From Larkinella terrae (lineage in GTDB: Bacteria; Bacteroidota; Bacteroidia; Cytophagales; Spirosomataceae): a DNA stretch of 64,000 bases. Below, in pieces: positions 1 to 64,000 of the stretch. A model generated the notes under the pieces. That model was not told the DNA's origin. It saw only the letters and a list, made by a program, of their open reading frames with translations, and did no database searches. Both the position numbers and the translations under genes were made by a program. Each line of letters opens with the position of its first letter. Positions within the stretch are counted from its first letter, which is position 1. Where the stretch lies: assembly GCF_009668025.1 (NCBI RefSeq), contig NZ_WJXZ01000011.1, positions 124,001 through 188,000 of the forward strand, read 5' to 3'.

Positions 1-3000
1 CGGCGGGCGTTTCTGCACAGCACGTTTGCACCGGAAAAAAGCAAGGAAAACAGCTGGTTGAAAGACCTCAACGGCGACGGCAGCCACGACTGGAAGGATC
101 TGGCCGTCGAGAAAGACGAAGTCTGGCGGCTGGAAGATACGACCGGCGACGGTATTGCCGACAAGGCGACCCGCATCCTCAACGACTTTTTTGAAGAAGT
201 TTCCGACGTAGCGGGCGGTTTACTCATCCGGGCCCAGGATGCGTTTGTGGCCATTGCCCCGGATATGTGGCGGCTGAAAGACACCAACGGCGACGGTATT
301 CTGGACCAGAAAACGTCCATCAGCCACGGCTACGGCGTTCACATCGGTTTCAGCGGTCACGGTATGTCAAACCCGATTGAAGGACCTGACGGCAAGATTT
401 ACTGGAACATCGGCGACATCGGGGCCAACATCACCACCAAAGAGGGTGTGAATCACAACCGCTCCAACGAAGGTATCATCGCCCGCTCAAACCCCGACGG
501 CTCTGATTTTGAGATCTTTGCGGGCGGTTTGCGCAACACCCACGAATTTGTGTTCGACGAATACGGCAACCTGATCAGCTCCGACAACGACGGCGACCAC
601 CCCGGCGAGAGCGAACGGCTGGTGCACGTTGTCGAAGGCTCGGATGCGGGCTGGCGGTCCAACTGGCAATACGGCAAATACACTGATCCGAAGAACAACA
701 GCTACAAGGTCTGGATGGATGAAAAGCTGTATAAACCGCGCTGGGAAGGACAGGCGGCTTACATCATTCCGCCGATCCAGAATTTCCACAACGGGCCGAC
801 GGGCATGGTGTACAACCCCGGCACGGCGCTGGGAAAAGAATGGAAGAACAAGTTTTTCCTGGTTGAATTTGTCGGAAACCCGGCCCGGTCGCCCATCTGG
901 TCGTTCGGACTGAAACCGAAAGGCGCGTCGTTTGTCCTGGATGGCGAGAAAAACATTCTGAACGGGATTTTGCCCACCGGTATCCGGTTTGGCCCCGACG
1001 GTGCGCTGTACATTGCGGACTGGATCAACGGCTGGGATACCAAAAATTACGGTCGCGTCTGGAAACTCGACGTAACCGACGACAAAAACGACCTGAAAGA
1101 CTTGCGGGCCGAAACCAAACGGCTGATGACGCTGAACTACGGTTCGCAAACGGAAGACATGCTGCTCCCGCTGCTGTCGAACCCGGACATGCGGATTCGG
1201 CAGAAAGCCCAGTTTGAACTGGTGAACCGGGGGGCCAAAGGAGCTGCGGTTTTGCAGAAAGCCATCGCCCAAACCGGCAATCAACTGGCTCGTATTCACG
1301 GCATCTGGGGCATTGGTCAGCTCGAGCGGGGCGATAAATCCTACACGGCGTCGCTGCTGCCGCTGCTCAAAGATGCAGATCTGGAAATCGTTGCCCAAAC
1401 CGCCAAAGTGCTGGGCGATGCAAATGCTTCGGAAGCCGGTTCGCAGTTGATTCCGTTGCTGACCAGCCAGAATCCGCGGGTGAAGTTTTTTGGCGCTCAG
1501 GCGCTCGGACGTATCAAGTACCAGCCCGCCGTTGAACCATTGCTGAACCTGATCAAAGCGAACAACGACGAAGACGTCTATTTGCGGCACGCTGCGGTTT
1601 TGGCACTCTCGCGCATCGGGCAGGTTGAGCCCATTGCCGCGCTGGCTACGAATTCGAACAAATCACTGCGGCTGGCAGCGGTTTTGGTTCTGCGCCGGTT
1701 GAGCAGCGATAAAGTTGCGTTGTTCCTGAAAGACAGCGACGAATACATTGCGACCGAAGCCGCCCGGGCCATCAACGACGATTTGTCCATCGAAAGCGCG
1801 TTGCCCGCCTTGGCCGCAACCCTGAACGAAAACCGGTTTACGTCCGAAGCGCTGTTGCGCCGGGCGATCAACGCGAGTCTGCGCGTGGGTGGCGAAGAGC
1901 AGTTGAACGCGCTGATTGCGTTTACCAAACGTAAAGACGTGGCGAAAGAACTGCGGGCCGAAGCCCTGGCGACCATCGGTACCTGGGCCAATCCGTCGGT
2001 GCTCGACCGGGTTGACGGTCGGTATCGGGGCGTTGTACAGCGAAATCCGGCGGTTGTCAAAGCCAAAATCCAGAGCCAGGTTGACGGCCTGCTGCAGGAC
2101 TCCGATCCGGCGGTTTTGGTCGCTACGGCCCAGATGCTGAGCAATTTGGGAATTACAGAGAAAGCCGAAAGCCTGGCCCGGATCATGACCGAAAGTTCGT
2201 CGGCCGAGGTGCGGTCGGCGATGCTGACGGCGTTGAGTCAGTTGAAATACAAAGACATCGAATCGGTGATCCGAAAAGGCATGAGTGATTCCGATGCGGA
2301 CGTCCGGACAACGGCGCTGGGACTGGTCAACGGCTTGAACCTGTCGGCGGGCGCGCTGGCGGATATTTCCAACGTCATTTTCGAGAAAGGGACCGTCAAG
2401 GAACAACAGCAGTTGCTGCGGGTTTTGGGCGGTATGCCCGTGGCTAAAACCGAACCGATTCTGGCCAGCGTAATTGATAAAATGGCCAGCAAGCAACTGC
2501 CGGCCAGCCTGGCGCTGGAGCTCGGCGAAGCCGTGGATTCGACCAAATCGGCGGCCCTGATTGCCAAACTGGCCCCGATGCGTAAAACCGGAACCGGCGT
2601 TGCCGACTATCAGGAGGCCCTTTTTGGCGGAAATGCGCAGATCGGTCGCCGGATTTTCAACACCAACTCCACCGCGCAGTGCGTTCGGTGCCACGCCATC
2701 GGCGGGCAGGGCGGAGCGGTGGGCCCATCCCTGACGACCATCGGCAAAACCCTGACCCGCGAACAAATCCTGCAGGCCCTCATTGAGCCCAGCGCCCGGC
2801 TGGCACCCGGTTTTGGCATGGTTTCGTTGACGCTGAAAGATGGGCAAACCGTCAGCGGAATTCTGACGGAGGAAAACACCCACGAACTGATCCTGAAAAC
2901 CTCCGAAGCGGAACCGCTGAAGGTGCCGGTTGCCCGGATCGACAAGCGGGAAAACCTGCCGTCGAGCATGCCGCCGATGGGTTATATTTTATCCAAACGC

Positions 3001-3042
3001 GAAATCCGGGATGTGGTGGAGTTTCTATCCAGTTTGAAGTAA
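1..3042 (+). CDS. Secreted dehydrogenase-like protein with HEAT repeats and C-terminal cytochrome c domain (5' partial)
   Basis: The frame is open from base 1, so the true start lies upstream; about 1013 codons are visible. The first ~370 residues resemble the PVC-type membrane-bound dehydrogenase (sorbosone-dehydrogenase-like propeller) family, with repeated Asp-rich DxNGDG and DTTGDG turns. Residues ~380-860 are helical HEAT-like repeats. The C-terminus is a Pirellula-type heme-binding domain: CVRCH at nt 2680-2694 is a class I heme c motif, and PPMG near the end could supply the distal Met ligand. The family is thought to oxidise sugars outside the cytoplasm and pass electrons to the fused cytochrome; the substrate is unknown. 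A strong terminator follows. The domain architecture is seen directly; the catalytic role is inferred. Confidence 0.85.
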   Translation, partial: RRAFLHSTFAPEKSKENSWLKDLNGDGSHDWKDLAVEKDEVWRLEDTTGDGIADKATRILNDFFEEVSDVAGGLLIRAQDAFVAIAPDMWRLKDTNGDGILDQKTSISHGYGVHIGFSGHGMSNPIEGPDGKIYWNIGDIGANITTKEGVNHNRSNEGIIARSNPDGSDFEIFAGGLRNTHEFVFDEYGNLISSDNDGDHPGESERLVHVVEGSDAGWRSNWQYGKYTDPKNNSYKVWMDEKLYKPRWEGQAAYIIPPIQNFHNGPTGMVYNPGTALGKEWKNKFFLVEFVGNPARSPIWSFGLKPKGASFVLDGEKNILNGILPTGIRFGPDGALYIADWINGWDTKNYGRVWKLDVTDDKNDLKDLRAETKRLMTLNYGSQTEDMLLPLLSNPDMRIRQKAQFELVNRGAKGAAVLQKAIAQTGNQLARIHGIWGIGQLERGDKSYTASLLPLLKDADLEIVAQTAKVLGDANASEAGSQLIPLLTSQNPRVKFFGAQALGRIKYQPAVEPLLNLIKANNDEDVYLRHAAVLALSRIGQVEPIAALATNSNKSLRLAAVLVLRRLSSDKVALFLKDSDEYIATEAARAINDDLSIESALPALAATLNENRFTSEALLRRAINASLRVGGEEQLNALIAFTKRKDVAKELRAEALATIGTWANPSVLDRVDGRYRGVVQRNPAVVKAKIQSQVDGLLQDSDPAVLVATAQMLSNLGITEKAESLARIMTESSSAEVRSAMLTALSQLKYKDIESVIRKGMSDSDADVRTTALGLVNGLNLSAGALADISNVIFEKGTVKEQQQLLRVLGGMPVAKTEPILASVIDKMASKQLPASLALELGEAVDSTKSAALIAKLAPMRKTGTGVADYQEALFGGNAQIGRRIFNTNSTAQCVRCHAIGGQGGAVGPSLTTIGKTLTREQILQALIEPSARLAPGFGMVSLTLKDGQTVSGILTEENTHELILKTSEAEPLKVPVARIDKRENLPSSMPPMGYILSKREIRDVVEFLSSLK

Positions 3043-3083
3043 TTAGTCAATACCTCCTGCATTGTATTGAAAATAAGCTGGGT

Positions 3084-3120
3084 AGCCTGTGACGACGACA
3101 TGTTGTCACAGGCTTTTTTA
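3084..3120 (+). terminator. Rho-independent terminator after the heme-binding dehydrogenase gene
   Basis: Perfect 10-bp stem AGCCTGTGAC (3084-3093) / GTCACAGGCT (3105-3114) with an 11-nt loop, followed by TTTTTA. It lies 42 nt past the stop at 3042. The rest of 3121-3375 is AT-rich, non-coding, and shows no promoter match I would defend. Confidence 0.85.
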
Positions 3121-3375
3121 TGGTATTTTGTGAAGATAAACTCCTGGCCGCTTTGGTATCGCTATTCGCAGGGAAGCGGTTACTTGGACTGATACAGCCT
3201 CTTTTTTAGTCTTTCTGCGTCAGAAACAAGGGCCACACAGTAATAAAACCAGATCAAATGATAATAATTAAATATCATTTGATAAGTTTAACTCACTGCC
3301 CTTCTTTCTCTGTCTCCCGAAAATCCGCTTTGGATTCTGAAATAATACTAACTCAACTGAAAAACTCTACCTTGT

Positions 3376-6300
3376 ATGAACTGGAAATCTATTTCCGCAA
3401 AGCGGCTATTTAGCCTTTTTTCAGCATTTCTGCTCTCCTTTCTTCCATTTACAACCGTATTCGCCCAAGCAATTACCGTAGAATCCGGGCGTTATCAGAT
3501 TGATAACAGCCTGAAACTCATTGTCTGTAACCAGTTGCCGGATTTCCCGACGGGGCAGCAGTTCCCCATTATTCATTTTGACAAAGATTATGTCTTCGAT
3601 CAATCGGTCAGCGCCTTTGAAATCGGGAAATCGTACAAAGTAAAAACCGGCAGCACGACCTTTACATTATATTTTACGGGTTTGCCGCTCATCGAAATTA
3701 AGACTCAGGGTAGTCAGACTATCAGTACAACCGACGACCGAACGAAGGGCACATTTACACTCACGAACGGAAACGATCCGCTTTTTACTTCCAACATGGG
3801 CATCCGAGTCCGGGGAAATGTTTCACGAAAGTTTCTCAAGAAGTCCTACAACATGGAACTCTGGAAAGATCCCGATGGAAACAAAGAACTGGAAACATCC
3901 CTGTTAAACATGCGGGAAGATAGCAAATGGTATTTGCTGGCGATGTATAATGAGCCGCTGCGGATCAACAACGCGACTTCCCATGCCTTGTGGCTGAACA
4001 TGCACAAGCTTTATTATGCCGCCAAGGAACCGGATGCCAAACCGGGTATTCGAACCCGGTATTGTGATGTGTTTGTCAACAATGCCTACGCGGGAGTGTA
4101 TTTGTTTACCGAACCGATGGACCGGAAACAGCTTAAACTGAAAAAAACCGGTTCTAATGGGGAGATAAATGGTGAATTATACAAATCCGGGGGTTGGACC
4201 GGGGCAACTAAATTTACCAGTTTACCCGATCCACCGGCGAATCCGGGCAGTGAAGAGTGGGCCGAATGGGAAATGGATTATCCGGATCCCTACTGGAATA
4301 ATATTTACGATCTGGTGAAATTCGTGGTGAATTCGTCCCCTGAAGATTTCAAGGCTGGGCTTTCCCAAAAGCTGAATACCGACAACCTGATCGATTATTT
4401 TATCTTCCTGAATCTTGTCAATGCCAACGACAACATTGGAAATAACCAGTTTCTGGCCCGCTACAAGCCCGGTGAACCTTACTTTTTTATTCCCTGGGAT
4501 TTAGACGCAACGTATGGCTATTCAACGACTTTTGACCGCTCGGAAGATACGCGAACGATTTACAGCAACGGCCTTTTTGACAGGTTGTTTACGCTGGACC
4601 CGAACGGTTTTAAAAGTAAAATGCGAAACCGCTGGTTTGCACTCAGACAAAACGATTTTTCGCTGCAAACCCTGAAAAACAAGCTGGGTGCCAATTATAA
4701 TCTGCTGACCAGCGAAGGAGTATATGAACGCGAAACGATGAAATGGCCCGGAACCGTCCAACTTTCGGATATGGCCGTTGTGAATTCCTGGCTGGAAAAA
4801 CGGCTGAATTTCCTGGATGAATATTTCGCACTTTTTCCGGGAAACGGCCCCGAAATTGATTTGACCTATTTTCGGGGAGAAGTGGTACCCGAAGGGAAAA
4901 GCCTGAAATGGGCGACCCGTCAGGAAGCGGGAGCCAGGCAGTTTGACGTTGAATTCAGCCCGGACGGCGTCAATTTCAGTGCGGTAACATCCGTACCTGC
5001 AACCGGCAATAGCCCAACCGGGCAAACGTACCAGTTCATTCACGAAAATTCCGGTCCCCGGGCCTTTTACAGGCTGAAACTGGTGACTGACGATGACCGA
5101 TTTACGTACAGCTCGTCTATTCAAATTGGCAGTAATAGTTGTGCCGAAGCTCCGGCGGCTCCCGTCATCAGTGCCAATCTAACGGATATTACAGAAGGTC
5201 AGACCGTTGTTTTGTCGGCCAGCGGCTGCGCCCAAACGGCTGTCTGGAACACGGGTCAAACCGGTTTTTCGGTGATGGTCAGGCCCGAAGTTACGACCGT
5301 TTATACCGCCCAGTGTCGTCAGGATGTGGGGTGTGAAAGTAAACCCTCGGCTTCGGTTAAGGTGAACGTCTACCCGAATGGGTCGCTTCCGGGAAATTTT
5401 GAAGGGTATTTGGGTGGCATTGACTGTAACTCGCTGCGGGGCTGGGCCTGGAATCGCAACAAACCCAATACGGCGGTTTATGTCGAAATACTAGACGGAC
5501 CGACGGTGATTTCGACCGCCATTGCCGACGATTTCCGCCAGGATCTGAAGAACGCCGGAAAAGGCAACGGTCTGCATGGCTTTACCTTCGTCATCCCGGA
5601 AACCCTGAAAGACAACGCTTTACACACCATTAGCGTCCGCGTACCCGGAACGGACTTTATCCTGAAAGATACGCCGAAAAAGCTGACTTGTCAGGGAACC
5701 AGCAACCCTACGCCCACCAACCAGCCCCCGGTTGCGCCGGTGATTGCGTCCTTGTCGGCCCGAATCAATACTGTCTTTACGGCTGTTCTGCCCGCCTTTT
5801 CTGACCCCGATTCGCCTTCCCTGACCTATACCCTGACCGGTTTACCCGGCGAGTTCACCTTTTCGGCCAGCAGCCGAACCATTACCGGAATGCCTGCTTC
5901 GGCGGCCGTTCTGAACCTGACCTACTCCGCCAGCGACGGATCGAATACAAGCAGTGTGACCGTGACGCTGACCGTGACGGATGAGGCTACTCCCCCGCCG
6001 ACCGTGACAGGCAATTTTGAAGGTTATCTGGACAAAGTCGAATGTGGCTCGATCCGTGGCTGGGTCTGGGATCGCAACAAACCCAATGAACCGTTTACGG
6101 TTGAGTTTTTTGCGGATGGCCAATCGATTGGAACGGCCCGGGCCGACATCTTTCGGCAGGATTTACTGGCTGCCGGCAAAGGCAATGGCAACCACGTCTA
6201 CACCTTTACGACCCCTGATCAGGTAAAAACCGGGCAGACTTTTCAGATCAGTGCCAAAGTACAGGGCAGCACGTATACCTTGAAACAGGCTCCAAAACCA

Positions 6301-6606
6301 CTGAATTGTGCGCCTGCCAGCCGACTCAGTACTGCTTCCGACGACCTTAATGCGGCGAACGATTTGCTGGTAACGCCCAATCCGGCAACAGGTGGTGAAT
6401 TTGAAGTGCATTTTTACACCGCGACCCGAACCACCTCCGACGTGTCAGTCGTGGATGAATTAGGCCGGTCGTGGTACAGTAAAACCGTGGAAGGAGTGGG
6501 CTTGCAACGGCACAAGGTGCGGTTATCCGGCGCCAATGGTATTTACGTAGTTGGCGTTCGGCAGGGGCAACAGCTGCGCAGCAGGAAGATTCTGATCCGC
6601 CGGTAA
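3376..6606 (+). CDS. CotH-kinase-like secreted protein with duplicated GW-module and T9SS sorting domain
   Basis: 1076 residues with an N-terminal signal peptide ending about ...VFAQ. Residues ~110-490 match the spore-coat CotH protein-kinase-like family, including the acidic motif FIPWDLDATYGY. Next come an Ig-like segment (~590-665), a ~100-residue module at ~673-774, a cadherin/He_PIG-like segment (~785-870), and a second copy of the module at ~879-980. The two modules share GNFEGYL, RGW.W.RNKPN, F.QDL..AGKGNG and a final Cys. The last ~80 residues (VTPNPATGG...KILIRR) look like a type A T9SS C-terminal sorting domain, so the protein is probably exported and surface-attached. CotH homologues phosphorylate proteins; whether this one does is unproven. 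It is convergent with the LytTR regulator at 6664. Confidence 0.85.
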   Translation: MNWKSISAKRLFSLFSAFLLSFLPFTTVFAQAITVESGRYQIDNSLKLIVCNQLPDFPTGQQFPIIHFDKDYVFDQSVSAFEIGKSYKVKTGSTTFTLYFTGLPLIEIKTQGSQTISTTDDRTKGTFTLTNGNDPLFTSNMGIRVRGNVSRKFLKKSYNMELWKDPDGNKELETSLLNMREDSKWYLLAMYNEPLRINNATSHALWLNMHKLYYAAKEPDAKPGIRTRYCDVFVNNAYAGVYLFTEPMDRKQLKLKKTGSNGEINGELYKSGGWTGATKFTSLPDPPANPGSEEWAEWEMDYPDPYWNNIYDLVKFVVNSSPEDFKAGLSQKLNTDNLIDYFIFLNLVNANDNIGNNQFLARYKPGEPYFFIPWDLDATYGYSTTFDRSEDTRTIYSNGLFDRLFTLDPNGFKSKMRNRWFALRQNDFSLQTLKNKLGANYNLLTSEGVYERETMKWPGTVQLSDMAVVNSWLEKRLNFLDEYFALFPGNGPEIDLTYFRGEVVPEGKSLKWATRQEAGARQFDVEFSPDGVNFSAVTSVPATGNSPTGQTYQFIHENSGPRAFYRLKLVTDDDRFTYSSSIQIGSNSCAEAPAAPVISANLTDITEGQTVVLSASGCAQTAVWNTGQTGFSVMVRPEVTTVYTAQCRQDVGCESKPSASVKVNVYPNGSLPGNFEGYLGGIDCNSLRGWAWNRNKPNTAVYVEILDGPTVISTAIADDFRQDLKNAGKGNGLHGFTFVIPETLKDNALHTISVRVPGTDFILKDTPKKLTCQGTSNPTPTNQPPVAPVIASLSARINTVFTAVLPAFSDPDSPSLTYTLTGLPGEFTFSASSRTITGMPASAAVLNLTYSASDGSNTSSVTVTLTVTDEATPPPTVTGNFEGYLDKVECGSIRGWVWDRNKPNEPFTVEFFADGQSIGTARADIFRQDLLAAGKGNGNHVYTFTTPDQVKTGQTFQISAKVQGSTYTLKQAPKPLNCAPASRLSTASDDLNAANDLLVTPNPATGGEFEVHFYTATRTTSDVSVVDELGRSWYSKTVEGVGLQRHKVRLSGANGIYVVGVRQGQQLRSRKILIRR

Positions 6607-6619
6607 CGACCGCCCGCAG

Positions 6620-6660
6620 AACCCGTTGTCGCGCGCATCTGGTGAACGACAACGGGTTTT
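6620..6660 (+). terminator. Terminator hairpin between convergent cotH-like and lytTR genes
   Basis: Perfect 12-bp stem AACCCGTTGTCG (6620-6631) / CGACAACGGGTT (6647-6658), ending in TTTT on the plus strand. It fills most of the 57-bp gap between the convergent stops, so it could serve both genes, although the T-tract favours plus-strand termination. Confidence 0.75.
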
Positions 6661-6663
6661 CAA

Positions 6664-7353
6664 TTAGCCCAGCGCCCGTCCGATCAGCTGATAAAACCGT
6701 TCCCGGTACGTGTCCGAAACCGGAATAAACGCCTGGCCCAGTTTGATACGGTCGCGCTCGACGGAATCGATTTTATCCAGCGCCACCAGGTACGACTTGT
6801 GAACCCGGCAGAATTGCGGACGGGGCAGCTTCTGTTCCAGTTCCCCGAAGGTTTCGAGCGTCATGATTTTTTCGTCGCCCGTATGAATGCGCCGGTAGTC
6901 GCGCATGCCTTCGATGTACAGAATGTCGCTGAAGTTGACTTTCTGAAGGCGGTATTCGGTTTTTACGAACAGAAACGCGTTGCGGTTTTCGACCGGAGTG
7001 GTTTTCCGGTTTTCCTGCGCCCGCATCACGGCCTGCAAAAACCGGTCGAAGGAGTATGGTTTCAGCAGATAATCAACCACCTGTAAATCAAAGGCTTTGA
7101 GCGCGTACTGGTCAAAAGCCGTGGTCAGGATCACGGCGGGGCGGCTGGGCAGGGCTTCCAGCAACTGAATTCCCGAAAAACCGTCCATTTCAATATCGAG
7201 AAAAACCAGGTCAATCTTCTCACGTTGCAGCAACGGAAGTGCTTCCAGCCCGTTATCGACCGCAAAACAAAGCTGCAAAAACGGAACCCGCTGAACGTAT
7301 TCTTTCAGCCGCAACATGGCCAGCGGTTCATCTTCAATAAGGAGACAGTTCAT
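6664..7353 (-). CDS. LytTR-family response regulator
   Basis: 229 residues. Receiver domain at residues 1-~115 with the acidic pocket (IEDEP), phospho-acceptor D53 in FLDIEMDG, and conserved K98 in LLKPYSF; LytTR DNA-binding domain at ~130-229 (FCRVHKSYLVALDKI). The start ATG lies inside the 3' end of the kinase gene (20-bp overlap), so the two are co-transcribed. It presumably activates or represses promoters bearing paired LytTR boxes; its targets cannot be told from this window. Confidence 0.93.
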   Translation of the reverse strand: MNCLLIEDEPLAMLRLKEYVQRVPFLQLCFAVDNGLEALPLLQREKIDLVFLDIEMDGFSGIQLLEALPSRPAVILTTAFDQYALKAFDLQVVDYLLKPYSFDRFLQAVMRAQENRKTTPVENRNAFLFVKTEYRLQKVNFSDILYIEGMRDYRRIHTGDEKIMTLETFGELEQKLPRPQFCRVHKSYLVALDKIDSVERDRIKLGQAFIPVSDTYRERFYQLIGRALG

Positions 7354-8416
7354 GGGTTTTTACAGGGGCCCGCAAATCAACCGAATAGTCGTCGTCGGTG
7401 GCCCGGATGGTTAAGGTATGTTTGTTCGGGTATAAAAGCGTCAGCCGCTGCCGGATCAGATCGTTCCCCAGTCCGCCGTGCGCATCCTGAGCGGTTTTTC
7501 CCCGGTCGATGACGTTGACACACTGAAAATGAATCTGTTCGTCATCCACACTGATCCGGATACGAATCGCGTCGTTCACCTTTTTGTTGGTCGCGTATTT
7601 GAACGCATTTTCAATAAACGGCACAAACAACATCGGCGGAATCAGCAAACCGTCCGGTTTTCCGTCGATTTGCAGTGATACAAACTGCCCGTTGGTGGTC
7701 CGGATTTTCTGCAACTCGATGTACTTTCGGATGTATTCCAGCTCCTTCGCCAACGGAATCTGCTCGGCCTGGGTTTCGTACAGCACAAACCGCAGCAAAT
7801 CCGACAGCTTGTTGAGGTACAACGACGCCCTCGGCGCATCCCGCTCGATCAGGATATCAATGTTATTCAGCGTGTTAAACAGAAAATGCGGATTAATCTG
7901 GGCCTTCAGCAAAGCCAGTTCGGTTCGTAACGTCTTGTTTGCCAACATTTCCTTCACGTGAATATCCTGATACCACATAATGGAACCCCGAATAACCGTG
8001 CCAATCAGACCATTAACAACCGCCACCAGCGCACTGCCGATCAGTAAAAAAAGCAATTCGCCGAAGGAAACCGAAACGAAGAAAACCTTGCCAAAGACAA
8101 AGGACACGACCACCGAAAGCCCGGCAATCACGAACGCGATAATCAGTCCCGTAATGGCGATGCTCACCCCCAACCCCCAGCTGAGGAACTGCTGTATTTC
8201 CCGGTTTTTCAAATACCGCGGCACCAGCCACCCGTAAAAAGCGTAAAAACTGATAAATCCGGTGAGGAGCATAGTCGCCAGAATAATCAGCCAATCGTCC
8301 CAATTCTCAAATGCCGACTGGATATTTTCGCTGGAAAGGACAAACAGAAAGGTAATAATCAGGCAGTAGAAGAACCAGTAGCCAAGGTGCAGGAGTCGTA
8401 TGATTGTCGTGTTCAT
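7334..8416 (-). CDS. LytS/YpdA-type sensor histidine kinase
   Basis: 360 residues. Four predicted membrane helices in residues ~10-140, then the His_kinase domain with the phospho-acceptor H177 in KAQINPHFLFN, an N-box around N270 (FIENAFKYA) and a G-box GGLGN at 314-318. There is no extracellular sensor domain beyond the short membrane loops. Its ATG overlaps the stop of the serine hydrolase (ATGA, 8413-8416), which suggests translational coupling, and its 3' end overlaps the response regulator. It is the cognate kinase of the regulator at 6664-7353. Confidence 0.93.
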   Translation of the reverse strand: MNTTIIRLLHLGYWFFYCLIITFLFVLSSENIQSAFENWDDWLIILATMLLTGFISFYAFYGWLVPRYLKNREIQQFLSWGLGVSIAITGLIIAFVIAGLSVVVSFVFGKVFFVSVSFGELLFLLIGSALVAVVNGLIGTVIRGSIMWYQDIHVKEMLANKTLRTELALLKAQINPHFLFNTLNNIDILIERDAPRASLYLNKLSDLLRFVLYETQAEQIPLAKELEYIRKYIELQKIRTTNGQFVSLQIDGKPDGLLIPPMLFVPFIENAFKYATNKKVNDAIRIRISVDDEQIHFQCVNVIDRGKTAQDAHGGLGNDLIRQRLTLLYPNKHTLTIRATDDDYSVDLRAPVKTHELSPY

Positions 8417-9516
8417 CGGTTAGGCGCAAAAAAGTAGCCCGCAATGGCTTCGGCTTCCGGCTGATTGATGTTTACCCCGCTCATGTTGGCGGTGATGGCG
8501 ACAACCAGATCATTTTCGGGATAGAGCAAGAGAAACGTTCGGCCGCCGTCGATCAACCCGCCGTGGTGAACAACCTTGCGGCCCTGCCGACCGATGCCGA
8601 TGCGCCAACCAAAACCGTATTGCGTGTTTTTGCCAGTCGTCAGCAGCTGCGGAGTAAACAGCAAAGCCACGGTTTCTTTCCTAAGCACGGTGGGTCTAAG
8701 CAAACCGCTGCCACACATTTTCACCAGATCCATCGGCGTGGACAACAGACCTCCGCCCGCCCATTTGTAGCTGTTATCGACCTGGGGCGCGTTGACCCGG
8801 TTTTTGCCCTGATGCTCATAAAACCGCACCCGATTCGTCACGATGCTGTCGCTGAAATCCGCGCCGGTGCTGGTCATGCCATACGGCGTGAAAACCGCCT
8901 GCTGCATGTACGACAGGTAATCGGTTTGGCTGGCGGCTTCGATCACCGCACTCAGCAGCGAGTAGCCGTAGGTCGAGTAATTGAACGCCGTTCCCGGTTT
9001 GAACAACAAACTGTCCTGATTGAAAATCGTCAGACCTTCCTGCACGTTCGCATAGCGTTTCGGGCACGCCAGCGGATCGCTGTTCCGGTAATGCCGGATG
9101 CCCGCCGTATGCGTCGCCAGTTGGCGGGGCGTGAACGGATATTTTTTCGCCGGAAAACCGGGAACATACTGCTGAACCGGTGCGTCGAGGTCCAGTTTGC
9201 CATCTTCCACCAGTTTACCGACGGCCAGTGAAGTGATGGATTTGGAAACCGAGCCCATCCGAAATTTAGACGCAATCGTCACAGGCAACTGCGCTTCCAG
9301 ATCGGCAAAACCGAAGCCTTCCGCCCACAGAATTTTTCCGGCCGTTCCGACGCACACCGAGATACCCGGAATGTCCTGTTTTGTACGCAGGGAATCAACA
9401 AACCGCTCGGCCCGCAGAATCGCCTGCCGATAGTCTTTGTCTTTGATGGGTCCGCCGGTTTGCCCAAAAGCCGGGTGAAGAAGCGGCAGGGCGAGGAGAA
9501 CAAGGAGCTTTTTCAT
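8413..9516 (-). CDS. Beta-lactamase/penicillin-binding-like serine hydrolase, exported
   Basis: 367 residues with a clear signal peptide (first ~19 residues, ending AFGQ). It belongs to the class C beta-lactamase/D-alanyl-D-alanine carboxypeptidase-like family (serpin-type SxxK hydrolases). The SxxK motif is S89-VS-K92 in FRMGSVSKS; the second motif is Y180-S-T rather than the usual Y-x-N; the third is HHGG at 317-320. Likely substrates are peptidoglycan peptides or other esters and amides. It is the first gene of a hydrolase-kinase-regulator operon joined by 4-nt and 20-nt overlaps, so it may be linked to the signal sensed by that two-component pair; this is inferred. Confidence 0.88.
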   Translation of the reverse strand: MKKLLVLLALPLLHPAFGQTGGPIKDKDYRQAILRAERFVDSLRTKQDIPGISVCVGTAGKILWAEGFGFADLEAQLPVTIASKFRMGSVSKSITSLAVGKLVEDGKLDLDAPVQQYVPGFPAKKYPFTPRQLATHTAGIRHYRNSDPLACPKRYANVQEGLTIFNQDSLLFKPGTAFNYSTYGYSLLSAVIEAASQTDYLSYMQQAVFTPYGMTSTGADFSDSIVTNRVRFYEHQGKNRVNAPQVDNSYKWAGGGLLSTPMDLVKMCGSGLLRPTVLRKETVALLFTPQLLTTGKNTQYGFGWRIGIGRQGRKVVHHGGLIDGGRTFLLLYPENDLVVAITANMSGVNINQPEAEAIAGYFFAPNR

Positions 9517-9635
9517 GATGTTGTAAATCAGATTGAAATGTCATCAAATTTGCTGAAACTTCCCTCCTGCTCAAAAACCACTCTGCAAACCGACAGAATT
9601 TACCCGTCAAAACCCGGTTTTGTTCGGTGTAAATG

Positions 9636-10069
9636 AAGCCCGCAGGTCTTAACTGTGGATAACCTCGGATGCCATCCGGGGCCGGGGCGGGATGATCACG
9701 GCGCACACAAGCCCGCAGGGCTTGACTATGGATAACCCCGGATGCCATTAGGAGACCGGGGCGGAATGATCATCGCAGTACACCGAATGAAGCCCGAAGG
9801 GCTTGACTATGGATAACCCCGGATGCAATCCGGGGATCGGATAGCGTAAAGACAATGTATACAACCCCGGAGGGGTTGACTCAGTACGATGATGTAGGTC
9901 AACCCCATCCGGGGTTGTAGATTGCAGGTTGGTGATCATTCCGCCCCGGCCTCCGGATTGCATCCGGGGTTATCCATAGTCAAGCCCTGCGGGCTTGCGT
10001 GGGCCGTGATCATCCCGCCCCGATCCCCGGATTGCATCCGGGGTTATCCATAGTCAAGCCCTGCGGGCT
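9636..10069. repeat. Inverted array of five REP-like units around a palindromic centre
   Basis: Three forward units begin at 9636, 9709 and 9790, and two inverted units occupy 9951-9996 and 10025-10069. Each unit is two mini-hairpins, AAGCCC-nnn-GGGCTT and CCCCGGAT-gca-ATCCGGGG, joined by GACTATGGATAA. Units are separated by a shared spacer containing GGGATGATCAC or its complement. The centre (9861-9918) is an imperfect palindrome of ACAACCCC/GGGGTTGT halves. This explains most of the gene-free stretch 9517-10070. It resembles REP/BIME elements mobilised by RAYT proteins; no RAYT gene is in the window. Confidence 0.85.
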
Positions 10070-10070
10070 A

Positions 10071-10198
10071 ATGGTGGTGCTGGTCCAGCGCCTTGACGTG
10101 TTTGCTCAGGGCTGACTGATGAACAACGTTTGGCTGGCTTTGGTGAAGCTCAGTTGCCGGGCCACTTCCGTGAAGAGTTCGTGACGAAAAGACAGCAT
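10071..10198 (-). pseudogene. N-terminal remnant of a LysR-family regulator
   Basis: Reading the minus strand from the ATG at 10198 gives MLSFRHELFTEVARQL, SFTKASQTLFISQP and then TGA. This is the canonical LysR winged-helix start (F..VA....F..AS..L..SQP). After a small deletion (probably 4 nt, shifting frame) the next codons read LSKHVKALDQHHH, the continuation of the same helix-turn-helix. The coding trace then ends at the edge of the REP-like array, so the gene is both frameshifted and truncated. The remnant starts 11 nt after the pentapeptide gene stop, in the same orientation. It is too short to function. Confidence 0.8.
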
Positions 10199-10209
10199 AC
10201 GGTTTTCGG

Positions 10210-10773
10210 CTAACGGATCACCAGATCGTACTTGGTCAGTAAACCGGGCAGGCTGTGGAGCGAGAATTTTGCCTTTTTCAGCTTGTTCTGCTCCGGGTCG
10301 AGGGTCAGGTTATACGAAGTCGAAAAATCGACCTGCGTCAGCGTATTGTTGACAAAAACGGTCAGTTCCAGATTGCAATCCTTGAAAACCGCCCCGGCCA
10401 GATCGCAATTGATAAAACTGGCGCTTTTCAGCGAACAGCCGATCAGCTTCGTTTTTTTGAGGTTGCGATTGAAAAAATAGCTTTGATCGAGGTTGCATTC
10501 TTCAAAACCAACCGAGAACGCAAACGGGTTGCAATGTTCAAAATTAACCCCGACCAGTATGCATTTGACGAAACTTACGTCGTTGAACTTGGTCCCTTTA
10601 ACCAGCGCCAGATCCAGATTACAGCTTTCAAACCGGCAATTGACAAAATTGGCATTGGCCAGCACCGCTTTGCCCAACGGGAGATTTTTGAAGGTACATT
10701 GCTCAAAATCGTGGTACGGAAAGGCGTCGGGCGTATCCGTTGTCGGGTCGAAATGCTGGTCAAAAAATTCCAT
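10210..10773 (-). CDS. Pentapeptide-repeat protein
   Basis: 187 residues made largely of A(D/N)LxF-type pentapeptides (FEQCTFKNLPLGKAVLANAN, NCRFESCNLDLALV, GCSLKSASFINCDLAGAVFKDC), which fold as a right-handed quadrilateral beta-helix. No signal peptide, so probably cytoplasmic. Some members (Qnr, MfpA) mimic DNA and shield gyrase; nothing here shows that this one does. The last ~30 residues leave the repeat and form a basic tail. A LysR pseudogene follows directly downstream. Confidence 0.88.
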   Translation of the reverse strand: MEFFDQHFDPTTDTPDAFPYHDFEQCTFKNLPLGKAVLANANFVNCRFESCNLDLALVKGTKFNDVSFVKCILVGVNFEHCNPFAFSVGFEECNLDQSYFFNRNLKKTKLIGCSLKSASFINCDLAGAVFKDCNLELTVFVNNTLTQVDFSTSYNLTLDPEQNKLKKAKFSLHSLPGLLTKYDLVIR

Positions 10774-10914
10774 AATAGGGGCAAAAACGGGTGATTGGTC
10801 AGCAAAATACGGTACAAAAAAGAAAGAAAACAGGCGGATTTGCGTATATTTCAGTATTTTTAAAGTCTGTCTATCTTTTCATGTAAAGCAGCCCATTCGC
10901 TACTTTCCCGTTTC

Positions 10915-13701
10915 ATGAAACCGCTCTTTCGATTAAGTATTGCAATTGTTGTTCTGCTCACGCTTTCGTCGGTGGCCTGGCTCACGATGCGGGAAGAACG
11001 CGTCGATTTCAATACGCAGATCAAACCGCTGCTCAACAAAAACTGCATTGCCTGCCACGGGGGCGTCAAAAAAGCCTCGAATTTCAGCCTTCTCTTTGAA
11101 CATGAGGCACTTGCCAAAGCCAAATCCGGTAAACACGCGATTGTTCCGGGCAATGCCGACGCCAGCGAGCTGATCCGCCGGTTGTCGCTCACCGACCCCG
11201 AAGAGCGGATGCCGCTGGAAGCGCCACCTTTGAAAAAAGAAGAAATTGAACTGCTCCGCAACTGGATCAACCAGGGTGCCGACTGGGGAAAACACTGGGC
11301 GTATGAACCGGTTACAAAACCGGATGTACCGAAAATCGGGACGTTCTGGTCGCGCCTGGGCGTGGTGGAAAACGACGAACTGAAGTGGGCGAAAAACGAA
11401 ATCGATCACTTTGTCCTGGATAAAATTTCGCACGAAAAAGACTTGGCCGGATCGCTGAAACCGTCGCCCGAAGCCGATAAAGTTACGCTTATTCGCCGGG
11501 TTTCACTCGATTTGACCGGTTTGCCGCCCACCGAACAGGAAGTAGCCAATTTCATAAACGATAAGTCACCGGATGCCTACGAAAAAATGGTCGATCGGGC
11601 GCTGGCCAATCCGGCCTACGGCGAACGCTGGACCGGCATGTGGCTCGACCTGGCCCGCTACGCCGACACCAAAGGCTACGAAGCGGATCTGTCGCGTCCG
11701 ATGTGGCGGTACCGCGACTGGCTCATCAAAGCCTTCAACGAAGACAAACCGTTCAATGATTTTACCGTCGAACAACTGGCGGGCGACCTGCTTCCTAACC
11801 GCAATGGCAAACCCCTAGCTGATAATCAACTAATTGCAACTGGTTTTCATCGAAACACGATGACGAACGATGAAGGCGGTACGCAGGACGAAGAGTTCCG
11901 GGTGGCTGCGGTGCTGGATCGCGTCAACACGACCTGGGACGTCTGGCAGGGAACGACCTTCGGCTGCGTGCAATGCCACAGTCATCCGTACGATCCGTTC
12001 ACGCACGACGAGTATTACAAGTACATGGCGTTCTTCAACAATACCCGCGACGAAGACGTCCCGAGCGATACGCCGACCCTGCGGTTTTACAAGGAAGCCG
12101 ATTCGGTCAAATTCCGGGCGTTAGAAAACTGGATTGGTCATCAGAAAATTGCCCCCCGAGTGGGTTCGAATTTTCTGCGTTTTACCCGACTCACCGAACC
12201 GAAAGTCAATTCGCATTATTTCGATCAGTACGTCAATGCCTCGCTGATGGGCGCGATGTATACGGCCATTCAGCACGGTGGTTCGGCGCGCATCAAAGAC
12301 ATGGACCTCAACGGCAAAAACCGCCTGATTATCGCCTGGGGAACCAAGGCCGAAAAAGCCGTCATGACCGTCCATCAGGACAGCCCCGACGGGCCGGTTT
12401 TGTTGCAGCAGCCGGTTCCCAAAACCGGTAGTCCGTGGCGCGATACGACGCTGGTTTATGCTCTGCCCAAGGTTTCGGGGCGGCATCACCTGTATCTGAC
12501 GCTCGACAATCCGAAAGGTCCGCAGGATTGGGTGATGGTGAAATGGGTTTCGGTACAGCCCGCGCTGCCGGGTCAGCCGGAGACGGCTTTGGGAGAAATG
12601 GATGCCCGATTGACCGAAATTCTGAACGCCAAAGCCGAACTGCTGCCCGTGATGCAGGAAAATACCGGCGATCAGGTGCGGGAAACCTTTATTTTTCAAC
12701 GCGGCAACTGGCTGGTCAAAGGGAAAAAAGTAACGCCCGATGTACCCAAATCGCTGCCGCCGATGCCGAAAGAGCTACCTAAAAACCGCCTGGGGCTGGC
12801 GAAATGGATGACGAGTCGCGAACATCCGCTGACGGCGCGGGTGGCCGTCAATCGGTTTTGGGAGCAGCTGTTCGGAACCGGTATTTTCGAAACCGTCGAA
12901 GACATCGGCACGCAGGGCATTCCGCCCACGCACCGGGAATTGCTGGACTGGCTGTCGGCCGAATTCATGGAAACCGACCACTGGAGTGTCAAGAAATTAC
13001 TGAAGAAAATGGTGCTGTCGGCGACCTACCGCCAGCATTCCAAAGCCTCGCCTGAAGCGCTGGCCCACGATCCCTGGAATAAGTTTCTGATGCGGGGGCC
13101 GCGCGTTCGGCTGACGGCGGAGCAGGTCCGTGATCAAACGCTGGCCGCCAGCGGTTTACTGAGTAAAAAACAGTTTGGCCCGAGTGTGATGCCGATCCAG
13201 CCCGATGGCATCTGGCAGTCGCCCTACAGCCCGGAGAGCTGGAAACTGAGTCAGGGCGAAGACCGCTATCGGCGGGCATTGTACACCTACTGGAAACGCA
13301 CCGCGCCGTATCCGTCGATGATCACCTTCGATAGCCCCAGCCGGGAGTTCTGCCAGTTGCGCCGGTTGCGCACCAACACCCCTCTGCAAGCCCTCGTAAC
13401 GCTCAACGACCCGGTTTATGTGGAAGCGGCCCAACACCTGGCGGACTGGATGTGGTATCAGGGGAAAACGCCGGAACAGCGAATTCAGGCCGGTTTTCAG
13501 CGGATTATGTTACGCCCATTACCCCAGGCAAAACTGGCGGTTTTGACCAAATTGTACCAAACGACCCAACGCCATTACCAGCAGCAACCCGAAGACGCCC
13601 GGAAGTTACTTTCCTGTTCCGAAGGCACGCCCGAACTGGCCGCCCTGGCCGTCACCGCCAACGCCATGCTGAATCTGGATGAGGTGGTGACGAAGGAGTG
13701 A
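10915..13701 (+). CDS. PSCyt1/DUF1549/DUF1553 planctomycete-type cytochrome protein
   Basis: 928 residues. N-terminal membrane anchor or signal (residues ~5-25), then a PSCyt1 heme domain with CIACH at 44-48 and the LLRNWINQGAD ending. DUF1549 (PSCyt2) spans roughly 160-370, with the conserved CVQCHSHPYDPF segment, and DUF1553 (PSD1) lies at ~620-900. A carbohydrate-binding-like stretch sits between them. Such proteins are periplasmic or outer-surface and are usually encoded next to a DUF1501 partner; none is here. Their biochemical role is not established; extracytoplasmic oxidation of carbohydrate-like substrates has been suggested for the family. The 3' end of the gene forms one arm of an inverted repeat shared with the convergent response regulator. 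Confidence 0.9.
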   Translation: MKPLFRLSIAIVVLLTLSSVAWLTMREERVDFNTQIKPLLNKNCIACHGGVKKASNFSLLFEHEALAKAKSGKHAIVPGNADASELIRRLSLTDPEERMPLEAPPLKKEEIELLRNWINQGADWGKHWAYEPVTKPDVPKIGTFWSRLGVVENDELKWAKNEIDHFVLDKISHEKDLAGSLKPSPEADKVTLIRRVSLDLTGLPPTEQEVANFINDKSPDAYEKMVDRALANPAYGERWTGMWLDLARYADTKGYEADLSRPMWRYRDWLIKAFNEDKPFNDFTVEQLAGDLLPNRNGKPLADNQLIATGFHRNTMTNDEGGTQDEEFRVAAVLDRVNTTWDVWQGTTFGCVQCHSHPYDPFTHDEYYKYMAFFNNTRDEDVPSDTPTLRFYKEADSVKFRALENWIGHQKIAPRVGSNFLRFTRLTEPKVNSHYFDQYVNASLMGAMYTAIQHGGSARIKDMDLNGKNRLIIAWGTKAEKAVMTVHQDSPDGPVLLQQPVPKTGSPWRDTTLVYALPKVSGRHHLYLTLDNPKGPQDWVMVKWVSVQPALPGQPETALGEMDARLTEILNAKAELLPVMQENTGDQVRETFIFQRGNWLVKGKKVTPDVPKSLPPMPKELPKNRLGLAKWMTSREHPLTARVAVNRFWEQLFGTGIFETVEDIGTQGIPPTHRELLDWLSAEFMETDHWSVKKLLKKMVLSATYRQHSKASPEALAHDPWNKFLMRGPRVRLTAEQVRDQTLAASGLLSKKQFGPSVMPIQPDGIWQSPYSPESWKLSQGEDRYRRALYTYWKRTAPYPSMITFDSPSREFCQLRRLRTNTPLQALVTLNDPVYVEAAQHLADWMWYQGKTPEQRIQAGFQRIMLRPLPQAKLAVLTKLYQTTQRHYQQQPEDARKLLSCSEGTPELAALAVTANAMLNLDEVVTKE

Positions 13702-13859
13702 GAAAAGATTTGGCCATTGACCGCTGACGATTGACCATTGACCATCGACGACAGATTATGTCAGAAGAAGAATCGACAATAGTCAATCGTCGATGGTCAA
13801 TCGTCAGCGGTCAATCGTCAGCGGTCAATCGTCAAATCCTTTCTCACTCCTTCGTCACC
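13686..13859. repeat. Long inverted repeat with heptad-period core joining two gene 3' ends
   Basis: The outer 27-bp arms 13686-13712 and 13833-13859 match at 26 of 27 positions and include the stop region of the plus-strand PSCyt gene and the last codons of the minus-strand regulator. Inside are 7-nt tandem units: ATTGACC, GCTGACG, ATTGACC, ATTGACC, ATCGACG on the left; GGTCAAT and CGTCAGC alternating on the right. It could fold into a long hairpin and end both transcripts. Confidence 0.85.
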
Positions 13860-14564
13860 TCTCCTCAACACCCGCTCCACTTCTTCTTTGTAATTCCGGC
13901 CAATAGGGATCTGGTTTTCGTTAACAATCAGGCGGCTGCGCTCCATGCGGGCGATTCGCGAAACTGCTACGATGAACGATTTATGAACGCGGATGAACCG
14001 GTTTTCGGGAAAAATAGCGTGCATGAATTTGATCGAGCCCTTCAGCACAATTTTGCCCGTCAGGGTATAAATGATGGCGTAATCCTTCAGTCCCTGAATG
14101 TGGGTGACTTCGTCGAAATTCAGCTTGATGCGCTGCACCCCGCTTTTTACGAAAACCGATCCCAGCGGTTCTTCCGTTGGGCCGTCGAGCCTGGTATTCT
14201 GGTCTTTCAGGCTTAGAAAATCCCGGATTTTTTCGATCGCCAGCAAAAACCGGGGGTATGAAATGGGCTTCAACAGAAAGTCGATCACGCCCAGTTCGAA
14301 ACCTTCGAACGCATAATCGCGGTAGGCCGTCGTAAAAACCGTAATGGGCGGCTGCGGCAGCAGTTTCAGAAACTCAATGCCGTTCAGGCCGGGCATTTCA
14401 ATGTCCAGAAACAACACATCGGCTTCGTGGTTTTCCAGATGCACCAGGGCCTCCCGCGCATTGCCAAATTTGTGAACCGGTCCCACAAAATCCAGCCGAC
14501 CCAAATAGTCGGTCAGGATGTCCCGCGCCAGCGATTCGTCGTCAATGACCACGCATTTTAACAT
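13818..14564 (-). CDS. LytTR-family response regulator
   Basis: 248 residues from the ATG at 14564, chosen over an in-frame TTG further upstream because it starts directly at the receiver domain (MLKCVVIDDE). Phospho-acceptor D54 (LFLDIEMPG), conserved K99 (FLLKPISY), LytTR domain at ~140-235 ending IPIGRNYKEEVERVLRR. The final ~13 residues (GDEGVRKDLTIDR) are encoded by the inverted repeat at 13686-13859, so the reading frame has been extended by repeat sequence. It lies 20 nt downstream of its kinase gene. Confidence 0.92.
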   Translation of the reverse strand: MLKCVVIDDESLARDILTDYLGRLDFVGPVHKFGNAREALVHLENHEADVLFLDIEMPGLNGIEFLKLLPQPPITVFTTAYRDYAFEGFELGVIDFLLKPISYPRFLLAIEKIRDFLSLKDQNTRLDGPTEEPLGSVFVKSGVQRIKLNFDEVTHIQGLKDYAIIYTLTGKIVLKGSIKFMHAIFPENRFIRVHKSFIVAVSRIARMERSRLIVNENQIPIGRNYKEEVERVLRRGDEGVRKDLTIDR

Positions 14565-14584
14565 AAGCAGTGTGGAAAATTTTG

Positions 14585-15661
14585 TCAACGTCCATTTTCG
14601 GCAAAAACGATGTTCAGCAATACTTTGTAAACATCCTGATTATCTTCCAGTTGCAGCGTATACCGACCGGGATAGAGTAGTTCGAGCCGCTTCCGCAGGT
14701 TGGCCAGGCCAATGCCGCCCTTGTCTCCGTTTTGCGTCGTAACCGGTTTGTTGTTTTCCACACTCATTTCCACCGCCGTTCGGTCCAGGCTCACTTTTCC
14801 GTGTAACCAGGCTTTTTCGGATTGCTTCCCAACGCCGTGTTTGAATGCATTTTCGACCAGCGGCAGCAGCAACAGCGGAGCGATTTCCTGACCGTTCAGA
14901 TTGCCTTCAATCTGAAAAGCAATGTCGGCATGGTCTCCGCAGCGGATTCGTTCGAGTTCGATATAATTCTGCAAATACCGGAGTTCCTTTTCCAGCGGCA
15001 CGCGGGCGTCGTCGCTGTCGTAGAGCATGTATTCCATCATTTCCGACAGTTTCAGCACCACATCCGGCGCCAGATCGGACTTCTTGAGCGTCAGGGCGTA
15101 GAGGTTATTCAGGATATTGAACAGAAAATGCGGGTTGACCTGCGAGCGCAGAAAATCGACTTCGGCCTGCAATTTTTCGACGGTGATTTTCTGCAAAATC
15201 CGCTGTTGTTCGTACCAGTCGATGCTCAGTTTCAGCGCCAGCATCAATCCCAGATACCACAACGTACTGAAAAAATTGTAGGACAGACTTTCCCATAAAT
15301 CACTGTTGCGCATCGGGCCGATGACGTAGCCGTACAAATAAAAATCAAACAAACACTGCACCAGCAGATACCCCAGAACAGACAGCATGACCATCGAAAC
15401 ATACCGGCCATAGCGTCGTTTCAGCAGGTAGCGCGGCAGAAAATAATGCAGGTTCAGGTACGCAATACCGATCAGCAGCGACACCCGCATCACCACGCAA
15501 ATCGTAAAATACGACAGGCTGGCCTTGTAAATCAGGTACCGCTTTTCGTACAGAAAAAAACCGGTAATAAGAATCCAGTAGGCTGAATGCAGCAGCGCGT
15601 ACTTGAGGGGCACGATGCGGTTGGAAAGCGGCAGTTTCAGGGGTCGGTCCAGAAAGTCCAT
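14585..15661 (-). CDS. LytS/YpdA-type sensor histidine kinase
   Basis: 358 residues from the ATG at 15661 (MDFLDRPLKL); upstream in-frame codons run into the promoter region and show no protein-like features. Four membrane helices in ~20-145, then a coiled segment and the His_kinase domain with H178 in RSQVNPHFLFN, an N-box (PLVENAFKHG) and a G-box (GGIGLANLRKRLE). Partner of the regulator immediately downstream. Three copies of a CTACTTTTT-containing box lie 80-160 nt upstream and may be its control region. Confidence 0.92.
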   Translation of the reverse strand: MDFLDRPLKLPLSNRIVPLKYALLHSAYWILITGFFLYEKRYLIYKASLSYFTICVVMRVSLLIGIAYLNLHYFLPRYLLKRRYGRYVSMVMLSVLGYLLVQCLFDFYLYGYVIGPMRNSDLWESLSYNFFSTLWYLGLMLALKLSIDWYEQQRILQKITVEKLQAEVDFLRSQVNPHFLFNILNNLYALTLKKSDLAPDVVLKLSEMMEYMLYDSDDARVPLEKELRYLQNYIELERIRCGDHADIAFQIEGNLNGQEIAPLLLLPLVENAFKHGVGKQSEKAWLHGKVSLDRTAVEMSVENNKPVTTQNGDKGGIGLANLRKRLELLYPGRYTLQLEDNQDVYKVLLNIVFAENGR

Positions 15662-15740
15662 GGCAGGCTGTCGATAAAGTTTCCCGGTAGTTCGCTGTAA
15701 ATGAAAGCAAAAGGAGCATGCAGGCGAAATTATATCGACC

Positions 15741-15821
15741 AACGACCCAAAAAGTAGAGGAAAATCACGTGCGAAATGGCTCATCTACTTTTTCGGTCGT
15801 TCCTCTACTTTTTTTGGCGGT
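15741..15821. promoter_or_regulatory. Three CTCTACTTTTT boxes upstream of the LytS/LytTR operon
   Basis: An inverted copy at 15741-15759 pairs with 15783-15801 (17 of 19 positions), and a second direct copy begins 20 bp later at 15803. Core in all three: TCTACTTTTT followed by a G-rich half (nGGnCG). Paired direct repeats with about 20-21 bp periodicity are typical of LytTR-bound sites, so these are candidate autoregulatory boxes for the downstream kinase/regulator pair. It could also be one more intergenic palindrome. Confidence 0.5.
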
Positions 15822-15855
15822 TTTCCGAAACCAGTGTTGGTTTGTTGCATCAAAC

Positions 15856-15918
15856 TTGACAATCGACGATTGACGATCGACCATTGACGGTGGTCAGCGG
15901 TCAATCGTCAATCGTCAA
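15856..15918. repeat. Heptad-period inverted repeat upstream of the intradiol-dioxygenase-like gene
   Basis: Nine consecutive 7-nt units, the first half of TTGACG/ATCGACC type and the second half reverse-complementary (GCGGTCA, ATCGTCA). Same sequence family as the core of 13686-13859. The two copies bracket the LytS/LytTR pair. Confidence 0.8.
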
Positions 15919-15934
15919 CATAACCACGTACACC

Positions 15935-16567
15935 ATGAAAGCATTACTCGTTGGGCTGGTTCTGACCTGCCAGGTAGTTTCGTTACCCGGTTCGGATCCC
16001 GGTAAAAAAGTGGGCGGCCCCTGCGAAGGTTGTGAAGCGATTCATGAATCGCCCATCGCGTTCGATCAATTACCCAGTTTCGTCCAACTACCGGGCGTGA
16101 CCTGGGAAGGCAAAAAACCGCTGGGCATCAACGGCACCGTTTACAAAGCCGACGGAACGCCCGCTGCGGGGGTGATTATTTACATTTACCACACCGACGA
16201 AACCGGTCATTATAAAGCCAAAGCCGGTGCGCAGGGCTGGGAAAAACGGCACGGCTCAATCCGGGGCTGGATGCGCACCGACGCCAACGGTTTTTATAAG
16301 TTCGGGACGCTCCGACCGGCCCCCTACCCCGGGCATTCTGACCCGGCGCATATCCACGTTACCATCAAAGAACCGGGACTCAACGAATACTACATCGACG
16401 AATTTGTGTTCGACGACGACCCGCTGCTGACCGCCGATAAACGCCGGAAGCTGGAAAACCGGGGTGGCAGCGGCATCGTGAAACTGATCGATGTCGGCAA
16501 TATGTACAAAGGCGAGCGCAACATTTACCTGGGCAAAAACATCCCGAATTACCCCGCCAAACCCTAA
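15935..16567 (+). CDS. Intradiol ring-cleavage dioxygenase-like protein, exported
   Basis: 210 residues from the ATG at 15935; the frame is open further upstream but only through repeat DNA. Signal peptide in residues 1-~18. The core is the intradiol (protocatechuate 3,4-dioxygenase type) fold, with the four expected Fe(III) ligands visible as Y93, Y131, H139 and H141 (RPAPYPG and AHIHV). Family enzymes cleave catechols between the hydroxyls, but secreted single-domain members of this kind often have unknown substrates. It lacks the N-terminal dimerisation region of true catechol dioxygenases. The neighbours give no aromatic pathway context. Confidence 0.85.
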   Translation: MKALLVGLVLTCQVVSLPGSDPGKKVGGPCEGCEAIHESPIAFDQLPSFVQLPGVTWEGKKPLGINGTVYKADGTPAAGVIIYIYHTDETGHYKAKAGAQGWEKRHGSIRGWMRTDANGFYKFGTLRPAPYPGHSDPAHIHVTIKEPGLNEYYIDEFVFDDDPLLTADKRRKLENRGGSGIVKLIDVGNMYKGERNIYLGKNIPNYPAKP

Positions 16568-16671
16568 AACCGCTTTTTCTGCCTGCTATCCGCTCCCGGT
16601 TTTTTAGCCGGTCGGGAAAGCTATTGCCCTGATTGAAAACCGTTAGCCCATTCGCTTCGAGCCCATCTGTC

Positions 16672-19050
16672 ATGAAATACCTGGTTTTTATCGTGCTCGT
16701 TTCCGGCGGTATTTCGTTTCGACTGAACGCCCAGACCGCTGATCGCTTGGGGGAAGTCCACGGTTTTCTGGTGGATTCGATCAGCAGAAAACCGGTCGGT
16801 TTTGCCACGGTTTCGCTGTTCCGAACGAATAAAATGGCGGATGGAACCCTGGCGGATAGTCTGGGGCAGTTTGCGGTGAAAAATCTTTCGTATGGTTCCT
16901 ACAGCGTTACCTTAAGCGCCGTAGGCTACCGATCGTTGCAAATCCCGATGCTGGTGATCGATTCGCTGAACCCGGTTTTGAATCTGGGAACGTTCGTCCT
17001 CAGTCCGGACGTCAGGACGCTGCAACTGGTGACGGTTCGGGGACAAAAACCGCTGATCGAGCAGCGGGCCGACGGAATTGTTTTTAATGTGGAAAGTTTG
17101 CCGCCCATTGCCGGGAGCAGCGCTGCGGATATTCTGCGGAGAGTGCCGCTGTTGAACGTCGATGCCGACGGCGGTCTTTCCATCCGGGGTAGTTCGCAGG
17201 TTCGGGTGTTTATCGACGGAAAACCGTCCGATCTGTATGCCTCGTCGGTGGCGGATGCGCTCAAATCCATCGGGGGCGGAAATATTGTGAAGGTCGAAGT
17301 GATTACGCATCCGTCGGCCCGTTACGACGCCGAAGGAACGGATGGCGTGGTGAACATCATCACCCGAAAAGCGCAAACTAATGCCACCAACGGCAATCTG
17401 GGCGGTATTCTGGGAAACCGTACCCAAAACATCCTGGCTGATTTGCAGCACAAACACGGCAAATGGCTGGTCAAAGCCGACGGTTTTTACCAGCTCTACC
17501 GGAACCGGAACGGGGCCGTGCTGGAACGGGAAATGAATGATTTCCGCATTGTTCAGAAAAGCGAAACCCGGCAAACGGGCCGCTACTTTTTTGGCGGAAC
17601 GAACGTCATCTACAGCCTGGATTCCAACCATACGCTCAGCGCAGGGTATCGTCTGCGCTCGACACCCAATCGAACGAAGACGATTATCGATAATTATTTC
17701 GTTGAAAATGAGACGCTTTCACCTGGCTTTCAACGAAACCTGGATGTTCCGCTGGGCAACCACGGAAGTACGTTCAGCGTGGGGTATACCGGTAATTCCA
17801 AAGACAAAAAGAAGGAATTTTCCCTGTTGGCCATGTCGTTCCGGTTTAAAGGGACAAACCGCTACGAACTCGGACAAACCGGCGCCGATCAGCCCGATTA
17901 CCGGGAGAATTTCAACAGCAAAACCGAAAACCGCGATTTTACGCTTCAGGCCGATTATTCACAGGCTTTCAACGAGCGTCTGAAGTGGGAAACCGGGGCT
18001 AAACTGACGCGCAAAATTTTGAAAAGCGACAGCCGGTTTGGCATTTACAACTTTGATCATCCGGAATATGTAAACGATCCAACGCGCTCCAATGATTTCG
18101 CTTACCAAAGCTCGGTGTACGCTTTGTATACGAGTTTCAACCTGAAAACCGGAAAATGGCAGTTCGTTGCCGGAACGCGTTACGAAAAAACCAGCCTGAA
18201 TGCCAGGTTTAAAGACACCGCGCTCCGGATACCCTCGTTCGACAACCTGGTTCCGAACCTGCTGATCAGCCGGACAGTGGGCCCAAAAAGCATTCTCAAA
18301 CTGGGCTATACCCTGAAGCTGGTACGCCCCTATTTTTCCTACCTGAACCCGACGGTAAACAACAGCGATTCACTCATCATCCAGTTCGGAAATCCGTACC
18401 TGCGTCCGGAAATTACGCGCCGGTTTCAGTTGAGTTATTCCCGAACCACCACCCACTTATTCACGGACATCGCGCTGTTTTACAACCACAACCGGAACAG
18501 CATCGAGAGCATCCGAACGACCCGGCCCGACGGCGTTTTTGAGAACACCTGGCAGAACATCGGCCGGAACAGGCGGCTGGGTTTATCGGCCACCTTGAGC
18601 TGGAAACCGTCGTCGAAACTGTCGGTGGGCGCAACGCTTACGGCGCAGTACGTCTGGCTGGAAAGCCGCGCGCTCCGCATCACCAACCGGGGCCTGATGC
18701 GCGAGTTTGTGCCGACCATTACGTATAAACTACCCCACGGATTCAGCGTTTATTTTTACGGTTTTTTCGACGCGAAAAACATCCGGCTCCAGGGCACCCG
18801 GACGGGCTGGAAATACTACAGCCTGACGTTCAGCAAACAATCTAAAAATGAGCGGTTTAACCTGAGCCTGCGACTGGATACCATCTTCACGCCCTTCACG
18901 TTTATCACGGAAGAAACCGTCTCGGATTCCTTTTATCAAACCCAGACGTTCCGGGTGCAGAACCAGCACATGCGGCTGACGTTCTCGTATAAACTCGGTA
19001 AAAAGGAAATCAAAGGGCCGCGCGTCCGGCAAACGGATAATCCCGAGTAG
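16672..19050 (+). CDS. Outer-membrane beta-barrel protein of the TonB-receptor-like OMP_b-brl_3 family
   Basis: 792 residues from the ATG at 16672 (MKYLVFIVLVSG), where the signal peptide ending RLNAQ begins. Residues ~25-110 form a carboxypeptidase-regulatory-like beta-sandwich, ~120-220 a TonB plug domain (ADILRRVPLLNVDADGGLSIRGSSQVRVFIDG), and the rest is a large beta-barrel of the family common in Bacteroidota. Unlike SusC it has no SusD partner. Its stop is 3 bp from the stop of the convergent SGNH hydrolase. Ligand unknown. Confidence 0.88.
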   Translation: MKYLVFIVLVSGGISFRLNAQTADRLGEVHGFLVDSISRKPVGFATVSLFRTNKMADGTLADSLGQFAVKNLSYGSYSVTLSAVGYRSLQIPMLVIDSLNPVLNLGTFVLSPDVRTLQLVTVRGQKPLIEQRADGIVFNVESLPPIAGSSAADILRRVPLLNVDADGGLSIRGSSQVRVFIDGKPSDLYASSVADALKSIGGGNIVKVEVITHPSARYDAEGTDGVVNIITRKAQTNATNGNLGGILGNRTQNILADLQHKHGKWLVKADGFYQLYRNRNGAVLEREMNDFRIVQKSETRQTGRYFFGGTNVIYSLDSNHTLSAGYRLRSTPNRTKTIIDNYFVENETLSPGFQRNLDVPLGNHGSTFSVGYTGNSKDKKKEFSLLAMSFRFKGTNRYELGQTGADQPDYRENFNSKTENRDFTLQADYSQAFNERLKWETGAKLTRKILKSDSRFGIYNFDHPEYVNDPTRSNDFAYQSSVYALYTSFNLKTGKWQFVAGTRYEKTSLNARFKDTALRIPSFDNLVPNLLISRTVGPKSILKLGYTLKLVRPYFSYLNPTVNNSDSLIIQFGNPYLRPEITRRFQLSYSRTTTHLFTDIALFYNHNRNSIESIRTTRPDGVFENTWQNIGRNRRLGLSATLSWKPSSKLSVGATLTAQYVWLESRALRITNRGLMREFVPTITYKLPHGFSVYFYGFFDAKNIRLQGTRTGWKYYSLTFSKQSKNERFNLSLRLDTIFTPFTFITEETVSDSFYQTQTFRVQNQHMRLTFSYKLGKKEIKGPRVRQTDNPE

Positions 19051-19053
19051 TCC

Positions 19054-20871
19054 TTACTTTTTCCGTTTTTGACCGGTTTCGGCGGGTTTCAGGGCCTGCT
19101 CCGGGGCTTTCAGAAACGGCTGAAGTTTGGCCGCAAACTGCCGGTAACCTTCCGCATTCGGGTGCAAACCGTCGCTGAACAGGGCCTCGTCGATTTTGCC
19201 GTCCGGTTTCAGAAAAACCGTACCGGGCTGGGCAAACCGGATGTTAGCTTCTCCGGCCATTTGCGCCAGTTCTTCGTTGAGGTTCGTCAGGCGTTTTTCT
19301 TCGTTCCGGCGCGGCAGAATGCCAATCAGCAGGATTTCGGCCGTGGGTTGCCGCACCTTGATGGCCTGCACCAGAAATTTGAGTCCGGCCGTAATTTCCG
19401 CATCTGTATTGATTCCCAGGTTGTTTGTGCCGATCATGAGCACGACCTGAGCCGCTTTGTACCCATCGAGTTCGCCATGATACACCCGCCAGAGTACGTT
19501 TTCGATCCGGTCCCAGCCGTAGCCCAGATTCTGCACACCCAGCGGTTCCATGACGGCTTTCCAGGAATCGGCACCGGCCGCGCGGGGCGCCACCGGCTCA
19601 CCACCCCAGTAGTGCGTGATCGAATTGCCCATGTAAACGATGCGGGGCGGATTGGTTTTTACCCGGGCCATGATCTCGTGGTGGCGGGTCTGCCAGTCGT
19701 AAATACGCCAGTCGCGGGTCTGGGTACGCGGTTTTGTTGTCGAAAAGATCCCGGACGGTTCGTTCAGAATGGCGCGCAGGCTCTTCTCGTACGCTTCGGC
19801 ATATTGCTGCATGCCCAGATCCGACGGGTGCGTGCCGTCCACCATCGCGTCCGAATCCAGGTTGATCTGCGACTTGGGCAGCAAAAACAGCTGGTCGATT
19901 CCTTCGCCTTTCAACTGCGTGAACGCCCGTCGCATCACCTCGTTAACCTCGGTGTAATAATTCCGGCGCAGCGGACTGATGCCGCCGTCGGTATATCCCG
20001 CGTGTTCCACCAGCAGAATCGGCGTGGTCGGTTGTTTTTGCCGAAGGTTCTTCACCGCATCCACAATCAGGGTGTAGACATCCTCCAGCTTCCGGTCGCC
20101 GTTGGCGATCAGGTTCGGCAGGCAGTCCAGCACGTAGATTTTCGCATCCAGCTGCGCTACGCGGTCCACGACTTCCTTTTCCAGCCGACCATTGCCCGAA
20201 AACGCCAGGTTGATCAGCGGTCGGTCCATTTTCCGGCCCAGAATTGCAGTCCAGGCCATTCCCGCCCGCGACGCACAACCACCCTGTGCGATGGACGTGC
20301 CGTACACCACGATCGGTTTATCGACCCGAACGGGCAGGGGCGTGAGCGTTACGCCTTTCGGAACGCCGATTTCGAGCCATTTCAGCGTGTTGTAAAGCGG
20401 CAGGTACAAGCGAAATTCCCGGCCTTTTTCGGTGGGTTCCATATTGGCGTATTCGTACCGGATGGTATCTCCGAACGCGTATTTTCCGTTGCACCACAAC
20501 CAGTCGCCATCGTAGTTGGCTGCGTAGAGATCGACGCCACTGACGCCGGTTGCGGGCATGTGCGGCAAACTGTGGCGGCCACTCACCGCGTACCGAACCA
20601 CAATTTTGTCGGTATTGGCCCGAAACCGGATCATCAATCCGGCGGAGTTGCGCGACAAATCCCAGACGGCTTTGCGAACGCTTTTTTCGGATTCGGCGGG
20701 CAAGCGGTCATACGGATTCTGGATGTCCTTGCCCCGCCAGCCCTGGCCCTCGATGACCGGGAAATCGGCCTGCGTGGGGTTCCACCAGACATATTCGGTT
20801 GGGGCTTGGGCAAAAACCGGTACGCAATTCAGGTAAATGAATACACCAAGGAGGAGAAGCGATTTTTTCAT
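19054..20871 (-). CDS. Tandem SGNH/GDSL hydrolase, exported
   Basis: 605 residues with a signal peptide ending VFAQ. An N-terminal beta-sandwich (~25-185) is followed by a first SGNH hydrolase domain (~190-365: YGTSIAQGG with the nucleophile Ser, LINLAFSGNG, DGTHPSD with the catalytic Asp/His) and then a second complete SGNH domain (~405-590: YMGNSITHYWGG, MIGTNN, DGLHPNAEGY). Both catalytic sets look intact. Such enzymes deacylate carbohydrates or lipids; two active domains in one chain suggest two ester positions or substrates on the same polymer. Acetyl-esterase activity is an inference. Confidence 0.88.
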   Translation of the reverse strand: MKKSLLLLGVFIYLNCVPVFAQAPTEYVWWNPTQADFPVIEGQGWRGKDIQNPYDRLPAESEKSVRKAVWDLSRNSAGLMIRFRANTDKIVVRYAVSGRHSLPHMPATGVSGVDLYAANYDGDWLWCNGKYAFGDTIRYEYANMEPTEKGREFRLYLPLYNTLKWLEIGVPKGVTLTPLPVRVDKPIVVYGTSIAQGGCASRAGMAWTAILGRKMDRPLINLAFSGNGRLEKEVVDRVAQLDAKIYVLDCLPNLIANGDRKLEDVYTLIVDAVKNLRQKQPTTPILLVEHAGYTDGGISPLRRNYYTEVNEVMRRAFTQLKGEGIDQLFLLPKSQINLDSDAMVDGTHPSDLGMQQYAEAYEKSLRAILNEPSGIFSTTKPRTQTRDWRIYDWQTRHHEIMARVKTNPPRIVYMGNSITHYWGGEPVAPRAAGADSWKAVMEPLGVQNLGYGWDRIENVLWRVYHGELDGYKAAQVVLMIGTNNLGINTDAEITAGLKFLVQAIKVRQPTAEILLIGILPRRNEEKRLTNLNEELAQMAGEANIRFAQPGTVFLKPDGKIDEALFSDGLHPNAEGYRQFAAKLQPFLKAPEQALKPAETGQKRKK

Positions 20872-21081
20872 AGAAGGGTTGCAGGCTGCGAGGAATAGCG
20901 GGGTGATCTACGCCAAAAATACGCAGGAAGTTAACAAAGTAAATCACCGACCCCGGTTTTGTCTTTGACCGGTTTTCTGAGTTGTTCCGAAAGAGGGAAA
21001 AACCGCTTATCCAGGGCAGTGAAACGGGCGGTCTGGTTGGAAAAACGCAAAGTGATCCGGTTTGAGAAACCGGATTGGTAG

Positions 21082-21501
21082 TCAATCTTTAAGTTTTCCG
21101 TAACTATTGTGATAGGCTTTTCCTTCTTTGGGGTGCGTAAATTTCAAAGCTGACCAGGTGTCGTCGATGCGTATGCTTTTGCTTTCCACCAGTCCGCAGT
21201 CATACCCGATTTCAATCACTTTGGTCAGCGTCAGATCAGTACCCTTCTGTCCGGCTTTTGGCCACGACACCCACAGCATGCCGCCGGTTTTTAGGTGGTT
21301 TTTCAGCGTCGGCAATTTCTCGTAAAGCTCGGTCTGCTTGATTGCAAAGATGTGCAGGTAATCGAATTTACCCGTCAGGTTAGTTTCGATGGTAAGGTCT
21401 GGCAGCTCGATTGCGTCAACAGCCTCAGCGGGCGCGTTGATGAACAGCGCACGAAATCCGGCCTTCAGGCCCATTTTTACGGATACCGGTTTTGTCATCA
21501 T
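21082..21501 (-). CDS. DUF3052-type small protein
   Basis: 139 residues, a methyltransferase-like alpha/beta fold without an obvious SAM-binding glycine loop (FDYLHIFAIKQTELYEKLPTLK, GGMLWVSWPKAG, DDTWSALKF). Matches my recollection of the DUF3052 family, whose role is unknown. Two adjacent ATGs (21501, 21498) are equally possible starts. Stand-alone gene; 210 bp of non-coding sequence separate it from the SGNH gene, including a small CCGGTTT/AAACCGG hairpin near its 3' end. Confidence 0.75.
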   Translation of the reverse strand: MMTKPVSVKMGLKAGFRALFINAPAEAVDAIELPDLTIETNLTGKFDYLHIFAIKQTELYEKLPTLKNHLKTGGMLWVSWPKAGQKGTDLTLTKVIEIGYDCGLVESKSIRIDDTWSALKFTHPKEGKAYHNSYGKLKD

Positions 21502-21616
21502 TCTCAGGAGCGGTTTGTGAAATCGCCTGATAAGGTCAGTATTTATCTGTTATTACCGGATTTTGCGTAATTTGTTCAGCGCTAATGTGTTTATAAAACC
21601 GTACTTTTAGATTCAT

Positions 21617-21943
21617 ATGGACCAAACCAGCATTCAGCCTTTATTGACTTCGTTTAAAAAAGAAGCCCAGCGACTTTATCAGGATCGTCTGGCTGCGCTG
21701 TACTTATTTGGTTCATACGCCCGTGGAGATGCCGGCGACTATTCGGACGTGGATATTCTGGTGGTTCTCAATGATGAAATGATTTCACCTTTTCAGGAAC
21801 TGGAAACAATGGGCGATTTCACATTCGAACTGGAATTAACTCACGAAAAACCCATTCAAATTGTTCCCACCACAAAAAAGCAGTTTAACAAGCTTTCCAG
21901 TCCTTTGTATCACAATGTCAAGCGCGAGGGGCTGGCTTTATGA
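21617..21943 (+). CDS. MNT-type nucleotidyltransferase (MntA-like), without a HEPN partner
   Basis: 108 residues. Carries the minimal nucleotidyltransferase signature GSx10DxD (G32-S33, D44, D46 in FGSYARGDAGDYSDVDILVV). In MntA/HepT modules this protein is an antitoxin that AMPylates the HEPN RNase toxin encoded immediately downstream. Here the stop codon overlaps an ATG (ATGA), the usual HEPN start arrangement, but the overlapping frame ends after nine codons, so no HEPN gene follows. Lower GC than the flanking genes. Either an orphan antitoxin or a decayed module. Confidence 0.85.
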   Translation: MDQTSIQPLLTSFKKEAQRLYQDRLAALYLFGSYARGDAGDYSDVDILVVLNDEMISPFQELETMGDFTFELELTHEKPIQIVPTTKKQFNKLSSPLYHNVKREGLAL

Positions 21944-21998
21944 AGGTTTTTTCACGAGCCAAGATTTAAAGACCAAGTGGGGATCAGGCTCAACGCTT

Positions 21999-22181
21999 CT
22001 ACTTTTGTTTCTTTTGTAAAGGGTAGAGCTCCTTCGGCAATCCATGTTGGTGAATCTGCTCCTCGGCCTGTTTAAGCTTTTCCGGGAATAATGGGCTATC
22101 TCCGAACACTTCGTCCAGAATTGGATCGGTGGTGACCGTCGGTTTCGGCAACTGTACAGTCTGTTTCGTTGCGGTTTTCAT
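21999..22181 (-). CDS. Small hypothetical protein
   Basis: 60 residues, charged and proline-containing (DPILDEVFGDSPLFPEKLKQAEEQI, GLPKELYPL). It has no motif I recognise; the DPILDEVFG...AEEQI pattern looks like a real small protein rather than chance. It lies 76 nt downstream of the PIN toxin gene in the same orientation and could be co-transcribed with it. Could be an accessory or solitary antitoxin-like protein. Confidence 0.5.
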   Translation of the reverse strand: MKTATKQTVQLPKPTVTTDPILDEVFGDSPLFPEKLKQAEEQIHQHGLPKELYPLQKKQK

Positions 22182-22257
22182 TACAGTAAATTAACTGGCG
22201 GTTTCTGTCGATGGGTTAACGAAAGTTTACTTAGCAACGGATTGAGTCCCTAACATT

Positions 22258-22644
22258 TCAAAGGTCAACCAGTTTTAAATCGGGTATCCGACTAAAATGT
22301 TTTGTGTTTAATGTGGCTAACCGTAAACCGTGACATTTGGCAACAGCTGCGATTAAAACATCTTCTACTCCAATTGTCAAACCTTGCTTTCTCAATAGCA
22401 GAAAATCCTGACCGGCAATTTTAGCACACTCTGTATCAAAAGGAAGCACCGGCAAAATCTGGAATAATTTCTCCCAAAAGAAACTTTCATCGGTCTGATC
22501 TCCTCGCCACAACTCAAAAACACTAATTGATGTGGTCACAATCTCGTATTTTATTGTTAGATCAAACAACTCAGAACTGCCTTTTTGCAAGGTTCGGCGG
22601 TGGTTGATCAACAGATTGGTATCTACGCAGATTTTTTCGGCCAT
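22258..22644 (-). CDS. PIN-domain toxin (VapC-like)
   Basis: 128 residues with a PIN ribonuclease fold. The acidic metal-binding residues are visible as D8 (CVDTNLLI), E44 (VFELWRG) and D95 (GVEDVLIAA), with the C-terminal LNTKHFSRI strand typical of VapC. VapC toxins cleave tRNA or rRNA Mg2+-dependently. The start overlaps the 3' end of the upstream small gene by 22 bp, the usual antitoxin-toxin arrangement. Confidence 0.9.
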   Translation of the reverse strand: MAEKICVDTNLLINHRRTLQKGSSELFDLTIKYEIVTTSISVFELWRGDQTDESFFWEKLFQILPVLPFDTECAKIAGQDFLLLRKQGLTIGVEDVLIAAVAKCHGLRLATLNTKHFSRIPDLKLVDL

Positions 22645-22886
22645 TGGTTCAATGCGTTCCGCTTTTCTTCAATTTCATTCATTTCTTCAACAGTCATAGA
22701 CGGAGCTTTCAGCAATAGTTTTTGCAGCTCTGTTAGATTACCTTCCAATTCCGGTAATGCTTCCTTCACCGGGTCTTCAACCGGCAGTAGAATCATTTCA
22801 ATCGTTTCAGCCTCAAAGTCTTCCGGAAGCTCAACGGTTATGGTATTCCGCCCTTGCCGTTGAATAATTTTTCGTATGGCGTTCAT
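22623..22886 (-). CDS. Putative antitoxin of the PIN toxin
   Basis: 87 residues. The N-terminal ~35 residues (IIQRQGRNTITVELPEDFEAETIEMILLPVED) look like a small beta-rich DNA-binding or dimerisation part, and the acidic C-terminal half (ELQKLLLKAPSMTVEEMNEIEEKRNALNQWP) resembles toxin-neutralising tails. Assigned as antitoxin mainly from its position: first gene of a two-gene unit overlapping a VapC-like toxin. No close antitoxin family is recognised from sequence alone. Confidence 0.75.
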   Translation of the reverse strand: MNAIRKIIQRQGRNTITVELPEDFEAETIEMILLPVEDPVKEALPELEGNLTELQKLLLKAPSMTVEEMNEIEEKRNALNQWPKKSA

Positions 22887-23072
22887 AGGAATTTCATTTT
22901 CTAGTAAAAGAAATAATATTTAATAACTATATCCAAGCTTCTACTTTAATTAAGCCATTTCGGCAATAATTCGTCTGCATGAATATCCTTGTTCTATGCT
23001 CTTTATACTGCTAGCAAAATAGAATGATCGGGCGTTTTGCTGTTTTCCATGAATATGTAAATGATTATAACG

Positions 23073-23100
23073 ACAAAACCCCTGATATCAGGGGTTTTGT
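23073..23100 (-). terminator. Perfect palindromic terminator after nrdA
   Basis: A 28-bp perfect palindrome, ACAAAACCCCTGAT followed by its complement, 22 nt past the nrdA stop. The A/T-rich flanks give a T-tract on either strand, so it can stop transcription from both sides. Confidence 0.85.
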
Positions 23101-23121
23101 ATAAAAATAGTATGAAGCTTC

Positions 23122-25581
23122 TCAACTTCCACAAGCCTCACACCCTTCCGGATTGTCCAGCGAGCAGACCATCGCGGCATAGGCGGTTTCGGCTTCGCTG
23201 ACCTGCACCGGGTGCGCAGCGGCTCCCTCCTGGGCGTATTTCTCGTAGTTCAGCGGTTTTTCCATCGTTTCGACCAGCACCGGCTCCAGTTGCGCCGTCG
23301 CCTGTTTTTCGACCGTGAACTTCACGGCGTCGGCTGCAGCTTTTGTGCGGAGGTAGTACATACCGGTTTTAAGCCCGCGCTTCCAGGCGTGGAAGTGCAT
23401 CGACGTCAGTTTGCCGAAGTTGGCATCCACCATGTGGATGTTCAGCGACTGCGACTGGCAGATGAACGCACCGCGGTCGGCGGCCATGTCGATGACGGTT
23501 TTCTGCTTGATCTCCCAAACGGTTTTGTACAAGTCCTTGATATTCTGCGGAATACCCGGAATGTTCTGCACCGAGCCGTTGGCGGCAATCAGCATGTTTT
23601 TCATGCGGTCGTTCCACATGCCCAGCTTCACGAGGTCTTTCAGCAGGTATTTATTGACGACCACGAACTCGCCCGACAACACGCGACGGACGTAGATGTT
23701 GGACGTAAACGGCTCGAAACACTCGTTGTTGCCCAGAATCTGGCTGGTCGAAGCCGTCGGCATCGGTGCCAGCAGCAGCGAGTTCCGAACGCCGTGCTGA
23801 ACCACTTCTTTCCGCAGCGACTCCCAATCCCAGCGACCCGAATCCGGCGTCACACCCCACATATCGAACTGGAAGATGCCTTGTGAAATCGGCGAACCCT
23901 TCCAGGTTTGGTACGGACCGTATTGCTTCGCCTGTTCCATCGACGCCGTCATGGCGGCAAAGTAAATCGTCTCGAAAATATCCTTGTTCAACTGCTTCGC
24001 TTCGTCCGATTCGAACGGCATCCGCAGCATGATGAAGGCATCGGCCAGCCCCTGAACCCCCAGACCGATTGGCCGGTGGCGCATGTTCGAGCGACGGGCT
24101 TCTTCCACCGGATAGTAGTTGATGTCGATGATCTTGTTCAGGTTCTTGGTCGCAACCTTCGTGATTTCGTACAGTTTCTGGTGATCGAACCGCATAATGC
24201 CGTCGGCACCTCTCACGATGTATTTCGGCAGGGCAATCGACGCCAGGTTACAAACCGCTACTTCGTCGGCCGAGGTGTACTCGATGATTTCAGTGCAAAG
24301 GTTCGACGACTTGATCGTACCCAGGTTTTTCTGGTTCGACTTTGAGTTGGCCGCATCCTTGAACAGCATGTAGGGTGTACCGGTTTCGGTTTGCGATTCC
24401 AGGATTTCGTACCACAAATCCTGCGCTTTCACCTGCCGACGGAACCGGCCTTCGCGTTCGTATTGTTCGTAGAGTTCGACAAAAGCCTCGCCGTGGGTGT
24501 CAGCCAGACCAGGGCATTCGTGCGGACACATCAGCGACCAGACGTCGTTGTCTTCCACACGTTTCATGAACAGATCCGGCACCCAAAGGGCGTAGAACAG
24601 GTCACGGGCGCGGTTTTCTTCCTTGCCGTGATTTTTCTTCAGTTGCAGGAAATCAAAAATATCGGCGTGCCAGGGTTCCAGGTAAACCGCAAAAGAGCCT
24701 TTGCGTTTTCCGCCCCCCTGATCAACGTACCGCGCCGTGTCGTTGAACACGCGCAGCATCGGGATGATCCCGTTCGAAGTTCCGTTGGTTCCTTTGATGT
24801 ACGTACCGGTCGCGCGGATGTTGTGGATGCTCAGACCGATACCGCCCGCCGACTGCGAAATCTTGGCGGTTTGTTTCAGCGTGTCGTAAATGCCCTCGAT
24901 GCTGTCGTCTTTCATCGTCAGCAGGAAGCAGCTCGACATCTGCGGTTTGGGTGTTCCGGCGTTGAACAGCGTCGGCGTTGCGTGCGTAAACCACTTCTCC
25001 GACAGCAGGTTATAGGTTTCAACGGCCGCTTCCACATCGCTCATGTGAATCCCGACGGCCACGCGCATCAGCATGTGCTGCGGACGTTCGGCGATTTTGC
25101 CTTCCATCTTCAGCAGATACGATTTCTCCAGGGTTTTGTACCCGAAATAATCGTAGCCGTAATCGCGGTCATAAATAATCGTAGAATCAAGCAGAGCGGC
25201 ATTTTTCCGAACCACATCGTAGACTTCTTTCGAGATCAGCGCGGCATTTTCACCGGTTTTGGGGTCCACATAATTGTACAGCCGTTTGATCGTTCCCGAA
25301 AAGGACTTGTTGGTCTCTTTATGCAGGTTGGAAATGGCCATGCGGGCGGCCAGAATCGCATAATCCGGGTGACGGGTGGTCATCGAGGCCGCCGTTTCGG
25401 CCGCCAGATTGTCCAGTTCAGTCGTTTTGACACCGTCGTAAATCCCATTGACCACTTTCATTGACACCTCGATCGGCTGAACATAAGCGGGGTCTAAACC
25501 GTAGCACAATTTCTCGATCCGGGCGGTGATTTTGTCGAGTTTGACCGATTCCCGGCGGCCGTCACGCTTGATTACGTACAT
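23122..25581 (-). CDS. nrdA: Ribonucleoside-diphosphate reductase, alpha (large) subunit
   Basis: 819 residues, class I RNR large subunit, reducing NDPs to dNDPs in the cytoplasm with a NrdB-type radical subunit. N-terminal ATP-cone (~1-95, [18 protein letters not shown]), then the ten-stranded barrel with [16 protein letters not shown] (redox Cys), NLCTEI (radical-site Cys), NLASIAL and [19 protein letters not shown]. The C-terminal tail CEACGS carries the CxxC pair that is re-reduced by thioredoxin or glutaredoxin. No nrdB is encoded in the window, so the small subunit is elsewhere. A 480-bp upstream region separates it from divergent rpmE2. Confidence 0.96.
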
Positions 25582-25642
25582 AATATATGTGGAATGTTGT
25601 AGTAAATATATGTTGAATAGATGGACTCTTTTGATTGATTCC

Positions 25643-25675
25643 TAAAGGTACTACGGAGTATTACAACAAAACAAA
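25643..25675 (-). promoter_or_regulatory. Candidate nrdA promoter
   Basis: On the minus strand TTTG (25675-25672), 21 nt, then TACCTTTA (25650-25643), one mismatch from the Bacteroidota TAnnTTTG -7 box. About 60 nt upstream of the nrdA start. The rest of 25676-25945 is AT-rich, non-coding and contains a GTTCGAAC palindrome among several TGTTCG words; no further gene is seen. Confidence 0.4.
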
Positions 25676-25946
25676 GCGGAATGTTCGCTAGTGTTCGAAC
25701 AACTTAGAAATGTTCTAACTTTGGGCCGTGTTAAGAAACTGTTAAGAGCTTACGCAGAATTACTTATGAAAAGCCTATCGGGAAAACAGTCTAAAAAACT
25801 TGATAGGGATAATTTAGCTAACGGTATTGGCCCCTTTCTAAAACACTGATTGTTACTGAATTGTTACCCAAATTGCCGAAAAAGCAATAAAAAATCAATC
25901 AAGAGTAACATACTTTTTTTGACGAAAACAAAAGCTATCGAAGTGG

Positions 25947-25977
25947 TTGGAATCCAATTAGAAAGTCTGTACCTTTG
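25947..25977 (+). promoter_or_regulatory. Bacteroidota-type promoter for rpmE2
   Basis: TTG at 25947-25949, 20-nt spacer, then TACCTTTG at 25970-25977, an exact TAnnTTTG -7 box. Transcription would start near 25984, giving a leader of about 80 nt before the rpmE2 ATG, long enough for autogenous control. Confidence 0.75.
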
Positions 25978-26064
25978 CACTCCTTAAATCCACTACCGCA
26001 ATTGGTTAGGTGGTAAAGAGATTCGTTCAAGAACCGATTTATTTTTGTAATACTATATTTTGTC

Positions 26065-26307
26065 ATGAAAAAAGGCATACACCCGGAGTATAGAGAAGTG
26101 GTGTTCTGGGATCTGACCAGCGACCACAAATTTCTTTCCCGCTCAACCATTCAAACGAAGGATACAATCGAATACGAAGGGAATACCTATCCGGTTGTGA
26201 AAGTCGAAGTAAGTTCTGAGTCGCACCCCTTTTATACCGGCAAGAACGTTCTGCTCGACACCGCAGGTCGTGTTGACAAGTTCCTGAAGCGGTACGGTAA
26301 GAAATAA
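26065..26307 (+). CDS. rpmE2: 50S ribosomal protein L31, type B
   Basis: 80 residues, full-length L31 of the zinc-independent type B (no CxxC motifs): [55 protein letters not shown]. Structural protein of the large subunit. Monocistronic: own promoter at 25947-25977 and own terminator at 26329-26362. Confidence 0.97.
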
Positions 26308-26328
26308 TTCCTATCTACCCCTGAAAAA

Positions 26329-26362
26329 GCCGCCATTAGAACATTCTGATGGCGGTTTTTTT
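26329..26362 (+). terminator. Terminator after rpmE2
   Basis: CCGCCATTAGAA pairs with TTCTGATGGCGG (one G-T pair) around a 3-nt loop, followed by TTTTTTT. Confidence 0.88.
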
Positions 26363-26393
26363 GTTTTCTTTACGTGATCACTTTCCGGTTTTT

Positions 26394-27056
26394 ATGAAAA
26401 TACTGATACTCGGTGCCACCGGTCGCACGGGAAAACTGCTCCTGGAGCAGGCGCTAAAAGCCGGTATTCTGGTGCATGCGCTGGTCCGGGACACCGATAA
26501 AGTGAAAGTGATCGACCGAAACCTGAAACTTTACGAAAGCAAAACGCTCGACCGCACCGCTCTCCGGCTGGCGATGCAGGGCTGCGATGCGGTTTTGAGT
26601 ACATTGAGCATCTCCCGAAAATCCGAGTTTCCGTGGAGCGGCCTGAAATCGCCGAAAGATTTTCTGTCGCACACCCTGCGCAACGTTCTCGAAATTGCGA
26701 ACGAACTCCACATCCGGCGCATTATCATCACCACGGCCTGGGGCGTTCACGAAACCAAAAAAGACATTCCGGGCTGGTTCCGGTTTTTGATCAATTACAG
26801 CAACGTCGGCGCAGCCTACCGCGACCATGAAATTCAGGAAAATCTGCTACAGGCTTCCCCAACCGACTGGACGATCGTCCGGCCCGTCGGCCTGACCAAT
26901 TCCCGAAAAAACCGCAAAATCCGCCTGACGACCCATAACCAGCCGAAACCAAGTCTGACCATCAGCCGGTCCAACGTGGCCAAATTTATGGTCGAAATCT
27001 ACAAAACCGGTGATTACAAGCAGGAAGCCGTCACGGTTTCGGAAGTCCGTGGGTAG
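26394..27056 (+). CDS. NAD(P)H-binding atypical SDR protein
   Basis: 220 residues from the ATG at 26394, which begins directly with the Rossmann strand (MKILILGATGRTG, a GxxGxxG dinucleotide loop). Member of the NAD(P)-binding NmrA/biliverdin-reductase-like group: VLSTLSIS, IIITTAWGVHE, WTIVRPVGLTNS. Likely an NAD(P)H-dependent reductase or redox-sensing protein; substrate unknown. Its last 26 bp overlap the convergent SMP-30 gene. Confidence 0.85.
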   Translation: MKILILGATGRTGKLLLEQALKAGILVHALVRDTDKVKVIDRNLKLYESKTLDRTALRLAMQGCDAVLSTLSISRKSEFPWSGLKSPKDFLSHTLRNVLEIANELHIRRIIITTAWGVHETKKDIPGWFRFLINYSNVGAAYRDHEIQENLLQASPTDWTIVRPVGLTNSRKNRKIRLTTHNQPKPSLTISRSNVAKFMVEIYKTGDYKQEAVTVSEVRG

Positions 27057-27918
27057 GTATCCCTTTAATTCCCGTATTTTTAACAATAAACAGACATCCG
27101 GCCAGCGGCTGTTCGGCCAGTTCCTGCTGACTCAGACCGGTTTTGGCCGACGTAATGTACAAATCCTCCAGTGAATCGCCCCCGAAGGTGCAGGATGTAA
27201 TCCGGGCGGCCGGGAGATCGATCTGCTGAAGCCGTTCGCCGGTATTCGGGTTACACCGAATGACTTTCCAGCCGTCCCACAACGCAATCCAGAGCATGCC
27301 TTTTTCGTCGATGGTCATGCCGTCGGGAAAACCATCTTCCTCCTGGAACTGAATCACAACTCGTTTATTGGCAATCGTCCCGGTTGTCACATCATATTCA
27401 TAGGCAACCACTTGCCGGGTTGGCGAGTCGATGTAGTATAATAATTGATGGTCGAGGCTCCAGGCCAGGCCGTTGGAGCAGGTTACATTCTCCACTTTGA
27501 TGGAAACCGACTGGTCGTTGTCCAGCATGTATAAAGCCCCGGCACCGGGCCGCTCGTCCACCGCCATCGTTCCCGCCCAAAACCGCCCGGCGGGGTCGCA
27601 CTTGCCGTCGTTGAACCGGTTTTCGGGCAAATGAACTTCCGGATCGGCAATGGGAACAACGGTTTCGTTTTCCAGCGAAATCTCGTGAAAACCGTGTTGC
27701 AGAGCCGCAATGAAGTTACCGGAAGGCAAAAGTGCAATGGCTCCCGTCATCTGACCGGTTTTAAAAATCCGGTGTTCCCCGCTGGCCGGGTAAAAGGAAT
27801 GGATTTCTCCCGGCAGAATATCCACCCACAAAATTCGCTGCTGATCCGCATCCCAAACCGGGCCTTCACCCAACTGGCAGGCATGATCCAGCACAACTTC
27901 ATACTTGTTATGATTCAT
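27031..27918 (-). CDS. SMP-30/gluconolactonase family lactonase
   Basis: 295 residues from the ATG at 27918; an in-frame TTG upstream lies in repeat DNA. Six-bladed propeller with the metal-binding residues expected for the family: Glu in LGEGPVWD, Asn/Asp in ENRFNDGKCDPAGRFWAGTM, Asn in CSNGLAWS and Asp in FPDGMTID. The family hydrolyses aldonolactones such as gluconolactone or related sugar lactones in the cytoplasm. It is the last gene of the 19-kb minus-strand catabolic cluster and fits the step after a sugar dehydrogenase. Confidence 0.9.
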   Translation of the reverse strand: MNHNKYEVVLDHACQLGEGPVWDADQQRILWVDILPGEIHSFYPASGEHRIFKTGQMTGAIALLPSGNFIAALQHGFHEISLENETVVPIADPEVHLPENRFNDGKCDPAGRFWAGTMAVDERPGAGALYMLDNDQSVSIKVENVTCSNGLAWSLDHQLLYYIDSPTRQVVAYEYDVTTGTIANKRVVIQFQEEDGFPDGMTIDEKGMLWIALWDGWKVIRCNPNTGERLQQIDLPAARITSCTFGGDSLEDLYITSAKTGLSQQELAEQPLAGCLFIVKNTGIKGIPTHGLPKP

Positions 27919-27930
27919 AACGCGTTTATT

Positions 27931-27998
27931 TAGCCCCAACCCCCTGAAGGGGGCTTAAAAAGGTCGAAGCGAAGCCCCCTGAAGGGGGTTGGGGGCTA
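27931..27998. repeat. Palindromic element (CCCCCTGAAGGGGG type) between SMP-30 and symporter genes
   Basis: Left arm 27931-27956 and right arm 27972-27998 are complementary apart from one base difference, each with an internal CCCCCTGAAGGGGG hairpin and outer TAGCCCCAAC/GTTGGGGGCTA arms. It fills the whole gap between the SSS stop and the SMP-30 start. Confidence 0.85.
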
Positions 27999-27999
27999 A

Positions 28000-29565
28000 C
28001 TAAGCATACCGGATGTAAAAGTACAAAACCATCGCGGTAACAATGGCCCACCAGATGAAAGGATTTCGAAATCCGCGCTGCTGGTCGCGTTCGGCGGGCA
28101 AAAGAGAGAGACTTTCCTTGTTCCAGATCAGGCCGACCAGCTCGGCTTCGGGCTTGGGTTTGGTCACCAGACTCACTAAAACACAGATAAGCATGCAGGT
28201 CCAGAAGACGATGCCAGTGCGGTTGAAAAATGGCATCGCCGGGAACAGGATTTCGAGCGCGATCGACAGCGGAATCGTCAGGATTCCGGCGGCCAGGGCT
28301 CCGGCGTGGGTGGTGCGTTTCCAGAGGATGCCGAGCAGGAACATCACGGCAATGCCGGGCGTGAACAAACCGTAGGCATTCATCAGGTACAGAAAAACCG
28401 GTTTGTCGGATTGAGTCATGAATAAACCGGTGCACAGAATGCCGACGACAATGATTACCGCGCCCGCCATTCGCCCAAACCGCACCGCCTGCTGCTCTGA
28501 AGCATCCTTTTTAAAATAAGTCAGGTAGACATCGACTGTCAGAATCGTGGTGCAGGAGTTGATCGCGCCCGACAGGTGCGACATCACGGCGGCAATCAAA
28601 CCCGCCATGACCAGCCCAACCAACCCAGCGGGCAGCAGATTTTCGACCAGCGTGGAAAACAGCAGATCCGGTTTTTCCAGATTCGGGAATAATTTGGGCG
28701 CCACCAGCGCCGGAACCGTGATGATGACCGGAATCAAAAATTTCAGGTAATCGCCAAACACGACACCCATCCGCGCGTGCCACTCGTTTTTGGCCGCCAG
28801 CACCCGCTGCACGATAAACTGGTTCGTCGCGCAGTAGAAAACGCTGATGCAGAGCGTACCGCCGAGGTACATCGTCCACGGAAAATCCGGGTCGCTGGCG
28901 GGCAGAATCAAATCCCAGTTTTTAGACGTTTCGATGACGGCGTCGACGCCACCAGCGGCCTTGACGGTCGCAATCGTCAGCGCCACCCCGCCCAGCACGA
29001 GCACGATCAGTTGCAGCATTTCGGTCCAGATCACCGCCCGCAAACCGCCCGCAATGGTGTAAATACCGGTAAAAACCGCTAAAACCAGCACACTGGCCAC
29101 CACCGGAATACCCAGCAGGGAATGCAGCGAAAGGGCGCCGAGGTAAAGCACCGCAGCGATTTCCACGAAAACGTAGGTCAGTAAAATCAGCGACGCGTAG
29201 GTCGTGCGGGCTGCGGCCCCGAAGCGTTTTTGTAAAAATTCGGGAATCGTGTAAAAACCGTTGCGGATGTAAAACGGCAGAAAAATCCAGAGCAGGGCGT
29301 TAAAACCGATCAAAATCGCACCCCATTCCATCGCAATCGCCACAAAACCACGGCTGTAGGCTACGCCCATCGCCCCGACCAGGTGGTGGCTGCTGATGTT
29401 GGACGCAATGATGCTGCCGCCGATCATCCACCACGGCAGTTTGTCGCCCGCCAGAAAGTAATCCCGCTTGGTTTTCTCGCCCTTGCGGGACGCGTAAATG
29501 CCCAACGAAATAACGCCCAGAATGTAAACGCCAAAAATAATCAGGTCAAGCGTGGATAGATTCAT
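28000..29565 (-). CDS. Sodium:solute symporter (SSS family)
   Basis: 521 residues with about 14 membrane helices (LDLIIFGVYILGVISLG... at the N-terminus, WAIVTAMVLYFYIRYA at the end). SGLT-like signatures RDYFLAGDKLPWWMIGGSIIASNISSHHLVG and GLRAVIWTEMLQ (written as conserved blocks around residues 35-65 and 170-185). Couples Na+ to uptake of sugars or related polyols and acids across the inner membrane. Its start overlaps the ceramidase-like gene by 20 bp, so the two are translated from one transcript. Confidence 0.93.
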   Translation of the reverse strand: MNLSTLDLIIFGVYILGVISLGIYASRKGEKTKRDYFLAGDKLPWWMIGGSIIASNISSHHLVGAMGVAYSRGFVAIAMEWGAILIGFNALLWIFLPFYIRNGFYTIPEFLQKRFGAAARTTYASLILLTYVFVEIAAVLYLGALSLHSLLGIPVVASVLVLAVFTGIYTIAGGLRAVIWTEMLQLIVLVLGGVALTIATVKAAGGVDAVIETSKNWDLILPASDPDFPWTMYLGGTLCISVFYCATNQFIVQRVLAAKNEWHARMGVVFGDYLKFLIPVIITVPALVAPKLFPNLEKPDLLFSTLVENLLPAGLVGLVMAGLIAAVMSHLSGAINSCTTILTVDVYLTYFKKDASEQQAVRFGRMAGAVIIVVGILCTGLFMTQSDKPVFLYLMNAYGLFTPGIAVMFLLGILWKRTTHAGALAAGILTIPLSIALEILFPAMPFFNRTGIVFWTCMLICVLVSLVTKPKPEAELVGLIWNKESLSLLPAERDQQRGFRNPFIWWAIVTAMVLYFYIRYA

Positions 29566-30946
29566 GTTGGATCAGCGAGCGGGTAATACGAATGGCGGTT
29601 TCGGTCAGCAGTTCCAATGAACCTTTTTCAAAGGGAGATTGCCAGACAGGATAAATGTCAGTATTGTATAAATCTTTGGGTGGTAAATAACCGGTCGAAC
29701 CATTCACAATGTTCATAACGGCGACAGCATTCGGCGCCAGCTGTTCCCGCAGGATTTGCTGAAATTCGGAATACGCTTCGTTCGGTTGACCAACCAGAAT
29801 CGCATCGCCAATTCGCCAGACCCAGAGCGGCATTTTGGTCGTGTTGCCATCGCCCACGGTTTTGCGAATTCCGCGTTTCCGCCACAGTCGTTCCTTCAAA
29901 ACATTGTCGGTACACGCGGCCCATTGCGCTTCAATTTCGGCCAGCGACGGCAGCGGTTTTAACGGCAATTCAACCTCAATTAGTTCGACTGAAAGTGCGA
30001 CAGAGGGCTCATAATCAGCTTTTTTCCAAATCGCCAGGGGCGCACCCGATTCAACGACTCCGCTAAAGGAAAGCTGCTTTTTGGGGGGTAAAATGGTTTC
30101 CAGTGTCGACAAAACCGCGTAGCCCAACTGCCGCCCGTAGGCATCCGGAATGCTGACATCGCCAACGTATTGTTCACGCGGAGCCAGCTCCCCGCAAGCC
30201 CCCAGCAGGAACAAAGTTGGTGCGTTGGTAGCGGTTTCCACCACTTCGCGCATGGCCCCGATGTAGTCGGGCGAAATCAGGCGGTTTTGCCACGCCAGCG
30301 TCGTTGGGTGACAAGCATAATTGACCAATGTTCCCATCGTTTTTCCCTCTCTGTTGACGATTTGTCCGACAAGAAGGGTATCGTCCGCCTTTTTTTCGGG
30401 GTTCCAGCCGCAGACGAACCGGTCCTTGTCGACGTCCGGCAAGTCCCGGTTGCTGGCCAGACTGCACTTGCCGTAATTCCAGGTCAGCGTGGCCGGTTCG
30501 GTTTTGGCCAAAGCTGTTTGAATGGCCTGAATGGCCCGTTGCTGCACCAACCGGAGGTATGCTTCGACCAGATGCCCGCCGGTTTTAGTCGCGTCATCAC
30601 GGCTGAGACTCGGCCCGGCGTGGGTGTGCGACAGGCAAAACAGCAGCCGCGATGCGTCCAGCGATACGGCTTCCAGAATGCCGTTGCGCAAAAACCGCTC
30701 GTCGTCGGAACTGCGCCACCAACCCAGATCGGCCCCGATCAACACGAGCGGTTTTTCTTCGCTGGTGGTTTGAAACGTCGCACAGGTCAGCACCAGCGGG
30801 CGGTGAATGCCCTCGGCGGCTTCGTGCGTAGCAGCTCCCCAGTTGCGGGCGTAAATGCCCACCGGTGGCGTAATGTCTTCCTGCGCCACACCGATCAAAC
30901 CAGTGAAGGAGGATTGCTTATAATCAGGGTATTTTTGCGATTCCAT
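29546..30946 (-). CDS. Neutral/alkaline ceramidase N-terminal-domain-like protein
   Basis: 466 residues, no signal peptide, so probably cytoplasmic. Similar to the N-terminal domain of neutral ceramidases (ITPPVG near residue 25; SHTHAGP around residue 105 as putative zinc-binding; NYACHPTT around 208). The usual GDVSPN catalytic-Ser motif is replaced by GACGELAPR, so true ceramidase activity is doubtful. Homologues in Bacteroidota and Planctomycetota sit in sugar-catabolic clusters with unknown substrate. Here it is fused by overlap to an Na+ symporter gene, which suggests it acts on the transported compound, perhaps as an amide or ester hydrolase. Confidence 0.8.
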   Translation of the reverse strand: MESQKYPDYKQSSFTGLIGVAQEDITPPVGIYARNWGAATHEAAEGIHRPLVLTCATFQTTSEEKPLVLIGADLGWWRSSDDERFLRNGILEAVSLDASRLLFCLSHTHAGPSLSRDDATKTGGHLVEAYLRLVQQRAIQAIQTALAKTEPATLTWNYGKCSLASNRDLPDVDKDRFVCGWNPEKKADDTLLVGQIVNREGKTMGTLVNYACHPTTLAWQNRLISPDYIGAMREVVETATNAPTLFLLGACGELAPREQYVGDVSIPDAYGRQLGYAVLSTLETILPPKKQLSFSGVVESGAPLAIWKKADYEPSVALSVELIEVELPLKPLPSLAEIEAQWAACTDNVLKERLWRKRGIRKTVGDGNTTKMPLWVWRIGDAILVGQPNEAYSEFQQILREQLAPNAVAVMNIVNGSTGYLPPKDLYNTDIYPVWQSPFEKGSLELLTETAIRITRSLIQHESIHA

Positions 30947-30978
30947 TCAACAAGAATTTAATTCATTTTATAATTATC

Positions 30979-31122
30979 AGCCCACGGTTTTAACCGTGGG
31001 ACCAACGCCAATTTTATCAAATAGACATAAACCGTTTTAACGGTTTGAAAATTCTAAAACCGTTAAAACGGTTAGCATCTTACGATTTCGATTTGTGAAC
31101 CCACGATTAAAATCGTGGGCTG
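30979..31122. repeat. Four-hairpin palindromic element between ceramidase-like and MFS genes
   Basis: Outer hairpins CCCACGGTTTTAACCGTGGG (30981-31000) and CCCACGATTAAAATCGTGGG (31100-31119) flank two inner hairpins of AACCGTTTTAACGGTT type (31029-31046 and ~31058-31073). The whole is a nested inverted repeat starting CAGCCCACG and ending CGTGGGCTG. Confidence 0.85.
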
Positions 31123-31156
31123 TTATTTTTCACACAATCATCCATATTCCACATTA

Positions 31157-32533
31157 CTATCCGGCTTTTCGGGTTAATAACTGTTCAATTTCTTCCAGGG
31201 ATTTGCCTTTCGTTTCGGGAACGGTGGTGAGGATAAATACGAAATAACCCAGCAGCAAAACCGCATAGATTCCGAATGTAACCGGCATTCCGAAAGTCGA
31301 TTTCATGACGGGAAACGAACCAATCACCAGAAAATTCGCCAGCCATAACGACAAAGTTGCCAGCGACATGGCACTTCCGCGAATGCGATTGGGGAAAATT
31401 TCGGACAGAATGACCCAGGTAACCGGACCGATGGTCGCGGCATAACCCGCAATAAAAACCAGAATAAATAGCAAAGCCAAGTAACCGGAAAGCTGGAAAT
31501 AAAAAGCGAGCGACAAAGCCAGAATATCGGCCGATAGCAGCGCCGATCCGAATAACAAAAGCTTTTTTCGGCCCGCTTTGTCGATGGTTGCAATGGCGAC
31601 GAACGTAAATACGCAGAGGATAACGCCCAGAATAACCGATTGCAGAAAAGCTGAATCTTCCGCAATTCCGACCTGTTTGAAAATCTCGGGGGCGTAGGCA
31701 ACGAGCGGTCCGCCCAGCTGAGAAGCAAACGCAATGACCATTCCAATCAGGACGATATGGAAAATATCTTTCCGAAATACCTCACTAAAATTTTCTTTTC
31801 TAATTTCCGAAAAACTGGCACGAATGGCGGCACTTTCAGCTTCGGCGTAGGCTAGTCCGCCGATTTTATCGAGTACTTTCCGGCCCTCAGTTTCTTGCTT
31901 TTTACTGATTAACCAACGCGGACTTTCGGAGACGAAAAACAGCCCAAGAAAGAATAATAAAGCTGGTGCCGATTGCGACGAAAACATCCATCGCCAGTTA
32001 TTATCGCCCGTATAAAGCAATAAATAATTGGAAAGATAAGCCAGCAAAACCCCGACCGTAACGGCCAGTTGATAGAACGAAACCAGCCGCCCGCGCAGGT
32101 AAGCCGGAGCCATTTCGGCGATGTAAATCGGACAAACCAGAGCGGCACAACCGATGGCCATACCGCTTAAAATCCGGAAAGCCACAAAGAGCGGAAACGT
32201 GGCCGCCCAGCCCGTACCAACGCCCGTGATTGCAAACAGAAAAGCGCTGATTAACAACATTTTCTTACGCCCAATCAGATCGCTCAGCCGCCCGGAACCC
32301 AGCGCTCCGATGGCGGCTCCGATGCTGATGCAGCCGACCGCCCAGCCGGTTTGCAGGTCGTCGAGCTGAAAATGCTGGCTGAAAAAATGAATGGTTCCCG
32401 AAATAATGGCCGTGTCGAAACCGAACAGAATTCCACCCAACGCGGCTATTGCATTAATGCGATAGATATATCCTTTGTTATAAAGAAAACCGCCGGAAGA
32501 AATTGTCTCGGTTGTCGCCAGTACCAAAGCCAT
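31157..32533 (-). CDS. MFS sugar porter
   Basis: 458 residues, 12 membrane helices, sugar-porter subfamily (XylE/GLUT type): GGILFGFDTAIISGT in TM1, GRLSDLIGRKK loop 2-3, PETKGKSLEEIE at the end of TM12. Likely proton- or facilitator-type monosaccharide or sugar-acid import. It sits 25 nt behind the PhyH dioxygenase gene in the same operon module and duplicates the import role of the SSS symporter. Confidence 0.93.
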   Translation of the reverse strand: MALVLATTETISSGGFLYNKGYIYRINAIAALGGILFGFDTAIISGTIHFFSQHFQLDDLQTGWAVGCISIGAAIGALGSGRLSDLIGRKKMLLISAFLFAITGVGTGWAATFPLFVAFRILSGMAIGCAALVCPIYIAEMAPAYLRGRLVSFYQLAVTVGVLLAYLSNYLLLYTGDNNWRWMFSSQSAPALLFFLGLFFVSESPRWLISKKQETEGRKVLDKIGGLAYAEAESAAIRASFSEIRKENFSEVFRKDIFHIVLIGMVIAFASQLGGPLVAYAPEIFKQVGIAEDSAFLQSVILGVILCVFTFVAIATIDKAGRKKLLLFGSALLSADILALSLAFYFQLSGYLALLFILVFIAGYAATIGPVTWVILSEIFPNRIRGSAMSLATLSLWLANFLVIGSFPVMKSTFGMPVTFGIYAVLLLGYFVFILTTVPETKGKSLEEIEQLLTRKAG

Positions 32534-32558
32534 TTTACGTAAAAGTTAGGTGGGTATC

Positions 32559-33386
32559 CTACTTCGCTTTCGCCTTTTCTACGCTCAGAAATTGAGTCGT
32601 ACTTTCCAGAATACCGGATGCATCGTCGTGCAGAAATAACGCATCATCCGGCACGGTTTGCAAGGGCGTAATACTCGACGGTGTTTCTGTAATATAAGGT
32701 GGATTCGACTGGCGATTATATGCCGAAATGAGCGACCAACGGGGCGTATCGGAAAGATTTGCTTCGGAACGGTGCAAAAGATTGCTGTGAAAAAAGAGCA
32801 GATCACCCGGTTTTAACTCGACATAAACCAGCTCCATGGTTTGCAACGCAAACTCCACATATTGCATCGACGCACCGACCTGTTCGCCGGAAAAACCGTG
32901 TTCGACCCGGCCCATTTTATGCGACTTTTTAATGACCTGCAAACAGCCGTTTTCTTTCGTTGCCTCCGTGATAGCCACCATTACGGAGATCAGTTGATCC
33001 GGAAATAAATAGCCGTTTTTATACCAATATCCGTAATCCTGATGCCACTCCCAGGCCCCGCCAACCCTCGGTTCTTTCTGCATCAATTTGGAATGAAAAT
33101 GGCAAACAGGAGCCTTTCCGTCCAGCAGTTTATTCACCGAATCGACCATGCGTTCACTACGGGTGAGCAAACCGTATACGTCGTCGCCCGGCGTAAACCA
33201 CAGCGCCAGTTTCGTTTTTTTTCCGGCTTTATCGTCCAGGTCAAAACTGTTTTTCTGAATCGCTTTGTCCTCAATCGCGACCCGGTACAGCTTCGCAATT
33301 TCGTCCTGCGTTAAAAAACCGGGAATGATTAAATAACCATTCTCCTGAAAAGATTCCACTTGCTCATCGGTCAGAATAAAGGCCAT
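32559..33386 (-). CDS. Phytanoyl-CoA dioxygenase (PhyH) family Fe(II)/2-oxoglutarate oxygenase
   Basis: 275 residues from the ATG at 33386 (MAFILTDEQVESFQENGY); the open frame upstream belongs to the overlapping SDR gene end. Double-stranded beta-helix with H115-x-D117 (WHQDYGYW), a distal His at ~205 (LLHRSEAN) and R216 for 2-oxoglutarate (DTPRWSLI). Catalyses hydroxylation of an unactivated carbon, or in some members C-X bond cleavage. In this sugar-type cluster it may hydroxylate or dealkylate the imported compound. It is 11 nt behind the SDR gene. Confidence 0.9.
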   Translation of the reverse strand: MAFILTDEQVESFQENGYLIIPGFLTQDEIAKLYRVAIEDKAIQKNSFDLDDKAGKKTKLALWFTPGDDVYGLLTRSERMVDSVNKLLDGKAPVCHFHSKLMQKEPRVGGAWEWHQDYGYWYKNGYLFPDQLISVMVAITEATKENGCLQVIKKSHKMGRVEHGFSGEQVGASMQYVEFALQTMELVYVELKPGDLLFFHSNLLHRSEANLSDTPRWSLISAYNRQSNPPYITETPSSITPLQTVPDDALFLHDDASGILESTTQFLSVEKAKAK

Positions 33387-33397
33387 ATCGGTTCGGG

Positions 33398-34165
33398 TTA
33401 AGTCAGTAGTGAAAGTCCGCCGTCCATCAGCAGCGTGCTGCCGGTCATGTGTTCGTTCGCCGGGTGGCAAAGCTGCACGACCTGCCGGGCCACCGCTTCG
33501 GCGCTGATCAGTTTTTTGATCGGAACCCGGTTTCGGGCCTCCTCACTCAGTTCGGGGTCTTTTTCCCAAAACCGGGCGCTCAAACCGGCATTCACGTAGC
33601 CGGGCGCAATTTCGTTGACCAGAATCTGGTGCGGGGCCAGTTCCAGCGCCAGACACTGGCAGAGCATCCGCAGCCCGGCTTTGGAAACGCTGTAGGCCGG
33701 AATGTGCGTATGAACCGAATGGGCCGCCCAACTCCCGATGAACACCACCCGCCCCGGAAGCTGGTGAGCCAGCAGCCGGGCGGTGGCGCTTTGGGTTAGA
33801 AAAAAAGCACCATTCAGGTTGACGTTGAGTTCGTTCGTCCACTGCTCCGCCGTGATTTCGTGAATCCCTCCCACGGTGACGGTAGCGGCATTGGCAATAA
33901 TAATGTCCGCAACTCCCAGGCTATTTTCCACCTCCGTCACCCAATTCTGCACGGCTTTTGCGTCCGATACGTCGACCTGGGTGTAATGGGTAGCTATTCC
34001 GAGTTGCTTCAGTTCGTCGAGAAACGCTGCGGCTTTCGCCGGCGGGCTGATGTCGCCGAGGGCGATGGCGGCTCCGTGTCGGGCAAATTCCAGCGCCGTG
34101 GCCCGGCCGATGTCGCCCAGGCCACCGCTGATCAGGACGGTTCGTTTTGTGAATAATTTGTCCAC
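33398..34165 (-). CDS. Short-chain dehydrogenase/reductase
   Basis: 255 residues, classical SDR: cofactor loop GGLGDIG (14-20), NAA motif (ANAATV), and catalytic S145, Y158, K162 (YSVSK). The acidic D38 after strand 2 (ALGDIS) favours NAD+. Likely oxidises a sugar, polyol or sugar-acid hydroxyl. First gene of the SDR-PhyH-MFS module. Confidence 0.93.
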   Translation of the reverse strand: MDKLFTKRTVLISGGLGDIGRATALEFARHGAAIALGDISPPAKAAAFLDELKQLGIATHYTQVDVSDAKAVQNWVTEVENSLGVADIIIANAATVTVGGIHEITAEQWTNELNVNLNGAFFLTQSATARLLAHQLPGRVVFIGSWAAHSVHTHIPAYSVSKAGLRMLCQCLALELAPHQILVNEIAPGYVNAGLSARFWEKDPELSEEARNRVPIKKLISAEAVARQVVQLCHPANEHMTGSTLLMDGGLSLLT

Positions 34166-34180
34166 TAATTCGTATGGTTT

Positions 34181-34256
34181 GCCCCTAAATCCCCTGAAGG
34201 GGACTTATAGCATTTGGAGAATGCGGTGTCCAAGTCCCCTTCAGGGGATTTAGGGC
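34181..34256. repeat. Palindromic element (CCCCTAAATCCCC type) between SDR and dehydratase genes
   Basis: GCCCCTAAATCCCCTGAAGG at 34181-34200 continuing to 34206 pairs with 34232-34256. It fills most of the gap between the MR/MLE stop and the SDR start. Confidence 0.85.
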
Positions 34257-34266
34257 TTTTGATCGC

Positions 34267-35445
34267 TTACCAATCGCCTACGCTTCCGTCTTTGTAGAAA
34301 GTTCGTTGCAGGACTTCCTGCTCGAAAGGATGCTTTTTTACTTCGTCTTCGTTGATTTCGATGCCCAGTCCGGGCCGTTGGTTCGGATACACAACCCGAC
34401 CTTTGGGCTCGACCGTAAACCCTTCGCTCACCACGTCTACCCGCCAGGGAACGTCGTTGTGGACGCTTTCGCAGATGATGTAGGAAGGGGCGGAAAAGCC
34501 AAATTCGATCGACGCGGCCGTGCTGACCGGTCCCTGCGGATTGTGCGGAGCCACCGAAACCCGGTAGGCGTCGGCCAGAGCCGCAATCCGGCGAACTTCG
34601 GTCAGGCCACCGCAGTGCGTAATGTCGGGCTGAATGACGCTGACGGCTCGTTTTTCCAGCATTTCGCGGAACGCATGAACGCCTACCAGCCGTTCTCCGC
34701 TGGCAATCGGCGTTTTCACGGCCCGCTGAATCAGGGCAATGTCGTCCATCGTTTCGGGCCAGCACGGTTCTTCGAAAAAGTATAAACCGTACGGTTCCAG
34801 GGCTTTGGCAAACTGCATGCCCATGCGCGGGGAAGGCCGGGCGTGGCAATCGACCATGATGTCAATGCTGTCGCCGACGGCTTCGCGCATGGCTTTCACA
34901 CAGGCTTCAGCGTAATGAATCGGTTGCAGCCCTTCCAGCGGCATCGTTTCGGGAACAGCCATCGATTTGAAAGCCGTAAAACCGTCGGCGACGGCCTGCT
35001 GCGCCAGCTCGCCAAAGCGGTTCGCATCGTCGGGTTTGGTCTGGTAAAAATCTTCCATTTTACCGCCCCCCAAATGGCAATACAACCGAATGTAATCCCG
35101 AACGCGCCCACCCCAGAGTTCGTGGCAGGGAACGCCGTGGATTTTTCCAAGAATGTCCCAAAGCGCAATGTCGATACCGCTGATGGCGGTTCCGCGCACA
35201 ATGCCGTTGCCGTGCCAGAAATGCTGGCGGTACATCATCTGCCAGAGGTGTTCGATGCGCCGGGGATCTTCGCCAATCAGCAGTTGCGAAATATCTTCAA
35301 TGGCTCCAACCACCGCCCGCGTGTGCCACTCGAGCGTCGCTTCGCCCCAGCCCCACAAACCGGGTTGATCGGTTAGTACTTTCACAAAAATCCAATTCCG
35401 CATCCGGGCATGGCAAACCTGCGTTTCAATGGCCGTAATCTTCAT
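34267..35445 (-). CDS. Enolase-superfamily (MR/MLE) sugar-acid dehydratase
   Basis: 392 residues: N-terminal capping domain (1-~120) and a TIM barrel with Mg2+ ligands D199 (MVDCHAR), E225/E226 (FFEEP) and E251 (SGERLVG), and general-base H301 (APHNPQGP) with D274 ([10 protein letters not shown]). Resembles the D-galactonate dehydratase-type subgroup, which dehydrates aldonates to 2-keto-3-deoxy acids. The exact sugar acid cannot be assigned. It lies 17 nt downstream of the aminotransferase. Confidence 0.9.
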
Positions 35446-35462
35446 TCGTATTTTACTGTTAA

Positions 35463-36815
35463 TCAGGCGATTTGGGTAGACAGCGTTTTCTTGAACAGGT
35501 GACTGACAACATCCTCGGTTTTTTCGAGCGTTTCTTCAATATCCTGTACGCTGTGGGCGAACGAAATGCTGCCCTGTTTGATCGGAAGTGGAAAGTTAAA
35601 AATTCCTTTCTCGATCAGTTTCACGCGGTACGTTTTATCCAGCGCAAAATCGTGGTGTTCGGCAATATCGTGAAAATCGACGGGCGCGTGGTCCATAAAA
35701 TAGAGGCAATACGCCGAACCCTGCCGGGCCAGGTAGTAAGGTCGACCGGTTGCCGAGAAGATCGTGTTCAAACCGTTCTCCAGCAGCTGGCCGAGCGCGT
35801 TGACGTGTTCGTAGACCTTGTGAACTGGCGACTTCAGTTTTTTCAGGGTCGCAAGGGCGGCCACGGTGGTCAGCGGAAAGGCGTTGTAGGTTCCCGCAAT
35901 CAACACGCGTTTGGCCCGGTCGGGGTGGACGAAATAGTCCATGTATTCCTTTTTGCCGCCAATCACGCCCAGCGGATAGCCATTGGCAACGGCTTTTCCG
36001 AAGGTACTTAAGTCAGGTTGTATGCCGCAAATGCTTTGGTAACCGCCAATGGCGTGGCGAAAACCGGTTTTAACTTCGTCGAAAATGAGCAGAAACCCTT
36101 CTTCGTCGGCCAGTTGCCGCAAACCTTCGAGGTAACCGGGTTGCGGTTTGACGATGCCGATGTTCTGCAGAATAGGTTCGATGATCAGGCAGGCGACCGG
36201 AAACCGCTTCAGAATGTAGCGGACGGAGTCGAGGTCGTTGTAATTGATGATGTGAACCAGCGATTTATGCACCTCCGGAATCCCGGCCGACATCGCATCG
36301 AACGGGTATTCGCCGGGGCTGACGCGCGGCCCCACATCGCTCAGGCTGCTGATGACGTTGCAGGACACGTCGTTGTGCCAGCCGTTGTAACCGCCCTGAA
36401 TCACAATGACGTGATCGCGGCCCGTCACGGCGCGGGCAATCCGCATGGCGTGGAAGGTGGCTTCCGAACCGGTGGAGGTGATCTGCAGGCTTTCGACGGT
36501 CGGGACGCTCTGGCAGAATAATTCCGCAAATTGTCCTTCCAGATTCGTCGGGCCAGCCCCCATCAAAACCGTATCGGTGCTCAGCGCCTGCCGAACGGCT
36601 TCGTTGATATCCGGATCGTTGTGCCCCAGGAATGTAGCCGCAAAACCCGCCTGATAATCAATGTATTCATTTCCTTCAATATCCCACACCCGGCTCCCGT
36701 TCCCTCGCGTAAAACAGATATTGGGGTCCGATTTCCGGTTCAGCGATACAACTCCGCCCGGTATCCATTGCTCGTTGGTTTTGAGAACTTCCTCTGATTT
36801 CGGCCACTTATTCAT
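35463..36815 (-). CDS. Class III PLP aminotransferase (glutamate-1-semialdehyde aminomutase-like)
   Basis: 450 residues, PLP fold type I: Schiff-base K274 ([14 protein letters not shown]), D246 binding the pyridine N ([10 protein letters not shown]), STGSEAT phosphate loop at 114-120. Closest by pattern to HemL-like aminomutases, but encoded inside a catabolic SusCD cluster with no heme genes, so it probably transfers an amino group on or off the substrate (or moves it between neighbouring carbons) rather than making 5-aminolevulinate. This suggests that the compound degraded contains nitrogen. Confidence 0.88.
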
Positions 36816-36860
36816 TGTTAATTCAGGTTTATTCAGTTGATATTTGTTTTTGGTTTACGG

Positions 36861-37011
36861 TTTTTGGTGGATTGTACCCACGGACTTTAGTCCGTGAAAT
36901 CCCCACAATTCCATTGAGTGAATAAAAACATGGACTAAAGTCCGTAGGTACGATCCACCGAAAACTTTCCCTGGCGACAAACCTGCAAGGTCTTTAAGAC
37001 CTTACAGGTTT
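36861..37011. repeat. Two palindromic elements between the aminotransferase and the oxidoreductase genes
   Basis: First: arms 36861-36896 and 36930-36964 (GGTGGATTGTACC / GGTACGATCCACC with inner ACGGACTTTAGTCCGT hairpins). Second: hairpin 36979-37011 with AAGGTCTTTAAGACCTT at its core. Both are non-coding. Confidence 0.8.
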
Positions 37012-37019
37012 ATTTACCT

Positions 37020-38246
37020 CTAATCAAAACTGGGGATTTTCAAATATTCGCCGTCTTTCAGGGCGGATTGGTGAGCTACGATGCCCGGCGCGGTGTAGGC
37101 CAGGGCCTCGTGAATATTCACCAATGGCGGCCGGTTATTGACGATCGCGTCGATAAACTCGTGGGTGATGAACGTGTGCGAGCCGCCGTGGCCGCTGGTG
37201 TGACGCAGGGGAGCCGGTAATAGCTCGGTTTCCCACCACATGGGTTGTTTGTAGGTTTCCACAACGTTTTTAGCCACCTGAAAACCGCCGTGATCCAGCC
37301 CTTCTTTCGCTTCAGACCGGACAATCGTCGATTCGCCCGGTTCGGTCTGCGGCATGAAAAAGCTCATTTTCTCGCCCCGCCATTCGCCCCGCTCCACGTT
37401 CCGCAACGCCCCGCGCCAGTTAACCTCCACCCGAAACGGCGTATTCTTGTTGGTCTGAAAAAAAGCGGTTTCGTTCCAGAACGGATTTTTATAGGGATTA
37501 CCTTTCAAAACCGGGCTGTTGTCGCCCCAGCCAAGCCCGCTGACGCTCGTCAGCCGTTCGCCGGTGACGGAAATCAGGAACGATGTGCAGTGCGTCGGGT
37601 ACAGCATGGGCGGCAGCCCATGTCGCCAGGTCGGTTTGCCATCTTCAAAATAAAGCACCTCCAGACCGGGGTGGTTGTATTCGGCAGCTGCACTGAACAG
37701 CTTTCCAAACTCGCCCGCTTTATACATTTTCCGAACCGACAGCGTCGTCTGCATGAAGGCGCTGGTTTCGGCCATCATGTAGGTCAGCCCGCTTTTCTTG
37801 ACGGCATCTTTCAGTTTGGCGCAATCTTCCAGATTCAGAGCCGCCGGAACCGCACACAAAACGTGTTTCCCGGCTTTTAAACTCGCCAGCACGTGATTGG
37901 CGTGGTCGGGTGCGGGCGTCGCCAGAAAAACCGCTTCCACTTTCGGGTCCTGCAGCAGCTTGTCCAGCGACTCGTAGCTTTTGGAACATTTGTAGGTTTT
38001 CATCAGCGCATCCCGGCGCTCGGGACGCAGATCGCTGACGGCTTCGACGATGCAATTGGGGTGTTCGTGGAAATAAAAACCGAGGCCAAACCGGCCGCCA
38101 ATAATGCCGATCCGCACTTTCCGATCCGCCGAAAGATTCCCCGCAAACGCAAACCGGGAAGAAACCGACAGCGCGGCCGCCGACGTCCCGGCGATACTAA
38201 GAAACTGGCGACGATTCAGGGAGAACTTCGATGCTTTGTTATTCAT
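37020..38246 (-). CDS. Gfo/Idh/MocA family oxidoreductase with Tat signal
   Basis: 408 residues. Twin-arginine signal NRRQFLSIAG and a hydrophobic stretch to FAFAG, so exported folded with its cofactor. Rossmann domain at ~40-165 (RIGIIGGRFGLG, ATPAPDHANHV, HVLCAVPAALNLEDC, in which the usual E-K-P block is altered) and a C-terminal alpha/beta dimer domain with TSGHGGSHTFI. Family members oxidise or rearrange sugars with tightly bound NAD(P). A paralogue lies directly upstream. Confidence 0.9.
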   Translation of the reverse strand: MNNKASKFSLNRRQFLSIAGTSAAALSVSSRFAFAGNLSADRKVRIGIIGGRFGLGFYFHEHPNCIVEAVSDLRPERRDALMKTYKCSKSYESLDKLLQDPKVEAVFLATPAPDHANHVLASLKAGKHVLCAVPAALNLEDCAKLKDAVKKSGLTYMMAETSAFMQTTLSVRKMYKAGEFGKLFSAAAEYNHPGLEVLYFEDGKPTWRHGLPPMLYPTHCTSFLISVTGERLTSVSGLGWGDNSPVLKGNPYKNPFWNETAFFQTNKNTPFRVEVNWRGALRNVERGEWRGEKMSFFMPQTEPGESTIVRSEAKEGLDHGGFQVAKNVVETYKQPMWWETELLPAPLRHTSGHGGSHTFITHEFIDAIVNNRPPLVNIHEALAYTAPGIVAHQSALKDGEYLKIPSFD

Positions 38247-38263
38247 ACCGTGGAGAGAATTTT

Positions 38264-38354
38264 GCCCCTAAATCCCCTAAAGGGGACTTGGACGCTACTG
38301 TATCCGATCAGAAAGTCCGGCAGCGGCCGACCGTCCTTCAGGGGATTTAGGGGC
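38264..38354. repeat. Palindromic element (CCCCTAAATCCCC type) between the two Gfo/Idh/MocA genes
   Basis: Outer arms GCCCCTAAATCCCCT and AGGGGATTTAGGGGC; the right half contains a GTCCGGCAGCGGCCGACCG insert that recurs in the element at 53584-53691. Confidence 0.85.
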
Positions 38355-38382
38355 TAATCAAGTTTAGGAATAAAATCAGCCT

Positions 38383-39669
38383 TTACACATTCCAGAGCTT
38401 GTATTGCGGAATTTTCAGCGTTTCGCCGTTTTTCACCGCCGACTGGTGGGCGACGATGCCCGAAACCGTCAGGTTCAGCGCCATCGCAATGTTGACCAAC
38501 GGGTGACGATCCTGGAGAATCGCCGTAATGAATTCGTCGGTCAGCCGACCGTGGGAACCGCCGTGGCCGCCGGATTCGACGCCGGGGGGCAGCGCCGGGC
38601 GAACCAGGTCCGGCAAGTTTTTCTCCAACCCTTCGTATTTTCCGTAGAACGAGCCTTTTTGACCGCGAATCCGACCCCGTTCGCCGTGGTCGCCGGGCGT
38701 GTCCCAACTCACGGCCATCCGCGACGTACCGCCTTCGCTGGTGCGGAACATGGCGATTTCGGAGCCAAAAATGTTGTTGTAGCGGTTATTACCGGGTTGC
38801 ATTTGCTTGATGATACTCGGCATGCCCTGGCAGGAAACTTCCGTAAAACTGCCGCCGGTCACGCCCACGTAATAGGCGTTGGAGTGCGTCGGATAATATT
38901 GCGGAGGCAAACCCACGCGCCATTCCTTGTACGACGGTAGCGGATCGTCCATGTAGTGGTAGTATTCGCCTTCCGAATAAATCAGTTTGCCCAAACCGCC
39001 CGCGTTGTAAATCTGGCGCATGGCGTGCAGATCCTCGTGGAAGCAGGATGTTTCGAACATCATGTACTTTTTGCCGCTGGATTTCACTGCTTCATAAAGC
39101 GCGTCGGCATCTTCCAATGACCCGAAAACCGCCGGAACCGCCGTGGCAACGTGCTTGCCGTGCTTCAAGGCCATAATGGCGTGTTTGGCATGACTCGGGG
39201 CGTCGGTTGCGATAAAAACCGCTTCAATGTTGTCGTCTTTAACGAGTTCTTCGATCGACGGATACGTTTTGGAGCATTTACACTCCTTCGCCAGTTCGGC
39301 GCAACGATCGGGAAACAGATCGCTGACGGCCACTACTTCGACGTTCGGGTGGTTCTGGAAACCGAAGGCCGATCCGAACTTGCAAAGACCATAGCCGATG
39401 ATACCGACGCGAATTTTCCGGCTCGAAACCGCCACCCACTTTTTGGCGTTGGCGGTTTCCTCAGTTTTCTCAAATCCCTGAATAGCCGGTTTTGCAGTTG
39501 CCGCCTGAGTGGTTTTCTTTCCGGTCGAACAGCCCGGTAGAACGCTCAGAGCCGTTACGCCCAGTCCCAGCGAATGCAGAAACGAACGCCGGTTGAACGG
39601 ACTGGTTTCTTTCGGTGCCTCGTCCGATCCGCCGGACGAAGCCTGAGGGTTAATGTGATCGTTGATCAT
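38383..39669 (-). CDS. Gfo/Idh/MocA family oxidoreductase, Tat lipoprotein-like
   Basis: 428 residues from the ATG at 39669. N-terminus has a twin-arginine motif (FNRRSFLHSLG) and then LPGCSTG, a lipobox, suggesting a membrane-anchored Tat lipoprotein in the periplasm. Rossmann domain RVGIIGYGLCKFGSA and ATDAPSHAKHAI, C-terminal GGHGGSHGRLTDEF motif shared with the downstream paralogue. The two probably act on the same periplasmic substrate, possibly in successive or opposite redox steps. Confidence 0.9.
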   Translation of the reverse strand: MINDHINPQASSGGSDEAPKETSPFNRRSFLHSLGLGVTALSVLPGCSTGKKTTQAATAKPAIQGFEKTEETANAKKWVAVSSRKIRVGIIGYGLCKFGSAFGFQNHPNVEVVAVSDLFPDRCAELAKECKCSKTYPSIEELVKDDNIEAVFIATDAPSHAKHAIMALKHGKHVATAVPAVFGSLEDADALYEAVKSSGKKYMMFETSCFHEDLHAMRQIYNAGGLGKLIYSEGEYYHYMDDPLPSYKEWRVGLPPQYYPTHSNAYYVGVTGGSFTEVSCQGMPSIIKQMQPGNNRYNNIFGSEIAMFRTSEGGTSRMAVSWDTPGDHGERGRIRGQKGSFYGKYEGLEKNLPDLVRPALPPGVESGGHGGSHGRLTDEFITAILQDRHPLVNIAMALNLTVSGIVAHQSAVKNGETLKIPQYKLWNV

Positions 39670-39712
39670 GGCGGAAATAGTCAGAATGAGTTTATGGTTT
39701 TGTTTACCGGCC

Positions 39713-39802
39713 GCCCCTAAATCCCTTAAAGGGGACCTGGACACAGAATGTCCAGATTTGAAGTCCCCTTTAGGCCGGGCCGACGTTTCGGGATTTAGGG
39801 GC
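39713..39802. repeat. Palindromic element (CCCCTAAATCCC type) between susD and oxidoreductase genes
   Basis: GCCCCTAAATCCC at 39713 pairs with GGGATTTAGGGGC ending at 39802; the inner part has CTTAAAGGGGACCTGGACA and a matching AAGTCCCCTTTAGG. Confidence 0.85.
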
Positions 39803-39811
39803 AGCTGGCTA

Positions 39812-41590
39812 TCAATACCCTGGGTTTTGTTTTAAAGTCGGTTTTCCATCTTTTGTACTCAAATCGATCTGAGCCTGCGGAATCGGATAGATTTCGTTTT
39901 TGCCTTTCGTAAAGAATGCGCCCTTCATGTAATCCTGATTGAAATACTTCGGAACCGCGGCTTCGTACTTCAAATACTTGTTCAGATACGTCGCCATGTA
40001 ACCGCTTCCGTTGTCGTAGCGTTGCAGATCAAAAAACCGGTGGTGTTCGAGAGCCAGCTCGAGTTTGCGTTCAAACCGGACGGCTTCGCGGGCAAACTCC
40101 TTGCCTTTTTGCACAAACTGACCGGTATACAAACCAACCTTGTAATTGGCCGCCGGTTCGTTCGTAAACCCTTTCAGCGGTGCCGCATTGTCGATGTATT
40201 TCTTGACAAAACCGGCCGGATTGGCCGCCCGCGCCCGAATCATGTTCACGTAGGTTTCGGCCTGCGCCAGACTCCCGATTTCCACTTCAACCTCAGCCGC
40301 CCAGAGCAGCACGTCCGCAAAACGAATCAGGCTGTACGGGTTGTTCGTATTTGCATTTTCACGATCGGTCGCAATGCGGGCCTGCCAGGCAATGTTTTTG
40401 ATGACGCTGTACGGTCCACCGGTGTTTTGCTGCCGAATCCAGGCCATTCCGGGGTGAATGCCCCAGTCCAGATACGGAATACCCCGGCGACCCACGACCC
40501 AATCCAACCGTGCATCCAGCGTACCGGCGTAGGGCGTAAACGGCGCCGACGATTGCAAGCCCTGGTCATTGGTTACCAGGTTGTTATTGTACGTATCGAT
40601 CATCGGTAATCCGTTGGCGTCAGTCTGGTACGAGTTGACCAGGTCGAACGACGGCTGCAACCAGCCGTAGCAGCAGGACGGCGGACCACCAAACGGGCCG
40701 TTATACATGTCGGCCGCATTTCCGTTGGCGCCATTGGCTCCGTCATATACCGACATCTGAACGGTAAAAACCGCTTCGGGGCCGTGTTTTTTATCGGTGC
40801 GGAAGTTGTCGTTATACAACTCAGCCAGCGCGTATTTCTTGCCGTTGGAAGTTACTCCACTCGCGATGATTTCGGCCAGCAGCGGTTTGGCCTCGGTGAA
40901 TTTTTGCTGGAATAGGTAGACCTTCGCCAGAAAGGCCTTGGCCGCCCATTTGTTCGCCCGGCCCACGTCGGATTTAGTAGGCGTCAGATTATCAGCGGCA
41001 TACTTGAAATCCGCTTCAATTTTCGGCCAGATCGATTCCGTATTGGAAACGTTGTAATTACCAGCATCATACGTGACCGATTCATCCAGGAAAGGCACAT
41101 TCCGCCATAATTTGGCCGCTTCGAAATGGTAAACGGCGCGCAGAAAAATGGCTTCGGCTTTCGTCTGAGCCGCTTCGTCGGCGGTTACTTCGGTAACCTT
41201 AGGTAATAAACGTAAGACGTCGTTGGTCCGCTGCACGGCGGCATACAGAAATTGCCAGCGTTCGTTGGTCGACGAACTGGTCGGATCGTGGGTATAGGCC
41301 TCGTACGACGCCAGCAAGCCGTTTGGTTCGGTTCCGACGTGCGCATCGCTGGACGCCATACTCGACAAAACCGTCGGGCTGCTCCAGAAACTTCCGCCGA
41401 CAGCACCAACGCCGTCCAGCAGTGAATAAGCGCCAATCAATACACCTTTCAGGCCGGATCTCGTGGCTAAGGTGCTTTCGCTGATCGAGCCGATGGGTTG
41501 TTTCTCCAGAAACTCTTCTTTGCAGGCTGATAAGGATAAAAGGGTGACGAAACAGCCTGTTAAAATCGGTTTTAACTGAATTCTTTTCAT
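39812..41590 (-). CDS. SusD/RagB-family outer-membrane nutrient-binding lipoprotein
   Basis: 592 residues from the ATG at 41590 (MKRIQLKPIL). Lipoprotein signal with lipobox LSAC, followed by FLEKQPIGS typical of SusD. Alpha-helical TPR scaffold (residues ~80-230), C-terminal RagB/SusD domain ending ...IYPIPQAQIDLS. Caps the SusC channel and binds the substrate on the cell surface. It lies 26 nt downstream of susC. Confidence 0.95.
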   Translation of the reverse strand: MKRIQLKPILTGCFVTLLSLSACKEEFLEKQPIGSISESTLATRSGLKGVLIGAYSLLDGVGAVGGSFWSSPTVLSSMASSDAHVGTEPNGLLASYEAYTHDPTSSSTNERWQFLYAAVQRTNDVLRLLPKVTEVTADEAAQTKAEAIFLRAVYHFEAAKLWRNVPFLDESVTYDAGNYNVSNTESIWPKIEADFKYAADNLTPTKSDVGRANKWAAKAFLAKVYLFQQKFTEAKPLLAEIIASGVTSNGKKYALAELYNDNFRTDKKHGPEAVFTVQMSVYDGANGANGNAADMYNGPFGGPPSCCYGWLQPSFDLVNSYQTDANGLPMIDTYNNNLVTNDQGLQSSAPFTPYAGTLDARLDWVVGRRGIPYLDWGIHPGMAWIRQQNTGGPYSVIKNIAWQARIATDRENANTNNPYSLIRFADVLLWAAEVEVEIGSLAQAETYVNMIRARAANPAGFVKKYIDNAAPLKGFTNEPAANYKVGLYTGQFVQKGKEFAREAVRFERKLELALEHHRFFDLQRYDNGSGYMATYLNKYLKYEAAVPKYFNQDYMKGAFFTKGKNEIYPIPQAQIDLSTKDGKPTLKQNPGY

Positions 41591-41616
41591 GATTTTATTT
41601 TTCAACAGGGTTTGTT

Positions 41617-44600
41617 TTAAAAGGAGAGATTGACGCCGAGAAGAAAATTCCGCTGGTTGTTCGGATAATTCCCGAAATCAACCCCAAAAGCCGAGCTGCT
41701 ACCTCCTAATTCCGGATCCAAACCGGTATATTTTGTGATGGTAAATAAGTTGGCGGCCTGTGCGTAAACCCGCAGTTTTCCGATACCTATTCTCTGTAAA
41801 ATGCTCGAAGGAAACGTATATCCGAGAATTAACGACCGCATTCTCAGGTAAGAACCGTCTTCGATAAAGTATGAATTCAGCGCACCCGATGTGCTTAACG
41901 AAGCACCGGTTTCAATAATAGGAACAGTCGTATTCTTGTTTTCCGGCGTCCAGGCATTCAGCAACACATTGCTTTTATTACCAACATATCCGGCGTAAAA
42001 GTGCGTATACGAGCGGATTGTATTGACGATTTCGTTGCCTTGCGATCCGTAAAGAATAGTCGATAAATCAAAGCCTTTGTAATTAAATCCGAGATTGATT
42101 CCGTACGTAAAATCCGGATTCGGGCTACCCAAAAACGTGCGGTCATCGGGTGTAATGACGCCATCGCCGTTCACATCCCGGTATTTAAAACGACCCGGTG
42201 CCGCACCACTCTGCGCCGGTGATTCGGCTACTTCGGCTGCGGAATTGAAAAGCCCGAGAATGTCATATCCGAAGAACGAACTGACGGCCTGACCTTCCTG
42301 ATTCCGGACCAGGTTCCCCATTCCCTGCAAACTCGAGGTTTCAAAATAACCGGGGTTCGGGATATCGACAACGAGGTTCTTATAGGTTGTGATGTTGGCT
42401 CCGATCGAGAACTGCAATCCGTCGGTGATTGTGCCGCGATAAGTCACCGAAGCATCAACCCCTTTATTTTGGATATCTCCGATATTGACGACCGGAGCGG
42501 TAGCCCCGCCAACGGTGGCCGGCAGCGGCTGGGTGAACAACAAACCGTTGATCGATTTCTTGTAATATTCAACCGAAATGTCCAGTTTGTTGTTGAGGAC
42601 GGTCGCGTCAAGTCCAAAATTGGAAACGACATTTTCTTCCCAACCCGCCTTCGGGTTGCCGATCCGTGTTTGGATAAATCCCTGTTGAACGGTATTGCTG
42701 GTTCCGGCAATGTCGTAGTAAGCCGTGCCATAACCACCACCGTACAAGCTGAAAGCATTTTCGGGCGCCACGTTATTCTGGGAACCTAAAACACCGTAAC
42801 TACCTCTGATTTTCAAATCATTAACCCAACTGACATCTTTCATGAAGGCTTCGTTGGAAACCCGCCAGCCCACCGAAACCGACGGAAAGACACCGTACCG
42901 GCTTTCACTACCAAAGCGGGACGAACCGTCCCGGCGAATGGTGGCTCCGATTAAATATTTGTCGTCGTAGGCGTAATCAACGCGTCCAAAAAGCGAGAAT
43001 AAGCTGTTGATGTAACCACTGCTGGAGTTCGTAACGCCCGTGGTCCCGTTGCCCAGAATCAGGTAATTATAATCGGTGGAGAAGAATTTCTGGGAACCTC
43101 CCGCCAGTCCGCGACCCGAGCTTTTAATGGCTTCTGAACCGACCAGTGCCTGGATGGAATGCTTCCCGATCAGGGTATTATATTTCAATGTATTGGTCCA
43201 CGTCAAAGTGCTGTTAAAACTCGCACTTTCCGAATAACTGTTCGGGCTACTGTTCCCCTGTTTGTTTTCGTATTGCGTGTAGTTAAAATTCTGGGCGTAG
43301 TTATTATCGATCGTGGCACCGAAGCTGGTGCGGGCCGTGAAGTTTTTCAGGAAATCAACTTCGGCGTACGCATTGCCGACGATATTCCAGGAATAAGTTC
43401 GGTTATTAAGTGTCCGTTTTTGCATGGCAACCGGGTTCTGATTACTTCCCAAACCGGGTCCGGCAAACGTCCCTCCGTAATTGCCTTTAATATCGTAAAC
43501 CGGAATGATCGGCATCATTTTATACACTGCCGAAAGCGTTCCAAATTCGGCCTGATTACCAAAACCGGGGGAATCTTTATAAAACACGTTTACATTCTCA
43601 CCAATCCGGGCATTTTTACCAATTTTATACGCCGTATTGACGCGAGCCGAGTACCGTTTTAAGTACGTTTCCATCAACGTTCCCTGCTGGTTAATATACC
43701 CCAGAGAAAGCAGATAATTAGACTTATCGGTTCCACCACTCGCCGTCAGGTTATGACTGGTCATGGGAGCCGGATTAAAGAGTTCCTGGAACCAATTCGT
43801 ACCGGTTTTATTGACTTGTTGAATCAAATAATTATTGGCCGTATTGATCGGATCGTAGCTGTATTTAGCCGGATCGACGGCAGGATCACCGGCTTTTGCG
43901 GCTCCGGCCACGCCCGGCCCTGCATACAAAAAGTCCGGCATTCCGTTAGCAAAAAGGACATTATTGGGTGTAGCGATTTTGACCACCTTCATAAAGTCTT
44001 CGGAATTCAGGAGGTCAAACGGGTTGCCGGGCAGCGGCATTTGCATTCCATAATAAGCGTCGTAGGTAATGGTCGGTTTGCCGGATTTTCCCTTTTTAGT
44101 GGTAACAATCAGTACCCCATTTGAACCGCGGACCCCGTAAATAGCGGCCGCTCCGGCGTCTTTCAACACCTGAATCGACTCAATATCGTCGGCGCTGATG
44201 TTATTCAGATCGGCCTGGATGCCATCTACCAAAACCAGCGGTTGCGTATTGCCAAAGGAAGTCACCCCGCGAACAAAAATATTGCTGCTGGCACCCGGAA
44301 CCCCCGACGTGATGACATTGACCCCGGAAGCCTGCCCCTGAAGGGCCTGAACGGCCGAACCCGCCGGGAAAGATTTTACCCCTTTCATGTCGACAACCGC
44401 TACGGAACCGGTGATATCTTTCTTACGCTGGCTGGAATAACCCGTTACCACAACTTCATTAAGTGACTGTACATCAGCGGCTAAATTAATATTAATGGCC
44501 GTCTGGCTGTTTACTGCTATTTCCTGGGTGACGTAACCGATAAACGAAAAGATCAACACATCGCTCGGTTTGGCGCTAATCGAATACTGACCGCTGGCTC

Positions 44601-44793
44601 CCGTAGCGGTTCCTCTGCTTGTGCCTTTTATGACGACGTTAACGCCCGGTAGTGGTGTCTGACTAACGTTATCGAGCACCACGCCCTGTATTTCCCGCGC
44701 ATCCTGAGCGGCCAGTGGCCCATACGTACAGAGAAAAAAAGCAAGCAACAGGACATAGCCCGGCCCTATCTGGTAAAATTTTCTTCGTTTCAT
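41617..44793 (-). CDS. SusC/RagA-family TonB-dependent outer-membrane transporter
   Basis: 1058 residues: signal peptide ending LAAQ, carboxypeptidase-regulatory-like domain (~33-115), the SusC signature NEVVVTGYSSQRKKDITGS (~125-143), TonB plug (~145-240, SSNIFVRGVTSFGN, VLVDGI), and a 22-stranded barrel to LGVNLSF. Imports oligomeric or bulky substrates together with SusD. First structural gene of the 19-kb catabolic cluster; a 570-bp upstream region with GntR-type motifs precedes it. Confidence 0.96.
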   Translation of the reverse strand: MKRRKFYQIGPGYVLLLAFFLCTYGPLAAQDAREIQGVVLDNVSQTPLPGVNVVIKGTSRGTATGASGQYSISAKPSDVLIFSFIGYVTQEIAVNSQTAININLAADVQSLNEVVVTGYSSQRKKDITGSVAVVDMKGVKSFPAGSAVQALQGQASGVNVITSGVPGASSNIFVRGVTSFGNTQPLVLVDGIQADLNNISADDIESIQVLKDAGAAAIYGVRGSNGVLIVTTKKGKSGKPTITYDAYYGMQMPLPGNPFDLLNSEDFMKVVKIATPNNVLFANGMPDFLYAGPGVAGAAKAGDPAVDPAKYSYDPINTANNYLIQQVNKTGTNWFQELFNPAPMTSHNLTASGGTDKSNYLLSLGYINQQGTLMETYLKRYSARVNTAYKIGKNARIGENVNVFYKDSPGFGNQAEFGTLSAVYKMMPIIPVYDIKGNYGGTFAGPGLGSNQNPVAMQKRTLNNRTYSWNIVGNAYAEVDFLKNFTARTSFGATIDNNYAQNFNYTQYENKQGNSSPNSYSESASFNSTLTWTNTLKYNTLIGKHSIQALVGSEAIKSSGRGLAGGSQKFFSTDYNYLILGNGTTGVTNSSSGYINSLFSLFGRVDYAYDDKYLIGATIRRDGSSRFGSESRYGVFPSVSVGWRVSNEAFMKDVSWVNDLKIRGSYGVLGSQNNVAPENAFSLYGGGYGTAYYDIAGTSNTVQQGFIQTRIGNPKAGWEENVVSNFGLDATVLNNKLDISVEYYKKSINGLLFTQPLPATVGGATAPVVNIGDIQNKGVDASVTYRGTITDGLQFSIGANITTYKNLVVDIPNPGYFETSSLQGMGNLVRNQEGQAVSSFFGYDILGLFNSAAEVAESPAQSGAAPGRFKYRDVNGDGVITPDDRTFLGSPNPDFTYGINLGFNYKGFDLSTILYGSQGNEIVNTIRSYTHFYAGYVGNKSNVLLNAWTPENKNTTVPIIETGASLSTSGALNSYFIEDGSYLRMRSLILGYTFPSSILQRIGIGKLRVYAQAANLFTITKYTGLDPELGGSSSAFGVDFGNYPNNQRNFLLGVNLSF

Positions 44794-44922
44794 ATACCAA
44801 TACGTTTTGTGGTTAATTAAGGGATATTGACTAACTGATTCGCAATTCGTATTCAGCGCACTATTTCTTTGATCCCCGGTTTTCCGGAATTGGCAATGGA
44901 TACAGTCTTGGCAGAAAGAAAA

Positions 44923-44933
44923 TTGTAAACAAA
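44923..44933 (+). promoter_or_regulatory. Putative GntR operator in the susC leader region
   Basis: TTGTAAACAAA, identical over 11 nt to the reverse complement of 45120-45130. Located 130 bp upstream of the susC start, inside the presumed leader. Confidence 0.45.
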
Positions 44934-45104
44934 TCCTGAATGCGAGGTCCAGGCTGGCTACGGAATTTATCGTTGAAATCGGCTTTTAGATTCCTGAAGC
45001 AGGGGCGCTATCTCAAAAAGGCAGAATCCAAAAGTATCTTTTATTCGCTGTACTGAACTTGGATTGGCTTACGCGATGAAGTATTAATAATCGATTTATG
45101 CTTA

Positions 45105-45130
45105 CAAATATATTGTAAATTTGTTTACAA
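45105..45130 (-). promoter_or_regulatory. Candidate susC promoter with overlapping GntR operator
   Basis: Minus strand: TTGTAAACAA (45130-45121) followed 8 nt later by TATATTTG (45112-45105), an exact TAnnTTTG -7 box. The TTG of the operator is nearer than the usual 17-23 nt, so the exact -33 element is uncertain. Left and right arms TTGTAAA (45113-45119) and TTTACAA (45124-45130) make a wider palindrome. Repressor binding would block this promoter. Confidence 0.5.
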
Positions 45131-45363
45131 AAAAATTATCTATTATTTTTTTTCGATTTGAGAAAATAAAGGATTTCGCGAGCGGGGACATAGCATTGTC
45201 TACGAAACTGTTTTGCTTCGAAAGCAATATGGAGCAATGGAAGCTACAGGGCTGGACCGCCAGAGCGAGTCAAATTTAGAGTAAGAGAAAAAGGAAAGGC
45301 GGATCGGAATAGTCCGGACAACCGCGCGGAAGATGGGGAGCTGGATTTGGAGGAAAACCGGTA

Positions 45364-46002
45364 TTAATCCAGGTCAAGGGAGGATACTTCGCCCCGAATT
45401 AAGTGTCTGGTAAGGGTTTCTTCGGCTAACTTGAGGTCTTTTTCTTTGAGGGCTTTCAGGATCTGCCGGTGTTCCATATCGGTCAATTCGTAATCGTCCA
45501 TATGGGTCTGGGTTTGCCCGAGTTTCTGGTGAAAAAGAGGAATATTACCTGATTGATAGAGGTTTCTCAACTTTTCGTTGTCGGCACTGTCGATCAGCGT
45601 TTCGTGAAATTTTACGTCAGCTTCGCAGGCTCCACCAAAATAACCGCGTTGAATCATGGAGGTAAAGTCATCGCAAATCCGCTCCAGCTCGTCTATGTGC
45701 TGGTCGTCGATTTTCTGAATCGCCAGCCGGATCGCGCCCAGTTCCAGAATTTCCCGCAACTCGCGAATCTGCTGAATGTCGGCCGCCACCAGGGACTTAA
45801 CGAAAAAACCGCCTTTCTCACCCAAAACCACCAACTGCTCACCCAGAAGCCGCGTCAGGGCTTCGCGGATGGCCATGCGGTTGACATCCAGCCGGGTCGC
45901 CCAAATGTCTTCTTTCAGCCGGGTGCCGGATACGACTTGGTTTGACAATATCTTTTTCCGTAGTTCAGTATATGCTTTATTGGCCAGCGAATCCTCTTTC
46001 AT
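45364..46002 (-). CDS. GntR-family (FadR/FCD subfamily) transcriptional regulator
   Basis: 212 residues from the ATG at 46002; an upstream in-frame TTG at 46026 is rejected because it lies inside the operator-like sequence. Winged helix at ~5-70 (ANKAYTELRKKILSNQVVSGTRLKED, RMAIREALTRL), then an all-helical FCD ligand domain with the metal-site residues D/H (ADVKFHETLID), His in DMEHRQIL and His in TRHLIRG. FCD regulators usually sense sugar acids, carboxylates or similar metabolites and repress when unliganded. It is placed at the head of the SusCD catabolic cluster and is its probable regulator. Confidence 0.93.
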   Translation of the reverse strand: MKEDSLANKAYTELRKKILSNQVVSGTRLKEDIWATRLDVNRMAIREALTRLLGEQLVVLGEKGGFFVKSLVAADIQQIRELREILELGAIRLAIQKIDDQHIDELERICDDFTSMIQRGYFGGACEADVKFHETLIDSADNEKLRNLYQSGNIPLFHQKLGQTQTHMDDYELTDMEHRQILKALKEKDLKLAEETLTRHLIRGEVSSLDLD

Positions 46003-46009
46003 CCTTTTT

Positions 46010-46060
46010 TTGTAAACAATATACAAATACTAAAGTAAACGAAAAATAGTTTTCTTGTAA
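46010..46060 (-). promoter_or_regulatory. Candidate gntR promoter and autoregulatory operator
   Basis: Minus strand: TTG (46060-46058), 19 nt, TATTTTTC (46038-46031, close to TAnnTTTG). The operator-like TTGTAAACAATATACAA occupies 46010-46026, between the -7 box and the ATG; its first 10 nt match the copies upstream of susC. A further TTGTAAA half-site is at 46045-46051. Confidence 0.5.
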
Positions 46061-46185
46061 AAATACGCAATAAGTTTGAGTGGAGCAAAGAAGATGCCGA
46101 ATGCGATTGGACAGTTATTTTGAGGTAACATATGGGCAGGATGTACGCTCAGATAGGCTGTTGTTAGTTGGAGAATAATTAAAAC

Positions 46186-47280
46186 TCAATGCGCCTTTAG
46201 CCATTCGAAATAATCTTTTGCCACCGCTGTCCCATTATACACTTTGTTAATCACCTTACCTTCAGGGCTATAAATTAGTTTATGAAATGTGTGATCATGG
46301 TTGGGATAGACCTTCAGCGTAAGATTGGTCTTGCCGCGACGCGCAAATTCCATCGGTAAAATATCGTTGGACGTAGAACCGATATCGGCAGTACCATAAG
46401 CGATACAAATCGGAATAGTCAATGCCAGCAAAAAGTCTTTGTTGTGCCCGTGAGAGAACGAATACGTCGTCCGGTTTGGATCGCCGAGCGTTGCGGTTGC
46501 ATTCAATGAATCCTGGCAAATAGCTGCCCACTGCTGTTGCCGAGCCTCAACGCTGCGCTGGGCTTCTTCCTGGGTAGATTCGCCCGTGTATCCTTTCATT
46601 CGTTCCTGACGTATGATGGATTGCTGGCGGCCCTCCAAACCACCTGAAAAAGCAATTAAATGAGTTACCTTTCTGTTCGTAAAAGCGGTTTTAATCGCTA
46701 CATAATACCCTTCCGAACCACCTGTTAACACAACGCGTTTCGGATCAGCCCAGGGCTGGCTGAGGACAAACTGCAGAACGGCATTGGTCTGATCAACGTA
46801 ATAATCAAGGTAGTTGTGCGCCAGGTAGGTAGCCGGGTACATCTCAGGTTTGGGGTTACTGCGGGTGTTGAACAACGTGTCCAGATAGGAATCCGCAACG
46901 ACCAGCGGAACACCCGGTTTGGCAATTAGGATGCTGTAATACTCCGCTTCATGGTCGTAGCAGGTGATGGGTAATTCCGTTAGAGAAGGGCGGTTATTTT
47001 TAGGATTGATTGTAAAAAGCGGAATAGGTAAAGAGCCTTGCCGAAACAGAAAAATCGGTTTCTGCTGGTTCAGTTCACTCTCCTTAGCCACTACGGCGAA
47101 CGTGATGGAATCACCCTTGAATGGAATGGTGAAGACGGTATAACCGCCAATATACTGCTGGCGGTGCTGACAAAAAGCCGGACGGAGGAACGCAGTACTG
47201 AATAAAAGAGCGAGAAGGTATTTCACTGCCAAAGTCGGTTGCGGTACGCTGGTAAAGATAGATGGAGCCGTCAGTTCCAT
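46186..47280 (-). CDS. Alpha/beta-hydrolase-like exported protein
   Basis: 364 residues. A hydrophobic signal (VKYLLALLFSTAFLRPAFC) follows a 19-residue hydrophilic lead; a GTG at about 47226 would give a cleaner signal-peptide start, but the ATG at 47280 is kept. Nucleophile elbow GGSEGYY (GxSxG) at ~195, likely acid Asp in YGTADIGS (~305) and His in PNHDHTFH (~335). The fold is a dipeptidyl-peptidase or acyl-hydrolase-like alpha/beta hydrolase; substrate unknown. Downstream of the second susD after a terminator, so probably transcribed separately or by read-through. Confidence 0.75.
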   Translation of the reverse strand: MELTAPSIFTSVPQPTLAVKYLLALLFSTAFLRPAFCQHRQQYIGGYTVFTIPFKGDSITFAVVAKESELNQQKPIFLFRQGSLPIPLFTINPKNNRPSLTELPITCYDHEAEYYSILIAKPGVPLVVADSYLDTLFNTRSNPKPEMYPATYLAHNYLDYYVDQTNAVLQFVLSQPWADPKRVVLTGGSEGYYVAIKTAFTNRKVTHLIAFSGGLEGRQQSIIRQERMKGYTGESTQEEAQRSVEARQQQWAAICQDSLNATATLGDPNRTTYSFSHGHNKDFLLALTIPICIAYGTADIGSTSNDILPMEFARRGKTNLTLKVYPNHDHTFHKLIYSPEGKVINKVYNGTAVAKDYFEWLKAH

Positions 47281-47306
47281 CCAAGTTAAGATTTGTTAAA
47301 CAATAT

Positions 47307-47332
47307 ACCCCGCCGGAGTATTCCGGCGGGGT
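47307..47332 (-). terminator. Terminator after the second susD gene
   Basis: Perfect 11-bp stem ACCCCGCCGGA / TCCGGCGGGGT with a 4-nt loop; on the minus strand it is followed by TATATTGTTT. It separates susD from the downstream hydrolase gene. Confidence 0.75.
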
Positions 47333-47368
47333 CGGCAAACGCTAGTTGTTGATGAATGACTCGGAATC

Positions 47369-48886
47369 TTAAAAACCGGGGTTCTGCACCAGGTTGCGGT
47401 TGTTGTTAATCTCGCGCAGCGGAATCGGCAGCAGCAACTGATTGGCGGTGAAGGTCTTGCCGTAAACCGTCGTGTGGCCGACAAAATCATCCCATTTCTT
47501 GGTAATGTCGTTGCGCACTTTCCGCGTCCGAACCATATCGAACCACATTTTGTCTTCGTAAGCGAGTTCAAAATACCGCTCGGCCCAAACCGCCTGCTCG
47601 AACTCGTCGACGTTGGTGGTCGTCACCGGAGCCAGCTTCGCCCGCGCCCGGATGTCGTTGAGCGCTTTGGTAGCCTGTGCATTGGGCTTGCCTTCCGCCC
47701 GGTTCGACGCTTCGGCGTACATCAGCATCACGTCCGCCAGCCGGTAAATCGTGAAGTTGATATTGGCTTTGGCGTCGTTGTCAACGGCCTGAACATCAAA
47801 GTACTTATAGATGTAATAACCGCCCAGATCCAGCCGCTCCCGGCGCGGGTCGCCCAGCGGATAATCCGACGGATGGCCTTTGTAGAACGTATAGTAGAAC
47901 TGCTTTTCCTGGGTGCGTTTGTCGCCTTTTTCGTAGCTCTCCACGAACTCCTTGCGCGGAATCAAACCGCCGTATTCGTCTGAATACGAGGCAATACCGC
48001 GTAGTGTTGGCAGAATAACCGGCGTCATCCCGTTGTTCCGGATGTCTTTTTCGTGCTGCACCTGTAGGATAAATTCCTTCGTGTTGCGGTTGGCCGGAAC
48101 GATCATGTCCGTGTATTCCGTGAACAGCGTGTACGTGCCGTTGTCGAGGAGTTCCTTCGAACGTTTGGCCGATTCGGTATAAGCCTGCGCCCCGGCTTTA
48201 ACCGGAAAACCGGCGTAGGTCAGGTATACGTCCGCCAGAATCGACTTGATTGCGCCCATCGAAATCCGGCCACCGGTGTCGCGCCAGGGCAAGGTCGACT
48301 TCTCCGCTTCCAGCAGGTCCGGAATGATGATTTCGTCGTAGATTTCCTTCACCGGCGACCGTTTGGTGGCCACCTGACCCAGTTCGGTAACGAGCGTAGT
48401 CAGTTTCGGAACATCACCAAACATGCGCACCAACTGAAAATAATAAAGCGCCCGCATGGTTCGCACTTCCGCAATCATGTTGGTTTTGGTAGCCGCGGGC
48501 AAGGTCGCAATTTCCCCGATTTTCTGAATCGCGAGGTTGGCGCGGGCAATGCCGGAGAACATGCCCGACCACCAGTTGTCGATGTAAAACGCGTTGGAAG
48601 TGTATTCCAGGTTGTAGAACTTGAAGGCTTCCGTCTGCGAATTACCGTCGGCTTTGCCGGTCATGTATTCCAGCAGCGACGCGTTGTTGCCGCCCCAGCC
48701 GCCCCCGCCGTTGTTCCAGGTGGTGATGTTCGAGTAAGCGCCGTCGGCAAACGCCCGGGCAATTTCCGGACTGGAAACCGAGGACGAGGTGGTTAGGGAG
48801 CCGGTCGGATGTTCCTTGAGAAAATCTTCGCAGGAAGTCAGCGTCAAACCGGCGGCTAGTATGGGTAAAATGAGGTGTTTTTTCAT
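47369..48886 (-). CDS. SusD/RagB-family outer-membrane lipoprotein
   Basis: 505 residues with lipobox LTSC and the FLKEHPTGS start typical of SusD. A glycine-rich loop (NNGGGGWGGNN, ~58-68) is unusual and may lie at the ligand face. C-terminal domain ends LLLPIPLREINNNRNLVQNPGF, the standard SusD ending. Partner of the SusC encoded 70 bp upstream. Confidence 0.95.
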   Translation of the reverse strand: MKKHLILPILAAGLTLTSCEDFLKEHPTGSLTTSSSVSSPEIARAFADGAYSNITTWNNGGGGWGGNNASLLEYMTGKADGNSQTEAFKFYNLEYTSNAFYIDNWWSGMFSGIARANLAIQKIGEIATLPAATKTNMIAEVRTMRALYYFQLVRMFGDVPKLTTLVTELGQVATKRSPVKEIYDEIIIPDLLEAEKSTLPWRDTGGRISMGAIKSILADVYLTYAGFPVKAGAQAYTESAKRSKELLDNGTYTLFTEYTDMIVPANRNTKEFILQVQHEKDIRNNGMTPVILPTLRGIASYSDEYGGLIPRKEFVESYEKGDKRTQEKQFYYTFYKGHPSDYPLGDPRRERLDLGGYYIYKYFDVQAVDNDAKANINFTIYRLADVMLMYAEASNRAEGKPNAQATKALNDIRARAKLAPVTTTNVDEFEQAVWAERYFELAYEDKMWFDMVRTRKVRNDITKKWDDFVGHTTVYGKTFTANQLLLPIPLREINNNRNLVQNPGF

Positions 48887-48900
48887 GATTGAAGATTATG

Positions 48901-48956
48901 GTTCTCGGTTTACGGTTTTCGGTTGACTGTAAACTGAAAACCGTGAACCGTAAACG
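48901..48956. repeat. Heptad-period inverted repeat between susC and susD (second locus)
   Basis: Left units CGGTTTA, CGGTTTT, CGGTTGA are answered by AAACCGT, GAACCGT on the right. Same 7-nt architecture as the repeats at 13686-13859 and 15856-15918, but a different sequence. Ends one base before the susC stop. Confidence 0.75.
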
Positions 48957-51900
48957 TTAAAATGTCACATTCAGCCCCAGGTTAAACGTGCGCGGGCGGG
49001 GATACTGGAAAAACTCCATGTTGGCCACCAGCTGGCCGCCAAAACCGGTCAGTGCTTCGGGGTCGTAGCCCGAGTACTTGTCGATCAGGAAGAAGTTCTG
49101 CGCGCTGGCGTAAACCCGCAGCCGCTGGAAGTTCACCTTGCCAAACTTGGTCGGCAGCGAATAGCCCAAAACCGCATTCTGTCCGCGAATGAACGAGCCG
49201 TCTTCCATCCACCAGTCATCCATGTGCGTCGAATAACCGGCATTGTAATGTCGGATTTCAGCAATCTTACTGTTCTGATTTTCAGGCGTCCAGGCTCCTA
49301 AAACCGTCCGCGAGCTGCTGGCGATGGCCTGCCGGTCTTCCACGGAGTGTTTCGTGGCATTGACGGTATTGACGCCAATCACAAACCGGATGTCGAACGA
49401 CAAGTCGAACTTGCCAAACTGGAAGGTGTTGCCCACGTTCATGGTCCATTTCGGGTACGAACGGCCGATGATGCCTTCGTCCTGCGCGTCGATTTTGCCG
49501 TCGTTGTTCAGATCGGCCCATTTCAGGTCACCCGGCCGTTTGTTGTATTTGGCCGCCAGATCCGCTTCGTTCGTCCCGAAAACCCCCAGCCGTTTGTAGC
49601 CCCAGATCGTACCGATTGGGTAGCCAATCCGCAGGATGTTCGTGTTACCCAGGAAGTTGGGGCCGGGGAAGATGTCGTCGCCGTTGACGCCCAGCTTCAG
49701 GATTTTATTCTTGTTGGTCGAAAACGCGATGTTCGTCGACCAGTTGAACTTGCTGGTGCTGATGTTGCGCGTGTTGATGCCCAGTTCAAACCCTTTGTTC
49801 TCGACCGAACCGATGTTCTGCGTCACCGTGCTCAAACCCGTCGACCACGGAATGGGCGCGTTCAGCAGCAGGTCCTTCGTGATCTTGTGGTAGTAGTCGA
49901 GCGTCAGATCGATCCGGTTATTGAGCAACCCGATGTCCGCACCAATGTCCAGTTGGTTCGTAAATTCCCAGCGCAAATCCGGGTTCCCGAACGAGCTCCG
50001 CCAGATACCGGTCGAGCGTACCCCGCCCAGCAGAATGGTTCCGGTTCCGAGAAACTGCTGTGAGGCATACTGACCGATTTCCTGGTTACCGGTTTTGCCG
50101 TAACTGGCCCGCAGTTTCAGGTTCGACAGCCAGGTCGCCGATTTCAGGAATTCTTCCTGCGAAACGTTCCAGGCAATGGCCGCCGACGGGAAGAACGCGT
50201 ATTTGTTGTTCACCCCGAACTTGGACGAACCGTCGTACCGGCCCGTAACCGTAAACAGGTACTTGTCCTTAAAGTTGTAGTTCAACCGACCAAAATACGA
50301 GTTGAGCGACCATTCGCCATCGCCGGACGAGGGCGTTTGCAAACTCGTTCCGACGCCGAGGTTGTGATAGCCCCAGAAATCGTCGATAAAGTTCTGCGCC
50401 GAAGCCGTGTAGTTTTCGTAGTGCCGCTCCTGCCACGACAAACCGGCCAGGGCCGAAAACGTGTGATCGCCGTAGGTCTTATTCCAGTTCAGGTAGTTTT
50501 CAAACTGCCAGTAGGCTTCCTGGTTCGTGCTGATTTCGGCCACCCCTTTCTGGTCGGCCGAGAGCGCGTTCAGGTCGCGGCCGGAGTAGAAATTCCGTTT
50601 GTAAAACAGCAGGTCGTAGCCAAAATTGGTCCGCAGCGTCAGGTTGGGCGTGAAGTTGATCAACGAATACACCTGTCCCAGCACCTGCGTATTGTAGTTA
50701 AACCGCTGGCGTTGAAGTGTAATCCGAACCGGGTTTTCGCCCCCTTCCATGCCGGGCCAGTCTTTATTGCGGCCCCAGCTACCGTCGGGATAATTGATCG
50801 GCAAAATGGGGATGGCTTCCATCACCATCCGCGGCACGTTCAAACCGCCGGACGCGTCGTCGGCCTCTTTCTGACTGGATTTGTTCAGGAAAATACTGCC
50901 GCCAAACTTCAGCCATTTGTTCACCTGATTGTCGAGCGTAAACTTAGCCGAATAGCGTTTGTACCACGAATTGATCATCAAACCGCCCTGATCGGTGTAG
51001 CCCAGCGAAACGCTGTAAGAGGTTTTATCCGTACCGCCCCGAATGCCGAGTTCGTGGTTTTGCGAACCGGTGGGTTTGTACACTTCGCGTTCCCAGTCGG
51101 TGTTGTACTTCGGATTTCCGTTGGCATCAAACAGGTTCGGGAAGTTTTTCGGATCATTCCGTACGAATTTTCCGCTGGCAAAACCGGCCGGATCGTATTT
51201 GGCCGCGTTATCGAACGCTTTGTTGTAAACCGACATAAATTCCGTTGCGCTCAACGTTCCGAGGTAGCGGGCGGGCGTGATGAGCGAACCCCAGACATCG
51301 TAGGATACCTGCGTAGCGCCCGATTTACCGCGCTTAGTCGAAATAATGATCACACCGTTGGCACCGCGCGCGCCGTAAATCGCCGTGGCCGAAGCATCTT
51401 TCAATACTTCCAGCGATTCAATATCGTTGGGATTCAACAGGTTGGCATTCGTCACCCCGATAATTCCGTCGACCACATACAGCGGTTCCAGGCTGGAGTT
51501 GATGGAGCCAACGCCCCGAATCCGAACGCGGGGCTGGTAACCCGGCGCGGAGGAATTGACCATGACATCGACGCCCGGAATCCGGCCCTGCAACGACTGC
51601 GCTACGTTATTCGCCTGACGATCCAGCAGTTTTTCGCCCTTGATGGCCGCGACCGAACCGGTGAGGTCACTTTTCCGAACCGTTCCGTACCCAATCACCA
51701 CCACCTCGTCGAGGTTGCGGTTATCAACGGCCATGCTGACGGTCAGGTTGGTTTGGTTGCCGACGGCCACTTCCTGTTTCAGATATCCAATCGAGCTGAA
51801 CACCAGCGTGGCGTTCCCGTCGGCCACATCCAGTTGAAAGGCGCCGTTCGCGTCGGTGTTGGTTCCCCGGCTGGTGCCTTTCTCCACGACGTTAACGCCC

Positions 51901-52400
51901 GGCAGCGGGTTTCCGGCAGCTTCTTTCACCACTCCCCGAACCGTAAAAACCACGGCCTGGGCTTGTTTCACCTCAGCGGTTTTTTCGGCTGGTGCAGTTG
52001 GAACGGCTTCGGTTGCCGAGGTTTCTTTTTTAGACAATACAATTTGATTATCAACCAGTTCATACGAAATACCGAGCGGCATCAGCAGTTTATCCAGCAC
52101 GTCGGCCAGCCGACCGCCCTGGGTGTGGAAACTGACCCGCTGTTCCTGAATAACCCGGCTGCTGTACACAAACTTAATGTGCGTTTTCCGTTCGATCTGC
52201 AGCAGGGCATCCCGCAACGTCACGTTTTCAACTTTCAAAACTATTTTCCGGCTGAGTTCATCCTGGCCCCGACTGGATAGGCCTAGTCGGTTTCCGGCAA
52301 ACGACGCGGATGATAAAACAACCACCAGCAACAGGTGAACCAGCGTCAGTCGCAATGGTGTCGCAAGGCCGCCCGGTGGAGCGTAAAATTGATTCCTCAT
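48957..52400 (-). CDS. SusC-family TonB-dependent transducer/transporter with STN domain
   Basis: 1147 residues from the ATG at 52400; codons upstream overlap the fecR 3' end. Signal region ~15-36, secretin/TonB N-terminal STN domain at ~50-123 (VENVTLRDALLQIERKTHIKF, GISYELVDNQIVLSKK), carboxypeptidase-regulatory-like domain at ~150-235, SusC signature DEVVVIGYGTVRKSDLTGS, plug and barrel ending NLGLNVTF. The STN domain is what contacts a FecR anti-sigma factor, and fecR lies 50 bp upstream, so this protein both imports a ligand and signals its presence. Confidence 0.95.
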   Translation of the reverse strand: MRNQFYAPPGGLATPLRLTLVHLLLVVVLSSASFAGNRLGLSSRGQDELSRKIVLKVENVTLRDALLQIERKTHIKFVYSSRVIQEQRVSFHTQGGRLADVLDKLLMPLGISYELVDNQIVLSKKETSATEAVPTAPAEKTAEVKQAQAVVFTVRGVVKEAAGNPLPGVNVVEKGTSRGTNTDANGAFQLDVADGNATLVFSSIGYLKQEVAVGNQTNLTVSMAVDNRNLDEVVVIGYGTVRKSDLTGSVAAIKGEKLLDRQANNVAQSLQGRIPGVDVMVNSSAPGYQPRVRIRGVGSINSSLEPLYVVDGIIGVTNANLLNPNDIESLEVLKDASATAIYGARGANGVIIISTKRGKSGATQVSYDVWGSLITPARYLGTLSATEFMSVYNKAFDNAAKYDPAGFASGKFVRNDPKNFPNLFDANGNPKYNTDWEREVYKPTGSQNHELGIRGGTDKTSYSVSLGYTDQGGLMINSWYKRYSAKFTLDNQVNKWLKFGGSIFLNKSSQKEADDASGGLNVPRMVMEAIPILPINYPDGSWGRNKDWPGMEGGENPVRITLQRQRFNYNTQVLGQVYSLINFTPNLTLRTNFGYDLLFYKRNFYSGRDLNALSADQKGVAEISTNQEAYWQFENYLNWNKTYGDHTFSALAGLSWQERHYENYTASAQNFIDDFWGYHNLGVGTSLQTPSSGDGEWSLNSYFGRLNYNFKDKYLFTVTGRYDGSSKFGVNNKYAFFPSAAIAWNVSQEEFLKSATWLSNLKLRASYGKTGNQEIGQYASQQFLGTGTILLGGVRSTGIWRSSFGNPDLRWEFTNQLDIGADIGLLNNRIDLTLDYYHKITKDLLLNAPIPWSTGLSTVTQNIGSVENKGFELGINTRNISTSKFNWSTNIAFSTNKNKILKLGVNGDDIFPGPNFLGNTNILRIGYPIGTIWGYKRLGVFGTNEADLAAKYNKRPGDLKWADLNNDGKIDAQDEGIIGRSYPKWTMNVGNTFQFGKFDLSFDIRFVIGVNTVNATKHSVEDRQAIASSSRTVLGAWTPENQNSKIAEIRHYNAGYSTHMDDWWMEDGSFIRGQNAVLGYSLPTKFGKVNFQRLRVYASAQNFFLIDKYSGYDPEALTGFGGQLVANMEFFQYPRPRTFNLGLNVTF

Positions 52401-52450
52401 AGCAGTATAGTGAAACAGGTTTAAAAGTGGATAGATTAAAAAGCGCGTAA

Positions 52451-53458
52451 TCAGGGGCAACCCAGGCCATCGAGTTCGATTTCCTGGCCATCGAGCGTAT
52501 AAGACGAATCGGTTGTTTTACAGAGTAAATTCAGGATAACGGGCAGTCGCATGTTCGTGAAATCGGCCCGCAGCTTGCAATTTTGCAGCGCCGGATTGCG
52601 GAACTGAATCCGGACACCAAATGTCTCCTCCAGCGCATCGGCCACCTGCCGGAGCGACGCCCATTCGAAGGCAATCGTGGCCGGTTCCCAGGGTTTTGGT
52701 TTGGTAAAACGCGGCAGTTTCATTTTGGCGAGCGACTCGGCTTTCGGGTTAAAAACCGCCTGCTGGCGCGCCGTCAGCAAAACCGGTTGCCGGTTGGCGA
52801 CACTCACAGCCACTTTTCCGGTCACGACCGACACCTCAAACCGGACGCTGTTGCGGTAGGCGCGGACGTTAAAAGTCGTTCCCAGCACTTCGGTTTTGAG
52901 CTTCCCGGCCTGAATCACGAACGGGCGGCTCGTATCCCGGCGAACTTCGAAAAAAGCTTCTCCTTCCAGTTGCACAATGCGCTGCGCGGGCGCAAAACGC
53001 TCCGGGAAGCGCAGTTTCGTTGCGGGGCTCAGCCAGACCACGCTGCCGTCCGTCAGTTCACGCCGAAGAATCGTTTTGGTTGTGTTCTCCAGCGTTCGTT
53101 CCGTGATTTTCGGGTTGCCCAACGCCGGTTTTCCCGCCGTTTCGACGCGCTGAAACTGCCAGATGCCCAGGGTCAGAAGCAGTAGGGCGGCCGCAACGCC
53201 ACCGAGCGCCCAAAACCAGTTTCGACCCAACCCCAGCGGTCGCACCGGTCGGGATTCAGCATCCTCAATTCGCTGGCGGATTTGCTGTAGAATTTTCCGG
53301 GAATAGGCCGAATCCTGCGTTTGGGGATGTTCCTGCGCTAAATCCGGGCGGTTTTCAAACGAATCATACCAACGTTCGACCAGCCGGGCTTCGTCGGGTG
53401 AACAACGGCCGGAGAGGTACTTTTCCAGTAATTCAGGGGAAGGGTAGTTGTCGTCCAT
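52451..53458 (-). CDS. FecR-family anti-sigma factor
   Basis: 335 residues: cytoplasmic N-terminal anti-sigma region (1-80), one membrane helix at ~81-101, periplasmic FecR domain (~120-215, LTDGSVVWLSPATKLRFPERF, RIVQLEGEAFFEV, VLGTTFNVRAY) and a C-terminal DUF4974-like STN-binding domain (~260-330). Holds or activates the ECF sigma factor according to the state of the SusC transducer. Its sigma gene lies 1.1 kb upstream, beyond an opposite-strand gene. Confidence 0.94.
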   Translation of the reverse strand: MDDNYPSPELLEKYLSGRCSPDEARLVERWYDSFENRPDLAQEHPQTQDSAYSRKILQQIRQRIEDAESRPVRPLGLGRNWFWALGGVAAALLLLTLGIWQFQRVETAGKPALGNPKITERTLENTTKTILRRELTDGSVVWLSPATKLRFPERFAPAQRIVQLEGEAFFEVRRDTSRPFVIQAGKLKTEVLGTTFNVRAYRNSVRFEVSVVTGKVAVSVANRQPVLLTARQQAVFNPKAESLAKMKLPRFTKPKPWEPATIAFEWASLRQVADALEETFGVRIQFRNPALQNCKLRADFTNMRLPVILNLLCKTTDSSYTLDGQEIELDGLGCP

Positions 53459-53583
53459 TCTCGTCAGACTTATAGATTAAGATGGTAAAATCCAATCTAT
53501 CTCCCTTAAGACGAACAAGCCGAGCAAAAACCTTAGTCGGTTTTGGAGAATTTTTGAAAAAAAATTAGAATGAGTAGTCATCT

Positions 53584-53691
53584 GCCCCTAAATCCCCTAA
53601 AGGACGGTCGGGCGCGGACGGGCGTTGGCGAACAAAATCCGGTGTTTAAAAAGTCCGGCAGCGGCCGACCGTCCTTTAGGGGACTTAGGGG
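53584..53691. repeat. Palindromic element (CCCCTAAATCCCC type) upstream of fecR
   Basis: TGCCCCTAAATCCCCTAAAGG at the left and a complementary right arm ending TTAGGGGTA. Inner arms AGGACGGTCGG/CCGACCGTCCT; contains the GTCCGGCAGCGG insert also seen at 38264-38354. With the adjacent plus-strand promoter it accounts for the 329-bp gap 53459-53787. Confidence 0.85.
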
Positions 53692-53736
53692 TAATTCATC
53701 GTTGATTTGTACCACACAAGACCGGCTTTATCTTTT

Positions 53737-53764
53737 TTGCAAACCCAATCGGCTGGTATCTTTG
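53737..53764 (+). promoter_or_regulatory. Promoter of the metallophosphoesterase gene
   Basis: TTG (53737-53739), 17-nt spacer, TATCTTTG (53757-53764), an exact TAnnTTTG box; transcription would start about 17 nt before the ATG at 53788. Confidence 0.65.
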
Positions 53765-53787
53765 TCGACACCGTTCCTTCCGTCTGC

Positions 53788-54558
53788 ATGTTAAAAATTG
53801 CGGTTATCAGTGACATTCATGCGAATCTACCGGCCTTGAAAGCCGTTTTAAACGATCTCCAAAACCGGCGGGCCGATCAGTTGTATTGCCTGGGTGATCT
53901 GGTTGATTTTGCGCCCTGGCCCAACGAAGTGATCGATCTGATCCGCCGAAACCGCATTCCGACGTTGATGGGCAACCACGACGAGCGCATCGCGTTCGAT
54001 CTGCCGGTGGTTCCGCTGCCCAAACACGGGCCGCTCGAAACGCAGTGCCGGATAGCTGCCATCGACTACACCCGGAATGCCATTACCACAGAAAACAAGG
54101 CGTTTCTGGCAACGCTGCCGCGTCATATTCAGCTGACCTTCGGTTTTTCGGACCGCGACATTCGTTTGCTGCTGGTGCACGCCAGCCCGCGTTCCATCGA
54201 CGAATACATTTATGCGGACCACGCGTGGGAAGACGTGGCCGCGATGATGGCCGAAAAAAACGCCGATGTGCTGGTGATGGGCCATACGCACCAGTCGTAC
54301 ATCCGCGAGATTCCGGGCGCAACGCTGAAAACCGCCATCAATTGCGGGTCAGTGGGCCGGTCCAAAGAGGCCGATCGACGGGCGACGTATCTGCTCATCA
54401 CGGTTTCCGATCCGACAACCGCCTTCGGCCCCGATTCCCTGCAATTCGAGTTGATCAAAGTCGATTACGAAATCGAAGAAACGATTGAAGCCATTCGCCA
54501 AAGCCCGATTCCGGACTTCTACGCGGATTTTTTGTCAGCCGGAGAAATGGTGAAGTGA
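53788..54558 (+). CDS. Calcineurin-like metallophosphoesterase (YfcE/MJ0936-like)
   Basis: 256 residues from the ATG at 53788, where the first strand of the fold begins (MLKIAVISDIHAN). Binuclear metal motifs in order: D9-x-H11, GDLVD (D37), GNHDE (N63-H64), and GHTH at ~170. Cytoplasmic phosphodiesterase or phosphomonoesterase; nucleotide or small phosphoester substrates are usual. It is the only plus-strand gene between the sigma and fecR genes and has its own promoter. Confidence 0.93.
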   Translation: MLKIAVISDIHANLPALKAVLNDLQNRRADQLYCLGDLVDFAPWPNEVIDLIRRNRIPTLMGNHDERIAFDLPVVPLPKHGPLETQCRIAAIDYTRNAITTENKAFLATLPRHIQLTFGFSDRDIRLLLVHASPRSIDEYIYADHAWEDVAAMMAEKNADVLVMGHTHQSYIREIPGATLKTAINCGSVGRSKEADRRATYLLITVSDPTTAFGPDSLQFELIKVDYEIEETIEAIRQSPIPDFYADFLSAGEMVK

Positions 54559-54592
54559 GGCCGGAATATCCCCCAAATGGAGTTCCGACGGA

Positions 54593-55186
54593 TTAAAAAA
54601 CGAGGTTGAACAACGCGACGGCCACCGCCGAGTAGTCTTTCAGCACGTGACGTAGCGTTTGATGCGCTTTCAGTAAATGACTTTCAACGGTTTTAGGGGC
54701 AATCTGAAGCTGATCGGCAATGTCGGTCACCGACCGACCCTGCTGATGAAGAGCGTACACCTGACGGCATTTTTCCGGCAATTGCCCGATGGTCGATTCG
54801 TAAGCCCGCTGTAAATCAGCGTATAAAATGTGCTGCTCGGTAGCGTTGACGGTCTGGCGATCCGGCTGGGCCAGCAGTTCGGCGGCAAAACCGTCCTGGC
54901 GGGCCTGTGCCCGAAACCAGTCGATGACCGAATTCCGAAGCAGCGTTTGCAGGTAACTTTCGGGATGCTTCAGCTCCGGAAGCCGGTGGCGTTTCAGCCA
55001 GAGATTCACGAATAATTCCTGCACGATTTCCTCCGTCATTTCCCGGTCCTGAAGCCGTTTAAAAGCCGTATTGGACAATTTCAGAAAATACCGGTTGTAG
55101 ATTTCTTCAAAGGCCAATGGATCATCCTGCTGCATTCGCTGAAACAACCCGATGTCTTCTTCATGCTGGTAATGTCGTTTCATCAT
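54593..55186 (-). CDS. ECF sigma factor (Bacteroidota FecI-like)
   Basis: About 198 residues from the ATG at 55186; ATGs at 55210 and 55183 are alternatives, and the chosen one gives the family's usual length. Sigma-70 region 2 (DPLAFEEIYNRYFLKLSNTAFKRL, EEIVQELFVNLW) and region 4 (GQLPEKCRQVYALHQQGRSVTDIADQL, KTVESHLLKAHQ). Directs transcription of the SusCD locus when released by FecR. Although separated from fecR by the phosphoesterase gene, it is the only sigma factor in the window and has the matching orientation. Confidence 0.93.
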   Translation of the reverse strand: MMKRHYQHEEDIGLFQRMQQDDPLAFEEIYNRYFLKLSNTAFKRLQDREMTEEIVQELFVNLWLKRHRLPELKHPESYLQTLLRNSVIDWFRAQARQDGFAAELLAQPDRQTVNATEQHILYADLQRAYESTIGQLPEKCRQVYALHQQGRSVTDIADQLQIAPKTVESHLLKAHQTLRHVLKDYSAVAVALFNLVF

Positions 55187-55411
55187 CACGTTTTTAATAG
55201 AGATTGGCATGGCGTAAAACTGGTCCCAAAGTATCAATTTTTTCAGTAATCCCGCTACCACTAAAATAAGAAAATGGCGGTAATCAGACCGAAATAAAAA
55301 ACCGTCTCCCCCATTTCAGGTGATTAAACGGTAGTTGATAATTCGGGGCTTTATCGTTAATTTACCCATTCCGATTTTCCGAAAATCCCAATCCTAAACC
55401 GCCCGTTCCAT

Positions 55412-56920
<1,509 letters not shown>

Positions 56921-56995
56921 AACCGGACGGATCAGCACGGCGACGGCATCGATTACCGACTCCGCATTCATCCTCATCCATCAATTGAATCCATC

Positions 56996-58345
56996 ATGTC
57001 AATCGTCAATAACCGGTTAACGGCTGCGCAATACGAAGCGAATTTCAGCGACATTCATCCGCCGTTTGAAACGCGGGATGCGGCTTTGGTGGAAGCCAAC
57101 CGCTGCCTGTTTTGTTACGATGCGCCGTGCATGAAAAGTTGTCCGACCAGTATTGATGTTCCGAAATTTATCCGGCAGATTACCACCGATAATCTGAAGG
57201 GTTCGGCGCATACGATTCTGAGCGCCAACATCATGGGCGGGGGTTGCTCTAAAGTTTGTCCGGTGGAGAAATTATGCGAGGGCTCCTGCGTCTATAATCT
57301 GATGGACGAACCGCCGATTCCGATTGCGAAACTACAGCGGTTTTCGACCGAAAAAGCGATTGCCGAAAAATGGCCGCTCTTCCAGCGAAAACCGTCAACC
57401 CATAAGAAAGTGGCGGTGGTTGGGGCCGGTCCGGCGGGGCTGAGCTGCGCCCACACGCTGAGTCGTGAAGGCATCGATGTGACGGTTTTCGAGAAAGAAA
57501 GCAAGGGCGGGGGTTTGATGACGTACGGCATTGCGGCTTACAAAGTGACGCCCCAGTTTTGCGAAGACGAGGTCAATTTCATCACGTCGCTGGGTGGCAT
57601 TGCGATTCAGTACAATCAGGAATTGGGAAAAACCGTATTCTTGAGCGACTTACAGCAAAATTACGATGCGGTTTATCTGGGCGTTGGCGTCGGATTGGCG
57701 CGGCAACTGGATATTCCCGGCGAAGACCTTCGGGGCGTTGAAGATGCGATCCGGTTTATTTACGATATCCGGACCAACGGTTTTCCGTCCACACCCGTCG
57801 GTGATAAAGTCGCCGTGATTGGTCTGGGCATGACGGCCATCGACGCGGCCACGCAGGCTAAGCGGCTGGGAGCCAGCGAAGTAACCATCGTTTACCGCCG
57901 AACGCAGGATGAAATGCCCTGCACTGAAGTCGAGCTGGATCTGGCCAAACTCGACGGCTGCCGGATTGTCTGGCTGGCGGCCCCGCAGGAAATTGTCGGC
58001 GAAAACGGGCAGGTTACGCAGCTGATTTGCAGTCGGATGCGCCTGGGTGAACCCGACGCCAGTGGCCGCCGGTCGCCAGTCGAAACCGGAGAAACCTTCA
58101 CGCTGGACGTCGATATGGTGATCAAAGCTGCCGGGCAAATGCCGTTTGAAGAGCTGGTCAACGCCAATCAGCTGGAAAACCGGAAGGGAAAAATCGCGAT
58201 CGACGGGGCGTGTGCAACGAACCTATCCGGTGTTTTTGCCGGTGGCGACTGCGTCAACGGCGGCAAGGAAGTCGTCGATGCGGTCCAGGCCGGGAAAGAC
58301 GGCGCGAAAGCGATTCTGGATTTTTTAAATGGTTGGGATGGCTGA
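56996..58345 (+). CDS. preT: NAD-dependent dihydropyrimidine dehydrogenase subunit PreT
   Basis: 449 residues, glutamate-synthase-small-subunit-like. N-terminal Fe-S domain with C37, C40, C45, C49 (CLFCYDAPCMKSCP) and C84, C88, C94, C98 (CSKVCPVEKLCEGSC), FAD loop GAGPAG at 143-148, and NAD(P)-binding GLGMTA at 276-281. Accepts or supplies electrons from NAD(P)H and passes them through FAD and Fe-S centres to PreA for reduction of uracil or thymine. 75 nt behind the permease; followed by a repeat-rich 154-bp gap before preA. Confidence 0.93.
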   Translation: MSIVNNRLTAAQYEANFSDIHPPFETRDAALVEANRCLFCYDAPCMKSCPTSIDVPKFIRQITTDNLKGSAHTILSANIMGGGCSKVCPVEKLCEGSCVYNLMDEPPIPIAKLQRFSTEKAIAEKWPLFQRKPSTHKKVAVVGAGPAGLSCAHTLSREGIDVTVFEKESKGGGLMTYGIAAYKVTPQFCEDEVNFITSLGGIAIQYNQELGKTVFLSDLQQNYDAVYLGVGVGLARQLDIPGEDLRGVEDAIRFIYDIRTNGFPSTPVGDKVAVIGLGMTAIDAATQAKRLGASEVTIVYRRTQDEMPCTEVELDLAKLDGCRIVWLAAPQEIVGENGQVTQLICSRMRLGEPDASGRRSPVETGETFTLDVDMVIKAAGQMPFEELVNANQLENRKGKIAIDGACATNLSGVFAGGDCVNGGKEVVDAVQAGKDGAKAILDFLNGWDG

Positions 58346-58499
58346 ATGGTTAAAAATGGTTAGCGGGCGCATTCAAAAAAATGCGTCAGCAAGCACGCGT
58401 CAGCCAACCATTTTTAACCATTCAACCATTCAACCATTTCAACCATAAAAACCATTTTTAACCATCCAACCCATAAAAACCATTTAACCAACCAACCCT
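58344..58499. repeat. Inverted and tandem AACCATT repeats between preT and preA
   Basis: Arm 58344-58364 (GAATGGTTAAAAATGGTTAGC) pairs with 58403-58423 (20 of 21 positions); downstream to 58499 run many AACCATTC/AACCATTT units with 8-10 nt spacing. The left arm overlaps the preT stop codon. A hairpin and repeats inside a presumed operon may lower preA expression relative to preT. Confidence 0.8.
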
Positions 58500-59768
58500 A
58501 TGGCGGATTTATCGGCAAATTTTCTGGGTATCAAATCGCCCAATCCGTACTGGCTGGCGAGCGCTCCACCGACGGACAAGCAGTACAACGTCCTGCGGGC
58601 CTTCGAAGCGGGCTGGGGGGGCGTGGTCTGGAAAACGCTGGGGAGTCAGATCAAGAACGTGTCATCGCGCTATTCGTCAGTGAACTACAACGGAAACCGA
58701 ATGATGGGCTTCAACAACATCGAGTTGATTTCGGACCGGCCGCTGGACATCAACCTCCGCGAAATTGCGGAATGCGTTCGGCTGTTTCCCGACCGTGCGA
58801 TGGTGGTTTCGCTCATGGCCGACAACAGCCGCGAGAAATGGCACGAACTGATTGCGCAGGTCGAAGATACGGGTGCGCACGGCCTGGAGCTTAATTTCGG
58901 CTGTCCGCACGGCATGACCGAGCGCGGCATGGGCGCGGCCGTTGGGCAGGACCCCGACATTGCGCGAATGGTGGTGGAGTGGGTGATGGAAAAAGCCACA
59001 ATTCCGGTCATTACGAAGCTGACGCCCAACGTGCATTCGGTGGTGCCGTCGGGCCGGGCGTCGGTGGAGGGCGGAACCAACGGTTTGTCACTGATCAATA
59101 CCATTCAGTCCATTACGGGTGTCGATCTCGATACGCTGGTGCCCAATCCCTACGTGGCCGGGAAATCCGTTTTTGGGGGCTATTGCGGTCCGGCGGTCAA
59201 ACCGGTCGCGTTGAAAATGCTGACCACATTGAGCCAGGACCCGGTTACGTCGCAAGTTCCGATTTCCGGCATCGGCGGGATCAGCACCTGGAAAGATGCG
59301 GCAGAGTTTATGTTGCTGGGTGCCACGACCGTACAGGTTTGCACGGCGGTGATGAAACACGGTTTTCGGATCATTGAAGACTTATGCGAAGGACTCAGCA
59401 ACTGGATGGACGAAAAAGGCTTTAAAACCACCGACGACTTTATCGGAAAATCCGTACCGACCATTACGTACTGGGAAGATCTGGACATCAATTACCACAT
59501 CGTCGCCCACATCAACCCCGACAAGTGCATCCGCTGCGGCCTTTGCTACATTGCCTGCGAAGATGCGTCGCACCAGTCGATCAACCTTTCTTACGGAAAA
59601 CCGTACAATACCTATTCCGTTATCGAGGACGAATGCGTCGGCTGCAACCTCTGTAAGCTGGTTTGCCCGGTGGATAACTGCATCACGATGGTCGAGCAGC
59701 GCAGGGGTGATGATTACCTGAACTGGAAAGAATTTCAGCGCCGGGGGCTGCCATTGAACGACCATTGA
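58500..59768 (+). CDS. preA: NAD-dependent dihydropyrimidine dehydrogenase subunit PreA
   Basis: 422 residues. Dihydroorotate-dehydrogenase-like FMN barrel with active-site C135 in NFGCPHGMTERGMG, the hallmark of dihydropyrimidine dehydrogenase, then a C-terminal ferredoxin domain with two 4Fe-4S motifs (CIRCGLCYIAC and CVGCNLCKLVCP). Reduces uracil or thymine to the dihydro form with PreT. Dihydropyrimidinase and beta-ureidopropionase genes, which complete the reductive pathway, are not in the window. Confidence 0.95.
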   Translation: MADLSANFLGIKSPNPYWLASAPPTDKQYNVLRAFEAGWGGVVWKTLGSQIKNVSSRYSSVNYNGNRMMGFNNIELISDRPLDINLREIAECVRLFPDRAMVVSLMADNSREKWHELIAQVEDTGAHGLELNFGCPHGMTERGMGAAVGQDPDIARMVVEWVMEKATIPVITKLTPNVHSVVPSGRASVEGGTNGLSLINTIQSITGVDLDTLVPNPYVAGKSVFGGYCGPAVKPVALKMLTTLSQDPVTSQVPISGIGGISTWKDAAEFMLLGATTVQVCTAVMKHGFRIIEDLCEGLSNWMDEKGFKTTDDFIGKSVPTITYWEDLDINYHIVAHINPDKCIRCGLCYIACEDASHQSINLSYGKPYNTYSVIEDECVGCNLCKLVCPVDNCITMVEQRRGDDYLNWKEFQRRGLPLNDH

Positions 59769-59928
59769 CGAATAAAAAGACATCTCCGGCGTAAAAATCG
59801 TCTGACAGACAGGTGATTGTTGGGTGATTTGAGGCTTTTTTTCGCTCTTAGCATAATTTTTTGCCCTTATATGAAGAACTACCGGGAAGAAACCGTTACT
59901 TTACATCTCCATTTTATTCTCGAAAATC

Positions 59929-60123
59929 ATGCCAACGGGTACAGTTAAGTTTTTTAATGAAAACAAAGGATTCGGGTTTATCGTACCCGATGATGCAAGT
60001 GGAGACATTTTCGTCCACGTGTCTGCTTGCCAGGATCAATTACGGGAGCATGACAAAGTCACTTTCGAAGTAGAGCGCGGCCCGAAAGGGTTGAATGCAA
60101 CGAACGTAAAGCGGGCCCGGTAA
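59929..60123 (+). CDS. Cold-shock domain protein
   Basis: 64 residues, single cold-shock OB-fold with RNP1 (KGFGFI) and RNP2 (IFVHV). Binds single-stranded RNA or DNA and melts secondary structure. Monocistronic, with a terminator at 60130-60195. The ~160-bp upstream region is AT-rich and shows no exact -7 box. Confidence 0.96.
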
Positions 60124-60129
60124 CCATCG

Positions 60130-60195
60130 GCCGGTTAGTTTTCGGAGATGAGTTCTTGCAAAGCTAACCGGCTTTCCTTCTTCTTTTTAACGTCA
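60130..60195 (+). terminator. Terminator after the cold-shock gene
   Basis: GCCGGTTAG (60130-60138) pairs with CTAACCGGC (60164-60172), then TTTCCTTCTTCTTTTT. The 25-nt loop is long. A second stem-loop (GTCACAAA/TTTGTGAC, 60192-60227) follows. Confidence 0.7.
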
Positions 60196-60324
60196 CAAAC
60201 GCCGGTTGCCTGGCGAATTTTTGTGACCTTACCTGCCGAACCTTTTTGGGTTTTACCAAGTAAAAACCGTTGCCTCCCCGGTAATGGCAAAAGAAGTACA
60301 CCCCTGAAATTGGGTTGAGCAAAG

Positions 60325-60903
60325 CTACGGCGCTCGCCGGGCCGTTCGAATAAGAACCGGTTTTTTCAATGTCTGCGCCAGGCTGGCTTCCGATCCGGTT
60401 TCGCCTTTTTGAATCTGGCGGACAACGTCCATGCCCTCTACCACGCGTCCAAAAGCCGCAAATCCCTGGCCATCCGGGTTTCGTTTTCCACCAAAATCCA
60501 GCTCGGGTTGATCGTTGATGCAGATAAAAAATTCCGAGGTCTCACTGTTGGGCTTGCTCCGCGCCATAGAAAGCGTGCCGTTCAAATGTTTCAGACCGGT
60601 TTTTTGCGTCGTTTCCTGCAAAATGGGCGGCAGTCGACGGGTCGAATCATTTTGCAAGCCACCCTGAATTACTTCAATTTTCACCGGACTATTGCTCTGG
60701 TTGTCCAGCCGGACCACGCGGTAAAACCGGCTTCCGTCGAAGCGTTTTTCATCGACATACCGGAGGAAATTAGCCACAGTACCAGGCGCTTTATCCGCGT
60801 ATAGCTCAAGCGTAATTGGACCCGCTTCAGTGTCGAGCCGGACGCGCTGGGCGCTGGCGTTCCAGGCGATGAAGGCGAATATGAAAAGTAGGAAGTGCTT
60901 CAT
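60325..60903 (-). CDS. Cyclophilin-type peptidyl-prolyl cis-trans isomerase, exported
   Basis: 192 residues with a signal peptide ending ASAQ. Cyclophilin core: FYRVV (the catalytic Arg), IQGG, GTLSMAR, SEFFICINDQPELDFGG, FAAFGRVVEGMDVV. Assists folding of periplasmic or outer-membrane proteins. Stand-alone gene. Confidence 0.93.
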   Translation of the reverse strand: MKHFLLFIFAFIAWNASAQRVRLDTEAGPITLELYADKAPGTVANFLRYVDEKRFDGSRFYRVVRLDNQSNSPVKIEVIQGGLQNDSTRRLPPILQETTQKTGLKHLNGTLSMARSKPNSETSEFFICINDQPELDFGGKRNPDGQGFAAFGRVVEGMDVVRQIQKGETGSEASLAQTLKKPVLIRTARRAP

Positions 60904-61080
60904 TGTTGTGGGGAGCGATCGCAGGAAGTTTATCGTTTAGTTTAATAGATTAAAAAACAACAATGCTATGAAAACCGCCAATTGTTAAATTTTTATAAAA
61001 AACACAAATAAGTCTATTTATTGTGCAAATTGTATTGAACAACCCGGTTTTAGTGATCAAAATATAATCATTAACCGAAC

Positions 61081-61767
61081 ATGAAAACGTTTCACTATTT
61101 TTTGCTGGCCGCCCTAGGTTTTTATTCAATATCTTCAAAAGCTCAGATTTTCAAAAATAGCACTTGGGGGATAACTACGGGGATTTCCAATACCAATGTC
61201 GGCTATATAAAACCATTTTCCCGCTATTCCATAACCGGTTTTAAAGTTGGGGTTTATGGACTGAAAGAACTCAATACCAATTATGAACTAACCTTTGCGG
61301 TCAATGCATCACGCTATGGCCAAAGAACTTATTTAACAACACGATTTATTTCCCCACCAAATTTGGATACAACTTTTTATAATATGTATGAAGAATATTT
61401 TACATACCTCACTTTCTATCCTCAACTGAGGTATTATCCGTTAAAATTCGGAAAAATTAAGCCTTTTATTGGATTCGGTTTATTTGCAGGGTATTTAATA
61501 AAGTCAAAAGGTTTTTCTTATACCGGAGATGGTCTATTAATCAGCACAACTGTCCAAACGCGAGGTTTTTATCGGCTCAACTATGGCGTAAATCTGGACT
61601 TGGGATTAAAAATTCATTTGGGTAAGTTAAAGAAACCGGTTTGGGTGGCTTTATCCTATGAACCTGGAATTGCAGATATTGTACATTCTCGGAGCAAAAA
61701 TCCCGGATTTACTTACAAAACCAGCGCATATAGCCTGAACGTTTATTATCCTATTTCGTCGCGCTAA
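61081..61767 (+). CDS. Putative outer-membrane beta-barrel protein, AT-rich orphan
   Basis: 228 residues with a signal peptide (HYFLLAALGFYSISSKAQ). The rest is aromatic-rich alternating strands (GITTGISN, ITGFKVGVYGL, YLTFYPQLRYYPLKFG, KPFIGFGLFAGYL, VWVALSYEPGI) typical of a small 8-10-stranded barrel. No family name can be given with confidence. The gene and its upstream 130 bp are visibly more AT-rich than both flanks, suggesting recent acquisition. Confidence 0.75.
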   Translation: MKTFHYFLLAALGFYSISSKAQIFKNSTWGITTGISNTNVGYIKPFSRYSITGFKVGVYGLKELNTNYELTFAVNASRYGQRTYLTTRFISPPNLDTTFYNMYEEYFTYLTFYPQLRYYPLKFGKIKPFIGFGLFAGYLIKSKGFSYTGDGLLISTTVQTRGFYRLNYGVNLDLGLKIHLGKLKKPVWVALSYEPGIADIVHSRSKNPGFTYKTSAYSLNVYYPISSR

Positions 61768-61806
61768 TTGTGCTTCATTGCTAAAATTGAATAAAACATA
61801 AACATA

Positions 61807-61875
61807 CCGCTGACAGGGTTTTCAACCGCTGTCAGGGCGCGGATACCTGACAGCGGTTGAAAACCCTGTCAGCGG
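61807..61875. repeat. Perfect 30-bp inverted repeat
   Basis: Arms 61807-61836 and 61846-61875 are exactly complementary, with a 9-nt loop; core words CCGCTGACAGGG and CAACCGCTGTCAGG. It lies between the orphan barrel gene and the dedA terminator. It could end transcription but has no T-tract. Confidence 0.88.
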
Positions 61876-61944
61876 CTTAACAAAAACCGGAATACAAGAT
61901 AATCGTAAACCTGATTACAACTCCGATTGGACCAAAACAAAACC

Positions 61945-61981
61945 GGTCGGCTGAACAGGAAATCTTCCCGATCAGCCGACC
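61945..61981 (-). terminator. Terminator after the dedA gene
   Basis: 10-bp perfect stem GGTCGGCTGA / TCAGCCGACC with a 17-nt loop; on the minus strand it is followed by GGTTTTGTTTTGG. It lies 28 nt past the dedA stop. Confidence 0.75.
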
Positions 61982-62008
61982 GATTGCTTGGAATCAAGTC
62001 GAAATGAA

Positions 62009-62659
62009 TCAGGCGGTAGCCCGGGTCAGTTTCGATTTGATGAATTGAAAAATAATCGGTGCCACTGACAAACCGATGATTCCGAAAATTACCAGTTCAA
62101 AATTATTTTTGATAATCGGCAGATTACCAAACAGATAGCCTAACATGCTTACTCCAACCACCCACAGAATGGCCCCGGCCACGCAGTAGCCGATGTACTT
62201 GGAATAATTCATACTGCCCGCACCGGCAACGAACGGCGCAATCGTGCGAACAATGGGAATAAACCGGGCCATAATTACCGTTTTGCCGCCGTGTTTCTGA
62301 TAGAAATTCTCCGTTTCGGTGATGTATTCCCGCTTAAAAAACAGGATTCGTTCCCGCATTTTGATCTGCCCACCGAGAAATTTACCGACAAAATAATTGA
62401 CGTTATCGCCCAGCAAAGCCGCAATGATCAACAGCGGAATCATGATTTTCATGTCCAGCGCGCCGGTCGATGCCGCGAGTGCTCCGGCGGCAAACAGCAG
62501 CGAATCGCCCGGCAGCAACGGCATGACGATCAGACCGGTTTCTACGAAAATAATCAGAAACAGAATCGCGTAGGTCAGCGTACCATATTCATTGATGATA
62601 TCGGCCAAATGCTTGTCCAGGTGCAAAAAGAAGTCGAGAATCGACTGAATAACTTCCAT
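62009..62659 (-). CDS. DedA-family membrane protein (VTT domain)
   Basis: 216 residues, about five membrane helices with two re-entrant segments. DedA signatures FVETGLIVMPLLPGDSLLF and ARFIPIVRTIAPFVAGAGSM are intact, including the conserved Glu, Asp and Arg residues. Family members flip or recycle undecaprenyl-phosphate or phospholipids and support proton-motive-force-dependent envelope functions. It lies 21 nt downstream of the phosphosulfolactate-synthase-like gene. Confidence 0.94.
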   Translation of the reverse strand: MEVIQSILDFFLHLDKHLADIINEYGTLTYAILFLIIFVETGLIVMPLLPGDSLLFAAGALAASTGALDMKIMIPLLIIAALLGDNVNYFVGKFLGGQIKMRERILFFKREYITETENFYQKHGGKTVIMARFIPIVRTIAPFVAGAGSMNYSKYIGYCVAGAILWVVGVSMLGYLFGNLPIIKNNFELVIFGIIGLSVAPIIFQFIKSKLTRATA

Positions 62660-62680
62660 ACGTGTGAATCGATAGGTTGA

Positions 62681-63457
62681 TTAGTGAGTCAGCCCGAGGC
62701 CGCTCAGAAAATGAGAAAACGTGTCACCGCGCAGCCCTAACCGGATGGTTTCCAGCGGGATCGCTTCATTCGGCGAAATATTGCCCAGGTTGACATTCGC
62801 GCCGAGCAATTTAACAAACCAGACTTGCTGTTCTTTCTGGGGGGCCTCCCAAATGATTTTTTCGGATGGAATTTGCGTCAGGATTTCTTCGACCAGCCCC
62901 TGCCGAACTTCGCCACTGGCCCGGAACAGGCCAACGGTTCCGCCTTCGCGTGCTTCGCCAATGACTTTCCAGGCACCCGCTTCCAGCTCGGCTTTCATCA
63001 GTTGAATCCATTTGTAGGGCGGAATAATTTTGGCTTCGTCTTTCGAACCCACTTCCGACAAAACCGTCACCTGCTTAGCTAACTCAGTGATATAATGACA
63101 CTTGTCGTCGAGATTCATCTCAATGGAACCGTCCGACACTTCGGCATACTGCAAGTCGAAGGTATCAAGCACCCGCCGGTAGTCATCGAATTGCCCCCGA
63201 ACCACAAAAGCTTCAAACAGCGTACCACCGAAATAGGCCGGAATGCCGGCATCCTTATAAATTTTGAGTTTTTCTTTCAGGTGGGGCGTAACGAATGACG
63301 TTGCCCAGCCTAGTTTCACAATATCAGTATACTCAGCCGAGGTAGACAGAAAATCTTCGACCTGTCTGATACTAAGTCCCTTGTCCATAACCATCGTCAG
63401 GCCGTGCTGCCGGGGTTTTACGGTCCGTTCCGGAATGTGGGAAAGCGTATAATTCAT
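62681..63457 (-). CDS. Phosphosulfolactate synthase-like protein (ComA family)
   Basis: 258 residues, TIM-barrel of the ComA family that adds sulfite to phosphoenolpyruvate to give (R)-phosphosulfolactate. Conserved segments: MVMDKGLS, DIVKLGWATSF, GGTLFE, EVSDGSIE, LSEVGSKD, EAREGG, GLRGDT. In methanogens this starts coenzyme M synthesis, which this organism is not expected to make. In Bacteroidota the product might feed sulfonate or sulfonolipid synthesis; that is inference. Co-oriented with dedA. Confidence 0.88.
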   Translation of the reverse strand: MNYTLSHIPERTVKPRQHGLTMVMDKGLSIRQVEDFLSTSAEYTDIVKLGWATSFVTPHLKEKLKIYKDAGIPAYFGGTLFEAFVVRGQFDDYRRVLDTFDLQYAEVSDGSIEMNLDDKCHYITELAKQVTVLSEVGSKDEAKIIPPYKWIQLMKAELEAGAWKVIGEAREGGTVGLFRASGEVRQGLVEEILTQIPSEKIIWEAPQKEQQVWFVKLLGANVNLGNISPNEAIPLETIRLGLRGDTFSHFLSGLGLTH

Positions 63458-63573
63458 TTTGAGAGGATAGCGGATTAGCGCAAAAAACGCCTAAAAGTAA
63501 CACAAGTCGTGCTACCTCCCAAGAAAATCCACGGATTATACTTGATTAAACCGTTTTTCACTTGGTTAAATGC

Positions 63574-63581
63574 TATTTTTG
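63574..63581 (+). promoter_or_regulatory. Candidate -7 box of the thioesterase gene
   Basis: TATTTTTG, an exact TAnnTTTG match, 17 nt before the ATG at 63598. No TTG lies at the ideal upstream spacing. Confidence 0.4.
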
Positions 63582-63597
63582 TCGAAAAATTTAGTGT

Positions 63598-64000
63598 ATG
63601 TCAATCCCTGAAACCAACCCCCGGCTGCTTTTTTTCCGTTCCATGATTGGCCAGGATATGCGCCAAAGTCCTTCGCCCCTCGGCCGATGGCTCAATGGCA
63701 CTATCCTGGCGGCCGAAGAGGGCTCGCTGACTGTGGCTTATGAGGTAAAGGAAGACATGACCAATCCCATGCGGATTCTGCACGGCGGAGCCGCAGCCGC
63801 CATTGCCGACGAACTGATTGGAACGACGGTTTACGCCCTGGGTCGGGAACATATTTACACCTCAGTGAATCTGAACGTCGATTTTCTGCACAGCGCCAAA
63901 CTGGGCGAAACCGTCACGGCGCGGACGCAGGTGGTGCGGGCCGGCAAAAATATCGTTCACGCCGAATGCGTCATTACAGCCGCCGATGGCAAAATCATTG
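63598..64000 (+). CDS. PaaI-type hotdog thioesterase (3' partial)
   Basis: The reading frame from the ATG at 63598 stays open to the window end (134 complete codons). Sequence MSIPETNPRLLFFRSMIGQD, then the hotdog core with MRILHGGAAAAIADELIG, the HGG..A...D motif of PaaI/YbgC-type acyl-CoA thioesterases, and SVNLNVDFLHSAKLGE. Hydrolyses acyl- or aroyl-CoA thioesters. Typical length is ~140 residues, so only the last few codons are missing. Confidence 0.88.
   Translation, partial: MSIPETNPRLLFFRSMIGQDMRQSPSPLGRWLNGTILAAEEGSLTVAYEVKEDMTNPMRILHGGAAAAIADELIGTTVYALGREHIYTSVNLNVDFLHSAKLGETVTARTQVVRAGKNIVHAECVITAADGKII

What the first reader, a model, noticed from the sequence alone, without database searches (positions are those of the whole stretch)
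27031..46002. 19-kb SusCD catabolic cluster without glycoside hydrolases, possibly for a nitrogen-containing sugar acid
Thirteen same-strand genes combine surface import (SusCD), two inner-membrane importers (SSS, MFS), two Tat-exported Gfo/Idh/MocA oxidoreductases, a HemL-like aminotransferase, an enolase-superfamily dehydratase, an SDR, a PhyH oxygenase, a ceramidase-like hydrolase lacking the usual GDVSPN Ser motif, and an SMP-30 lactonase, under an FCD-type GntR. The set has no classical polysaccharide-degrading enzyme. Family knowledge suggests oxidation, lactone opening and dehydration of a sugar acid; the aminotransferase and amidase-like protein suggest an amino or N-acyl group, and PhyH suggests an extra hydroxylation or dealkylation. 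The substrate is inferred, not shown.
Basis: partly seen in the sequence, partly recalled or inferred. Interest (0 to 1): 0.78.

Follow-up and report, generated by a model that had tools for sequence, protein, structure and literature searches.

The report
Conserved amino-sugar-acid catabolic gene cluster
A bacterium carries a 13-gene import-and-breakdown cluster whose inner enzyme set recurs in several bacterial phyla and probably dismantles a still unidentified nitrogen-bearing sugar acid.

Summary
In detail: thirteen minus-strand genes at 27031-46026 encode GntR, SusC, SusD, two Gfo/Idh/MocA proteins, a class-III aminotransferase (AT), an enolase-superfamily dehydratase (Enol), SDR, PhyH, MFS, a ceramidase-like protein (CerA), SSS and SMP-30. 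AT-Enol-SDR-CerA-SSS is an invariant block in 13 of 13 clustered family loci; all five genes are in 27 of 27 well-flanked Bacteroidota loci. AT, Enol and CerA also sit together in four other phyla. PhyH and the MFS occur only in close Larkinella relatives and say little about substrate. Enol keeps galactonate-dehydratase catalytic residues, but its presumed pocket differs and is nearly fixed in 81 rows. AT is not HemL (GSAM Glu is Lys413 in 57 of 57 rows). CerA has the ceramidase fold and zinc ligands without the serine. A palindrome, TTTGTWWACAAA, precedes many of the Bacteroidota operons. Best reading: CerA deacylates an N-acylated amino-sugar acid, AT swaps amine for ketone, SDR reduces it, Enol makes a 2-keto-3-deoxy acid. 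A Planctomycete variant lacks AT and has a DHDPS-family gene. The substrate is unproven.

The parts
45364..46026 (-). FCD-type GntR regulator (likely ATG start at 46002)
   Evidence: Pfam FCD 1.6e-22 and GntR 1.2e-11; a homologue of 65% identity or more in 13 of 13 clustered family loci
46009..46020 (.). Operator-like palindrome TTTGTAAACAAT at the GntR start/promoter (one mismatch to TTTGTWWACAAA)
45120..45131 (.). Exact operator-like palindrome TTTGTTTACAAA in the GntR-SusC gap
   Evidence: exact or near-exact sites upstream of SusC in 11 of 12 family loci examined
44922..44933 (.). Second operator-like palindrome ATTGTAAACAAA before SusC (one mismatch)
41617..44793 (-). SusC-type TonB-dependent transporter
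   Evidence: Pfam Plug, CarbopepD_reg_2 and barrel domains
39812..41605 (-). SusD-type surface lipoprotein (likely ATG at 41590)
   Evidence: Pfam SusD_RagB 3.6e-38
38383..39744 (-). Gfo/Idh/MocA oxidoreductase GFO1, probably Tat-exported (likely ATG at 39669)
   Evidence: Pfam PF01408 2.7e-18; RR motif by reading
37020..38246 (-). Gfo/Idh/MocA oxidoreductase GFO2, probably Tat-exported
   Evidence: Pfam PF01408 2.1e-19; RR motif by reading
35463..36815 (-). AT: class-III aminotransferase, HemL-like but not HemL (core)
   Evidence: Pfam Aminotran_3 1.3e-52; below the HemL equivalog cut-off, 306.7 against 527.3 bits; K274 and R27 kept, K413 in place of the GSAM Glu
34267..35445 (-). Enol: enolase-superfamily acid-sugar dehydratase of galactonate-dehydratase type with its own presumed pocket (core)
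   Evidence: catalytic and metal residues invariant in 81 of 81 related rows
33398..34165 (-). SDR oxidoreductase, YxxxK at Tyr158 (core in Bacteroidota)
   Evidence: Pfam adh_short_C2 2.5e-49; YxxxK
32559..33470 (-). PhyH-family Fe(II)/2-oxoglutarate oxygenase (likely ATG at 33386); lineage-specific accessory gene
   Evidence: Pfam PhyH 3.7e-38; HxD and a downstream His by reading; present in 4 of 80 loci
31157..32533 (-). Sugar-porter MFS; lineage-specific accessory gene
   Evidence: Pfam Sugar_tr 7.7e-113, TIGR00879; present in 4 of 80 loci
29546..30946 (-). CerA: ceramidase-fold zinc hydrolase, apparently cytoplasmic, without the Ser motif (core)
   Evidence: Pfam PF04734 37.5 bits against cut-off 32.1; AF2 model pLDDT 94.6; Foldseek to neutral ceramidase 2zws E 1.8e-23; conserved ligand positions
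28000..29565 (-). SSS-family sodium/solute symporter (core in Bacteroidota)
   Evidence: Pfam SSF 7.2e-69; 27 of 27 well-flanked Bacteroidota loci
27031..27939 (-). SMP-30/gluconolactonase-family protein (likely ATG at 27918), frequent companion
   Evidence: Pfam SGL 2.5e-87; 12 of 13 clustered family loci, 13 of 80 loci at 45% identity or more

Best explanation
The locus is a GntR-controlled import-and-catabolism operon for an N-acylated amino-sugar acid, or a small glycoside of one. SusCD takes it across the outer membrane. The probably Tat-exported Gfo/Idh/MocA proteins oxidise or cleave it in the periplasm. SSS (here perhaps also the MFS) brings the monomer into the cytoplasm, where SMP-30 opens any lactone. 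CerA, a zinc hydrolase of ceramidase fold, removes the N-acyl group. AT exchanges the freed amine for a ketone. SDR reduces the ketone to an alcohol. Enol dehydrates the resulting 2,3-diol acid to a 2-keto-3-deoxy acid, which the genome's separate 2-keto-3-deoxy-gluconate (KDG) kinase-like protein and aldolase can finish. Shown here by sequence, fold and conservation: gene families, intact catalytic residues, the invariant core, a shared palindrome. Inferred: every reaction, its order, the substrate, the direction of SDR and GntR's control.
For: Core block AT-Enol-SDR-CerA-SSS in 13 of 13 clustered family loci, in two genomes of other families, and all five genes in 27 of 27 well-flanked Bacteroidota loci. 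The same 14 of 200 family genomes carry CerA and Enol at 88% or more, all with AT. Enol keeps D199/E225/E251, K160 and both His (H201, H301) in 81 of 81 rows (roles recalled from GalD), while segments presumed to line the pocket differ from GalD and are nearly fixed: probably one conserved substrate class that is not galactonate. A separate Enol paralogue in the same genome scores far better as galactonate dehydratase (440.5 against 330.2 bits) and sits beside a KDPG-type aldolase. AT keeps the PLP Lys and the Arg aligned with the GSAM carboxylate Arg (56 of 57 rows, one gapped), but the GSAM Glu is Lys413 in 57 of 57 rows (some species appear twice), which suits a two-substrate transaminase on a carboxylate-bearing substrate. 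CerA has the neutral-ceramidase fold with Zn-ligand positions kept and no signal peptide by reading. Amino-sugar or uronate context in relatives: NagP-, NagA- and NagB-like genes after the block in L060; a heparinase-II-like lyase (E 1.9e-94 to 2fuq for the L136 protein) in 5 loci from about three lineages; a sulfatase in L084 and L091 (SGSH_C domain in the L084 protein); a GH109-like Gfo protein in L047. KDG-kinase-like, KDPG aldolase and uronate genes lie elsewhere in the genome. The ong pathway of marine chitin oxidisers follows the same logic with other enzymes: TBDR, SSS, Zn N-deacetylase, PLP enzyme, KDG (passages of PMC9537276 and PMC12017989).
Against: No substrate, product or activity is shown. 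In the DHDPS variant (17 of 80 loci) CerA and, in all but one, Enol persist, while in all 17 genomes the best AT match is only 33-37% identical, so CerA need not feed AT. There Enol itself would have to expel the nitrogen, or there is none. 14 Enol positions separate AT loci from DHDPS loci, so their substrates may differ. NagA and NagP neighbour the block in 1 of 80 loci, the heparinase-like lyase in 4 of 80. CerA's acyl-removing role rests on fold and zinc site only; nothing shows an amide substrate. Seven of 33 well-flanked non-Bacteroidota loci have CerA without a recognised Enol, and 27 of 33 lack AT. The block is sporadic: CerA in 14 of 200 family genomes and 3 of 395 phylum genomes including the own one, and 7 of the 9 sampled genomes of the own genus.
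Confidence: 0.42

Rival explanations
1. Conjugated sugar acid. CerA hydrolyses an amide that joins a uronic or aldonic acid to an amine or amino acid. Enol then dehydrates the freed acid, and AT with SDR deal with the amine-bearing half.
For: Enol-CerA is the widest-kept pair: Enol is found with CerA in 67 of 80 loci, AT in 38 of 80. Heparinase-II-like, GH88-like and beta-helix proteins near a few relatives point to uronic acids.
Against: AT and SDR are tightly tied to the same block in Bacteroidota although released amino acids would need no dedicated pair; no amide-linked uronate enzyme is otherwise visible in the cluster.
Confidence: 0.18
2. Nitrogen-free acid. GFO and SMP-30 make an aldonate, Enol dehydrates it, SDR oxidises the 2-keto-3-deoxy acid and CerA hydrolyses the resulting diketo acid or a lactone. 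AT acts on a semialdehyde or keto acid product.
For: SDR and hydrolase pairs follow acid-sugar dehydratases in known non-phosphorylating L-fucose and L-rhamnose routes (recalled; the abstract start of PMC11199699 in the listing describes an L-2-keto-3-deoxyfuconate 4-dehydrogenase). A DHDPS-family gene stands in place of AT in one clade.
Against: CerA persists in loci with a DHDPS protein, where C-C cleavage would be redundant; ceramidase-fold C-C hydrolases are not known to me; it leaves AT with only a loose role.
Confidence: 0.17
3. N-acetyl-hexosaminate route like ong: GlcNAc or GalNAc is oxidised at C1, CerA deacetylates the acid, and AT removes the C2 amine or Enol eliminates it directly.
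For: Same logical parts as ong; NagP-, NagA- and NagB-like genes next to the block in L060; in nine loci a GSDH-family protein, the L136 member of which carries Pfam GSDH and cytochrome c.
Against: AT keeps the Arg that in GSAM holds a carboxylate, and HemL-like enzymes mostly act on amines distant from the carboxylate (recalled), though D-phenylglycine aminotransferase is a relative. NagA and NagP were found in 1 of 80 loci; chitinases were not searched for.
Confidence: 0.15
4. The genes are a biosynthetic or detoxification set that modifies a keto sugar, with AT installing rather than removing an amine.
For: Class-III aminotransferases install amines in some antibiotic and iminosugar pathways (recalled); PhyH is a tailoring-type oxygenase.
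Against: SusCD, SSS, GntR and a dehydratase are import and catabolic parts; PhyH is not conserved; no glycosyltransferase or assembly gene among the 13.
Confidence: 0.04

Closest known systems
ong oxidative chitin (GlcNAc1A) pathway of marine Pseudoalteromonas (PMC9537276; passages seen)
   Same: TonB-dependent import, SSS inner-membrane importer, zinc N-deacetylase, PLP enzyme, KDG-type end product, dedicated regulator
   Different: Enzymes differ: OngB is described as a putative D-aminoacylase and OngC as a putative D-amino acid deaminase; here a ceramidase-fold hydrolase, a class-III aminotransferase, an SDR and an acid-sugar dehydratase; a GntR-type regulator, whereas the passage seen relates OngR to RpiR; no KdgK in the cluster
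De Ley-Doudoroff D-galactonate pathway (DgoD/GalD dehydratase; pathway recalled)
   Same: Enol has GalD-type metal ligands and catalytic His pair and passes the NCBIfam galactonate dehydratase cut-off
   Different: Different, nearly uniform presumed pocket; the genome has a separate better-scoring galactonate dehydratase beside a KDPG-type aldolase; no kinase or aldolase in the window cluster
Neutral ceramidase (PF04734; 2zws, 4wgk)
   Same: Fold and the zinc-ligand positions
   Different: No GDVSPN serine, 466 instead of about 640-690 residues, no signal peptide by reading, far below the neutral-ceramidase equivalog score
Glutamate-1-semialdehyde aminomutase (HemL) and HemL-like aminotransferases (D-phenylglycine, beta-transaminases, GntE)
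   Same: Class-III family, PLP Lys, carboxylate Arg
   Different: The GSAM Glu is Lys413; HemL and GntE cut-offs failed
Bacteroidota polysaccharide utilisation loci
   Same: SusC/SusD pair, clustered catabolic genes, local regulator
   Different: No glycoside hydrolase or lyase in this copy; regulator is GntR; the core looks like a monomer pathway and recurs in other phyla

Membership tests
Glutamate-1-semialdehyde 2,1-aminomutase (HemL) | PLP-binding Lys and carboxylate-binding Arg | tested here: met
   K274 and R27 in 56 of 57 rows, the remaining row gapped
Glutamate-1-semialdehyde 2,1-aminomutase (HemL) | Active-site Glu (Glu406 of the Synechococcus enzyme; role and number recalled) that sets aminomutase against transaminase chemistry | tested here: not met
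   The Glu of 3k28 aligns with Lys413 in 57 of 57 rows; TIGR00713 306.7 bits against cut-off 527.3
D-galactonate dehydratase (DgoD/GalD) | Metal ligands, Lys and catalytic His pair of the dehydratase (roles recalled) | tested here: met
   K160, D199, H201, E225, E251, H301 in 81 of 81 rows, aligned to 3rr1
D-galactonate dehydratase (DgoD/GalD) | Substrate-pocket segments like GalD | tested here: inconclusive
   [26 protein letters not shown] and CESVH segments differ from 3rr1 and are invariant or nearly so in 81 rows; that they line the pocket is inferred from their place in the sequence, and no activity was tested
D-galactonate dehydratase (DgoD/GalD) | Passes the NCBIfam galactonate dehydratase cut-off | tested here: met
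   330.2 bits against 311, but the genome's other Enol scores 440.5
Neutral ceramidase | Ceramidase fold | tested here: met
   AF2 model pLDDT 94.6; Foldseek 2zws E 1.8e-23, probability 1.00, TM-score 0.69 by query length
Neutral ceramidase | Zn ligands (H97, H204, E411, Y448 of the Pseudomonas enzyme, numbers recalled) | tested here: met
   Align with H107, H213, E390, Y420, conserved in 43, 43, 42 and 43 of 43 rows. The E390/Y420 stretch aligns at only 0.4 bits by sequence, and the geometry in the model was not measured
Neutral ceramidase | GDVSPN-type serine | tested here: not met
   Position 255 is A 31, S 11, G 1 of 43 rows; neutral-ceramidase equivalog 22.6 bits against 1200
Neutral ceramidase | Hydrolysis of ceramide | not testable with these tools
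   -
Polysaccharide utilisation locus | SusC/SusD pair | tested here: met
Polysaccharide utilisation locus | Glycan-degrading CAZyme in the locus | tested here: not met
   None among the 13 genes by Pfam; present in some relatives
ong GlcNAc1A pathway | OngB (D-aminoacylase-type amidohydrolase) and OngC (D-amino-acid-deaminase-like) as enzymes | tested here: not met
   CerA's only confident fold matches are ceramidases and AT is class III; the OngB and OngC sequences themselves were not aligned
ong GlcNAc1A pathway | Deacetylation then nitrogen removal giving KDG | not testable with these tools
   Needs enzyme assays
3-keto-glycoside pathway of Bacteroidota (Gfo dehydrogenases plus DUF1080 hydrolase; definition recalled) | Keto-glycoside hydrolase or isomerase partner in the locus | tested here: not met
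   No such domain in the 13 proteins; Gfo proteins far below the BT_2158 and BT_2159 equivalog cut-offs

The most novel reading that the evidence does not exclude
An old, non-phosphorylating catabolic pathway for N-acylated amino-sugar acids, spread over at least five phyla, uses a ceramidase-fold zinc hydrolase as sugar N-deacylase, a HemL-like class-III transaminase and a new specificity class of enolase-superfamily dehydratase. One Planctomycete-rich clade traded the transaminase for a DHDPS-family protein.
Probability: 0.38. Interest if true: 0.7.

Novelty: new variant of a known kind. Interest (0 to 1): 0.56.

Why it matters
Amino-sugar acids occur in bacterial surface polymers and in oxidised chitin, and few routes for breaking them down are known (recalled; the ong papers, describe one). 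A cross-phylum block whose dehydratase passes NCBIfam's galactonate dehydratase cut-off and whose hydrolase matches the ceramidase domain is probably misannotated in many genomes. The block offers five defined proteins and a predicted operator, so substrate and regulation could be tested directly in a cultured Larkinella, Dyadobacter or Chitinophaga strain. It would also give a function to short ceramidase-like proteins of Bacteroidota, Planctomycetota and Verrucomicrobiota.

Tried and rejected
PhyH as substrate evidence: rejected, found in only 4 of 80 loci, all Larkinella. HemL as literal identity: rejected on residues and scores. Galactonate dehydratase as literal identity: doubted, not excluded, on presumed pocket and scores. 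A wider regulon in the own genome: 25 exact TTTGTNNACAAA sites against 10 for the reversed-pattern control; I looked at the 4 of 24 other sites that have an A/T centre; none begins an operon resembling this one, so no further member is claimed; the other 20 were not looked at. In the window itself 8 of the 11 sites with up to one mismatch lie outside the two regulatory gaps (3.8 expected by chance). DHDPS or KDPG enzymes inside the window cluster: none by Pfam; the genome has 2 PF01081 and 10 PF00701 matches elsewhere, one of the latter below cut-off. Papers: searches returned nothing; two gave five papers each, 66 and 78 the top 12 of 284 and 52, in which I saw no matching system from titles and abstract starts; 35 led to the ong papers. 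So I found no description of this block under those terms in the held library, which lacks most subscription journals. Listings only were seen except for passages of PMC9537276 and PMC12017989.

Identity thresholds were chosen by me: AT 45, Enol 60, SDR 45, SSS 55, CerA 40%. The CerA alignment A2 used 42 of the 80 loci plus the window; L060 and L119 were dropped for a stop near the end of the match and the other 36 were not included, to keep it small. The Enol alignment kept rows of 330 residues or more. The 14 separating Enol positions use an 85% threshold, although the script's printed heading says 90%. The palindrome was picked as the commonest of many candidates in part of the loci later used to show it, so its counts are not an independent test; 72 of 85 loci have no exact site, none of the 13 that do is outside Bacteroidota, and distances run to open-frame starts, not to proven start codons. 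In the Enol tree the outgroup branch is very long, so direction of change is inferred only from the wider spread of AT.

Full report
What is there. The window holds thirteen minus-strand genes between 27031 and 46026 in the order GntR, SusC, SusD, GFO1, GFO2, AT, Enol, SDR, PhyH, MFS, CerA, SSS, SMP-30, named by Pfam and NCBIfam matches. Two of its same-genus relatives have contigs of the same length as named Larkinella records (870016 bases in L. rosea and 165700 in Larkinella sp. C7), so I take the host to be a Larkinella (inference).

Is the grouping real. In 200 genomes of the family, AT is found at E <= 1e-100 in 16 and CerA at E <= 1e-30 in 14. Enol at E <= 1e-80 is found in 22, of which 14 lie at 88-100% identity and 8 at 40-46%. 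The 14 CerA genomes are exactly the 14 high-identity Enol genomes and all are among the 16 AT genomes. The two AT genomes without CerA have AT at only 54%. Within the genus 7 of 9 sampled genomes have it. Across 395 genomes of the phylum CerA at E <= 1e-25 is in only 3, the own one included, so the block is sporadic. In the 13 clustered loci taken from the other family genomes (L035-L047), AT-Enol-SDR-CerA-SSS keep one order in 13 of 13, GntR is present in 13 of 13, and SMP-30 in 12 of 13. At least one of GFO1/GFO2 stands before AT in 12 of 13; in the thirteenth, L046, a heparinase-like protein stands there. PhyH and the MFS occur in only 4 of 13. Two genomes from other families, one with two copies, show the same five-gene block.

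How far it reaches. Of 60 loci with more than 3.5 kb on both sides, all 27 from Bacteroidota have AT, Enol, SDR and SSS. Of 33 from other phyla, 26 have Enol, 6 AT, 8 SDR and 2 SSS, and 14 have a DHDPS-family gene. Over the 80 loci, AT occurs in 38 and that DHDPS family in 17, never together; one of the 17 has SDR and that one lacks a recognised Enol. Enol was not recognised in 13 of 80, 6 of which have a flank under 3.5 kb. AT with Enol and CerA is seen in Bacteroidota, Armatimonadota (L082, L093), Planctomycetota (L085, L094, L103), Acidobacteriota (L098) and Verrucomicrobiota (L102, L107). The 17 DHDPS-type loci are all Planctomycetota by title. Their genomes hold no AT ortholog that I could see: the best match in each is 33-37% identical, as a housekeeping HemL would be (many are metagenome assemblies of unstated completeness). 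In a tree of 67 Enol proteins, AT-bearing (38 rows) and DHDPS-bearing (16 rows) proteins are split by one branch (support 100/94; 13 rows in no group not counted), and 14 Enol positions differ between them at an 85% threshold. Because AT is spread over more phyla, I read the DHDPS form as derived (inference).

The enzymes. Enol keeps K160, D199, H201, E225, E251 and H301, which align with 3rr1, in 81 of 81 rows; the roles of these residues are recalled from GalD. Segments presumed to line the pocket differ from 3rr1 and are nearly fixed in the same rows, and 140 of 392 columns are invariant. That points to one substrate class across phyla, probably not galactonate. NCBIfam would nevertheless name it galactonate dehydratase (330.2 bits, cut-off 311). 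The genome has another Enol protein, 39% identical, that scores 440.5 and stands next to a KDPG-type aldolase. AT is nearest in the PDB to glutamate-1-semialdehyde aminomutases (3k28, E 5.1e-71), with D-phenylglycine and beta-transaminases further off. It keeps the PLP Lys and the Arg that binds carboxylate in that family (56 of 57 rows, one gapped), but the mutase Glu is Lys413 in every row. So it is probably a transaminase acting on a carboxylate-bearing substrate. CerA was modelled from 43 sequences (pLDDT 94.6); its only confident structural matches are neutral ceramidases. The four zinc ligands of 2zws (numbers recalled) align with H107, H213, E390 and Y420 (the second half of that alignment is weak by sequence), conserved in at least 42 of 43 rows. 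The serine position is alanine in 31 of 43 and serine in 11. CerA shows no signal peptide by reading. The SDR has its YxxxK.

Regulation. A palindrome TTTGTNNACAAA was the commonest inverted repeat near the GntR genes, in 19 of 25 loci, the window counted as one. It occurs 17 times in 13 of 85 loci (1.49 Mb), against a mean of 2.35 and a maximum of 5 in 20 dinucleotide shuffles. Fifteen of the 17 lie within 400 bases upstream of SusC, AT, GntR or a gene next to the block; the other two are in L049 and L084. All 13 loci are Bacteroidota. Many Larkinella loci of that set end before SusC; in the family loci 11 of 12 examined have a site before SusC. The centre is A/T in all sites printed except that of L084. 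The window has one exact site (45120) and two with one mismatch (44922, 46009) on both sides of GntR, and eight other one-mismatch sites elsewhere. In L066 and L075 a second site precedes an Nramp-epimerase-DHDPS-GSDH group downstream of SSS, which suggests that this group belongs to the same regulon there. The motif was found and counted on overlapping sets, so it is a strong lead, not a proof.

What the neighbours say. In L060 (Dyadobacter diqingensis) the block is followed, after SMP-30 and a Gfo protein, by NagP (best hit, below its cut-off), NagA (300.5 bits, cut-off 225.65) and NagB (below its cut-off). A heparinase-II-like lyase stands by the block in L046, L062, L127, L132 and L136, about three lineages (E 1.9e-94 to 2fuq for the L136 protein). 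L084 and L091 carry a sulfatase (the L084 protein has an SGSH_C domain), L077 and L090 share a protein with weak, below-cut-off GH88 similarity in L077, and L047 has a Gfo protein with a GH109 C-terminal domain. These are few cases, but most point to amino sugars and uronic acids. Against this, NagA and NagP appear in only 1 of 80 loci and the lyase in 4 of 80 (plus L046).

Mechanism. The most economical reading uses every core gene: CerA removes an N-acyl group, AT turns the amine into a ketone, SDR reduces the ketone, Enol dehydrates the diol acid to a 2-keto-3-deoxy acid, and SSS imports the starting monomer. Possible finishing enzymes exist elsewhere in the genome: a KDG-kinase-like protein and a KDPG aldolase in a uronate gene group with tagaturonate reductase and UxuA, and a second aldolase. 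The analogous ong pathway uses import by TBDR and SSS, zinc deacetylation and a PLP enzyme to reach KDG (passages). The weak point is the DHDPS clade, where CerA and Enol work without AT: there either Enol eliminates nitrogen itself or the substrate has none. The position of the amine, the acyl group, the stereochemistry and the polymer of origin are open.

Verdict. Observation confirmed; interpretation partly supported and narrowed. It is a real, conserved catabolic module, undescribed under the terms I searched, assembled from known enzyme families with apparently changed specificities.

Noticed in passing
window 46186-53458 (-): A second SusC/SusD pair with a FecR-type regulator and a 364-residue protein without a Pfam match lies directly upstream on the same strand; it looks like a separate locus.
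   Followed up: no
window 23122-25581 (-): A ribonucleotide-reductase-like gene (name recalled from its sequence) next to the cluster is also its neighbour in four Larkinella relatives (family 10), so the genomic position of the cluster is conserved there.
   Followed up: partly
L053 and L054 (genome G232): Two copies of the block with equal CerA scores lie about 25 kb apart across the start of one chromosome record, one of them beside transposase-like genes by reading.
   Followed up: partly
L189:5997-8979 and L188:6212-14523 (own genome): Separate galactonate-dehydratase/KDPG-aldolase and hexuronate (tagaturonate reductase, KDPG aldolase, KDG-kinase-like, UxuA) gene groups that could finish the product of the window cluster.
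   Followed up: partly
L123:11322-13544 and 16 other loci with the DHDPS gene: Planctomycete variant: CerA, in 16 of 17 with Enol, with a DHDPS-family gene and often an MFS, without AT; the DHDPS protein of L123 matches L-2-keto-3-deoxyarabonate dehydratase and DHDPS about equally.
   Followed up: yes
L048 and L049: AT homologues at 54% identity without Enol or CerA, beside an EamA transporter and an apparently related protein (556 residues in L049, cut short by the contig end in L048; no Pfam match for the L049 one): probably a different pathway using the same aminotransferase family.
   Followed up: partly
NCBIfam NF010624 (galactonate dehydratase) against window 34267-35445: The equivalog cut-off admits an enzyme whose presumed pocket differs, so this name may be over-applied in other genomes.
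   Followed up: yes
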